Shown here: one piece after another, positions 1-39,860 of the stretch
Layout: each line of letters begins with the position of its first letter
Numbering within the stretch: position 1 is the stretch's first letter
Source of the DNA: an uncultured Bacteroidales bacterium
GTDB taxonomy: Bacteria > Bacteroidota > Bacteroidia > Bacteroidales > Paludibacteraceae
Assembly (NCBI GenBank): GCA_902769535.1
Contig: CACXPH010000014.1
Location: forward strand, 1-39,860
Reading direction: 5' to 3'
Length of the DNA: 39,860 nt
Program-made: the position numbers and the translations under genes
The notes under the pieces: generated by a model
Database searches by the model: none
Seen by the model: the letters and a program-made list of their open reading frames with translations, nothing else
Told to the model about the DNA's origin: nothing

Positions 1-1
1 T

Positions 2-316
2 CACAAGTGTGGCGACTACCTGATCGGTACCCACCGTACGGCAGCAACCACCAACCCGGACTGCACGCGTCTGTACGTCCGTAAGGGTGACACCTACGGT
101 AACAACATCTCGCAGACCGAGGACTCCATCAACGCACGTACTCGCTTCGCAGCAGTATCGGCAGCGGTGAAGACTCGTCGCAAAGACCTGTCCCACATGG
201 CACAAGATCTCCAGGCGTTCAATGCGCAGAAAGACTCGCCGACCGGCAAGAAGACCATGACGGCTTACCTGTGGAAGGTTTGCGGTGATGCGTACGACCA
301 GGCGCACAACGGCTAA
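2..316 (+). CDS. Unknown small protein, C-terminal part
   Basis: An open frame enters from the left edge and gives 104 residues, beginning HKCGDYLIGTHRTAAT and ending AYDQAHNG before TAA at 314-316. The start lies outside the window. The product is soluble and basic in its middle (KTRRKDLSH), with no membrane segment in the visible part. Codon use is very restricted (CGT, CTG, GGT, ACC, AAC), which in Bacteroidota suggests high expression. I do not recognise the family. A terminator hairpin follows 35 bases later, so this is the last gene of its transcript. That the frame is coding is well supported by its codon bias and length; the function is unknown. Confidence 0.7.
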   Translation, partial: HKCGDYLIGTHRTAATTNPDCTRLYVRKGDTYGNNISQTEDSINARTRFAAVSAAVKTRRKDLSHMAQDLQAFNAQKDSPTGKKTMTAYLWKVCGDAYDQAHNG

Positions 317-350
317 AAGCCCGTACTTTTTTTCGGGAACTCAAAAATGT

Positions 351-382
351 AATCCGCTGCAAAACAGCGGGTTATGTTTTTT
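351..382 (+). terminator. Intrinsic terminator after the first gene
   Basis: A 9-bp stem pairs AATCCGCTG (351-359) with CAGCGGGTT (365-373), with one U-G pair and a five-base loop. A T-rich run follows (GTTTTTTAT). A near-identical hairpin lies at 3332-3364. Confidence 0.75.
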
Positions 383-419
383 ATATACGTACTTTTGTGC
401 TGTATTTCGCATGAGAGCG

Positions 420-451
420 CTTGTGTATGTACGAAAAAAGCAGTACCTTTG
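420..451 (+). promoter_or_regulatory. Bacteroidota-type promoter for the 936-aa gene
   Basis: CTTG at 420-423 (one mismatch to the TTTG -33 element), then exactly 20 bases, then TACCTTTG at 444-451, a perfect TAnnTTTG -7 element. The expected start of transcription is near 458, giving a leader of about 25 bases to the ATG at 483. Confidence 0.75.
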
Positions 452-482
452 TCGTCGGATTAACAACTAAACTACCTGTATC

Positions 483-3293
483 ATGAAAAAATTATTCTTC
501 TTATTCGCTTTTTTGAGTGCAAACATTTTATTGTTTGCAGAACCTATCGCTTCCGAGTACTGCGGCGAAGTAATGAGTAGCGGAAACACCCTCGCGGCTT
601 TCACCTGGGAAACGAACGACCAAGGCGCTATTGTTATCACAATTAGCGAAATTCTCGGCGGAGATCTTTCTGCCACCCATTTCCGCGGCAACGGCATCAA
701 CATTGATAAGATTAAGGTTGGAGAGTTGCGCGAAGATGCGGCTAACTATTTCACGCTGGCTTGTGGCGGTGCTCCGACAATCACGCTCACGCCGAAGACC
801 GGTGTGACTTTGGATTACGGAACGAAGATCTACGTGACCAATCAGATTATCGAGTATGCAACGAGTAAGGACGGCAATGCATGGCCGACTCTGACATTCG
901 AATACACCTACGGTGGTCAATGCCTGATGACTCCGGAATTGACGACAATCTCGCTGACCGCTCCTTCTTCTTTTGCGAAGATCGGTGAGAGTGTGACGCT
1001 GACCGTGACCACGCTTGACCAGATGAATCGCCCGATCGACGCGCAAGTGGATCTGTCGGTCGCTCCTGCAGATGCCGGTACCTTAACAGGCAATGTATAT
1101 ACGCCGCTCAAGGCCGTGCCTGCTACGATCACCGCAACCAGCGGCACGATCTCCCATTCGATTGTGGTGTATGGTGTACCGAGTGGCAACCTCGCGCTCA
1201 ACAAGCCGTGTGCTGCAGGATACGAGCCGGGTAACCAAGACGAGATATCTCCGAAGGCCAATGACGGTAATGTCAATACGCAATGGGTGACCTATGCTGA
1301 CCAACCGGCAGCCGTAGAATGGTGGTACGTGGATCTGGAAGCCAAATACCAGATCGCGGCGGTGGATGTCCTATGGGGTGATCCGACCTCGACCAGTTAT
1401 ATCGTGCAGGTACGTGATAATGCGCCGACCGAGACAGAGGCGGCAGATGATAACGCATGGACCACCATCGCTACGCTGAATGATATCACGATTAACAGCG
1501 AACAGTTTATTCCGTGCGGCGAGGCTACGCTCGGTCGCTATGTACGTATTCACTCGCTTGCGAAATCGGCTAACTTTTTCCGCATGAAAGAGGTGCGCGT
1601 ATTCGGAACGGAGTGGACGGGTGGCGACGATACGGAAGCACCCGTGATGGTAAGTGCTACTGTGGCGGAGGCATATTCGTCTTCCATAGTGCTGGCGGTT
1701 GCTGCTACCGACAACAACCAGTTGATCACCAAGTACCACGTAGTGGAAGCGACTGCGGGTCTGGATAACAAATATATTCCGATGGATGGAAAGATCACGA
1801 TCGACGGTCTGACTCCGGGTACGTCTTACAACTTTGTTGTAACCGCTATTGACGGTAATAACAACGAGTCGACCAACAGCATCACGGTGCCGGTTCAGAC
1901 GCCTGCCCGCGCGCTCGTTCCCAATACTCCTGCACCCGTACCCACATGGCCGGCCAACCAGGTGAAGAGCCTCTATAGCGATGCGTATCCGTTTGCGCCC
2001 GCTTCGCTCAACAGTTATAACGAAGGCTGGTGGAACAATCCGAAGATGACCATTGAGGACGTTGAAGGTGATCATTATCTGCATTACGACCTCTATCGCG
2101 CCGGTATGATCGGCTGCATGTTTAGTGAGATATCCGTGGCTTCGATGGAGAAGATTCACATCGATGTATGGGCTTCCAAGGCAGGTACGATTACCTTCCG
2201 CCCGATTATAGACGGCGATCCGGATGCACTCAATAACATCCGCAAGACGCTGGTACTTGAGGCTGAGAAATGGAACTCGTTCGATATCAATATGTCGGAG
2301 TTCGGTGAACACAACTGGATGAAACTGTTCCAGTTCTCGATTGAGAACTACGAGGCAGGTGGCCTGGTAGGTGAGCACATCTCTGTAGATAACCTCTACT
2401 TCTACCGCACAACGCCTCTCGTGGATAACGATGCTCCGACCAATGTGCAGGCAAGCATGGTTTCCGCCGGCTTCTTCAATGCGGTTCTGGCCGTGAGTGC
2501 CGAGGACAACAGCGGTGTGGTAGCCTATGAGGTGAAGGATGGCGAGACGGTATTGGCTTCCGGTGGTGGCGCGAGTGGCGCAACGGTAAACATCAACGTG
2601 CAAGGCCTGCTGCCGAATACATCCTATAACCTGTCGGTAATTGCCAAGGACGATAACGGCAATGAGGCAGATCAGGTAATCGTACCGGTTCAGACCGCTT
2701 CCTCACCCGCTCCGGCTCCAACGCCTGACTTCACGAACAAAGAGACCGTCAATGTCTTCTGCGACCTGCTGGACAACGCACCGGGTATCAATATCGGCGG
2801 TTGGGGCCAGACCACGCAAGCATCGCTGGCACAACTGGCAGAAGGCGATAATGTATGGTTCTGCACCAACTTCAACTATCTGGGTTGGGAATTCCAGCAC
2901 CCTGTGAATGCATCCGGTATGGAGAAACTGCACGTCGATTTCTATACGCTCTCGATGAATTCGATCCAGATCACGCCGATCAGCACAGGTCCGAAGGAGG
3001 GAATCTATCCGGTTATCCTGACTCCGAATACATGGGTTAGCATGGATGTGCCTTTGAGCGCTTATGCGGCAGCCGGAATCGACTGGAGTGATATCTTCCA
3101 GATGAAGTTCATGGAGGCTAATCCCGCCGGCTCAGAGTTGTTCATCGATAACGTGTACTTCTATAAAGAAGTAGGCGAAGGCCTTGAGCAAATCACGGAC
3201 CGCGTGGAGAGTCATAAGATGCTGCTTAACGGCGTGCTGTACATTGAGCGCAATGGTGTTCTCTATACCACAGCCGGACAGGTGGTTAAATAG
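483..3293 (+). CDS. Secreted multidomain protein: F5/8 type C (discoidin), Fn3 and CBM-like domains
   Basis: 936 residues with a Sec signal peptide (MKKLFFLFAFLSANILLFA). Domains seen or inferred in order: an N-terminal beta-rich region (about 20-150), a Big-like domain (about 150-230), a discoidin-type domain (about 235-375, starting NLALNKP, with WWYVDL and GRYVRIH typical of F5/8 type C), an Fn3 domain (about 382-475, GLTPGTSYNFVVTA), a jelly-roll-like domain (about 490-650, ending ISVDNLYFY), a second Fn3 (about 655-740), and another jelly-roll-like domain (about 745-890, ending LFIDNVYFY). It ends in the short C-terminal module shared with other genes here (NGVLYIERNGVLYTTAGQVVK). No catalytic domain is visible, so a surface glycan-binding role is inferred from the domains and from its place just upstream of susC. 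It has its own promoter and terminator, so it is a separate transcript from the SusCD operon. Confidence 0.85.
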   Translation: MKKLFFLFAFLSANILLFAEPIASEYCGEVMSSGNTLAAFTWETNDQGAIVITISEILGGDLSATHFRGNGINIDKIKVGELREDAANYFTLACGGAPTITLTPKTGVTLDYGTKIYVTNQIIEYATSKDGNAWPTLTFEYTYGGQCLMTPELTTISLTAPSSFAKIGESVTLTVTTLDQMNRPIDAQVDLSVAPADAGTLTGNVYTPLKAVPATITATSGTISHSIVVYGVPSGNLALNKPCAAGYEPGNQDEISPKANDGNVNTQWVTYADQPAAVEWWYVDLEAKYQIAAVDVLWGDPTSTSYIVQVRDNAPTETEAADDNAWTTIATLNDITINSEQFIPCGEATLGRYVRIHSLAKSANFFRMKEVRVFGTEWTGGDDTEAPVMVSATVAEAYSSSIVLAVAATDNNQLITKYHVVEATAGLDNKYIPMDGKITIDGLTPGTSYNFVVTAIDGNNNESTNSITVPVQTPARALVPNTPAPVPTWPANQVKSLYSDAYPFAPASLNSYNEGWWNNPKMTIEDVEGDHYLHYDLYRAGMIGCMFSEISVASMEKIHIDVWASKAGTITFRPIIDGDPDALNNIRKTLVLEAEKWNSFDINMSEFGEHNWMKLFQFSIENYEAGGLVGEHISVDNLYFYRTTPLVDNDAPTNVQASMVSAGFFNAVLAVSAEDNSGVVAYEVKDGETVLASGGGASGATVNINVQGLLPNTSYNLSVIAKDDNGNEADQVIVPVQTASSPAPAPTPDFTNKETVNVFCDLLDNAPGINIGGWGQTTQASLAQLAEGDNVWFCTNFNYLGWEFQHPVNASGMEKLHVDFYTLSMNSIQITPISTGPKEGIYPVILTPNTWVSMDVPLSAYAAAGIDWSDIFQMKFMEANPAGSELFIDNVYFYKEVGEGLEQITDRVESHKMLLNGVLYIERNGVLYTTAGQVVK

Positions 3294-3331
3294 CATATAA
3301 AATACCGTACTTTTTTTCGGAAACTCAAAAA

Positions 3332-3364
3332 CGTAATCCGCTGTAAAATGGCGGGTTACGTTTT
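3332..3364 (+). terminator. Intrinsic terminator after the 936-aa gene
   Basis: A 10-bp stem pairs CGTAATCCGC (3332-3341) with GCGGGTTACG (3351-3360), with one U-G pair, followed by TTTT. It is the second copy of the hairpin at 351-373. Confidence 0.75.
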
Positions 3365-3403
3365 GATTATACGTACTATTATGTTATATAACATATGCGC
3401 TTG

Positions 3404-3435
3404 TTTGCGTATGTGCGCGAAAAGTAGTACCTTTG
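3404..3435 (+). promoter_or_regulatory. Promoter of the susC operon
   Basis: A perfect TTTG at 3404-3407, 20 bases, then TACCTTTG at 3428-3435. The predicted start is near 3442, with a leader of about 37 bases to the susC ATG. The genes down to 22168 are closely packed, so this is the likely main promoter of the utilisation locus. Confidence 0.8.
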
Positions 3436-3478
3436 TCGTCGGAATTGGGAACACATTTAATAACAATCAATCCATAAC

Positions 3479-6400
3479 ATGAGAAAACGAATCTACTTAA
3501 TGGCCGTCATGGCGCTGATGAGTCTGAGTATGCTGGCTCAGATGACTGTGACGGGTGTGGTGATGGCTCAAGATGAGCCGGATCCGGTGATTGGTGCGAA
3601 CGTGATGATCAAAGGTAGCACGAACGGAACCATCACAGATTTCGATGGAAACTTCTCTATCCAGGCCAATGCCGGTGACGTGCTGCAGGTATCGTTCATG
3701 GGCTACAAGAGTCAGGATGTGAAAGTGACGAACGCCGGTCCGCTGCGTATCACGCTCGTGCCGGACAACGTACAACTGCAAGAGGTGGTAGCCATCGGTT
3801 ACGGTACGATGAAGAAGAGCGACCTGACGGGTGCGGTGACGAGTGTGAGCGCGGACCAGTTGCTCAAGGCGCCGGTAGCCGGTCTGGATCAGGCGCTGCA
3901 AGGACGTGCTGCCGGTGTGACGGTTACAACAGGTTCCGGTCAACCGGGTGAGGCAGCGACTATCCGTATCCGTGGTATCGGTTCGGCTCTCGGTGGTAAC
4001 GACCCGCTCTATGTAGTCGACGGAGTCATCACGAGTGATATTAAGTTCCTCGCGCCGAGTGACATCCAATCGATGGAGATTCTGAAGGACGCTTCTGCCA
4101 CCGCGATCTACGGTAGCCGTGGTGCGAACGGTGTGATCCTTATCACGACCAAGTCGGGTAGTGAAGGTAAGATCAACATCAGTTTCGATGCGTACTGGGG
4201 ATTCCAGAACCGTTGGAAGAAACTGGACGTCATGGGTTCTCGTGACCACGCAGAGACGGAGATCCGTATTAACGCAATGCGTGACGGTGCTTCGCAGATA
4301 TCCGATTACTACACGACCGGATTCGCACAATGGCTCAAGGACTATAAGATTGGTGCTTCGACCTTCTATCCTACCAATTTTGATTATGCCAGCCAGGAGA
4401 CCGATTGGCAAGACGAGGTATTCAAAGCTAATGCCTTCATGCATAACTATACGCTGTCTTTCGACGGTGGTGGCGAGAAAGGTCACTATGCACTTTCTAC
4501 TTCGTATTTTGGTCAAGAGGGTACGATTATCGGTAGTGACTACAAGCGCTTTACGCTGCGTCTGAATACCGACTATCAGGTACGCAAATGGCTGAAGATC
4601 GGAGAGCACTTCTCCTTGATGGCCAGCAGCGGACGTAATGCGATGAATAACAGTTCATCTGCAGGCGCTTCTGTTATCTCCGGTGCATTAGCTATGGCTC
4701 CTTGGGATCCGGTGTATTATCCGGAAGGATCGGTTAACAGTGAGGGCAAAGACATCGGCGGTAACTATTCTGCCGGTTCGAACTTCAAGAACGTGACCAA
4801 CCCGTACCAGATGGTGTATAACTACGAGCCGAGCAAGAAGACGGAGCGAATGTTAGGTGACGTATTCTTCGAGATCAACCCAGTAGAGGGCTTGACGATT
4901 AAGGCTTCTATGGCAGCAGATTACTCGCTGATACGCGATCGCAACTTCGGTTATCCGAACACCTACACCAGTTATAATTACTCGGAGAAGAACAGTATTT
5001 CGTCGCAGATGGAACGCCATTTGTCGTTAATCGAAGAGGCGACCATTACGTATGCGCGCCAGATTGGCAAGCATAACTTCAGCGTGATGGTAGGTCAGAC
5101 ATGGCAGGAGTATAACAAGTACGGCATCGGTGGTTCGGGTGCTTCGATATTGAATCCGATTGAGAGCAACTGGTACCTGCTGAATGCTACGACGGACCAG
5201 AACCCGGCAGGTGACTGGGTAGAGCGTGTACGTCGACTCTCATTCCTGGGCCGTGCGTTCTATAACTACGACAGCCGTTATATGATTACCGCGAACTTCC
5301 GTGCCGACGCTTCGTCACGTTTCCGCAAGAACCCGTGGGGCTTCTTCCCGTCCGTGGCATTGGCATGGCGTCTGAGCGAAGAGCATTTCATTAAAGATCG
5401 TGATGTAGAATGGCTGGACAACCTGAAGATCCGTGCCGGTTTCGGTCAGGTAGGTAATGACGGTGTGGCTTCCAATGCATTCGTGGCTTCGATGACATCC
5501 GGTTATACGCTTAACACCGGTTATCCGTTCGGCAGCAACACAGATGCTACTTCCGGTTCGGCTGTGCTGAGCCAGGTGAATACCTCCGGTAAATGGGAGA
5601 CCAACCAGCAATGGGATGCCGGTATTGACTTCAGTTTCTGGAATGGCAAGTTGAGTGGTGCGATAGACTATTTCCGCCGCGACACGAAGGATGCACTCCT
5701 TAATGTAGTTGCGCCCGCGCAGGTGGGCAATCGTATGACGATTGTCAAGAACGTAGGTAACATTCGCAATGAAGGTGTTGAGATTACGCTTGGTCACGAT
5801 AACAGAGTTGGTCAAGTACATTATAACATCGGTGTAAACATGACTTACCTGCATAACGAACTGACGGCCATTAATGAAGGTTCTCGTCTGCCGGATCCGA
5901 ATGGCATTCAGATGACGGACGAAGGAATGCCGCTGAAAGCCTTCTGGGGATATACCTATGAAGGTGTGTATAAGTCGGACGAAGAGGCCTTGGCGCACTT
6001 GACGGCCTATGACGCTACAACGATCCCGGTACACGCTGGTGACGCGAAGTATAAAGATATCAGCGGACCGAACGGCGTTCCGGACGGTAAGATTGATGAC
6101 AATGACCAGCATTATATCGGTAACTCGTTCCCGAAATTCTCCTATGGTATCAACCTGGGAGCGGATTTCTACGGTGTAGATATTCAGATGTTCTTCCAGG
6201 GCGTAGCCGGTGTAGACCTCTATAATGCGGCCCGTATGCGTCTGGAAGGCGATGGTTCGTCCGATGCGTTGGCAAGCTATATGAAAGACGAGGTGTGGAT
6301 CGGTTACACCGATGGCGTGCAGAATGCGATGATCAACAAGGGCATCAATCCGTTTGAGTTGGAGAACCGCAACGGTACGATTCCTAACCCGCTGGGTTCT

Positions 6401-6661
6401 GCTTCCAACAATGCAACTTCTACCCGTTTCGTCGAGGATGGTAGTTATTTGCGTTTGAAGAACTTGCAGATCGGTTATACATTCCCGCTCAAGTGGACCC
6501 AGAAGTTCCGCTGCTCGCGTCTGCGTCTATATGCAACCGCCAGCAACCTCTTCACCATCACCAAGTATAAGGGTTACGACCCAGAGGTGGGTAATGGTGT
6601 GGATTACGGAAACTATCCGCAGAGCCGTACGTTTACGTTTGGTTTGAATGCAACATTCTAA
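3479..6661 (+). CDS. susC: SusC-type TonB-dependent outer-membrane transporter
   Basis: 1060 residues, the usual SusC length. A signal peptide (MRKRIYLMAVMALMSLSMLAQ) is followed by a carboxypeptidase-regulatory-like domain (about 22-95, GANVMIKGSTNGTITDFDG). Next come the TonB-box-like segment LQEVVAIGYGTMKKSDLTGA (about 98-117) and the plug, with RIRGIGSALGGNDPLYVVDG and EILKDASATAIYGSRGANGV. The rest is the beta-barrel, ending RTFTFGLNATF with a terminal aromatic. Family knowledge: it imports oligosaccharides with energy from TonB/ExbBD and is capped by SusD. There is no extra N-terminal signalling domain for an anti-sigma factor, so regulation is probably by another system outside the window. 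susD follows after 38 bases. The SusC class is certain; the glucan substrate is inferred from neighbours. Confidence 0.97.
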   Translation: MRKRIYLMAVMALMSLSMLAQMTVTGVVMAQDEPDPVIGANVMIKGSTNGTITDFDGNFSIQANAGDVLQVSFMGYKSQDVKVTNAGPLRITLVPDNVQLQEVVAIGYGTMKKSDLTGAVTSVSADQLLKAPVAGLDQALQGRAAGVTVTTGSGQPGEAATIRIRGIGSALGGNDPLYVVDGVITSDIKFLAPSDIQSMEILKDASATAIYGSRGANGVILITTKSGSEGKINISFDAYWGFQNRWKKLDVMGSRDHAETEIRINAMRDGASQISDYYTTGFAQWLKDYKIGASTFYPTNFDYASQETDWQDEVFKANAFMHNYTLSFDGGGEKGHYALSTSYFGQEGTIIGSDYKRFTLRLNTDYQVRKWLKIGEHFSLMASSGRNAMNNSSSAGASVISGALAMAPWDPVYYPEGSVNSEGKDIGGNYSAGSNFKNVTNPYQMVYNYEPSKKTERMLGDVFFEINPVEGLTIKASMAADYSLIRDRNFGYPNTYTSYNYSEKNSISSQMERHLSLIEEATITYARQIGKHNFSVMVGQTWQEYNKYGIGGSGASILNPIESNWYLLNATTDQNPAGDWVERVRRLSFLGRAFYNYDSRYMITANFRADASSRFRKNPWGFFPSVALAWRLSEEHFIKDRDVEWLDNLKIRAGFGQVGNDGVASNAFVASMTSGYTLNTGYPFGSNTDATSGSAVLSQVNTSGKWETNQQWDAGIDFSFWNGKLSGAIDYFRRDTKDALLNVVAPAQVGNRMTIVKNVGNIRNEGVEITLGHDNRVGQVHYNIGVNMTYLHNELTAINEGSRLPDPNGIQMTDEGMPLKAFWGYTYEGVYKSDEEALAHLTAYDATTIPVHAGDAKYKDISGPNGVPDGKIDDNDQHYIGNSFPKFSYGINLGADFYGVDIQMFFQGVAGVDLYNAARMRLEGDGSSDALASYMKDEVWIGYTDGVQNAMINKGINPFELENRNGTIPNPLGSASNNATSTRFVEDGSYLRLKNLQIGYTFPLKWTQKFRCSRLRLYATASNLFTITKYKGYDPEVGNGVDYGNYPQSRTFTFGLNATF

Positions 6662-6666
6662 AGGAG

Positions 6667-6698
6667 GAATTAAGAATTAAAAATTAAAAATTACGAAT
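6667..6698 (+). repeat. AT-rich tandem spacer repeat before susD
   Basis: The spacer consists of AATTAAGAATTAAAAATTAA-like units up to the susD ATG, with GGAGGAATT directly after the susC stop. The same repeat type in the other orientation appears at 27263-27286. Confidence 0.7.
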
Positions 6699-6699
6699 T

Positions 6700-8325
6700 A
6701 TGAAAACGATTAAATATATATCTGTAATTTGTATTCTCTGTTCTGCGTTCTTCCTCTCCGGTTGTAAGGATTATCTGACGGAGATAGAGCCGGGAACGAC
6801 CCTGTTAGACGACTATTATTCGTCCACGGCGGCTGCTCAAGAGAATATCGTAGGATGTTATGTTCCGCTGATGTGGGAATATAACACGACTTACTGCTCG
6901 GAGTGGTTCATCGGTGATATAGCCAGTGATGATGCGCTCAAGGGTGGTGGTTCGACGTCCGACATGTCGAATGCGTATGATTTCGAGAACTGGCGTACCG
7001 AGTCGAACAATGCCTTGCTGCATGATTTCTATATCGCGCAGTTCCAGGGTATTGGTCGTTGTAACGTAGCGCTCAAGTATATCAGCCAGATGGAAATCGG
7101 TATCGATGATAAGTTCACGGAGTCGATGAAGAACCGTCTGTTAGGCGAAGCCTATTATCTGCGTGCGTACTATTACTTCCGCCTGTTGCGTGTGTTCGGT
7201 GGTGTGCCGATGGTGGATCATGTGATTGACAATACCGACGAGTGGAAGATGAAACGCGCATCGGTCAAGGAGATTTTCGATTTTATGTTGTCCGATTTGG
7301 AGAAGGCCAATGCATACTTGTGGGTGAAGAGCAAATATCTGCCGGAAGAGGCAGGTCACGCCACCAAGGGTGCCGCACAGGCCATGCTGATGAAGGTTAA
7401 TCTCTATATGGGTTCGCCGTATTGGCAGAGTTACAACCCCAGCAAACTGGCTGCACAGTGTTTTGCTGATGCCAAAGCATGGGGCGACTCAATCATCGCC
7501 AGTGGTGAGTATGACCTTTGTTCTAACTATGAGGATAACTTCAGGATTGAAGGCGAGAATGGCATTGAGTCTGTTTTCGAGATTCAGTATGCTGAGGTAA
7601 CATGGGGAGACTACACCTGGGATTACGACTACAAAGGATTTGGTCGTACGGCAGGCAGCTTCACGCAGATTCTTATTCGTAGCCGCTCCTCAAAGATTGG
7701 CGGAGGTTGGGGATTTGATCACCCGACGCAGAACCTTTACGATGAGTTTGAGGCCGGTGACCCGCGTCGCGATGTAGCCATCCTCGTTCCAGAAGATTCG
7801 CTCATCGAGACTCCGGCGGTTGAGTACTATCTGGGCAACAAACTGCTCAACAATAAATATGCGATGTATCGTGATAGCACGTATACCGGTGCCGGTTTCG
7901 GCCAGTGGGGTATTCACGCAAGCCGTGGACCGCTCAACAACCGCCAGATTCGTTATGCCGACGTACTGCTGATGTATGCGGAGGCTTGTCTGGGTACAGG
8001 CGATGCCGGAACGGCGAAGACCTATATTGATAAGGTACGTGCACGTGCGGGCTTGGCTGAGATTCCGGCTGCTACGGATGATGCACTACGTCACGAACGT
8101 CGTTGCGAGTTGGCGATGGAAGGGCACCGCTGGTTCGACCTCGTACGCTGGAAAGGTGTAGCAGGAACCGGTCTGAAGGCCCATATGGATGCATATAAGG
8201 CTACCGAGACCACCGAGGCGCAATCGCATATGCGCGAGTTCATCGCAGGGAAGCATGAGTTATTCCCAATTCCGTACGAGGAGATTATTTTGAATCCTGA
8301 ATTGGAGCAAAATCCAAAATACTAA
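6700..8325 (+). CDS. susD: SusD-type surface glycan-binding lipoprotein
   Basis: 541 residues. The signal peptide ends in the lipobox LSGC with Cys22, followed by KDYLTEIEPGT, the typical SusD start. The N-terminal TPR-like half carries RLLGEAYYLRAYYYFRLLRVFGGVPMVD (quoted in part: LRAYYYFRLLRVFGG), a signature of SusD/RagB proteins. The C-terminal half contains IRYADVLLMYAEA, ERRCELAMEGHRWFDLVRW and LFPIPYEEIILNPELEQNP, all strongly conserved in the family. Family knowledge: SusD sits on SusC at the cell surface and binds the incoming glycan. It is cotranscribed with susC. Identity is certain; ligand (beta-glucan) is inferred. Confidence 0.97.
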   Translation: MKTIKYISVICILCSAFFLSGCKDYLTEIEPGTTLLDDYYSSTAAAQENIVGCYVPLMWEYNTTYCSEWFIGDIASDDALKGGGSTSDMSNAYDFENWRTESNNALLHDFYIAQFQGIGRCNVALKYISQMEIGIDDKFTESMKNRLLGEAYYLRAYYYFRLLRVFGGVPMVDHVIDNTDEWKMKRASVKEIFDFMLSDLEKANAYLWVKSKYLPEEAGHATKGAAQAMLMKVNLYMGSPYWQSYNPSKLAAQCFADAKAWGDSIIASGEYDLCSNYEDNFRIEGENGIESVFEIQYAEVTWGDYTWDYDYKGFGRTAGSFTQILIRSRSSKIGGGWGFDHPTQNLYDEFEAGDPRRDVAILVPEDSLIETPAVEYYLGNKLLNNKYAMYRDSTYTGAGFGQWGIHASRGPLNNRQIRYADVLLMYAEACLGTGDAGTAKTYIDKVRARAGLAEIPAATDDALRHERRCELAMEGHRWFDLVRWKGVAGTGLKAHMDAYKATETTEAQSHMREFIAGKHELFPIPYEEIILNPELEQNPKY

Positions 8326-8327
8326 GC

Positions 8328-8368
8328 AAAACTAGCAAAACTAGATACACTAGGTAACTAGATTAACT
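8328..8368 (+). repeat. CTAG-phased spacer repeat
   Basis: Four CTAG tetramers occur at 8332, 8341, 8350 and 8358, separated by A-rich filler (AAAACTAG-type units of 8-9 bases). It fills the spacer between susD and the next lipoprotein. Confidence 0.6.
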
Positions 8369-8400
8369 AACTTTTTAATTAACCAAATTTATTAATCATT

Positions 8401-9381
8401 ATGAAAGCAAACAAATTTTTTGCTGTAGCGCTGGCAGCGCTGACATTCGTAGGCTTCAATGCATGTAAGCCGAACAACGGTGGTGGTGGAAACGAACCGG
8501 ATCCGGATCAAGAGGCTACTTTGGCACTCAACCCGACCGCTCTTACGATGACTGTAGGCGATGAGGCAACCATCGAATCTACCGTTGAGGCAACCTGGAC
8601 GATTACCGATGCAGAGGTAGCAACAGTTACCCCGGCTAACGACGGTGGTAAGTCCGCTAAAGTTACAGCGCTGAAGGCTGGTAACGCAATCATCACTGCA
8701 ACTACCAAAGGTGGTCAGACCAAGACTTGTGTCGTTTCTGTTAACGCCGGTGGCGGTGGCGGCGGTGGCGACAAGACCATTGACGCAAAGCGTATTTGGG
8801 CTGTTGTTCTCGACGGTGTAACGGCTGAGAAGAACGCTTCTATCATGGCAGGTGACATCCGCGTAAACGACGTGGACAACCACCTCTACATCTGGGCAGC
8901 AGGTGAGACCTACAACGCAGGTGAGGGTACCGGTAAGAACTACTTCGGCAATACCGAGGGTTATGTAGCACTGGTATGCGCAGCTCCGGCTGGTTGGTCG
9001 GGTGGCGGCTTCTGCATTGAGAATGCTGAGTCTATAGCTGCTCTCCAAACACTGAAAGAGGCTATCGTAGCTAATCCGGACAAGTTCTATCTCCACCTCG
9101 GTCTGAAGGCTACCAACGCTGGTAACCACCAGTTCTACATGTTCGGTTCCGCTGCAACTTCTTTCAACATTGGTAAGGCTGCTATCGAGGCTGGTCCGGT
9201 TATCGGTGACTTCGAGCGTGACGGTGAGTGGCACGGTTTCGATATTCCGCTGGCTCAGTTCGCAAGCGCTATTGCAAATGCTGAGGTAGTATCGGGTATC
9301 AACATCCTCTGCTTCCTCTCGGGTAACCAACCGGGTGCACAGCTTAACATGGATGCTGTTTACTTCTACGAGAAGGAGTAA
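8401..9381 (+). CDS. Big2-containing surface glycan-binding lipoprotein (SGBP)
   Basis: 326 residues. The signal peptide ends at FNAC (Cys22), making it a lipoprotein. Then come a short Gly/Pro/Asp tether, a Big2-like Ig domain (about 38-115, LALNPTALTMTVGDEATI), a run of Gly (about 116-123) and a C-terminal beta-rich domain (about 124-326). That domain ends NMDAVYFYEKE, resembling the ends of the jelly-roll-like domains in the 483-3293 protein (DNLYFY, DNVYFY). Its place directly after susD is the usual SusE/SusF-like SGBP position. Codon use is strongly biased (AAC, GGT, GCT), suggesting high expression. No catalytic residues are recognised. A surface beta-glucan-binding role is inferred from position and architecture. 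Confidence 0.85.
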   Translation: MKANKFFAVALAALTFVGFNACKPNNGGGGNEPDPDQEATLALNPTALTMTVGDEATIESTVEATWTITDAEVATVTPANDGGKSAKVTALKAGNAIITATTKGGQTKTCVVSVNAGGGGGGGDKTIDAKRIWAVVLDGVTAEKNASIMAGDIRVNDVDNHLYIWAAGETYNAGEGTGKNYFGNTEGYVALVCAAPAGWSGGGFCIENAESIAALQTLKEAIVANPDKFYLHLGLKATNAGNHQFYMFGSAATSFNIGKAAIEAGPVIGDFERDGEWHGFDIPLAQFASAIANAEVVSGINILCFLSGNQPGAQLNMDAVYFYEKE

Positions 9382-9394
9382 TCCTACATTTCGG

Positions 9395-9420
9395 CTATGG
9401 GGGATTGGTTTCCCCTATAG
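9395..9420 (+). terminator. Strong hairpin without a T-run between SGBP and GH16
   Basis: CTATGGGGGA (9395-9404) pairs with TTCCCCTATAG (end 9420): ten pairs with one G-U, and a six-base loop. No T-run follows, so it is more likely a partial terminator or an mRNA-stabilising hairpin than a full stop. Confidence 0.55.
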
Positions 9421-9442
9421 TCTCTAATTAAAGTTTAGAGAA

Positions 9443-10720
9443 ATGCGTAAACTAACTTATCTTCTGATTTTTGTGAGTGCCATTATGCTGATGGCCTGTG
9501 AGAAACCGACGGAACCTACTACGGCTACGCTGACTTTATCGCCGGTAACCGTGCAGATGAAGGTGGGCGAAATGGTCACGATCGACGCTACCGGTACGGC
9601 GAAGAATATCGAGTGGACCTCTTCGGATGAGAATGTGGCGACCGTCTATTACGGTGTGGTAACAGCCAAGGCGATTGGTATGACGGTGATCACCGCCCGT
9701 TCGGGTGAGGTGTCGGCGGAGTGCCAGGTGTTCGTGTCCGGTTCGGACGGTTCGACGCTTCGTATCACGCCGGCTGTTGTCACGCTCAAGAAAGGCGAGA
9801 CCTACCAGTTCTCGTACGGTAACACCTACGGGCTTGACCTCACGTGGTCGAGTAGCGACGAGTCGATCGCTACGGTGGATCAGAACGGCTTGGTAACGGC
9901 TAAACACGGAGGTAATGCCACCATCACCTTGGCCACTGCGGTAGGTTCCGTAACGGCCTTGGTAGCGGTAGAGCATACATGGGGTGAGTACCAACTCGTA
10001 TGGTCGGATGAGTTCGACGGTACCGCACTTGACGAGACGAACTGGACACCGCAGGTAGGCGGTGGCGGTTGGGGTAACCAGGAAGCACAGTATTATACTT
10101 CGCGTCCGGAGAACCTGCGCGTGCAGAACGGGTGCTTGGAGATAGAAGGTCGCAAAGAGCAGTACCAAGGCAACGAGTACACCTCCGCACGTATCTACTC
10201 GAAAGGAAAACGCGAGTTCTGCTACGGTAAACTCGAAGCGCGTATCAGCTTGCCGGCCGGTCAAGGTACATGGCCTGCGTTCTGGACGCTCGGTAACCGC
10301 GGCAGTTGGCCCAACTGCGGTGAGATAGATATCATGGAGCATACGGGTAGTGTGCCTAACCGTATTTTCGGTACACTGCATACGCTCAAAGACCGTAGCG
10401 GTAGTCGCAGTAGTCGGGCTTATACGGGTATTCAGAATATCGAGAATAACTTCCATGTATACGGCTGCGAATGGACGAAGGAAGAGAAGAGCGGCAAGGA
10501 TGTCATTCGCTTCTATGTGGACGATATCGTCTATTCCGAGCAGGTCGAGGAAGTGATCGACGATGACGAATACTGGCCGTTCAACAGACCGAACTATTTT
10601 ATTATTAACCTGGCCCTGGGTGGTACATTAGGCGGCAATATCAACGATGCGATCTTTAATAACCCGCTAATCATGTACGTAGACTGGGTAAGAGTATATC
10701 AACGCAATGAAGTGGAATAA
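9443..10720 (+). CDS. GH16 endo-beta-glucanase lipoprotein with two Big2 domains
   Basis: 425 residues. Lipoprotein signal peptide ends LMAC (Cys19). Two Big2-like domains follow (about 28-108 and 109-178; TLSPVTVQMKVGE, LRITPAVVTLKKGE). The C-terminal GH16 domain (about 185-425) starts YQLVWSDEFDGTALD. The active-site motif GEIDIMEHTG gives the predicted nucleophile Glu294, Asp296 and acid/base Glu299, the ExDxxE arrangement of laminarinase-type GH16. Other GH16 landmarks are FCYGKLEARISLPAGQGTWPAFWTLG and YVDWVRVYQ (quoted in parts). It probably cuts beta-1,3 or mixed-linkage glucan at the cell surface. The next gene starts 14 bases before its stop codon, so translation is probably coupled. 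Confidence 0.93.
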   Translation: MRKLTYLLIFVSAIMLMACEKPTEPTTATLTLSPVTVQMKVGEMVTIDATGTAKNIEWTSSDENVATVYYGVVTAKAIGMTVITARSGEVSAECQVFVSGSDGSTLRITPAVVTLKKGETYQFSYGNTYGLDLTWSSSDESIATVDQNGLVTAKHGGNATITLATAVGSVTALVAVEHTWGEYQLVWSDEFDGTALDETNWTPQVGGGGWGNQEAQYYTSRPENLRVQNGCLEIEGRKEQYQGNEYTSARIYSKGKREFCYGKLEARISLPAGQGTWPAFWTLGNRGSWPNCGEIDIMEHTGSVPNRIFGTLHTLKDRSGSRSSRAYTGIQNIENNFHVYGCEWTKEEKSGKDVIRFYVDDIVYSEQVEEVIDDDEYWPFNRPNYFIINLALGGTLGGNINDAIFNNPLIMYVDWVRVYQRNEVE

Positions 10721-11996
10721 CCTTATAGGAATCGCCCTGTTGGGCTTGGTCGTTGCCTGTAATCCTGTGGAGCCGACTCCTCAGCCGACGGACGAGACGA
10801 AAGTAGTGGACGCGATGCCGAAGTCCGCTAAGCGCGGTGTGGCATTCAGTTTTACCATATTAACCGACCTGCCGCTGATGTCGCCGTATATCAGTTGGGA
10901 TTATAACTGGGGTAATACGCCGACGGATAATGCTGCCACTTGGTTTGACGCGAACGAGATGGACTTCTGCCCGATGTGCTGGAACGGTAGTTACAGTGCC
11001 GACCGTATCCGTGCATTCGTAGCAGCCCATCCGAAGACCAAGTACCTGCTGGCTTTCAATGAGCCTAACCTCACCGACCAAGCGAACATGACGCCTGCGC
11101 AGGCAGCGGAGTTCTGGCCGCCGGTAGTGGCATTGGCCAAGGAACTGAATCTCAAACTTGTCTCGCCGGCCATGAACTACGGAACACTTGCCGGTTACAG
11201 CGATCCGATCAAGTGGCTCGATGAATTTTTTAAGCAGCCCGGTGTGTCGATAGATGATATCGATGCCATCTCCGTGCATTGCTATATGGCATCCGCTACA
11301 TCCGTTTGGAACTATATCGAGAAGTTCCGCAAATACAACAAGCCCATCTGGCTCACCGAGTTCTGCGCTTGGGATCCGGTGCCGGGTAGTGTGGAGACGC
11401 AGATGGATTACTTGTGCGGTGTGCTCAACTACTTAGAGCAGTCGCCGCTGGTGGAACGTTATGCGTGGTTCATCCCTCGCCAGAATAAGAAAGTCGATAC
11501 GCCGCCGTACATGCAGTTACTCACCCATGACGATCCGGCGGACCTGACGCCGCTCGGTCAGATGTACTGCTATTTCTCGCCGATGGACACGACCGTCTGG
11601 TTGCGTGCCAACCGACCGATATACGCGAGCGAGTATGTTCGCGTGGCGAATAACCTGATGACGCTCCGTCCAAGTACCGACAGCGTGATCGTCAATCAAG
11701 TGAACCAAAAGGGACTGATGATCTCCAATTTCTCGCAGGGTCAGCAGGTGACGTACCAGATTTATGTGCCGGCGAACACGACCCAACTGACCATGCGCTA
11801 TGCGGGTTACTCCAACTCGATCTGCGAGGTGCTGGTGGATGGTGAGTCCCAAGGATATATCAACCTGCCGCGTGAAGGCAATCCGCTGGATTGGAAAGAG
11901 GCTACGACAAACATAGGTCTTGCATACGGCAAACATACGATTACTTTCTCGCTCTTCTCCGGAAGTTGCTTATTCAGTGCATTTACATTAAAATAA
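10707..11996 (+). CDS. GH128-like endo-beta-1,3-glucanase lipoprotein
   Basis: 429 residues. The signal peptide ends LVVAC (Cys18). The catalytic domain (about 35-280) has the order seen in GH128/Asl1-like 'glycosyl hydrolase catalytic core' proteins: KRGVAFSF, SWDYNWG, FCPMCWNG, LLAFNEPN, LVSPAMNYG, ISVHCYM, PIWLTEFCAWD and YAWFIPR. The predicted acid/base is Glu119 (FNEPN) and the nucleophile Glu218 (LTEF). The remainder (about 300-429) is a beta-rich domain resembling a CBM6/35-type module (TYQIYVPANTTQLTMRYAG, YGKHTITF). Characterised GH128 enzymes are beta-1,3-glucanases, which fits this locus. The start overlaps the preceding GH16 by 14 bases. Fold and catalytic pair are well supported; the exact family number needs a profile search. 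Confidence 0.85.
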   Translation: MKWNNLIGIALLGLVVACNPVEPTPQPTDETKVVDAMPKSAKRGVAFSFTILTDLPLMSPYISWDYNWGNTPTDNAATWFDANEMDFCPMCWNGSYSADRIRAFVAAHPKTKYLLAFNEPNLTDQANMTPAQAAEFWPPVVALAKELNLKLVSPAMNYGTLAGYSDPIKWLDEFFKQPGVSIDDIDAISVHCYMASATSVWNYIEKFRKYNKPIWLTEFCAWDPVPGSVETQMDYLCGVLNYLEQSPLVERYAWFIPRQNKKVDTPPYMQLLTHDDPADLTPLGQMYCYFSPMDTTVWLRANRPIYASEYVRVANNLMTLRPSTDSVIVNQVNQKGLMISNFSQGQQVTYQIYVPANTTQLTMRYAGYSNSICEVLVDGESQGYINLPREGNPLDWKEATTNIGLAYGKHTITFSLFSGSCLFSAFTLK

Positions 11997-12002
11997 ACAT
12001 AT

Positions 12003-13043
12003 ATGAAACATTTTTACTCTCTCTTATTCGTAGTAGCTCTTGCGTTGAATTCCTTCGCGCAGGAATATACGCTGGTTTGGAATGAGGATTTTACAGATGC
12101 ATCACTGGACCAAGCGGTCTGGAATATTGAAGTCAACGGTGACGGTGGCGGCAATAACGAACTCCAGTACTACTGCGAGAAGGCAGTGACGCTCGGTGTG
12201 GAGCCCGAGACAGGTAAGCAATGTCTCATCCTGACGGCCACCAAAGAGAATTATATGGGCAAGAAATGTACGTCCGGGCGTGTGAACACCAAGAACAAGA
12301 TGACGTACACTTTTGGTCGCATTGATGCGCGTATCAAGTTCCCCAAGACCGCCAATGGTCTTTGGCCGGCATTTTGGCAGATGGGCAATAACTACGACCA
12401 GGTAGGTTGGCCGCGTTGCGGTGAGACGGATATCATCGAGTTAGGGCATCAGAACGCGTTCAGCAAAGGCACGCAGGACCGCTATTTCAATGGCGCGATG
12501 CATGTGGGTCGTCAGTGGGATGCCGTATGGAGCGAAGCGAAGTCCGTTACGTGGGATTATTCCGTAGAGGACACCTTCCATATCGTGACGATGATCTGGA
12601 CACCGAACTCGATCGAGATGTACATGGATAAGGATGCACACCCGGAGAAAGAACCCTATTTCAAAGCCAAACTGGAACCCAATGACGACGAGTGGTACAA
12701 CAGACAAGTGATTTTCGGTAAACCGAACTTCGTCATTGCTAACCTCGCCGTAGGCGGTAATTTCCCGGGTATATGGGATATAAATGGTATCTCTGCGCTT
12801 TCTGAAGGTCCGCGGAAGATGTATATCGACTGGATCCGTATTTACCAACAAGGCACAGCCTCGGAAACCTTTGTTTGCCCGTCCGCTTCCGACCCGATCG
12901 AGCCGGAGAAAGTGAGTGGATTAGAGCAGCCTACCTCCGACTCCTCCCTGAAGGGAAGAGGGGAAAAGGTACTTCGTGACGGACAGATTCTTATTCGCCG
13001 CGGCGAACATGTTTATACAATAACCGGTCAAATTGTACAATAA
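12003..13043 (+). CDS. Secreted GH16 beta-glucanase with C-terminal module
   Basis: 346 residues with a cleavable signal peptide (MKHFYSLLFVVALALNSFAQ) and no lipobox. The GH16 domain spans about 21-285 (YTLVWNEDFTDASLD to MYIDWIRIYQQ). The active site is GETDIIELGH, giving Glu141, Asp143 and Glu146. Tryptophan-rich subsite signatures LWPAFWQMG are present. After a linker comes the shared C-terminal module (KVLRDGQILIRRGEHVYTITGQIVQ), with a palindromic mini-repeat in-frame inside the linker (12929-12964, residues about 309-321). It differs from its two GH16 neighbours in not being a lipoprotein, so the C-terminal module may direct its location. It starts 6 bases after the previous stop, and its stop overlaps the next ATG (TAATG). 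Confidence 0.93.
   Translation: MKHFYSLLFVVALALNSFAQEYTLVWNEDFTDASLDQAVWNIEVNGDGGGNNELQYYCEKAVTLGVEPETGKQCLILTATKENYMGKKCTSGRVNTKNKMTYTFGRIDARIKFPKTANGLWPAFWQMGNNYDQVGWPRCGETDIIELGHQNAFSKGTQDRYFNGAMHVGRQWDAVWSEAKSVTWDYSVEDTFHIVTMIWTPNSIEMYMDKDAHPEKEPYFKAKLEPNDDEWYNRQVIFGKPNFVIANLAVGGNFPGIWDINGISALSEGPRKMYIDWIRIYQQGTASETFVCPSASDPIEPEKVSGLEQPTSDSSLKGRGEKVLRDGQILIRRGEHVYTITGQIVQ
12929..12964 (+). repeat. In-frame palindromic mini-repeat, family CCTACCTCCGACTCCTCCCT, copy 1
   Basis: Block CCTACCTC-GACTCCTCCCTGAA (written with one gap for the variable base) with inner palindrome TCCCTGAAGGGA. It nearly matches 38138-38171, and a related inverted copy lies at 21818-21853. It encodes QPTSDSSLKG. 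Confidence 0.8.
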
Positions 13044-14002
13044 TGAAAAAGTCATTGCTCTTTGCTCTTTGCTCTTTAGTCCTGAGTGCTTGCGCCAAAC
13101 CCGAATGGCAACTGGTCTGGTCCGATGAGTTCGATGCGGACACGCTCAATACTGCATATTGGAATACCGAGGATAATGCCCGCGGAGGAGGAAATGCCGA
13201 ACTGCAGTACTACACGCCGAAGAATATCACGATGGAGGTTCATCCGGTGACGGGTGACCGCTGTCTGGTGCTTAACGCGCAACGCGAGGATTATAAGAAT
13301 CGTCCGTGTACCTCTGCGCGCCTGAATACGCACGACAAGGTGACGGTGGAGTACGGTAAGGTGGAAGCACGAATAGCCTTCCCGTACACGGCTGACGGTC
13401 TCTGGCCGGCGTTCTGGATGTTAGGCAACAACCTTGCCAAGAACTTAGGCAATGACGATTCGATTGACCAACAGGCAGCGCAACTGGCTAACGAAGGTCG
13501 GGTAGTTTGGCCGAAATGCGGTGAGATAGATATCTGCGAGATGGGGCATCACTTCGGCATTGAGAACGGCATCCAGGACCGCTATTTCAATGGTGCGTGC
13601 CACTGGGGTGAGTCGTTTAATAACGGTGCGTATCCGAACATCGGTATGTTCCGTACGGAGGATTATCCGGTGCAGGGAGACTTCCATCTGTTCACGCTCA
13701 TCTGGTCGGAAGACTCAATCGCGATGTACCTCGATCAGGACAAGTATCCGGAGGTAGAACCGTATTTCCAACTGTCGCTGCGCGGCAAACAGATCAACGA
13801 ACCGGGGCATTATTTCAACCATCCGTTCTATCTGGTGCTGAACCTGTCGGTAGGTGGTTTCTTCCCGAACATGCCGGCAGCAGAGAAATATCCGGAAGTC
13901 ATCACGGCGGATGATCCTTCTTTCCAACGCGTGACGGCTCTGCCGGAAGATGGCACTCCCGTCAAGATGTATGTAGATTATATAAGAGTATATAAGAAAT
14001 GA
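13043..14002 (+). CDS. GH16 beta-glucanase lipoprotein
   Basis: 319 residues. Lipoprotein signal peptide ends LSAC (Cys17). The rest is a GH16 domain from WQLVWSDEFDADTLN to MYVDYIRVYKK, without accessory modules. The active site CGEIDICEMGHH gives Glu161, Asp163 and Glu166. It is close to the 12003 enzyme (GGGNAELQYY, RCLVLNAQREDYKNRPCTSARLNT in parts), so the two look like tandem duplicates that diverged. Small inserts near residues 130-150 and 255-295 may reshape subsites. It overlaps the previous gene by one base and the next by four (ATGA). Confidence 0.93.
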   Translation: MKKSLLFALCSLVLSACAKPEWQLVWSDEFDADTLNTAYWNTEDNARGGGNAELQYYTPKNITMEVHPVTGDRCLVLNAQREDYKNRPCTSARLNTHDKVTVEYGKVEARIAFPYTADGLWPAFWMLGNNLAKNLGNDDSIDQQAAQLANEGRVVWPKCGEIDICEMGHHFGIENGIQDRYFNGACHWGESFNNGAYPNIGMFRTEDYPVQGDFHLFTLIWSEDSIAMYLDQDKYPEVEPYFQLSLRGKQINEPGHYFNHPFYLVLNLSVGGFFPNMPAAEKYPEVITADDPSFQRVTALPEDGTPVKMYVDYIRVYKK

Positions 14003-15351
14003 AACTTTCGATTAAAGAAAAATTAGGTTACAGTTTAGGTGACACCGCGTCCCATTTCGTGTGGGACCTGGTGGGCTTTTGGTTACTCATTTTCTACACG
14101 GACATTTATGGACTGAGTCCGGCATTGGCGGGTGTGATCATGTTCGTGGGTTCGATCTGGGACGCCGTGATGGATCCGATCGTGGGTATCATCTCCGACC
14201 GTACGAGTTCGCGCTGGGGTAAGTTCCGTCCGTACCTCTTGTTCGGTTCTATACCGTACGCGATATTGGCGGTTCTGGCCTTCACGACACCGGAGTTCGG
14301 ACTGGACGGTAAGTTCGCGTATGCCCTGATCACCTGTCTGTTGCTCCGCACGGCCTACGCCTTTGTCAACCTGCCGTACAGCTCGTTGTCGGCAGTCATG
14401 ACGGATGATTCTAACGAACGTGCGGGACTGAACACCTATCGTTTCATAGCCGCGTATATCGGTCAGTTCATCGTGACCGGTGCAGCGTTGTATCTCGTCA
14501 AATGGTTAGGTGCACTCGGCAATGACGGTGTGGTCAATCAGGCGCAGGGATACCAATATACCGTGGGTCTGTTCGGTATCCTTTCCATCGCGTTCTTCTT
14601 GATTGCGTTCTTCACCACCCGTGAACGTGTACCGCAACCGGAGAAGCAAGATAACAACGTGCTCAAGGACTTTAAGTACCTGTTCATGAACAAGGCATGG
14701 ATCGTGCTGACCTGCGTGGGCATCGTGTCCTTCATCATGTTCGCTATGCAGAATGCGGCGATTGCGTATTACTTCAAATACTATATCCATAATGCCGAGA
14801 ACGTGCAGCTCTTCAATGTGCTGGGTACGGTAGCGCTTATTGTAGCCCTTCCGGCCTCCAAACCGCTGGCGAAACGCTTCGGCAATAAGATGGTGTATAT
14901 TATGTCATCTGTGGTGTCGGGTGTGTTCTTCGCGCTCATCTTTGTGGCCGGAGACAACCTGCCGCTCGTCTATACCTTTAATATCCTCGCCAAAATGGCG
15001 TATGCACCGGCTGTGCCGCTGCTCTGGACGATGTTAGCGGACGTAGCGGACTACGGTGAGTGGAAGTTCAATAGACGAACCACCGGTCTCTGCTTCTCAG
15101 CATCCGTGCTGGCGCAGAAACTGGGTTGGGCGATTGGTGCAGCGGCTGCCGGTTGGATATTGAGCGTGACGCATTTCATTGCGAATGCGGATGTGCAGTC
15201 GGATACCGCCATGATGGGTATTCGTTTGTTGGTGAGCGTCATACCGGGTGTGCTGTACGCTTCGTGCGCGCTCGTCATGATGTTCTATAACCTCGATAGC
15301 GCCACCATGGAACAGATGAAGAATGACTTGGATGCAAGAAGACAACAATGA
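13999..15351 (+). CDS. GPH-family (MelB-like) sugar:cation symporter
   Basis: 450 residues, about 12 hydrophobic segments and no signal peptide; an inner-membrane carrier. The N-terminal signature WDAVMDPIVGIISDRTSSRWG followed by KFRPYLL is diagnostic of the glycoside-pentoside-hexuronide:cation symporters (quoted in two parts). Asp55 and Asp59 fall at the same residue numbers as the cation-site aspartates of MelB. The gene lies between extracytoplasmic GH16 enzymes and a cytoplasmic phosphorylase, which suggests that it imports short beta-glucooligosaccharides such as laminaribiose from the periplasm. Four-base ATGA overlaps on both sides show tight coupling. The class is certain; substrate is inferred. 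Confidence 0.92.
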   Translation: MKLSIKEKLGYSLGDTASHFVWDLVGFWLLIFYTDIYGLSPALAGVIMFVGSIWDAVMDPIVGIISDRTSSRWGKFRPYLLFGSIPYAILAVLAFTTPEFGLDGKFAYALITCLLLRTAYAFVNLPYSSLSAVMTDDSNERAGLNTYRFIAAYIGQFIVTGAALYLVKWLGALGNDGVVNQAQGYQYTVGLFGILSIAFFLIAFFTTRERVPQPEKQDNNVLKDFKYLFMNKAWIVLTCVGIVSFIMFAMQNAAIAYYFKYYIHNAENVQLFNVLGTVALIVALPASKPLAKRFGNKMVYIMSSVVSGVFFALIFVAGDNLPLVYTFNILAKMAYAPAVPLLWTMLADVADYGEWKFNRRTTGLCFSASVLAQKLGWAIGAAAAGWILSVTHFIANADVQSDTAMMGIRLLVSVIPGVLYASCALVMMFYNLDSATMEQMKNDLDARRQQ

Positions 15352-18335
15352 AAAACGTACAAGGACAGTTTATAACGATTAATGGGGAGCGGTTCTATGA
15401 GATCGCTAACTACGATGCGATGCAGCCGTTCTTTATCTCGCTGGCATCGGATACGGACCTATGGATGTATCTGTCTTCGACAGGAGGTTTAACCTGCGGT
15501 CGTAGAAGTCCTGCTGAGGCACTCTTCCCGTACTATACGGACGATAAGATCACCGAGAGTTTCGAGTTCACCGGTCCGCGTACGATAATAAAGGTGAAAG
15601 GTGAAAGGTTAATGGTTAAAGGAGAACTCCTTTGGAGGCCCTTCTCTAATCTTCAACAAGACGTTTTTGACCTTACACGTAAGATTGCGAAATCGCTGGT
15701 AGGTAACCAGATCGTTTTCTGCGAAGAGAACCACACTTTAGGACTTCGTTTCTCCTATGTCTGGGCACCGGCCGGTAAGCATGGTTGGGTACGTCGGGCA
15801 ACGCTGGAGAACCTCACCGACAAGCCGCTGGATATCGACCTGAAGGATAGCTTGATGAACGTCTTGCCGGCAGGCGTAGAGCGTAAGACGCAGAATGAGT
15901 TCTCGACCCTCGTGGACGGATATAAGAAAACCGAACTGGTACCCGGTACGTCTCTTGCGCTCTTCCGTATGGAGGCCATCCTCGTGGATCGTGCAGAGCC
16001 GTCCGAGTCCCTTACTTGCAATACCGTCTATGCACTCGGTCTGCCGAAAGATACAGACTATTCCAGGACCGAATCGAAAGGTGTACGCGGTGCGTTTGTC
16101 GCTCATTCACTCATTCACTCATTCACTCATTCACTCACATGGTACAACGTGTTGGACGTGAGCAAAGACGCGGTGGCGGTGCATGAACTCATGCATTTCG
16201 TTAAGCAACCGGATGCGATCGCGCAGATCGAAGCAGCCATGGTGCAGTCCACCGAGACACTCAAACGCATCGTGGCGCAGAACGACGGAGTGCAGCATAC
16301 AGGCGACGAGGCGAACGATGCACGCCATTTTGCGAACGTGCTGTTTAATACGATGCGTGGTGGTTATTACCTAACGTATCCGCCTACGTCCGATACGCAA
16401 GACCTGCCGCTGACTTTCGGTCGTCGGCACGGCGATCCTTCGCGTCCGTGGAACCTCTTCTCTATCCGCGTGCAGGACGAAAACGGCAAACCGGTAGTGG
16501 CCTACCAAGGTAACTGGCGCGATATTTTCCAGAACTGGGAAGCACTCTCCTATAGTTATCCGCTCTTTATCAATCATATAATCGCCAAGTTCCTTAATGC
16601 GACGACGGCAGACGGTTATAACCCGTACCGCATCTCCAATGAGGGAATAGACTACGAAGTGATTGAACCGGAGAACCCGTGGTCGAATATCGGTTATTGG
16701 GGAGACCACCAGATCATTTACTTGCTTAAGCTGCTGGAACTTAGTTACGCACACGATCCGGAGAAACTGCAGGCCTTGCTCAACGAGCGTCGGTTTGCGT
16801 TCGCCAATGTGCCGTACCGTTTGAAGAGTTATGCCGAGATAGTAGCCGATCCGAAGAACAGTATTCGTTTTGATGACGAGGAGCATAAGCGTATCCAAGC
16901 GCTCATCCCGACGATGGGTGCGGATGCCAAACTGCTGCTGGATGCAAACGGACAGATTCGTCGCACGACGATGGCGGACAAACTGCTGATCACCTTATTG
17001 ACCAAACTCTCTAACTTCGTTCCGAATGCCGGTATATGGATGAATACCCTTCGCCCGGAATGGAACGATGCAAACAATGCGCTCGTGGGCTATGGTGCGT
17101 CGATGGTGACGCTCTGTTATATGCGTCGGTATGTGGCGTTCCTGCAGTCGCTCATCGAGACCGATGTACAGATCGGCGCCGAAACGCTGGAGTTCTTACG
17201 CGCTATTCGTCATGCCTACCAGAATGGTAATTCGAAGCAGTTTACCAATATTGTGGGCACAGCCGGTGAGCGGTATCGTAATGCCGTCTATGCAGGATTG
17301 AGTGGAGAGACAGAAGTGTTGGAGAAAGCGGAACTGCAGGAGTTCTGCACCGCCACGCTGCATAAGATCGATGAGTCCATTCGTGCGAACAAACGCGAGG
17401 ACGGGCTGTACGAGGCGTATAACCTCATCCGCTTTACGGAGAACGACATTGAGATCAGTCACCTCTATCAGATGTTAGAAGGACAAGTGGCGGTGCTCAC
17501 GTCCGGAATTCTCAGTGGCGAAGAGTCCGCAGACCTGCTGGATGCCATGCGTGCTTCCGATCTCTACCGCGAGGATCAACGCAGTTATATGCTGTACCCG
17601 AACAGACGTCGTAAGACTTTCCTGGAACTCAATAACCTGCCTGAAGAGGCCAAGAACCTGCCGGTAGTGCAGAAATATATGGGTTCGATACTCAAGCAAG
17701 ACTGCGACGGTGGAATCCATTTCGATGCCCGCTTCCGCAATGCGAATGACCTGCCGGAGGAACTCAAAGACCTCTATGAACAAGTGTTCAACCATCACGC
17801 CTTCACCGGCCGTTCGGGCACGTTCTATAAATACGAAGGACTCGGGTGTATCTACTGGCACATGGTTTCCAAACTGCTGTTGGCGGTTGGGGAAACCATT
17901 GAAAGGGTGAGCGGTGAGCGGTTAGAGGTTATGGGACGCTTGCGCCATCATTACAATGCGATTCGCGAAGGAATCGGTTCGCATAAGAACCCACGCGAAT
18001 ACGGAGCATTCCCATTTGACCCATATTCGCATACACCGACCATGGCGGGTGCACAACAACCCGGCATGACCGGACAAGTGAAGGAAGATATTATCAGCCG
18101 CTGGTTCGAACTCGGTGTCTCGGTACACAACGGCCAGATAACGTTTGCACCGACCATGCTCACCGATGCGGACTTTGTCAACGGCGAGTTGCGTTTTACC
18201 TACTGCGGAACGGAGGTTGTTTATAAGCATTCAGCTGTCAGTGGTCAGTCGTCAGTTTTCAAGCTATCCAAGGAGCAGAGTGCGCATGTTTTCGCGCGAG
18301 ATGGTCAAATAAAACAGTTAATTATTGAGGTATGA
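15348..18335 (+). CDS. GH94-clan phosphorylase, probably GH149-type beta-1,3-glucan phosphorylase
   Basis: 995 residues, no signal peptide, so cytoplasmic. Recognisable parts: an N-terminal beta-sandwich (ANYDAMQPFFISLASDTDLW, SSTGGLTCGRRSPAEALFPYY); an (alpha/alpha)6-like core with NIGYWGDHQIIYLLKLLE, where Asp453 is the candidate general acid; and a C-terminal end with FDPYSHTPTMAGAQQPGMTG and QVKEDIISRWFELGV, typical of GH94-related phosphorylases. The length and WGDHQ motif fit GH149/GH161 better than the shorter GH94 cellobiose phosphorylases. The expected reaction is beta-1,3-glucooligosaccharide plus phosphate to glucose-1-phosphate plus a shortened chain. Four low-complexity in-frame inserts interrupt it (residues about 82-93, 252-265, 852-863, 962-972). 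It overlaps its neighbours by four bases at both ends. Phosphorylase clan is confident; family number less so. Confidence 0.8.
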   Translation: MKNVQGQFITINGERFYEIANYDAMQPFFISLASDTDLWMYLSSTGGLTCGRRSPAEALFPYYTDDKITESFEFTGPRTIIKVKGERLMVKGELLWRPFSNLQQDVFDLTRKIAKSLVGNQIVFCEENHTLGLRFSYVWAPAGKHGWVRRATLENLTDKPLDIDLKDSLMNVLPAGVERKTQNEFSTLVDGYKKTELVPGTSLALFRMEAILVDRAEPSESLTCNTVYALGLPKDTDYSRTESKGVRGAFVAHSLIHSFTHSLTWYNVLDVSKDAVAVHELMHFVKQPDAIAQIEAAMVQSTETLKRIVAQNDGVQHTGDEANDARHFANVLFNTMRGGYYLTYPPTSDTQDLPLTFGRRHGDPSRPWNLFSIRVQDENGKPVVAYQGNWRDIFQNWEALSYSYPLFINHIIAKFLNATTADGYNPYRISNEGIDYEVIEPENPWSNIGYWGDHQIIYLLKLLELSYAHDPEKLQALLNERRFAFANVPYRLKSYAEIVADPKNSIRFDDEEHKRIQALIPTMGADAKLLLDANGQIRRTTMADKLLITLLTKLSNFVPNAGIWMNTLRPEWNDANNALVGYGASMVTLCYMRRYVAFLQSLIETDVQIGAETLEFLRAIRHAYQNGNSKQFTNIVGTAGERYRNAVYAGLSGETEVLEKAELQEFCTATLHKIDESIRANKREDGLYEAYNLIRFTENDIEISHLYQMLEGQVAVLTSGILSGEESADLLDAMRASDLYREDQRSYMLYPNRRRKTFLELNNLPEEAKNLPVVQKYMGSILKQDCDGGIHFDARFRNANDLPEELKDLYEQVFNHHAFTGRSGTFYKYEGLGCIYWHMVSKLLLAVGETIERVSGERLEVMGRLRHHYNAIREGIGSHKNPREYGAFPFDPYSHTPTMAGAQQPGMTGQVKEDIISRWFELGVSVHNGQITFAPTMLTDADFVNGELRFTYCGTEVVYKHSAVSGQSSVFKLSKEQSAHVFARDGQIKQLIIEV
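15590..15626 (+). repeat. In-frame GTGAAAG tandem insert in the phosphorylase
   Basis: AAGGTGAAAGGTGAAAGGTT-type units encode KVKGERLMVKGE. A small perfect palindrome AAAGGAGAACTCCTTT overlaps its right end. Confidence 0.75.
16101..16138 (+). repeat. In-frame CTCATTCA tandem repeat in the phosphorylase
   Basis: Repeats of the 8-base unit CTCATTCA run nearly five times. Because 8 is not a multiple of 3, the frame rotates through the copies and gives AHSLIHSFTHSLT (residues 252-264). Confidence 0.9.
17901..17936 (+). repeat. In-frame GGTGAGC/GGTTAGAGG insert in the phosphorylase
   Basis: GTGAGCGGTGAGCGGTTAGA encodes VSGERLE and looks like the 15590 insert, with the unit GGTGARMGG. A residue gain relative to family members is expected but could not be tested. 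Confidence 0.55.
18232..18264 (+). repeat. In-frame CAGTGGTCAGT-type insert near the phosphorylase C-terminus
   Basis: CTGTCAGTGGTCAGTCGTCA contains three GTCAGT/GTCAG-like units and encodes AVSGQSSVF. Such units are common Bacteroidota spacer repeats. Confidence 0.55.
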
Positions 18336-19945
18336 GAAAAATAGGATTCTTTGTTGCGCTATGCGCACTGACCGCTTGTACGGCGAAAGTGCCGTCCATG
18401 CATGTGTGGCTAACATCTGAAGCCGGTGACAAGTGCACCGAATCGGAGGCTGTAGTCTTCCAAAAAGGTACTGCGGATGGCGCCGTAGTGGTGAATATCG
18501 ATGAACCGCGTCAGACGATTGACGGCTTTGGCGGTTCACTCACCGAGTCCTCTGCTTTCGTGCTGGCCTGCCTGCAACCTGAGCAACGTCAAGCGATCTT
18601 AGAGGAGTTGTATGGTGAGAACGGAGCGAACTTCACGGCCACCCGTACTCAGATCGGTGCATCGGATTTCTCGGTGGAAGGTAAATACTCGCTGGCTGAA
18701 GTGGATGGCGATACCGCGTTGCTGTCCTTCTCGTTGGATCGCGACAAAGAAGGTTTTTCCAGAGCCAAATACCCGCAAATAGTGGATGAACACTATGACT
18801 TGTACCACTTGATGTTAGACGTATGGAACCTCAAGCAGGCGCAAGCCGACAAGGCCTACCGCATCATGGCGAACACCTGGACGGCACCCGCGTGGATGAA
18901 AGAGAATAAGAAATACTACGAGCGCGAGAACGGTTTTCATCGCGGTGGCGCGTTGTTGCCGGAATACTACCAGACCTATGCCACCTATCTGGCGAAATAC
19001 GTGGAGGCATGGCGTGCAGAAGGAGTGGATATATGGGCAGTGACGCCGGTCAATGAACCGATGGGAAATGACGGAGGATGGGAGAGTATGGATTTCTGGC
19101 CGGCTGTGGAGGCGGAGTTTATCGGAAAATACTTAGGCCCGACCTTTGAGAAGCACGGCTTAAGCGATGTGGCTATCTATGGTTTTGACCAGAATATCTT
19201 CGAGATGGGTCCGTACACCGCCGCTATCTATGGCGATACATCGGCCAAGAAATACACCACCGGTATGGCGGTGCACTGGTACGGTTCGACCGTCAACTGT
19301 TTCCCTGAGACGCTCGATTCGATTCATGCGCTTTATCCGAATAAAACCATCTTCCATTCGGAGGGATGTATTGATAACCTCGGTTGTGAACCTTGGGACG
19401 GTGTGACCGATCCCGTGGGCTTCAAGGAGTGCTGCTGGTTCAATAACGATGATTTCTGGTGGCAACCCGTCGCAACCGACTGGGCTTACTCGACCCGCTG
19501 GGCAGGCGATACGCATCCTAAATATGCAGGAGTGCACCGCTATGCGCGGTATATCATTGAAGGTATGAACCACTGGCTCACCGGTTTTATCGATTGGAAT
19601 ATCGTACTGGATTCGATTGGTGGTCCTAACCATGTGAATAACTTCGCGGCAGCACCGGTGATGGTGGATTATCAGAATGATATTATTTATTATACCCCGT
19701 ATTACTATGTGCTCAAGCAGTTCAGCCGCTCCATGCGTCCGGGTGATCTGGTGTTAGGTGTACAAAACCCGAACCTGCCGGAGAAAGACTTGCATGTATG
19801 TGCAACGGTGAACAAGGACGGCGTGTATGCCATCAATATTCTCAATACCGGCGAGGCTCTTCAATTCCCGCTGCAGATCGGTGAGTATGTGGCAGATATC
19901 CACATGCCGGCTAATGCGGTAAAGACCATCATTGTACAATTATAA
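18332..19945 (+). CDS. GH30-family glucanase/glucosylceramidase-like lipoprotein
   Basis: 537 residues. The lipoprotein signal peptide ends LTAC (Cys16). The GH30 TIM barrel begins QTIDGFGGSLTESSAF and continues with NTWTAPAWMKENKKYY and the catalytic acid/base in WAVTPVNEPM (Glu242). The nucleophile is in IFHSEGCIDN (Glu344), followed by RYIIEGMNHWLTGFIDWNIVL, quoted here in part (HWLTGFIDWN). The end is the beta-sandwich typical of GH30 (VCATVNKDGVYAINILNTGE). In beta-glucan loci GH30 enzymes often act on beta-1,6 linkages, for example laminarin side branches; that substrate is inferred here. Start overlaps the phosphorylase stop by four bases. Confidence 0.92.
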   Translation: MRKIGFFVALCALTACTAKVPSMHVWLTSEAGDKCTESEAVVFQKGTADGAVVVNIDEPRQTIDGFGGSLTESSAFVLACLQPEQRQAILEELYGENGANFTATRTQIGASDFSVEGKYSLAEVDGDTALLSFSLDRDKEGFSRAKYPQIVDEHYDLYHLMLDVWNLKQAQADKAYRIMANTWTAPAWMKENKKYYERENGFHRGGALLPEYYQTYATYLAKYVEAWRAEGVDIWAVTPVNEPMGNDGGWESMDFWPAVEAEFIGKYLGPTFEKHGLSDVAIYGFDQNIFEMGPYTAAIYGDTSAKKYTTGMAVHWYGSTVNCFPETLDSIHALYPNKTIFHSEGCIDNLGCEPWDGVTDPVGFKECCWFNNDDFWWQPVATDWAYSTRWAGDTHPKYAGVHRYARYIIEGMNHWLTGFIDWNIVLDSIGGPNHVNNFAAAPVMVDYQNDIIYYTPYYYVLKQFSRSMRPGDLVLGVQNPNLPEKDLHVCATVNKDGVYAINILNTGEALQFPLQIGEYVADIHMPANAVKTIIVQL

Positions 19946-19948
19946 ATT

Positions 19949-22168
19949 ATGCGAAAATACATCCTTTTGTCACTCTGTGTCCTCCTTGTAAGCTCATGCG
20001 CAAAGAAAAGTGCCGAGGATCGTTTTATTGACGATTTGCTCTCCCGCATGACGCTGGAGGAGAAGATTGGTCAGATGAACCAACTCGACCCGTCCTACGA
20101 GTCCGAAGTCAAGGAGGCACTCATCCGCGAGGGCAGAGTGGGTTCGATTTTCAATATCGTCGATGCCAAAGAGGTGAACCGCCTCCAGCGTATGGCGGTG
20201 GAAGAGACCCGTCTGGGTATTCCGTTGGTAGTGGCACGCGATGTGATCCATGGCTATCATACCATCTATCCTATTCCGCTGGGACAAGGAGCAACCTGGA
20301 ACCCGGAACTCATTGAGCAGGCGGCGCAACTGACTGCGCGCGAAGCAATACAGGATGGTATCCGCTGGGCATTCTCACCGATGGTCGATGTAGCCCATGA
20401 CCCGCGTTGGGGACGTGTAGCCGAAGGCTATGGCGAAGATCCGGTTCTTACCTCTACCATGGGTGCTGCCACGGTACGTGGCTACCAGAGTCAAGGAATG
20501 GCTGCTTGCGTGAAGCATTTTGCTGGCTATTCGGTTTCCGAAGGCGGACGGGACTATAACACCACTTGGATTCCCGAGGTGCAGTTACGCGATATATACC
20601 TGCCGCCTTTCAAAGCAGCCCTCGATGCAGGCGCCATGAGTGTCATGTGTTCGTTCAATAACATGAACGGTTTTCCGTCATCCGCTAATCCGCATCTGAA
20701 TATCGATATCCTTCGCCATGAATGGCAATCAGACGCGTTGTTGGTGAGCGACTGGGGTTCCGGTTCAGACCTCGTGCCGCATGGGATGTGTGCGGATAAG
20801 AAAGACGCAGCACTGCGTTGTATCAATGCCCGCATGGAGATGGATATGGAAGGGAATATCTACACCGACTATCTGGCGGAACTGATTGCTGAAGGCAAGG
20901 TGAAGGAATCGCAGATTGACGAATGTGTGCGTTCTGTGCTGCGTCTTAAGTATCGTTTGGGTTTGTTTGATAACCCTTACGTACCGGAAGACGAACCGAC
21001 TTTCTATTCCGACGAAGCACTTGCTGCGGCTCAACAAACCGCCGAAGAGTCGGCTATTCTGCTGAAGAACGACGGCATTCTCCCATTAAACATTCAGCAT
21101 CCAACATTAAACATTCTCATCACCGGTCCATTAGCCGACCAGAAAAAAGAGCAACTTGGTACATGGGTCTTTGACGGCCAACCCGAACATTCGGTTACAC
21201 CTTTAGAGGTTTTCCGTTCTTTGAATATAAGCTATGAACCCGGTTTGACGTACAGTCGCGATAAGAACAAAGCCGGTATCGCTAAAGCCGTGGCAGCTGC
21301 GAAGAAAGCGGATGTTATTCTCTTCTTTGCCGGTGAGGAAGCTATTCTCAGTGGTGAAGCGCGGTGTCGTGCCGACATCAATCTGCCGGGTGCGCAGGCT
21401 GAGATGATGGACGCCTTGGCTGCTACCGGAAAACCTGTGGTGATGATCGTCATGGCAGGCCGTCCTCTCACGATAGGCAAACAAGTGGAACAAGCTGCGG
21501 CAGTGCTCTATGCTTTCCACGGAGGAACGATGGCCGGACCGGCATTATTTAACATCCTCACCGGACAAGCCGTGCCTTCCGGTAAGACACCGATCACGTT
21601 CCCGAAGATGGTAGGACAGATTCCGCTTTATTACAACCGTCATAACACCGGCCGTCCGTCGTATGACCCGCCGATGCTCATCGACTCGATTCCTATCGGC
21701 TGCCCGCAGTTCAGCATCGGTCAGTCGTCCTACTGGCTCGAGACACCGACGGAACCCCTCTTCCCCTTCGGCTTCGGCCTGAGTTATACCACCTTCGAAT
21801 ACGGATCGACGCGAATAGACACCCTTCCCTTTAGGGAGGGGCAGGGGGTAGGCTATTCTCTGTCGTGCTCTATTACTAACACGGGCAAGTACGACGCCTA
21901 CGAGGTGGCACAACTGTACACCCACCAGAAATCCGGTTATATGGTGCGGCCGTTGAAGGAATTGAAAGGTTTTGAGAAAGTCTATATTCCGGCAGGCGAG
22001 TCCAGAACGGTGACGTTTACCCTGACGGATGAGCAGTTGGGTTACTGGCATGAGTCGCATCATGACTTCGCATCTAAGGTATGGTTCGAGACCGATTCAG
22101 CGGACTATGAAGTCTGGATAGCACCGGACTCCCGCTGCCAGACAACGCCTGTTCAGCTGACCTTATAA
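19949..22168 (+). CDS. bglX: GH3 beta-glucosidase (BglX-like) lipoprotein
   Basis: 739 residues. The lipoprotein signal peptide ends LVSSC (Cys17). The GH3 N domain has RDVIHGYHTIYPIPLGQGAT, DPRWGRVAEGYGEDP and KHFAGY. The nucleophile is Asp268 in LLVSDWGSGSD. The GH3 C domain has the acid/base candidate Glu470 in ILSGEARCRADINLPGAQ. The C-terminal fibronectin-like domain starts FPFGFGLSYTTFEY. The expected role is release of glucose from beta-gluco-oligosaccharides in the periplasm or at the surface. Two in-frame mini-repeats are embedded: an ACATTAAACATTC-type repeat (residues about 379-390) and a palindromic insert (about 624-635, DTLPFREGQGVG). It is the last gene of the locus, and its stop meets the convergent gene's stop in TTATAA. 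Confidence 0.94.
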   Translation: MRKYILLSLCVLLVSSCAKKSAEDRFIDDLLSRMTLEEKIGQMNQLDPSYESEVKEALIREGRVGSIFNIVDAKEVNRLQRMAVEETRLGIPLVVARDVIHGYHTIYPIPLGQGATWNPELIEQAAQLTAREAIQDGIRWAFSPMVDVAHDPRWGRVAEGYGEDPVLTSTMGAATVRGYQSQGMAACVKHFAGYSVSEGGRDYNTTWIPEVQLRDIYLPPFKAALDAGAMSVMCSFNNMNGFPSSANPHLNIDILRHEWQSDALLVSDWGSGSDLVPHGMCADKKDAALRCINARMEMDMEGNIYTDYLAELIAEGKVKESQIDECVRSVLRLKYRLGLFDNPYVPEDEPTFYSDEALAAAQQTAEESAILLKNDGILPLNIQHPTLNILITGPLADQKKEQLGTWVFDGQPEHSVTPLEVFRSLNISYEPGLTYSRDKNKAGIAKAVAAAKKADVILFFAGEEAILSGEARCRADINLPGAQAEMMDALAATGKPVVMIVMAGRPLTIGKQVEQAAAVLYAFHGGTMAGPALFNILTGQAVPSGKTPITFPKMVGQIPLYYNRHNTGRPSYDPPMLIDSIPIGCPQFSIGQSSYWLETPTEPLFPFGFGLSYTTFEYGSTRIDTLPFREGQGVGYSLSCSITNTGKYDAYEVAQLYTHQKSGYMVRPLKELKGFEKVYIPAGESRTVTFTLTDEQLGYWHESHHDFASKVWFETDSADYEVWIAPDSRCQTTPVQLTL
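21082..21120 (+). repeat. In-frame AACATTAAACATTC-type insert in GH3
   Basis: CATTAAACATTCAGCATCCA is followed by another ACATTAAACATTC, encoding LNIQHPTLNI where GH3 proteins usually have a short charged turn before a VIGPLA-like strand. Confidence 0.7.
21818..21853 (-). repeat. In-frame palindromic mini-repeat, inverted copy in GH3
   Basis: Read on the minus strand it gives GCCTACCCCCTGCCCCTCCC, then TAAAGGGAAGGG: the same family as 12929-12964 and 38138-38171 but inverted. The inner palindrome is CCCTTCCCTTTAGGGAGGG. Confidence 0.8.
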
Positions 22169-24439
22169 ACCCAAGTGAATACGGAAACGCATTCCCCAAT
22201 GAAATGTAGGTGTGAATGACCACACGGAATATAGGTCACAAACACGCAGAATATTTCCGATACCTACGCCGATCTCGGTGTAGGTATTTTGTTGGTTCAG
22301 ACTGTGGTTATACCCATAGGCAACTTTGGCTTCTACTAATTCCCGCAGATGCAACCAGCGAATACCCGGAATGAGGTTGAAGAGAATACCCATACCGTTC
22401 CATTCGGTCTGGAGGGCTACATATTTGTCTGCGACTAGGTCATTGCCGTGCAGGAACGTGAAGCGGTACGGATCGTAGGCATAACCCTGGTTGGCATTGG
22501 CCTGCCATAGGAACGCCTGGGGTGCATTACCAAAGATAGCTCCTGCTTGCAGCGCGTAGGTCAACGTACCACCCATCCCTAAGTTTGCATGCTGGGTCAG
22601 CATGACGCGTAAGTGCGCATACAAGCCCTCGTTCCAATGTCCAAACTCCGTACCGAGATACAGCACCGGATACTTGCCGGAATAAGCGTAACGGCGCATG
22701 AAATAACCATCGTACTTACGCTCTCCCCAACTAAGCCGCGCGATAGCGCTCAGCGACTGATAGGCATAGCCGTCCTGCCAGCCTGCACGGATATACGTAT
22801 GCGTCTCTACGTGCTCACTCCAATCGGCGAACCAGTGGAACTGCAGTTGGCGTTGACGCAGCGCCGTGTTGACATAGAGACTGTCGCGGTGCAGCGCCTC
22901 GAAGGCGTAGGCAGTGAAGTCGAAGTTACCCCAACCCATGGAGTTCTCGCGCTGCAGTCGGTCGAAATCATCCACCTCGGACCATACATACCGGTCGTTG
23001 TACTCCAACTGCATGATGTGCTTGCGCGGAGTAGGAAGAGCTACCGAGATACGACCCATCCCTTTTGGACTGCGGTCCTTAAAACCATACCCCACCGAGG
23101 CCTCGAGACTCACGACCTTCGACATCTTCTCGTTCGTGCGGAAAGGCAAACCGATGTGCACGCCTTCGTGCTGGTTCACCTGCAGGATCTCCTCCACGTG
23201 ACCGATATCGACCGGTGTGCCCGTAGGTATATATCCCGTCGTGGCAATTGTCGCGATCCATTTCGCCGTGCGAACAAGCGGCAGACTGTCCAGCGCATTG
23301 AAAGCGGAGTCGGCTTCATCATTGAGCGGCTCCGCCGCGCTCATTGAGCTCGCTTGCGAGCGCTCATTGAGCAAGCTCTGCTTGCGCTCATTTTTCAACT
23401 CTGTCGTCAGCAACAGAGTTGGAAACACCGTCCCTGCTTTTTCGCTCTTGATGGATACATCGAGCAATGCGGATATATGCTCGTCGGCAATCGTACCGTC
23501 CGGTGCCAGCACCTGCGATACGTGCAGCGTGTTCACGTAGTTAACCGCCACCTCGGCGGGCACATACGCCGTCAGAGACCGCAACGCATAGGTCGTGGTA
23601 TCAATCACCATCGAACCGTTGAACGTCGCGTAGAACGCGTTTCTAGTACGGAAATAGATGGTGTCGCCTTCCAGGTAATAGCGGTAATAGAGGTTACCTC
23701 CTGCCGCCAGAGGCGAGAGGAACGCATGGCCCATCAGGCTGACGCTGTTCGCATAGAAATTGAGGTTGCCTTCGCCGCCTATCAGGCTGGAGTAGTCGGT
23801 GGAGGTTAGGATGAGTGCTTGGGTGCGTTGGTCATTAGCGGGAATCATCTCCTGGCCGGTTAGTCGGAACGACTGCGTCTCGCGGTACAGCGGCATGATA
23901 TACGTCGAGTCTTCTTGGGCGATCATGCCCGCTTGCAGACTGCGCCATAAGGCGCGGCGCAAGTGCCGTTTGTTGATCTGCGAGACATAGAGCGTCTGTT
24001 CGCGTTGCAGCGTAGATGTCCGTTCCGGATGCAGCGTGCGGTCATTGTCCGGTCGGTGTGCCCGTACCTGACGCAGTAGTTCCAGAGCCGGGTTCTCGTT
24101 TGGTGCCACGACGATCTCCGTCAGCGTAGCCGCTTTCTCCCGCATCGTCACCTGCAGCCCCGCCATCGTGCCGGGTTCGATATCATAACGCTGGGTATAA
24201 TACCCCACGGCCGAGAAAACCAACTGACTCTTGGCACTCATATCGACACGCAAAGCGTAGTTACCATTCTCGTCCGAAGTGGTACCTATCTTCGTGCCCC
24301 GAAAATGAATATTGACATTCGGGATCGCCTCGCCGGTCGTCTCATTGACGATCTCCCCGACGATGATGGTCTCGACGGCTCGAATAGACAGCGAGCAAAG
24401 CAGCAGAAGAACTAATATGAGGCGTTGGCAGGATGGCAT
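22163..24439 (-). CDS. DUF5686-like outer-membrane protein with carboxypeptidase-regulatory-like domain
   Basis: 758 residues. A signal peptide (QRLILVLLLLCSLSIRAVE region) precedes a carboxypeptidase-D regulatory-like domain (about 25-110, GEIVNETTGEAIPNVNIHFRG, TSDENGNYALRVD). Then comes TEIVVAPNENPALELLRQV and a long beta-rich region ending WGMRFRIHLGL, as in the DUF5686/CarboxypepD_reg-like outer-membrane family of Bacteroidota. The biochemical role is not known. A 73-base palindromic insert (23320-23392) adds about 24 residues (NERKQSLLNERSQASSMSAA plus a few more) between domains. The ATG at 24437-24439 lies inside xerD (28-base overlap), so it is the last gene of the rpmH operon. Confidence 0.82.
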   Translation of the reverse strand: MPSCQRLILVLLLLCSLSIRAVETIIVGEIVNETTGEAIPNVNIHFRGTKIGTTSDENGNYALRVDMSAKSQLVFSAVGYYTQRYDIEPGTMAGLQVTMREKAATLTEIVVAPNENPALELLRQVRAHRPDNDRTLHPERTSTLQREQTLYVSQINKRHLRRALWRSLQAGMIAQEDSTYIMPLYRETQSFRLTGQEMIPANDQRTQALILTSTDYSSLIGGEGNLNFYANSVSLMGHAFLSPLAAGGNLYYRYYLEGDTIYFRTRNAFYATFNGSMVIDTTTYALRSLTAYVPAEVAVNYVNTLHVSQVLAPDGTIADEHISALLDVSIKSEKAGTVFPTLLLTTELKNERKQSLLNERSQASSMSAAEPLNDEADSAFNALDSLPLVRTAKWIATIATTGYIPTGTPVDIGHVEEILQVNQHEGVHIGLPFRTNEKMSKVVSLEASVGYGFKDRSPKGMGRISVALPTPRKHIMQLEYNDRYVWSEVDDFDRLQRENSMGWGNFDFTAYAFEALHRDSLYVNTALRQRQLQFHWFADWSEHVETHTYIRAGWQDGYAYQSLSAIARLSWGERKYDGYFMRRYAYSGKYPVLYLGTEFGHWNEGLYAHLRVMLTQHANLGMGGTLTYALQAGAIFGNAPQAFLWQANANQGYAYDPYRFTFLHGNDLVADKYVALQTEWNGMGILFNLIPGIRWLHLRELVEAKVAYGYNHSLNQQNTYTEIGVGIGNILRVCDLYSVWSFTPTFHWGMRFRIHLGL
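23320..23392 (-). repeat. In-frame triple ATTGAGC-palindrome-GCGCTCATT element
   Basis: Three consecutive units of ATTGAGC, a short palindromic core, and GCGCTCATT. The cores are GGCTCCGCCG, TCGCTTGCGA and AAGCTCTGCTT. Related units occur between genes at 27287-27350. Confidence 0.85.
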
Positions 24440-25305
24440 TTGAGGATGGCTTGTCTCAGATCTTGTACGTCCAAGTGGGTGTATATCTCGGTGGTAGCTA
24501 GGTCTTCGTGTCCGAGCAGTTGCTGTATCACGCGCAGGTCGGCTCCGTTCTGGAGCAGGTGCGTCGCGAACGAGTGGCGTAAGGTGTGCGGACTCACGGT
24601 CTTGGTGATGCCTGCCTGCGCACAGAGCGTGCGCACGATAGTGAAGACCATGGCGCGCGTCATCGGTCGGCCGTAGCGGTTAACGAACGCAATATCTTTG
24701 GCTTCGGGTTTGATCGGCCACGTGGCACGTTCCTGCATCCAATAACCGAACCACTCCTCTGCTACCGGTGAGATAGGTACCAGACGCTGCTTCGAACCCT
24801 TACCTTCGATGAGCATGTAATGTTCGCTGAGATAGATCTTACTCAACTGCAGGTTCACTAACTCACTCACGCGCAGACCGCTGCCGTACAGCATCTCCAT
24901 CATCGCACGGTTGCGGTGCCCTTCGTTGCTACTCAGGTCAATAGCCGCCATCATACGGTTCACCTCATCCAGCGTCAGCACAGTCGGTAGATGTTTGGAT
25001 TTCTTGGGACCTTCGAGCAGTTCAGAAGGATCTTGGTCGATATAGTTCTTATAAAGCAGAAACCGAAACCACGAATGGATACCGGCTAAGATACGCGCTT
25101 GGGTCGCTTCGGATTTTATGTCCTTGAATTGCGCGAACACAAACTCCTGCAGTGCATCGAAATCCATGTGCACATAGTCGATGCCGTGCTCCTCTGCGTA
25201 CGCGCGCAACTTCTCCAGATCCATCTCGTAACCCTCAATGGTGTTCGGAGAATAACCGCGCTCGAGACGCAGGTAGGTGTGGTATTCGCGTAGCAGGTCA
25301 CTCAT
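24412..25305 (-). CDS. xerD: Tyrosine recombinase XerD
   Basis: 297 residues, normal length. The N-terminal SAM-like core-binding domain (about 1-95, RGYSPNTIEGYEMDL) precedes the catalytic domain. Catalytic residues can be placed: Arg145 (GSGLRVSEL), Lys172 (GKGSKQR), His240 and Arg243 (SPHTLRHSFATHLL), His266 (LLGHEDLATTEIYTH) and the nucleophile Tyr275. Spacing matches E. coli XerD within a few residues. It resolves chromosome dimers at dif with XerC. It lies in a housekeeping operon, not beside a mobile element, which argues for XerD over an integrase. Its start overlaps the permease end by eight bases. Confidence 0.95.
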   Translation of the reverse strand: MSDLLREYHTYLRLERGYSPNTIEGYEMDLEKLRAYAEEHGIDYVHMDFDALQEFVFAQFKDIKSEATQARILAGIHSWFRFLLYKNYIDQDPSELLEGPKKSKHLPTVLTLDEVNRMMAAIDLSSNEGHRNRAMMEMLYGSGLRVSELVNLQLSKIYLSEHYMLIEGKGSKQRLVPISPVAEEWFGYWMQERATWPIKPEAKDIAFVNRYGRPMTRAMVFTIVRTLCAQAGITKTVSPHTLRHSFATHLLQNGADLRVIQQLLGHEDLATTEIYTHLDVQDLRQAILKCHPANASY

Positions 25306-26539
25306 GAATCGTCATCTTTTTAGCCGGATAGAGTGCAGCGAGCAGACCCAACAACAGCACGATGACTGCTACCATCAGCACGTCTGTCGGTTGTACCTGC
25401 ACCGGATAGGCGGAAATCACATACTCGCTGCCGGTACCTAACTTCAGCCAACCGAAATGCTGTTGACCCAAGCATAGCAGCACACCGAGCACCAGACCAC
25501 TGAGAGTACCCAAAGTAGAGATGAACCATCCTTCTAACAGGAACACGCGACGGATGGTTGGCTCGTCTGCACCGAGGTGCGAAAGGATGCGGATGTCTTC
25601 GCGCTTGTCGATAATGAGCATCGAGAGCGAACCGATGATGTTAAAGCTCGCAATAAGCAGGATGAAGACCAGCAGCAGCACCGTTAGCAACTTCTCTATA
25701 TGCAGTATCCGGAAGAAATCCGCCTGCTGCTCGTAGCGATCCAGCACCTTATATCCTGGACCGAGCGTTTTCGAAATCTCATCCTTTAACCCCGTAACCC
25801 GTAACCCGTCACCCGTAACCGGCTGCACACGCAGCGCACTCGCCGTGTGTTCGTCGTAATCAAACAGCCGCTGCGCGAGAGGTAGCGAGACGAGCATCAG
25901 TTGGTCGTCATACTCCAGTTGGTTGACGGCGAACGTACCGGCGATGAATGCATGCTCATGACGCAGCGACAAGTCCGGACGGAGTAGGTTGATAGTTCCC
26001 GTGCGCTCCGGTGCATACAGATGCAGCGCACCCGTGAAATGGGCGTTGATACCGATCTGCGATGCCAGACCGCGACCGAGTACTGCACGATCGAAAGCTC
26101 CGTCCCAGACAGAGAAATATCCGTCCGTGATGATCGAGTCGATATGTGCCGTCTGCGTGAAGAGCGAATCGACACCCATCACACGCGCCGGCATCTGATG
26201 GTCCTTGTAGCGGATGAGCGCCGTCTGCTCCAGTTGCATCGAGATGGCTTCTATGTCCTCGCGCGCGTATAGCGAAGCAATCGGTGCCGTATCGGTCCGC
26301 AGCGTCTGACCTTCTGACGGCACAACCAACAGCACCGGGTCGAACTCCGAGAACATCTGCTCCACCAGCACACCGAAACCGTTCATCACCGACAATACAC
26401 AAATCATCGCCGCCGTAACAACAGCTACAGCAGCGGCACTGATACCGGAAACGATATTGATGGCATTATGCCCCTTCTTCGAGAAGAGGTACCGCCATGC
26501 GATATGGGATTCGAGATTAGCCATGGAGGAGTTCATCAA
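25298..26539 (-). CDS. LolC/LolE-type FtsX-like ABC transporter permease
   Basis: 413 residues. One N-terminal membrane segment (about 25-50), a large periplasmic domain and three C-terminal segments, the FtsX/MacB-like layout. The start IAWRYLFSKKGHNAINIVSGIS is typical of lipoprotein-releasing permeases, and SFNIIGSLSMLIIDKREDI with RILSHLGADEPTIRRVFLLEG (parts) is the conserved cytoplasmic coupling region. The listed ATG overlaps rbfA by 23 bases; the internal Met6 at 26524 (MANLESHIAWRY) would overlap by eight and looks more typical. A GGTTACGGGT-type repeat is inserted in-frame (25786-25824, VTGDGLRVTG). The expected partner ATPase LolD is not in the window. Confidence 0.9.
   Translation of the reverse strand: MMNSSMANLESHIAWRYLFSKKGHNAINIVSGISAAAVAVVTAAMICVLSVMNGFGVLVEQMFSEFDPVLLVVPSEGQTLRTDTAPIASLYAREDIEAISMQLEQTALIRYKDHQMPARVMGVDSLFTQTAHIDSIITDGYFSVWDGAFDRAVLGRGLASQIGINAHFTGALHLYAPERTGTINLLRPDLSLRHEHAFIAGTFAVNQLEYDDQLMLVSLPLAQRLFDYDEHTASALRVQPVTGDGLRVTGLKDEISKTLGPGYKVLDRYEQQADFFRILHIEKLLTVLLLVFILLIASFNIIGSLSMLIIDKREDIRILSHLGADEPTIRRVFLLEGWFISTLGTLSGLVLGVLLCLGQQHFGWLKLGTGSEYVISAYPVQVQPTDVLMVAVIVLLLGLLAALYPAKKMTIHE
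25786..25824 (-). repeat. In-frame GGTTACGGGT tandem insert in the permease
   Basis: On the minus strand, GGTTACGGGTGACGGGTTAC continues with GGGTTACGGGG and encodes VTGDGLRVTGLK (residues about 239-251) in the periplasmic domain. The unit is GGGTTAC with small changes. Confidence 0.8.
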
Positions 26540-26852
26540 TGCGTTCCATACGGTCGATGGTCTCGTCCAGATGGAATACTATCTCCGGGATAATTCGCAA
26601 TTGATGGCGCTCCAATGTGCCGAGTTCACCGCGAAAGCGATGGGAGTTCTCTTCTATCAGCGTCATCGTCTGTGCTACCTTGTCTTGCGGAAAGATAGAC
26701 AGATAGATATGCGCAAGAGAAAGATCAGGCGTTACGCGCACTTCGCTCACGGAAATCAGGGTCCCGCTTAACGTGCGCGCGTAACGCAGAAGAATGTCGC
26801 TCATGTCTTTCTGGATCAGACGAGCGATCTTGTGTTGTCTAGTTGACTCCAT
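26517..26852 (-). CDS. rbfA: Ribosome-binding factor A
   Basis: 111 residues, the family's usual length. It begins [20 protein letters not shown] and has VSEVRVTPDLSLAHIYLSIF, the KH-like core, and RHQLRIIPEIVFHLDETIDR near the end. It binds the 30S subunit during 16S maturation. The start overlaps the rpmH stop (TAATG). Its end overlaps the permease start. Confidence 0.95.
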   Translation of the reverse strand: MESTRQHKIARLIQKDMSDILLRYARTLSGTLISVSEVRVTPDLSLAHIYLSIFPQDKVAQTMTLIEENSHRFRGELGTLERHQLRIIPEIVFHLDETIDRMERIDELLHG

Positions 26853-27010
26853 TAAAATTTGTGGCGACCTTCGTCGGCTACAGTCAGTTTCTTACGACCT
26901 TTAGCACGGCGTGCAGCCAATACACGGCGACCGTTAGCGGTTGCCATTCTCTCCAAGAAGCCGTGTTTGTTACGACGCTTGCGTTGGGAAGGTTGGAATG
27001 TACGTTTCAT
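26852..27010 (-). CDS. rpmH: Large ribosomal subunit protein bL34
   Basis: 52 residues, very basic: [20 protein letters not shown], then [20 protein letters not shown] and [12 protein letters not shown]. This is the complete bL34 signature. The start codon is the CAT complement at 27008-27010. It heads the minus-strand operon rpmH-rbfA-lolC/E-xerD-DUF5686, unlike the rpmH-rnpA pair of many bacteria. A promoter lies about 50 bases upstream. Confidence 0.98.
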
Positions 27011-27064
27011 TGTCTTATTCTTTTTTATGCTCTGTCACAGAGCGGTTTTACACAAAATGGGCTG

Positions 27065-27095
27065 CAAAATTACTGCTTTTTTTTGAATTGACAAA
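27065..27095 (-). promoter_or_regulatory. Promoter of the rpmH operon
   Basis: On the minus strand: TTTG (27095-27092), 19 bases, then TAATTTTG (27072-27065). The predicted start is near 27058, about 48 bases ahead of the rpmH ATG. Confidence 0.8.
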
Positions 27096-27143
27096 ATTTT
27101 TTTGCATTTTTTTGTGATTTTCCCCATTTTTCTTCCTCTTTCC

Positions 27144-27175
27144 TTTGCGTATCTCAAAAAATCTTCGTACCTTTG
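27144..27175 (+). promoter_or_regulatory. Orphan plus-strand promoter
   Basis: A perfect TTTG (27144-27147), 20 bases, and TACCTTTG (27168-27175). No full-length gene lies downstream before the terminator at 27621. Confidence 0.75.
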
Positions 27176-27184
27176 CCACGCTTT

Positions 27185-27274
27185 TTGAGAAAAAGTCGGT
27201 TGAAATCACGAATCGCACATATTCTTCTTCTTGCGCTGCTGACAGGCGGCATGCCTGCAGCAATTAATTCTTAA
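27185..27274 (+). pseudogene. Remnant of a secreted-protein gene (signal peptide only)
   Basis: A TTG-initiated frame (27185 or 27200) gives LKSRIAHILLLALLTGGMPA then AINS and a TAA inside an AATTCTTAATTC repeat. The peptide is an almost ideal Sec signal sequence placed just after a strong promoter. The mature part is absent and repeat sequence follows at once, so the body of the gene was probably lost or replaced. Translation today is doubtful because no ATG is left. Confidence 0.5.
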
Positions 27275-27352
27275 TTCTTAATTCCTCCGCAAGCTCGCTT
27301 GCAGCATTGAGCAACTTGTTGCGCTCATTCGTGAAGTTTCGCTTCGCATGTG
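27263..27352 (+). repeat. AT-rich tandem units plus a row of short palindromes
   Basis: ATTAATTCTTAATTCTTAAT is followed by three palindromes: GCAAGCTCGCTTGC, GAGCAACTTGTTGCGCTC and CGAAACTTCG-like (GAAGTTTCGCTTC). The middle one has the ATTGAGC...GCGCTCATT frame of the insert at 23320-23392. Confidence 0.75.
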
Positions 27353-27359
27353 TGATCGT

Positions 27360-27396
27360 ATGTTTAACCTATGTTTAACCTATGTTTAACCTATGT
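27360..27396 (+). repeat. 11-bp tandem repeat ATGTTTAACCT
   Basis: Three exact copies (27360-27370, 27371-27381, 27382-27392) and a partial fourth. Confidence 0.9.
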
Positions 27397-27545
27397 ATTA
27401 CGTGTTGTCAATTTTTCTGCAAAGATAAGTCAAAAGTCCGTTTAGTGTTCCTTTGCAGGTGAATTTTTTCAAAAAAAAACGAATATCTTTCATTTTCCGG
27501 CTTAATTAGCAAGTCAACAAATGTCCTATTTCAAACACGGAGACG

Positions 27546-27578
27546 AGTCCTAAGCAAGTCATAGGCAAGTGCTATGTA
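27546..27578 (+). repeat. Degenerate 11-bp tandem repeat AGTCCTAAGCA
   Basis: Three units: AGTCCTAAGCA, AGTCATAGGCA, AGTGCTATGTA. Same period as the 27360 repeat but a different sequence. Confidence 0.7.
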
Positions 27579-27620
27579 ACACCTGTGCGACTAATGTTCA
27601 ATTTAGTTTCGTCCATTGAT

Positions 27621-27644
27621 CCGGCATTATGCCGGCTTTTTTTT
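27621..27644 (+). terminator. Strong intrinsic terminator
   Basis: CCGGCAT-T-ATGCCGG (27621-27635) is a perfect 7-bp stem followed by CTTTTTTTT. The T-run is only on the plus-strand side. Confidence 0.9.
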
Positions 27645-27657
27645 GTGTTTTTAGCGT

Positions 27658-27709
27658 AAAAATGCGAGTTTTGGGTAGTTTCCTATGTGCAAAAAAAGCA
27701 GTACCTTTG
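27658..27709 (+). promoter_or_regulatory. Promoter of the 27739 operon with upstream element
   Basis: TACCTTTG at 27702-27709 is a perfect -7; the -33 is weak (TTTC at 27679-27682, 19-base spacer). Immediately upstream is AAAAATGCGAGTTTT (27658-27672), also present at the same distance from the -7 in the 34430 promoter. Confidence 0.7.
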
Positions 27710-27738
27710 CAGCGTCAAACAATAAGGAGGCCGATATC

Positions 27739-29085
27739 ATGAAAAAAACGTTGTTTTTTCTCCTTTGTTCCCTATGGTTTTCTGCGGTATATGCGCAGGC
27801 GGAGGTGCCGCGTGATTCCGTGCCGGATGATCATCTGGCGTGGTTTGGTTTGCGCGGAGCGGTGAAGGAAGTAGTGCAGTATGACTATAACAACTACGGT
27901 AAGACCATCTGGCGGTTTGATACCCAAGGCCGTTTGACAGAGTATATCGACTATACCCATCCTTTCTTCGAGAATGGCGGTTGTGTGTTCGGCCTCTGGG
28001 CGCATTATCGTTACGCGTATGATAAGAACGGCAAGATCCAATTCCTTGAGACGTACAATGCCGATAATAACACCGTGGATGAATGGGCAGATATGACTCT
28101 CGAGCTGTTCCCGCCGCAGTACAAAGGTGCGAGTTTCCGGGACAAAGCGGAGAAGGAATACGGCGATACTACGTTCTGTTATAATCAATGGACACCCGAC
28201 GGCGAGATAAGTAATTATTTCGGAGTTCGCTATGACCGCAAGGGTAACTGGTTCGAAATGGTACATACGAGTGAGGATGGCTATACGTGCGCGAGCGTGG
28301 TTGTGCGCGAAATAAAATATTATAAGGATATAGCGCTCTTCGATCTGCCGGTAGGCGTGAAGGCGGTCAGCCATCAGTGGAAGTCCGATGGGCGGAAATG
28401 GGGCAATCGCTACGAGTTCGACCGGGAAGGTAACATGACCTCTTTCCGTTCGTGGGTGGACGATGAGATGCTATATGAATGGACTCCTGCGGACGAAGAG
28501 TTAGGCTCCGATTTTATTGTACCAGGAGCAGAAGACGCTACACGTAAGGTGGAGTACTGGTCGACGGTGCCGGTGGGTGAACTGAAGTTCTTGCCGGAAG
28601 GAGTGAATGAGAAAGACGCTTTCTATCTCTGTTTCGACTATATGGGTTATGCCTTCGAGGGCAGTCTCTATCCGCTGCATAACGGCTGGTGGATCGTGCT
28701 GAATTACTGGTGTCTGGATGAGATGGACGGTATCTATCTCGGCGAAGACGAGAACGGCGAACCCATTCCTGCTGCATCGCAATACAAAGACCCGTTCGCG
28801 GGTATGAAGTATCCGATCATCAAGACGGACTCTGTCAGTTTTAGCACCCGTAACTACAGCAATCAGATCATCAAGATGTACAAAGAGTCGGACGGCAAGA
28901 AAGTATATGACAAACTGCGTGTGCAATGCAATGTCGATGTGCTGGATGCCGATCCTAAGACCCGCCGTCTGCTCTGCCGCACCAATCCGGGTGACTGGTG
29001 TTGGGATGACAAACCATACCAATCGGTGTATGGCTGGATGGATGAAGAATGGGTGTGCGCTAACCTCTTAACCACTTGCCCGTGA
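27739..29085 (+). CDS. Secreted protein with YD/RHS-like repeats, unknown function
   Basis: 448 residues from the ATG at 27739, chosen because it follows AAGGAGG and starts a signal peptide (MKKTLFFLLCSLWFSAVYAQ). An upstream in-frame ATG at 27685 lies inside the promoter. The mature protein has tyrosine-rich repeated strands such as LRGAVKEVVQYDYNNYGK, IWRFDTQGRLTEYIDY, YRYAYDKNGKIQF, YEFDREGNMTSFRS, reminiscent of YD-type repeats. The C-terminal 200 residues have no repeat I can name. It heads a four- to six-gene operon of unknown purpose; the next ATG overlaps its stop (TGATG). Export is well supported, function unknown. Confidence 0.8.
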   Translation: MKKTLFFLLCSLWFSAVYAQAEVPRDSVPDDHLAWFGLRGAVKEVVQYDYNNYGKTIWRFDTQGRLTEYIDYTHPFFENGGCVFGLWAHYRYAYDKNGKIQFLETYNADNNTVDEWADMTLELFPPQYKGASFRDKAEKEYGDTTFCYNQWTPDGEISNYFGVRYDRKGNWFEMVHTSEDGYTCASVVVREIKYYKDIALFDLPVGVKAVSHQWKSDGRKWGNRYEFDREGNMTSFRSWVDDEMLYEWTPADEELGSDFIVPGAEDATRKVEYWSTVPVGELKFLPEGVNEKDAFYLCFDYMGYAFEGSLYPLHNGWWIVLNYWCLDEMDGIYLGEDENGEPIPAASQYKDPFAGMKYPIIKTDSVSFSTRNYSNQIIKMYKESDGKKVYDKLRVQCNVDVLDADPKTRRLLCRTNPGDWCWDDKPYQSVYGWMDEEWVCANLLTTCP

Positions 29086-29447
29086 TGAACACCGCTTTGA
29101 TTATATTGACTGTTATGATTCGATTCGAACGCGCGAATATCTGTGCAGAGGATACGGCCCACCATCCCATCACCATAGAGATGCGAGAAGATGCTACGCT
29201 CAAGGAGCTGGTGCAGTATATCATGACGTATAACGAGGATGGGAATCCGGCCATTCCGAATAGCGGAGCCAATATATGGTGGCAACTGACTTATGACAAA
29301 GGTACGCTGGCTTATGTATGCGATAACCGCCGCGACTGCAGTTATGCGAATGTGCCGGCCGAGACCTTGCTCAAAGATATACCCATTACAACCGTGTTTG
29401 CCCACCCGGCAGAATTGCCGACCAATCAACCAGGCGGAGTATGGTAA
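29085..29447 (+). CDS. Small unknown protein
   Basis: 120 residues from ATG 29085, which overlaps the previous stop by one base; a TTG nine bases upstream is less likely. It begins with a weakly hydrophobic stretch (MNTALIILTVMI) and continues ITIEMREDATLKELVQYIMT, ANIWWQLTYDKGTLAYVCDN. The pattern 'reduced-complexity start, then an alpha/beta domain' could be a short anchor or signal. I do not recognise the family. It ends seven bases inside the next gene, which supports coupled translation. Confidence 0.7.
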   Translation: MNTALIILTVMIRFERANICAEDTAHHPITIEMREDATLKELVQYIMTYNEDGNPAIPNSGANIWWQLTYDKGTLAYVCDNRRDCSYANVPAETLLKDIPITTVFAHPAELPTNQPGGVW

Positions 29448-30379
29448 CGATTTGTATTCTCATAGCAATAGGGGCGATAGTGTATTACTATCTGCACGCA
29501 CATCCTTCGGAGCCGAAGTGTAAATACGGTTGCCCGGCACCGAAACCTCAACCTGCACCAAAGCCCGCGAAAAAGGAACAGGCTAAGCCGAAACCTGCGC
29601 CGAATACGGAAGCAAAGAAACCTTCTAATGTTATTTGGGAGGATAGTTGTCGCCGCTTGTCGTTTGAGCCGGACGGATTGTCGCTGCGTTATAACGGCAC
29701 AACGTACCGGTTCTCGGTGGACGGTCATGAACCGATGACGATAATCCTGAAGCGCGGCGAGGCAGTGGCCTATATCCATAACTCGTTTGACGCGGAGTAT
29801 GAGTGTAAGCAGTTCCTCAAGAATCCGGACTACCGCTGCAGCACGATCACCGGCAGGAACCACGACGCCAAGCGTTTCTGCCTGTTGCTGACCACGGCTA
29901 TAGACGATGGGTATGATTGGCAGATTGATGAGCTGGAGAGTAAGGTAGATGAACAGACACGCTATGAGACACGCGAGGTATGGTATCAATCCGACGGCGT
30001 TGAGTTCGGTCGTTACGGCGAGGAGTCGGGCGGACGCGAAGGGCACCACTATGAGCACGAGATACTCTACATGATTGTTGATGGCCATAAGTACCACCTC
30101 TGCGATAACGGGGACAAAGCGGACACACTCTATTTCTTCATCCCGGGCTACTATCGTAGCGGACTTGCCAAACTGCGTATCCACGGGACGAACGGCGCTG
30201 TCCTTGCTGCCTATGCCGATGATTGGAAAAGCGGGAAGACCTTCACACCTTTCGGCAAGCCGATGAATACGGAGCAGTTCTGCGCCATGATCGCTTATGC
30301 CCTCCGTTCCGGCAAGAAAGACTTCAACCTCCGCGAACTCGAAAAAGCATTTGACCAAAAAGACGAAACTACGTGGTGA
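29441..30379 (+). CDS. Membrane-anchored protein with Pro/Lys linker, unknown function
   Basis: 312 residues. One N-terminal membrane segment (about 2-20, TICILIAIGAIVYYYL), then CKYGC, then a Pro/Ala/Lys-rich linker (about 31-62, APKPQPAPKPAKKEQAKPKP), then a folded domain of about 250 residues (SLRYNGTTYRFSVDGHEPMT, FFIPGYYRSGLAKLRIHG). The layout resembles envelope-spanning adaptor proteins such as TonB-like anchors, but I see no TonB C-terminal signature. It overlaps the preceding gene by seven bases. Confidence 0.75.
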   Translation: MVTICILIAIGAIVYYYLHAHPSEPKCKYGCPAPKPQPAPKPAKKEQAKPKPAPNTEAKKPSNVIWEDSCRRLSFEPDGLSLRYNGTTYRFSVDGHEPMTIILKRGEAVAYIHNSFDAEYECKQFLKNPDYRCSTITGRNHDAKRFCLLLTTAIDDGYDWQIDELESKVDEQTRYETREVWYQSDGVEFGRYGEESGGREGHHYEHEILYMIVDGHKYHLCDNGDKADTLYFFIPGYYRSGLAKLRIHGTNGAVLAAYADDWKSGKTFTPFGKPMNTEQFCAMIAYALRSGKKDFNLRELEKAFDQKDETTW

Positions 30380-30441
30380 ACGAATATAAAATGGGCTACC
30401 GCGGTAATGAACTCGTGTATGCAAAACGGGAATACTAAGCA

Positions 30442-30804
30442 ATGAACAAACTCCTCACATATCTGCTTCCGATAGCCATCATCGTGGTGGCGGTGTTGCT
30501 GTATCTGTTCATCCCCTCCATCAACGCGTGGGTGATTCGGATCTCGAAAGGCTGGCAAGGCGCTGTGTATCTGTTGATAGCAGGTATCCTGCTGGGTGTC
30601 TATTACGCACTAGTAATGCGTTTCCGCGGCAAAGCCTTAGCCTACGCCATCGGTGTCATCGTCTTCACCGCCGTCTGTATATGGCTGATAGCTAACTGGG
30701 ATTGGTTCACGGATCTGCTGCAGACGCATCTGGGTACCTGGGGGATGATAGGTGTGCTACTGGCCCTCTGCCTTGTTGTCGGCCTGGGAATAATGTGCTT
30801 ATAA
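30442..30804 (+). CDS. Small integral membrane protein
   Basis: 120 residues with about four membrane segments (about 5-25, 42-60, 66-85, 98-118) and few charges. The second and third segments flank RFRGKALAY on the cytoplasmic side. No family recognised. It sits 62 bases after the anchored protein, in the same orientation; the gap holds a 20-codon GTG frame (30376-30438) that may be chance. Confidence 0.75.
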   Translation: MNKLLTYLLPIAIIVVAVLLYLFIPSINAWVIRISKGWQGAVYLLIAGILLGVYYALVMRFRGKALAYAIGVIVFTAVCIWLIANWDWFTDLLQTHLGTWGMIGVLLALCLVVGLGIMCL

Positions 30805-30818
30805 AACCAACAAACGAT

Positions 30819-31430
30819 ATGAAGAAAATCTGTTTTATCCTCGCAGCGCTCTGCTGCCTCACGACTATGGAAGCCAAGACGAATGGTATTCCGTCCGAAC
30901 TATTCAAGGACGGTAAGATTAAGTATGAGAAAGCGACGAACACCCTCATCCTTGAGGATGGATTTAAGTTCAGTCAGAGCAAAGGTTTGGTAATCTTTGA
31001 TACCGGCAAAGACCTGCGTATCCGTCTGAAAGGCAGTGCGGAGTTCCGTGCTTCGTTGCTGAGCAAGGACAATCTGATTATCGAGGCGGAGAAGCCGGCG
31101 ATGCTCTCTATCACCTCCAATATCAGCGGTTCGGCACTGCAATGTCCGGCGTTGATGGTCAATAAAGACGCTACGGTATCGCTGCTCTCGCGCAACTCGC
31201 AGGAAGGGATGTACGCCCTCTCGTGCGATGCCATCACTGTGAATGCCGCTACGCTGTTAGCTGAAGTGACTACCACCAATCTGGCTGTGCAAACCAAGCA
31301 GTTGAATCTCAATGGTAGTTGGCTGGAGAAGCCCAAGGGTGGTTTCGTGGACAAAGAGAAAGCGTGTATCTGCTACGGCGATAGCCTTCCCGCCAAACGT
31401 GTGCGTATCACGCTCGAAAAGAAACAATGA
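30819..31430 (+). CDS. Secreted beta-rich protein of the local paralogous family
   Basis: 203 residues from ATG 30819, chosen for the signal peptide MKKICFILAALCCLTTMEAK; a longer upstream frame reads through the previous gene. The mature domain runs ELFKDGKIKYEKATNTLILE, FDTGKDLRIRLKGSAEF, LIIEAEKPAMLSITSNISGS. It aligns by eye along its whole length with the 36019 gene (DIFGDKMALYDPEDNMLILQ, FNTGAPLRIRLAGRVYM, TLTIVSNGSATALKCPSLVI). Regularly spaced short strands suggest a beta-helix or related fold. Function unknown. The next ATG overlaps its stop by four bases. Confidence 0.8.
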   Translation: MKKICFILAALCCLTTMEAKTNGIPSELFKDGKIKYEKATNTLILEDGFKFSQSKGLVIFDTGKDLRIRLKGSAEFRASLLSKDNLIIEAEKPAMLSITSNISGSALQCPALMVNKDATVSLLSRNSQEGMYALSCDAITVNAATLLAEVTTTNLAVQTKQLNLNGSWLEKPKGGFVDKEKACICYGDSLPAKRVRITLEKKQ

Positions 31431-32323
31431 CCATGCGTAGATATCTTTTAATAGCACTCCTGTTGACCGTCACACTCGGTCTAATGGCCACAGCTTATAC
31501 GCCGTCCACCGTACCTAACCCGCGGACTACGGACGGTAAGGCATTTGTGGCCAATCCGGACAATATCCTGTCGGATGAGGAGCAAAACGCTATACAGAGT
31601 ATAGCGGAGCAACTGCACGAGATAACAGGCGTGGAGATGGTTACCGTGGCGCTGGATGATATAGGCGATGCCGACGCCTTTGATTTCTCGGTGGATCTGT
31701 TCAATCACTGGGGAATAGGTGACAGAGAGACCAACACCGGCGTGCTCATCTTCTTCACCATGCAGCAGCACGATATCCGTATCACTACCGGTAACGGTTT
31801 GGAAGGACTCTTGCCCGACGCGGTGTGCTATGATATCATCTGCGATGAGATTATCCCGGTGCTGCGCCAAGGGCAATACGGCGAGGGTCTGCTCGTCGGT
31901 AACCAGGTGATATGCAAGCGCCTCACGACACAGCACGCCTTGGAGGAATTGATGTTCGGCTATCGTCCCAAAACACCGAAAGAGTCGCCGTGGAAAGGCT
32001 GGAGTATCTTTGCGCTCGTCGTGGCGGCGCTGGCAGGTTTGACCTATTGGGCGGCGCCCAGATGCCCCAAATGCAAGAAGAAAGGCGCCAAAACGAAGGA
32101 CGAAGTGGTGGTGTACGCCACGTATACCGCCTCAGGGCGAGGTATCCATCATCATACCTGCCGCTCCTGCGGACATCAATGGGATGAACCGTATACGATT
32201 CCCAAACGGACCCAACGCTCCTCCGGTTCCAGTAGTGGCGGATATAGTGGCGGCGGTGGTTCATCCGGCGGCAGTTACGGAGGCGGTTCTACTTCCGGCG
32301 GTGGTGCCGGAGGAAAATGGTAA
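31427..32323 (+). CDS. TPM-domain protein with zinc ribbon and Gly/Ser tail
   Basis: 298 residues. After a signal or anchor (RRYLLIALLLTVTLGLMATA) comes a TPM domain (about 40-165; VANPDNILSDEEQNAIQSIA, TNTGVLIFFTMQQHDIRITT, GNGLEGLLPDA). A membrane segment follows (about 188-206). Then come two CxxC pairs, Cys213-Cys216 (CPKC) and CRSC about 35 residues later, forming a probable zinc ribbon, and a Gly/Ser-rich tail ending GGGAGGKW. TPM proteins are membrane-associated and often encoded with LemA, as here. The exact role is not established. ATGA overlap with the gene before it. Confidence 0.88.
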   Translation: MTMRRYLLIALLLTVTLGLMATAYTPSTVPNPRTTDGKAFVANPDNILSDEEQNAIQSIAEQLHEITGVEMVTVALDDIGDADAFDFSVDLFNHWGIGDRETNTGVLIFFTMQQHDIRITTGNGLEGLLPDAVCYDIICDEIIPVLRQGQYGEGLLVGNQVICKRLTTQHALEELMFGYRPKTPKESPWKGWSIFALVVAALAGLTYWAAPRCPKCKKKGAKTKDEVVVYATYTASGRGIHHHTCRSCGHQWDEPYTIPKRTQRSSGSSSGGYSGGGGSSGGSYGGGSTSGGGAGGKW

Positions 32324-32627
32324 AATGAGTTTAGTGGTTTAAGAAAAAAACATAAAAAAAACCTTTGAGTCCTTTTGAAGCTTCGCTTCCTACGCGTATT
32401 ATTGCTAAAAAATCCTTGTGAGTAAACTCCCAGATATTTTTTACCACTAATCCACGACCCTTGCGGGTAAAAGTATTCAAAGGATATAAACACAAAAAAC
32501 AATTTTTCATAGTCATCACCAAAGAATGTATTTTAGGTTTATGTCCAAAGGACTAATAGACAACTGAGGGGTTTTATAGGTTTTCTTAAAAACATCAAAC
32601 AATAAAGAAATTAAACTTATTTAATTT
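32324..32627. other. 304-base spacer between TPM gene and lemA
   Basis: AT-rich with the homopurine run AAGAAAAAAACATAAAAAAA and repeated CTTTTGAAG/CTTCGCTTCC pieces. No consensus promoter, terminator or convincing gene was found; a minus-strand 63-codon frame (32331-32522) has no supporting signal. Confidence 0.5.
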
Positions 32628-33212
32628 ATGAAAAAACGAGTAATTATCATTGTTATTATCGCCCTCGTGGCAGCGTGTGTATTCTGGCTGATTGGCAAGT
32701 ACAATGCCATGATCACGGCGGAAGAGAATGTGACTACAGCTTGGTCACAAGTAGAGAACCAATATCAGCGTCGTAGTGACCTCATTCCGAACCTGGTATC
32801 TACCGTCAAGGGTTATGCAGAGCACGAGAGTAGCGTGTTCGAAAACGTAACGGAAGCACGTGCGCGCGCTACGCAGTTGACGCTTTCCGAGAATGCTACG
32901 CCGGAGCAGATGATGGCGTTCCAACAGGCACAAGGTGAACTGACACAAGCGCTGGGTCGATTGCTGGCATTAGCAGAGAACTATCCGGACTTGAAGGCTA
33001 ACGAGAATTTCCGTGATCTACAGGCACAACTGGAAGGCACGGAGAATCGTATCGCGGTAGCACGTAATGCGTTCAACGAAGCTGCCAAGACCTATAATAT
33101 CCTGATCCGTAAGTTCCCGAACAATATCGTAGCGGGTATCTTCGGCTTTGGTCAGAAGGCTTATTTCGAGGCGGACGAAGGTGCGGACAAAGTGCCGGTA
33201 GTGGAGTTTTAA
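32628..33212 (+). CDS. lemA: LemA family protein
   Basis: 194 residues. N-terminal membrane anchor (about 4-22), then KYNAMITAEENVTTAWSQVE, NQYQRRSDLIPNLVSTVKGY, ENYPDLKANENFRDLQAQLE and ENRIAVARNAFNEAAKTYN, the classic LemA helical signature, ending KVPVVEF. LemA proteins are small helical envelope proteins of uncertain function, frequently paired with TPM-domain proteins; here the TPM gene is just upstream. Confidence 0.95.
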   Translation: MKKRVIIIVIIALVAACVFWLIGKYNAMITAEENVTTAWSQVENQYQRRSDLIPNLVSTVKGYAEHESSVFENVTEARARATQLTLSENATPEQMMAFQQAQGELTQALGRLLALAENYPDLKANENFRDLQAQLEGTENRIAVARNAFNEAAKTYNILIRKFPNNIVAGIFGFGQKAYFEADEGADKVPVVEF

Positions 33213-33237
33213 GTAACACCGTTTAAATCGAATCATT

Positions 33238-34302
33238 ATGAAAAAAATCTGTTTTATCCTCGCAGCCCTCTTCTGCTGCGCAATGATGAACGCTGAGACC
33301 TACGGTCTGAATGTAGGCGGCGTACAAGTAACATCCGACAATGCAGCCGATATCTTCGGTGATGGCACGGTCTCGTACGATGCGTCTCTCGCCGAGTTGA
33401 CGCTCAACAATGCCGATATCCGCGTTGATTGCAACGAGATCAACAAAGGCGCTATCGTGGCTACGGGCGACCTGACGATCGTTGTCAAGGGCCAGAACAA
33501 CTATATCGCTGTCAATAATCTGAATGCCTACACGGGTGCTATCCAGTCCTTGGGTGCGCTGACAATCACGAGCGAGATCTATCCCACCGAGTTTGCCAAA
33601 CTGCAGATCGTCTGCGGCAACGGATGTGCGCTCTATGCCATGAGCGGCAATATATGGTTGATTCGCGAAGTGAATATTGATATCAAGGGCGGTAGTAATG
33701 ACTTTGGATGTATCAAGGCAATGAACGGCAATCTGCATATTAATGGCGCTACCGTCTCGATGCTTCCGGCATGGATCCGCGTTAGCGGAGAGTTTATCCT
33801 TTCCGCCTCTGAGATCACTTCCCCGACCGATGCGGAGATTAGAAACGGCAAGATCGTTCGCGAAAACGGAGGAAACGAATACAGTAACCAGCAGCAAGTG
33901 GTCATCTCCTCACTCTTGCGCAAACTGATCTATGGCGCTACGCCGAAGAACAAAGGTAATTCTGTCTGGCTGGAAGGCTTTAGTACGACCGAGAGTCAGG
34001 CTGTAGGATGGGTGGAACTAGCCGAGCATATCAACCTCAAAGCCACGCCTGCTGAGGGCTATACCTTCACCGGATGGTATAATAGTAAAAACGAACTTCT
34101 CAGTACCGAAAACCCCTATACGAACCAGCTGATGACGGAGAACACTACCCTTATCTATGCTCAGTTTGAGCAGGAAGAGCAAGGCATCGAAAATACAAAT
34201 CATAAATCTGAAATCATAAATCCTAAATTTATCAAAGACGGTCAGTTGCTCATCGAGCGCAACGGAAAGACCTATAATGCTTTAGGCGCAGAGGTGAAGT
34301 GA
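33238..34302 (+). CDS. Secreted protein: 'GDG' beta domain, InlB-like repeat, C-terminal module
   Basis: 354 residues. The signal peptide MKKICFILAALFCCAMMNAE is nearly the same, at DNA level too, as that of 30819. The mature start GVQVTSDNAADIFGDGTVSYDA (in parts) begins a repetitive beta domain up to about 225, with LTIVVKGQNNY and LTITSEI rungs. An InlB B-type repeat follows (about 245-315, LKATPAEGYTFTGWYNSKNE). The end is the shared C-terminal module (IKDGQLLIERNGKTYNALGA). Its linker carries an in-frame AAATCATAAATCC-type repeat (34189-34231). Likely exported and surface-associated; ligand unknown. Confidence 0.85.
   Translation: MKKICFILAALFCCAMMNAETYGLNVGGVQVTSDNAADIFGDGTVSYDASLAELTLNNADIRVDCNEINKGAIVATGDLTIVVKGQNNYIAVNNLNAYTGAIQSLGALTITSEIYPTEFAKLQIVCGNGCALYAMSGNIWLIREVNIDIKGGSNDFGCIKAMNGNLHINGATVSMLPAWIRVSGEFILSASEITSPTDAEIRNGKIVRENGGNEYSNQQQVVISSLLRKLIYGATPKNKGNSVWLEGFSTTESQAVGWVELAEHINLKATPAEGYTFTGWYNSKNELLSTENPYTNQLMTENTTLIYAQFEQEEQGIENTNHKSEIINPKFIKDGQLLIERNGKTYNALGAEVK
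34189..34231 (+). repeat. In-frame AAATCATAAATC insert in C-terminal linker
   Basis: Units like CAAATCATAAATCTGAAATC and ATAAATCCTAAAT encode NTNHKSEIINPK just ahead of the conserved FIKDGQ. Confidence 0.7.
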
Positions 34303-34308
34303 AAGGTG

Positions 34309-34360
34309 AAAAATGCGAGTTTTAGGTACTTGCGCATGTGCGTTAAAAGTAGTAATTTTG
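34309..34360 (+). promoter_or_regulatory. Promoter of the 34430 gene with upstream element
   Basis: CTTG (34329-34332), 20 bases, TAATTTTG (34353-34360). The element AAAAATGCGAGTTTT at 34309-34323 sits 44 bases from the -7, as at 27658. Confidence 0.75.
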
Positions 34361-34387
34361 CAGCGTCGGAAAGGCGCTGCTTTTTTT
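34360..34387 (+). terminator. Terminator overlapping the start of the next transcript
   Basis: GCAGCG (34360-34365) pairs with CGCTGC (34375-34380), then seven T. It would end read-through from 33238. The next transcript should begin inside it and so lack the left arm. Confidence 0.65.
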
Positions 34388-34429
34388 GCGTGCTTAATGA
34401 ACGAATTAACAATTTAATACTATGCAATT

Positions 34430-36022
34430 ATGCGTAAAATTTTCCTTCTTTTTGCAGCCCTCTGCTGCACTATCATGGTCAATGCCGAGGAGATTATACA
34501 AAATGGCATCCGCTACAGTCTTATCAAGGAATATCGTCAGGCTATAGTGGTTAGTAACAAAACATCACAGGGCAACTATGCTAATTTACAAGGGAAGGTA
34601 ACAATCCCAGCTTCCATTCAATACGACGGAACAACATACAACATATATATTATAGATAAAGTTGCGTTTTGTCAGTGTAGTACCATCACCTCTGTTACCA
34701 TAGAAGAAGGCGTTTATGAAATCGGTATAGGTGCGTTTAGATCATGTCCGAATTTGGAGAGTGTCACTCTGCCGGAAAGTGTAAATTCCATCAAATGGGC
34801 TGCCTTCCGGGACGATGCTCGATTGACTTCCCTTACTCTGCCGAAGGGTTTGCAAGTGATCCCGAGCGAGATGTGTTCCTATTGCCCCTCTTTGAAGTCT
34901 ATTACGCTTCCGGAAAATCTGGTGGCTATTGACACCTGTGCCTTTTTGAATTGCGCTGCGCTTACTTCGATCGTGATTCCGAATAAAACAGCACTTATTT
35001 GTAATCAGGCTTTCTTTGGCTGTACTTCGTTGGAAACGGTTGATATCCCTGCGAGTGTTGCAAGTATCGAAGAAAAAGCTTTTCATGGATGTTACAATCT
35101 GGAAACCATAAAATGCCGGATTACTTCGCCGCTGTCGATCAATGCGAATGTTTTTGAGAATGTTGTCTGCGCTAATGTCTCGCTCCATGTGCCCAATCAA
35201 AGTGTCAATGCGTACAAGGCACATAGTGTGTGGAAAGAGTTCTATGTGCTGCCCTTGAATTACACTATCAGCTTCGTTGTGAACGGCGCTACGGTATACT
35301 CGAAGCCGATGGAATGGGGAACACCTGCAGCTACGGTGAAAGAAGAAGCGAAAGCGGTTGAACAACAAATATCCATTCCGGCAGGTAAGGTATTCAAACA
35401 CTGGAATCCCGAGATAACTGCTGTGACGAAAGATCAAGCGTACGAAGCGGTTATTGAGGCTAACTCCACCATCACGAAATGCACTATCAGCTTTGTGTAC
35501 GGCTCAAAATACGCCTCCTTCCTCTTGGACGAAGGGTCTCCGAAATCTGATGTGGAATACCTTGCAGAGCTGTTCCTTGAGCAAATATATGTTCCTATGG
35601 ATATGAAGTTTAAATATTGGGAACCCGAGCTTGCTGCTGTTACAGATAACCAGACATATAATGCCGTTTTTGGTTATATCTACCTGAATTACTACACCAT
35701 TAAGTTTGTTATTGATGGCAAGACGGCTCTCTCTGTCGCGCTGAAATATGGTACAGAAGATTGGGTGGTTGAGGGATATGCGAATGCGGTGGCTGCCAAT
35801 GCGGTTTACCCGGAAGGAATGACTTTCAAAGATTGGGATAAATATTTCAACAAAGTGACCGAAGACGAGACCTACACCGCCCGTCTCCGCCCCATCGGAG
35901 AAGGAATAGAAGAGGTTAGTCAAGAGTCGAAAGTCAAGAGCCAAAAGGTGATCAGGGACGGTCAGTTGATTATTGAGCGGAACGGCAAGATCTACAATGC
36001 TTTAGGCACAGAGGTACAATGA
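34430..36022 (+). CDS. BspA-like LRR protein with three InlB-like repeats and C-terminal module
   Basis: 530 residues. Signal peptide MRKIFLLFAALCCTIMVNAE. Residues about 60-280 are LRR_5/BspA-type repeats (ITSVTIEEGVYEIGIGAFRS, LESVTLPESVNSIKWAAFRD, TSLETVDIPASVASIEEKAF). They are followed by three repeats of about 65-70 residues (YTISFVVNGATVYSKPMEWG, CTISFVYGSKYASFLLDEGS, YTIKFVIDGKTALSVALKYG) of the InlB B-repeat type. It ends with the shared module (IRDGQLIIERNGKIYNALGT). A CAAGAGTCGAAAGTCAAGAG repeat is inserted in its linker. BspA proteins are surface adhesins; the partner is unknown here. The next gene overlaps by ATGA. Confidence 0.9.
   Translation: MRKIFLLFAALCCTIMVNAEEIIQNGIRYSLIKEYRQAIVVSNKTSQGNYANLQGKVTIPASIQYDGTTYNIYIIDKVAFCQCSTITSVTIEEGVYEIGIGAFRSCPNLESVTLPESVNSIKWAAFRDDARLTSLTLPKGLQVIPSEMCSYCPSLKSITLPENLVAIDTCAFLNCAALTSIVIPNKTALICNQAFFGCTSLETVDIPASVASIEEKAFHGCYNLETIKCRITSPLSINANVFENVVCANVSLHVPNQSVNAYKAHSVWKEFYVLPLNYTISFVVNGATVYSKPMEWGTPAATVKEEAKAVEQQISIPAGKVFKHWNPEITAVTKDQAYEAVIEANSTITKCTISFVYGSKYASFLLDEGSPKSDVEYLAELFLEQIYVPMDMKFKYWEPELAAVTDNQTYNAVFGYIYLNYYTIKFVIDGKTALSVALKYGTEDWVVEGYANAVAANAVYPEGMTFKDWDKYFNKVTEDETYTARLRPIGEGIEEVSQESKVKSQKVIRDGQLIIERNGKIYNALGTEVQ
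35915..35946 (+). repeat. In-frame GTCAAGAGTCGAAAGTCAAG insert in C-terminal linker
   Basis: AGTCAAGAGTCGAAAGTCAA with a further GAGCCAAAA encodes VSQESKVKSQ ahead of KVIRDGQ. Confidence 0.75.
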
Positions 36023-36672
36023 GAAAGAAAATTTTGATAATATGGCTGTTATGCCTCGGGCTTTCGTCCGTGGCACAGGAAGTGCCGCGCGGTATCTTCT
36101 TTGGCCAGACGCCTGTAAAGGCAAGGTTTAATGACGTCCTGGATATCTTCGGAGACAAGATGGCGCTCTATGACCCGGAGGACAACATGCTCATCCTGCA
36201 GGACGGCTTCAACTACCGTTTGCCGGAAGGCTTCGTGACCTTCAATACCGGCGCACCGCTTCGCATCCGTCTGGCGGGCAGAGTCTATATGGAAGCGGCG
36301 GTGGTGTCCAAAGACCCGGTTGTGATCGAGAGCACCACCTACAGCACGCTGACCATCGTCTCCAACGGTTCTGCCACGGCGCTCAAGTGTCCGAGCTTGG
36401 TGATAGACGATTACTTCACGAGTGTACGGCTCTATTCCGATGCACCGAACATGGAGATGATTGCTCTCAAATGTCCGGGCGAAGTGGTCGTCAACGGCGG
36501 AGCGCTGCGCATGGAAGTGAGCCGCAGTCCCAAAGCCGCGGAGATCAACACCCTCACTCTCAACGGCTCGGTCATGGAGACGCCGAGCGAGATAACCGTC
36601 AATGAGTACGGCGTCATCTGCGACCACAAAGGCCGTTATGCCCGACTCGTCAGCATCGTACCCGAACCGTAA
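36019..36672 (+). CDS. Secreted beta-rich protein, paralogue of 30819
   Basis: 217 residues. Signal peptide MRKKILIIWLLCLGLSSVAQ. The mature domain is DVLDIFGDKMALYDPEDNML, LILQDGFNY, FNTGAPLRIRLAGRVYM, VVIESTTYSTLTIVSNGSAT. It parallels 30819 throughout and shares the DIxGDG start with 33238 and 38297. It lacks the C-terminal module, like 30819. Its start overlaps the BspA-like gene (ATGA), so they are translated together and may act together. Function unknown. Confidence 0.82.
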   Translation: MRKKILIIWLLCLGLSSVAQEVPRGIFFGQTPVKARFNDVLDIFGDKMALYDPEDNMLILQDGFNYRLPEGFVTFNTGAPLRIRLAGRVYMEAAVVSKDPVVIESTTYSTLTIVSNGSATALKCPSLVIDDYFTSVRLYSDAPNMEMIALKCPGEVVVNGGALRMEVSRSPKAAEINTLTLNGSVMETPSEITVNEYGVICDHKGRYARLVSIVPEP

Positions 36673-36701
36673 ATCATAAAGTTTTTAAAATCAATACAAT
36701 T

Positions 36702-38249
36702 ATGAAAAAATTTACTCTTTTCCTCGCAGCCCTCTGCTGCTGCGCAATGATGAACGCCGAGCGGATACAATACCAAGGTATCTGGTATGAAGCGGACCCG
36801 GTTGCAAAAACCGCTATCGTTACCTATGAAACGCTTAGCACGGATGGTTCGAACTATGCTTCTTTGACCAGTGTAAATCTGGAGCTTGTCTGCCTTGACG
36901 AATATGGCAATAGTTATCGTATTATCGGTATAGGTGAAAAGGCATTTCATTCGAATAACACTATTACAGACGTGGACATTCCAGAATTTGTGAAAACCAT
37001 CGGCAGATATGCGTTTAACAATGCTAAAGCGTTACAAGCCATTTATCTATCGAATAGCAAATTAGAGACAATTGAGGAATACGCTTTCTACGGATGTTCT
37101 GCATTAAACAGCATCGTAACTCCATCCTCTCTGAAAACGATTGACCAATATGCGTTCTGTAATTGCCCGGCGTTGGCGAATGTGCATATTAATGAGGGAG
37201 CAACATCTATCGGCAACTGTGCGTTCCGTTGGTGCTCGGGCTTGAAGTACTTGCGTTTGCCTTCTACGCTCACCTCTATGGGCGATTATGCCTTCCAGAA
37301 CTGTGCATCATTAAAAGAAATGCATTGTCATCTGGCTTCCCCTATCGATTTAGGGGAACATGCGAGTATCACCTTTGCCAATGCGCCGGCAACGGCTAAA
37401 GTGTATGTAGCCGGCAATCCTGCGGACTTCCGCATTACTGCGGGATGGCATATCTTGCCTATTCAGGATGACATACTCGTTACATCAGATGGCTTTAACT
37501 ACATCTGCCATACCGATCACACAGCTACCCTGACTTGGGATACACACGAACTCAAAGGTAACTACATAAAACTATCCGGAGCAAAGCAGATCCCTTCATC
37601 TGTCACGATGGGCGGTAACGAGTATATGGTAAAAAGAATAGCAAAAAAAGCGTTAATGTATGCCTTCAATATCACAGAATTGACCATTTCCGACGAAGTC
37701 ACTACTATTGACTCCGAGGCATTCAAGAACTGTGGTATGACGACTTTGAACCTGCCCGCGCATATCAAAACAATACCGGCGGATATGTGCAATGGCGTGA
37801 GAAATTTAACAGAGATAAAGATTCCCGATGAAGTAGATACCATCAAAAATAATGCTTTTAGCGGCTGCCGTGCACTATCCAAACTGGTCCTTCCTGCGGG
37901 GCTGAAATACATAGGGCGCTACGCGTTTGATTACTGTGGCGAATTAAAAAGAATTTATAATTACAATCCTGTACCTATTGTTTTTGACAATAATGACGCT
38001 GCTACTATTTTTAGGAATGTTCCTTGTGCTGATGTTACGCTGTTTGTGCCTTTCGGTAGCAAAGAAGCTTATCAGAACGCGCTTGTATGGAAAGATTTCT
38101 ACATAGAGCAATTTGACTCGCACGAGGGCATTAATCAGCCTACCTCTGACTCCTCCCTGAAAGGAGGAGAGAAATTCCTTCGTGACGGTCAACTCTACAT
38201 TGAGCGGCACGGTAAGACCTATAACGCCCTCGGCGCGGAGCTGAAATAA
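36702..38249 (+). CDS. BspA-like LRR protein with C-terminal module
   Basis: 515 residues. Signal peptide MKKFTLFLAALCCCAMMNAE, sharing DNA-level identity with the start of 33238. Two LRR_5 blocks: about 70-240 (IGEKAFHSNNTITDVDIPEF, LKTIDQYAFCNCPALANVHI) and about 310-470 (VKRIAKKALMYAFNITELTI, IPDEVDTIKNNAFSGCRALS). They are separated by a non-repeat spacer (YICHTDHTATLTWDTHELKG). It ends with the shared C-terminal module (LRDGQLYIERHGKTYNALGA) preceded by a palindromic mini-repeat (38138-38171). A surface or secreted adhesin-like role is inferred from the family. Confidence 0.9.
   Translation: MKKFTLFLAALCCCAMMNAERIQYQGIWYEADPVAKTAIVTYETLSTDGSNYASLTSVNLELVCLDEYGNSYRIIGIGEKAFHSNNTITDVDIPEFVKTIGRYAFNNAKALQAIYLSNSKLETIEEYAFYGCSALNSIVTPSSLKTIDQYAFCNCPALANVHINEGATSIGNCAFRWCSGLKYLRLPSTLTSMGDYAFQNCASLKEMHCHLASPIDLGEHASITFANAPATAKVYVAGNPADFRITAGWHILPIQDDILVTSDGFNYICHTDHTATLTWDTHELKGNYIKLSGAKQIPSSVTMGGNEYMVKRIAKKALMYAFNITELTISDEVTTIDSEAFKNCGMTTLNLPAHIKTIPADMCNGVRNLTEIKIPDEVDTIKNNAFSGCRALSKLVLPAGLKYIGRYAFDYCGELKRIYNYNPVPIVFDNNDAATIFRNVPCADVTLFVPFGSKEAYQNALVWKDFYIEQFDSHEGINQPTSDSSLKGGEKFLRDGQLYIERHGKTYNALGAELK
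38138..38171 (+). repeat. In-frame palindromic mini-repeat, copy in the BspA-like gene
   Basis: CCTACCTCTGACTCCTCCCT then GAAAGGAGGAGA. It nearly matches 12929-12964, more than 25 kb away, and encodes the same peptide QPTSDSSLKG. Confidence 0.85.
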
Positions 38250-38250
38250 G

Positions 38251-38280
38251 CTGAAAACTGAATACTGAATACTGAATACT
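38251..38280 (+). repeat. ACTGAATA tandem repeat
   Basis: ACTGAATACTGAATACTGAA: an 8-base unit in about three copies, directly after the BspA-like gene. The leader AAAATCAATACAATTATG that follows is shared with the 36702 gene. Confidence 0.85.
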
Positions 38281-38296
38281 TAAAATCAATACAATT

Positions 38297-39484
38297 ATGA
38301 AAAAGATTTTCTATTCTTTAGCCATAGCGCTGGTAGCGCTGATGGTTTCCATTCCCGCAAAGGCGAAGGTACAAGATGTGTCTAATTTTGATGAATTATT
38401 CTATCTCTATTACACCAACTCGTACAATAGCCTGAAAATCAACGCTAACGATACTATTCGTCTGGCAGCAAACATTACTTTTAGTGACGTTGACGATACA
38501 AGACGTGGGTTTCTCCAGTCACTAGTGGATACGCGTACGCTGGACTTGAATGGCTATACGCTGAAAAAGACATCGTATCACGGACTCCCTTATGTCATAA
38601 ACTTACGCGCTAACCAAACATTGAACATATTAGATAGCCGCGGAGGAGGGCAAATAATTCAGAATAACTACGATGTAGGGGTAGCACGATGGGCTGCTGC
38701 CGTATACACTAGAGATAAAAATGTAACCGTTAATATCTACGGAGGTGCGTTGATTGCCACTATAAACAATACGGTTGTGCTGGACGATATCTATATGAGA
38801 TTTAGTTCTGCAGTGATATTTGGTTACGAAGACGGGGTTTATGCCCAAGGCACAGTCAATATGTATGGCGGATCGATGGCACTCTTTGGCAATATGTATC
38901 ATACCGGAAGTGCATCACTAGGGGTATTCAAATGGAACCCTAATGTTCGTTTGAATCTGTACGGTGGAACAATCGGTTCTGCTGATTTGATGTCGTCAAT
39001 GAGCGGAGTATATGTGGACGAATTGAATCAGGCTTTTGGCACCATGAAAGAAGGAATTGTCTATGGTGTGTATGGAAAGGAATTCTTCCAGGACATAGAT
39101 CCGCTAGCCAAGGTGTACATTAATAATGTACTTACACCGAGTAGCACTTACCTCAATGCAGCCGAGGATGCTTATGCACATAGCAAAGTAGAACTGCGTT
39201 ATGCTCCGGAGATTTCTGTTTCGGGAGTAGAGGTAACGAAAGACAACTGCGATGACATCCTCGGCGACGGCAAGGTTAGTTTTGATATCGCATCCAACAC
39301 CTTGTATCTGAAGACCAAAGAAGCAGGTAAGCCTAATACAATTAACGGCAATATCGTTTATGATTATTTCAAGTTGAATATTGTAGTTGATGGCATCTGG
39401 TCGTTGAACGGACGTATCGTCGGACATGACGGTGACCTTATTATTTCTCCTGCACATTTTGCATTGACCGAAGAAGATCGCTGA
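38297..39484 (+). CDS. Secreted beta-helix-like protein, N-terminal part before a frameshift
   Basis: 395 residues to a TGA at 39482-39484. Signal peptide MKKIFYSLAIALVALMVSIPAKAK. Residues about 75-250 form beta-helix-like rungs (TLDLNGYTLKKTS, NQTLNILDSRGGG, VNIYGGALIA, VNMYGGSMALFG, LNLYGGTIGS). A second domain starts GVEVTKDNCDDILGDGKVSF, the same opening as in 33238 (GVQVTSDNAADIFGDGTVSY). The stop falls within this domain, while coding sequence resumes at once in the -1 frame, so this is probably a frameshifted gene and not a natural end. No enzyme signature is visible. Confidence 0.75.
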   Translation: MKKIFYSLAIALVALMVSIPAKAKVQDVSNFDELFYLYYTNSYNSLKINANDTIRLAANITFSDVDDTRRGFLQSLVDTRTLDLNGYTLKKTSYHGLPYVINLRANQTLNILDSRGGGQIIQNNYDVGVARWAAAVYTRDKNVTVNIYGGALIATINNTVVLDDIYMRFSSAVIFGYEDGVYAQGTVNMYGGSMALFGNMYHTGSASLGVFKWNPNVRLNLYGGTIGSADLMSSMSGVYVDELNQAFGTMKEGIVYGVYGKEFFQDIDPLAKVYINNVLTPSSTYLNAAEDAYAHSKVELRYAPEISVSGVEVTKDNCDDILGDGKVSFDIASNTLYLKTKEAGKPNTINGNIVYDYFKLNIVVDGIWSLNGRIVGHDGDLIISPAHFALTEEDR

Positions 39485-39860
39485 ATGGTAAATCATTCTG
39501 CGCAAAAAACAGAGTACGCGTTTTCATCGAAGATAACAATACCCATACGCAAACAGCCGTATCCTGCGGTATGTTTGTAATCAACAACGCTTGGTTTGAT
39601 GCGTGGGGCAAAAAACCGATAGTGGATTGCCAGAATAGTATGATTACGAACGCAAAGATTACATCTGGTAGCCTTAAAAATAACGATGTCATTCAGGTGA
39701 AGCCGAATATCACGCAATATGTCGTTTGGACCGACGTCTATGATAACGCTGCCGGAACAGTTACAGGCGACGGATTAGTTAATGAAGGCGTTTCGCATAC
39801 CGTTACTGCTACTCCAAAGAGCGGTTATCACTTCCTTCGCTGGTCCAACGGCGTGACCGA
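39481..39860 (+). pseudogene. Continuation of the 38297 gene in the -1 frame, truncated at window end
   Basis: From 39481 the -1 frame is open to the window edge (126 codons): LNGKSFCAKNRVRVFIEDNN, then FVINNAWFDAWGKKP, then GLVNEGVSHTVTATPKSGYH followed by FLRWSNGVT. The last segment is a divergent InlB B-type repeat. It has no start of its own. Adding one base near 39481 (so that DR joins LNGK) would restore one long protein. Confidence 0.7.

Follow-up and report, generated by a model that had tools for sequence, protein, structure and literature searches.

Two kinds of short in-frame repeat inside open reading frames of a Paludibacteraceae genome, and their probable turnover among related species

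The window, namely, the whole stretch of DNA analysed here, covers 39,860 nt of the forward strand of contig CACXPH010000014.1 (assembly GCA_902769535.1, Paludibacteraceae, Bacteroidales). It carries a GH16 gene (12003), genes for a GH149-type phosphorylase (15348), a GH3 protein (19949), a DUF5686 protein (22163) and a LolC/E-type permease (25298), and three further genes (33238, 34430 and 36702). A first-pass annotation had reported repeat units lying in frame within eight genes, and all eight indeed hold them. Heptamer arrays were scored against a lag-7 threshold, the weaker ones in the window coming from TRF or a lower score, and the palindromic mini-element was searched with a pattern allowing up to 3 mismatches. 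ORFs are longest-first calls, not annotation. The repeats are the following.

6667..6704, no strand assigned: spacer heptamer array GAATTAA, a lag-7 array
12924..12965, + strand: palindromic mini-element in the C-terminal linker of GH16 gene 12003, peptide EQPTSDSSLKGRGE
15591..15626, + strand: heptamer array of the AAAGGTG family in gene 15348, peptide KVKGERLMVKGE, passing the lag-7 threshold
16101..16142, + strand: period-8 array in gene 15348, 4.5 copies of CTCATTCA with 100% match, peptide AHSLIHSFTHSLTW
17901..17936, + strand: heptamer array of the GGTGAGC family in gene 15348, peptide ERVSGERLEVMG, passing the lag-7 threshold
18228..18263, + strand: weak heptamer array GTCAGTN in gene 15348, peptide HSAVSGQSSVFK, score 10, below threshold
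21089..21115, + strand: diverged heptamer array CATTNAA in GH3 gene 19949, peptide NIQHPTLNI, found by TRF, below the lag-7 threshold
21821..21859, - strand: palindromic mini-element in GH3 gene 19949, 0 mismatches on the minus strand, gene-strand peptide TLPFREGQGVGYS
23312..23392, - strand: conserved 9-mer CTCATTGAG alternating with three different hairpins in DUF5686 gene 22163
25784..25819, - strand: heptamer array GGTTACG in LolC/E-type permease gene 25298, peptide VTGDGLRVTGLK, passing the lag-7 threshold
27264..27284, no strand assigned: spacer heptamer array TTAATTC, an inverted match to 6663-6687
34195..34230, + strand: weak heptamer array with unit AAATCAT, gene 33238, linker preceding the C-terminal tail, peptide TNHKSEIINPKF, found by TRF
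35915..35950, + strand: weak heptamer array with unit AGTCAAG, gene 34430, linker preceding the C-terminal tail, peptide VSQESKVKSQKV, found by TRF
38133..38171, + strand: diverged palindromic mini-element, gene 36702, linker preceding the C-terminal tail, peptide NQPTSDSSLKGGE
38251..38280, no strand assigned: spacer heptamer array CTGAATA, immediately downstream of gene 36702

The element pattern matches the window three times, at two sites, where 100 shuffles average 0.00; the copy at 38133..38171, at 87% to 12927-12965, falls outside the 3-mismatch pattern. A further ORF array, 13055-13077, belongs to a signal peptide, so that it may simply represent low-complexity sequence of the usual kind.

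Short in-frame repeats inside ORFs are real and genome-wide, both kinds having many other copies, and they comprise two separate phenomena, arrays of 7-base units and a palindromic mini-element of about 35 bp, which the first-pass annotation had lumped into one process. Genome-wide statistics were drawn from a 440-kb sample of the source genome, and at least 81 genomes of the genus were available for comparison. Among close relatives, those with names are MAGs or assemblies of uncultured organisms; they come from several projects and in many cases from ruminant guts. Since the compared sequences are related by descent, repeat counts among them do not represent independent events.

With regard to the heptamers, lag-7 arrays (period 7 and its multiples) occur in the sampled ORFs at 9.3 per 100 kb, where an order-2 Markov control gives 0.0 and periods 4-6 and 8-11 give 0.0-0.2. 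Spacers hold 122 per 100 kb, with periods 8 and 11 raised there too. Wholly inside ORFs lie 34 of the 76 heptamer arrays of the sample (binomial test, n=76, p ~4e-28), and spacer enrichment is about eleven-fold across 51 genus loci as well. The 174 arrays of these loci fall into 80 unit classes, where about 160 would be expected by chance, and the top 20 classes hold 55% of the arrays versus 20% by chance; as the loci overlap in gene content, some arrays are common by descent. Because the unit vocabulary is diverse, array-to-array copying is not demonstrated for heptamers. None of 117 ORF arrays is closed in all six frames, compared with 28 of 122 spacer arrays, a partly definitional difference in which the proposed frame-preserving selection is visible.

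The mini-element has the consensus AGCCTACCCCNNNCCCCTCCCTRAAGGGAAGGGAG, with a conserved core of about 35 bp. The source genome contains 27 element sites and none for the reversed pattern; 23 of the 27 were read, 21 of them inside ORFs (p 0.68 versus the coding fraction). In a wider set of 95 distinct sites, 83 are in ORFs, one at an edge and 11 in spacers, an ORF share slightly below the coding fraction of 0.93 (binomial p 0.047). This near-proportional genic presence could also reflect slower decay in genes than in spacers. Counted at up to 2 mismatches with subfamilies mixed, the element is present in 56 of 81 genus genomes, with 453 matches in total. The asserted likeness of genic repeats to spacer units of the window stands for the heptamers, which recur in its spacers; the two window sites that match the element pattern are both genic.

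Nineteen of the 21 ORF hosts in the source genome match a Pfam family. Hosts include RsmH, a lipoamide-dehydrogenase-type enzyme, FtsK, Mfd and a response-regulator receiver domain, which bears out the earlier statement that catalytic and conserved genes contain repeats; the Pfam match spans the insert in the case of RsmH, the lipoamide-dehydrogenase-type enzyme and the receiver domain. Element-encoded peptides are Pro/Gly-rich and hydrophilic, the one within the response regulator being predicted from DNA as PTPDPSLEGRED. By inspection of the consensus, the element has a tag (AGCCTACCCC), GTAG occurs only on the opposite strand past the hairpin, and CGTC is not terminal. No Y1 transposase (PF01797) was found in the source genome, which is 85% complete; the family occurs in 25 of 81 genus genomes, and element number is unrelated to its presence (p 0.88). 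A Y1/RAYT protein as mover of the element finds no support. Two phage contigs in IMG/VR match the element exactly; of the copies, one lies within an ORF and the other in a spacer, and they are too few to judge phages as carriers.

The same sites were compared among relatives. Relatives have either a short stretch or other sequence, repeats included, at the RsmH, Lpd, NtrC-like, LolE, GH3, GH149 and DUF5686 sites. A single site may be short in some of them and hold another heptamer array or another palindrome in others. In gene 15348, a peptide like AHSLIHSFTHSLTW is found in relative L169 only among those aligned, and other repeats occupy the 17901..17936 site in some relatives. The 21089..21115 site of the GH3 gene holds five strong arrays with five different units among relatives, the 25784..25819 site of the permease seven different units across the genus, GGTTACG included, and the 23312..23392 site of the DUF5686 gene is hypervariable. 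The same peptide was seen in none of the other genera aligned, which covered the permease and gene 15348. Some inserts are common to related species, as in GH3 (window and L077) and Lpd (L388 and L390).

Sister species about 97% identical can bear unrelated repeats at one site, both in frame: L171 and L172 have two unrelated heptamer arrays, while in L070 and L073 a palindrome and a heptamer array stand at one site. In an ORF that we take to be D-Ala-D-Ala-ligase-like, L073 and L071 carry the element, L070 has other sequence and L067 a short site. Clear mid-gene changes in sister pairs at 95% identity or above, a comparison between species, measure 27, 27, 3 and 3 bases; among indels called coding, those that do not keep the frame are -8 and +4, close to the termini of two ORF calls that are short or doubtful, and -47, at the 3' end of one ORF. 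On the question whether orthologues show a clean gap, relatives are short or carry other repeats, but many of the events have the look of one loop sequence exchanged for another and not of a clean insert. Neither a target-site duplication nor an exact boundary of insertion was readable from relatives, because the loops differ along their whole length.

In seven proteins, whose genes were picked for having an insert in the source genome, 71 of 737 indel segments reach a lag-7 score of at least 10, versus 0 of 1617 background segments. No arrays were found in the matched stretches of XerD (50 orthologues, length 291-299) and RbfA (51 orthologues, length 109-111), both picked since no insert had been noted in either.

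Taken together, these data are probably best read as recurrent gain and turnover of short repeats in ORFs, with a filter that passes only open frames and tolerant loops. In the whole explanation, which we likewise consider likely, a continuing genus-wide process would add, swap and erode short repeats of two classes along the chromosome; within genes, survival would be limited to events that keep the frame open and fall in a loop, turn or linker that tolerates them, and the same few sites of a protein would therefore gather successive unrelated repeats, while intolerant proteins would stay free of them. Slippage, or template switching in steps of 7 bases, would give rise to heptamer arrays, and the element might be moved or copied as a single-strand hairpin by some enzyme, or made by fold-back DNA synthesis. 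Repeat peptides would mostly be neutral passengers. As both kinds recur in genes at tolerant spots, even conserved enzymes of the genus bear repeat-made protein patches that differ between species. The active spreading proposed earlier holds as copying for the palindromic element only; heptamers may arise locally. That one DNA-writing process, by template switching, fold-back synthesis or an enzyme, makes both arrays and palindromes and overwrites the same permissive loops is a speculative idea that we rather doubt.

The most serious rival, to which we give a little under an even chance, has heptamers forming on the spot by slippage in fast-evolving loops, their vocabulary set by base composition and polymerase geometry, with only the element dispersed. 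Heptamers are the commonest longer SSR category in most genomes surveyed, and a polymerase footprint has been proposed (Mrazek 2007, as cited in the available text of PMC4679880); the diversity of units (80 classes of 174 arrays) and the copy-number steps of 7 and 21 bases in the L074/L112 pair point the same way. However, pure slippage alters copy number and not sequence, and the 97% sisters L171 and L172 carry unrelated arrays at one site; the classes, too, are fewer and more concentrated than by chance, albeit with some arrays shared by descent. Imported alleles, i.e., loops swapped between species by homologous recombination, would account for L171 being closer to L002 than to its sister at one site of gene 15348, and the shared ruminant-gut origin of many named relatives fits such exchange. 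L171 and L172 are nevertheless identical in the displayed flanks of the segment, 20 bases per side, and recombination explains neither the source of many different repeats nor one element in 21 ORFs of one genome; we regard it as unlikely.

Retention for function, as flexible protein linkers, phase-variable switches or DNA sites for chromosome proteins, appears more improbable still. The composition of the element peptides would suit linkers, and an AlphaFold model of the gene 15348 product (mean pLDDT 74) places the inserts mostly at turns or loops, but the insert varies among close species and others have only a short stretch there, with the flanks conserved, and one 7-base step of a phase switch would break the host gene, against mid-gene changes of 27 and 3 bases. 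An assembly or gene-calling artefact is scarcely credible: despite the MAG or uncultured status of the relatives and the simple ORF rule, these features recur across MAGs from several projects, Pfam-supported genes stay open across inserts, and individual inserts are common to related species.

The closest precedents for recurrent repeat gain in ORFs appear to be Rickettsia palindromic elements (RPEs), intragenic REPs and heptanucleotide repeats, and by these Rickettsia and REP-rich cases the annotation's view of inserts in enzymes as unusual is weakened, although enzymes do bear them here. RPEs, of 100-150 bp, lie in ORFs without frame loss in Rickettsia and Wolbachia (Ogata 2000, 2002, cited in PMC3767692), and the available text of that paper describes, in certain groups, sites at which species have different RPEs or lack one. 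The present element is likewise palindromic within open ORFs (21/23 and 83/95 sites), but by the description available it is set apart by its core of about 35 bp, its occurrence in Bacteroidales, with about 87% in ORFs, and its sharing of sites with unrelated heptamer arrays. According to the accessible part of PMC3733652, GTAG/CGTC-tagged REPs are palindromes of 20-40 bp with the tag at one end, mostly intergenic, some being in ORFs, many of those in repair genes, and GTAG REPs pair with RAYT transposases. Our element is similar in size and has a possibly comparable tag, yet it is mostly in ORFs (11/95 sites in spacers), has GTAG on the far side of the hairpin, and has no Y1 protein in its genome. 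Heptanucleotide repeats are described, in the portions seen of PMC4679880 and PMC4692102, from cyanobacteria, Xanthomonas, Beggiatoaceae and some Bacteroidetes, mostly in spacers, with some in ORFs, e.g., near the purC end in a Bacteroidetes species; the available part of a Porphyromonas repeat paper (PMC5771137) holds nothing bearing on intragenic repeats. The 7-base units, period-7 excess and spacer enrichment agree with the described heptanucleotide repeats, whereas the share of arrays wholly in ORFs (34/76), the many unit types and the unrelated arrays at orthologous sites differ.

Protein-loop indels are usually regarded as ordinary drift. In the seven proteins, about a tenth of loop indel segments carry a recognisable 7-base array, and their origin is thereby traceable. 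The available text of PMC3767692 leaves undecided whether some RPE sites are hotspots for different insertions or hold diverged copies of one; in this genus, unrelated sequences occupy one site in different species. With its 81 or more genomes, the genus provides a test bed for repeat entry into coding DNA, the 7-base step and absorption by proteins. Were the single writer true, it would be a natural linker-scanning engine, reshaping loops faster than point mutation, genus-wide.

Several candidates were set aside. Palindromes as a general ORF class, at 23.7 versus 14.6 per 100 kb in the control, are only slightly raised, so only specific families count. The commonest exact repeated 14-mers in the 440 kb are AAAAGCAGTACCTTTG leaders, presumably promoter-like and not inserts; exact words miss the element because it is too variable. 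As a dispersed family, CTCATTGAG is not supported: of its 16 matches in the 440 kb, versus 2 for the reversed 9-mer, two are the DUF5686 array itself and the rest are single in ordinary ORFs. Among four inserts or spacers folded as DNA, the element did not stand out, and only the DUF5686 array folded better than shuffles (z -2.0).

Short repeats inserted in-frame had been reported by the first-pass annotation in eight genes of the window, designated by their start coordinates: 12003 (GH16), 15348 (GH149-type phosphorylase), 19949 (GH3), 22163 (DUF5686), 25298 (LolC/E-type permease), 33238, 34430 and 36702. The reported unit is present, with the frame kept, in all eight, but the repeats are not of a single kind. 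Seven are heptamer arrays, i.e., tandem 7-base units, of which three are strong and the other four weak or diverged. Besides these there are a single period-8 array, a dispersed palindromic mini-element in three copies, one of them diverged, and one array in which a conserved 9-mer alternates with hairpins. In the C-terminal tails of 33238, 34430 and 36702, one linker position, preceding a similar DGQLxIER stretch, holds two different heptamer families and the palindromic element. At window positions 23312-23392, and at 12883-12946 of L074, a locus from a relative, hairpins are interspersed with a conserved linker, and no two stems are alike, as though each hairpin had been made by fold-back copying. 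A CTAG-centred spacer array with a spacing of 8-9 bases (8325-8369) resembles one that forms part of the Lpd coding sequence in two other loci, L402 and L389.

Both main repeat classes are abundant, enter ORFs, and keep frames open in intact genes. The source genome was sampled over 440 kb, made up of the window and 20 further 20-kb stretches. Here the density of lag-7 arrays per 100 kb is 9.3 within ORFs, 122 within spacers and 0.0 in an order-2 Markov control. Within ORFs, lags 4-6 and 8-11 yield at most 0.2 arrays per 100 kb, and only multiples of 7 approach lag 7 (6.6 for lag 14 and 2.7 for lag 21), while spacers show an excess at lags 8 and 11 as well (16 and 32 per 100 kb). The arrays listed, 34 wholly within ORFs and 42 not, are strongly spacer-biased relative to a coding fraction of 0.93 (34/76 in ORFs, p ~4e-28). 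Close relatives (51 loci, 960 kb) show similar densities, 10.1 in ORFs and 114.8 in spacers per 100 kb, and 44 of the loci contain at least one array. The lower values in other family members (10 loci, 11 arrays; 3.6 and 35.6) and other Bacteroidales (19 loci, 15 arrays; 2.0 and 30.6) indicate that the class extends beyond the genus, yet is denser within it. The units are varied yet non-random, with 80 classes among 174 arrays versus about 160 expected from random words.

With regard to the palindromic element, whole-genome pattern searches returned 27 sites in the source genome and none for the reversed pattern; of the 23 sites that were read, ORFs hold 21 and spacers two. An alignment of the copies shows a shared AGCCTACCCC and, behind it, an imperfect 20-bp palindrome; the whole measures about 35 bp, and the flanks are unrelated. 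A Pfam family is matched by 19 of the 21 element-bearing ORFs; under their common names, the host families include RsmH/MraW, lipoamide-dehydrogenase-type oxidoreductase, FtsK, dihydrouridine synthase, ApbE, acyl-ACP thioesterase, Na/Ca exchanger, ABC ATPases and an HU-domain protein. A sigma-54 response regulator carries the insert within its receiver domain, and Mfd carries two copies. ORF copies are read on both strands and in several frames (e.g., KPTPDPSLKGRE, AYPHPLPEGKG, SLPFREGVGVGS and LPSLQGGDGGRL); only two copies, both shifted or changed in sequence, use the frame in which the core would contain TGA or TAA. A wider set of 95 distinct sites (83 in ORFs, one at an ORF edge, 11 in spacers) places the element in ORFs slightly below the coding fraction of 0.93 (83/95, p 0.047). 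It is present in 56 of 81 genus genomes, with a maximum of 50 hits per genome, and absent by pattern search in 25; outside the genus but in the same order, 11 of 293 genomes carry it, mostly as looser variants with at most seven hits each. A second subfamily, AACCTCTCCCCNNCCCTCCCCTCAAGGGAGGG, occurs in many genus genomes (e.g., G173) and is common in some species. Exact copies of the element itself were also seen on two viral-classed contigs, L419 (3314-3346; IMG/VR, 66.9 kb) and L418, one of them in an ORF.

Frame filtering was assessed on distinct heptamer arrays, 117 in ORFs and 122 in spacers, pooled from the 440-kb sample and the 51 loci of close relatives. ORF arrays have on average 3.48 open frames of six versus 2.07 for spacer arrays, a contrast that is partly definitional because one open frame is required of any array within an ORF; 28 of the 122 spacer arrays are closed in all six. 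If survival in genes needed only the used frame to be open, a mean of 3.07 (95% 2.84-3.32) would be expected, and the observed value (3.22-3.74) is close to, slightly above, this expectation.

Heptamers and the palindromic element are found in place of one another at tolerant sites. The permease site, in 38 distinct sequences, shows 10 strong arrays with seven different units, and the GH3 site, in 27 sequences, five arrays with five units; strong arrays are thus a minority, and many of the others have the look of loop sequence, whether decayed or ordinary. The sites of gene 15348 follow the same pattern, some relatives being down to four residues. The DUF5686 site is highly varied, with runs of serine and of NPN as well as a further palindromic family (peptide SVSPQDGLS), whose 10 occurrences in the loci examined are all in ORFs. 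In RsmH, the receiver domain and Lpd, picked solely for carrying the element in the source genome, the relatives between them show the element, a heptamer array, a palindrome of another kind or a short loop. Across seven alignments, 71 of 737 indel segments score 10 or more at lag 7, versus 0 of 1617 equal-length conserved-region segments; palindromes whose arms measure 7 or more occur in 25 of the former and 14 of the latter. No arrays were found in the orthologues of XerD (50) and RbfA (51). The AlphaFold model of RsmH (mean pLDDT 87) places the insert (192-204) between two helices as a loop with short strands (pLDDT ~80). The model of gene 15348 (mean pLDDT 74) puts inserts 1, 3 and 4 at turns or loops, insert 3 between two helices, and insert 2 is predicted to span strand-turn-strand.

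Six aligned stretches of sister species (95-97% identity; repeats assigned by eye) contain 11 listed indel blocks, nine of them in repeats; two stretches have none. In gene 15348, loci L171 and L172 share 97% identity across 6 kb, the alignment containing a single indel block, a CAAGTAC-type array opposite a GTCAGCC-type array (net 27 bases). In DUF5686, a palindromic unit in L070 stands opposite a heptamer array in L073 (97% over 19.7 kb). Beside that stretch, in an ORF that we take to be D-Ala-D-Ala-ligase-like, an N-terminal loop contains the element in L073 and L071 and other sequence, including a different palindrome, in L070; L067 has just a short loop. These events look like loop-segment replacement as much as insertion; the exact boundaries are unreadable. 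Three of the indels classed as coding are frame-breaking. Two, of -8 and +4, fall close to the termini of called ORFs of 103 and 240 codons, and the third, of -47, is at the 3' end of the ligase-like ORF.

Heptamer arrays may arise by slippage or template switching, and the palindromic element may be spread by some mover or made by fold-back synthesis. No Y1 transposase was found in the source genome, which is 85% complete (1.887 Mb, 39 contigs, the window being contig 14); one occurs in 25 of 81 genus genomes, its presence unrelated to element copy number. Intragenic palindromes are on record in Rickettsia (PMC3767692) and REP-rich genomes (PMC3733652), as are heptanucleotide repeats in several phyla, some Bacteroidetes included (PMC4679880, PMC4692102). 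The open-access literature searched contained no account of intragenic elements of this sort from Bacteroidetes.

As for the neighbourhood, the closest permease matches among named relatives reach 85-86% identity, in Bacteroidales/Paludibacteraceae assemblies, many ruminant-derived; the orthologue in L058, from one MAG, has an internal stop codon. The window encodes a SusC/SusD-like pair (by inspection) and several glycoside hydrolases, and gene 15348 is related to the beta-1,3-oligosaccharide phosphorylase 6hq6 (E 1.7e-253). Positions 3479-26539 form a beta-1,3-glucan-type utilisation region, with SusC/SusD-like, GH16-type, GH3 and GH149-type phosphorylase genes. Leaders with AAAAGCAGTACCTTTG-type sequence, presumably Bacteroidetes promoters, recur at 314-459, 3298-3443, 27658-27716 and 34309-34367, and rank among the commonest exact 14-mers across the 440 kb.
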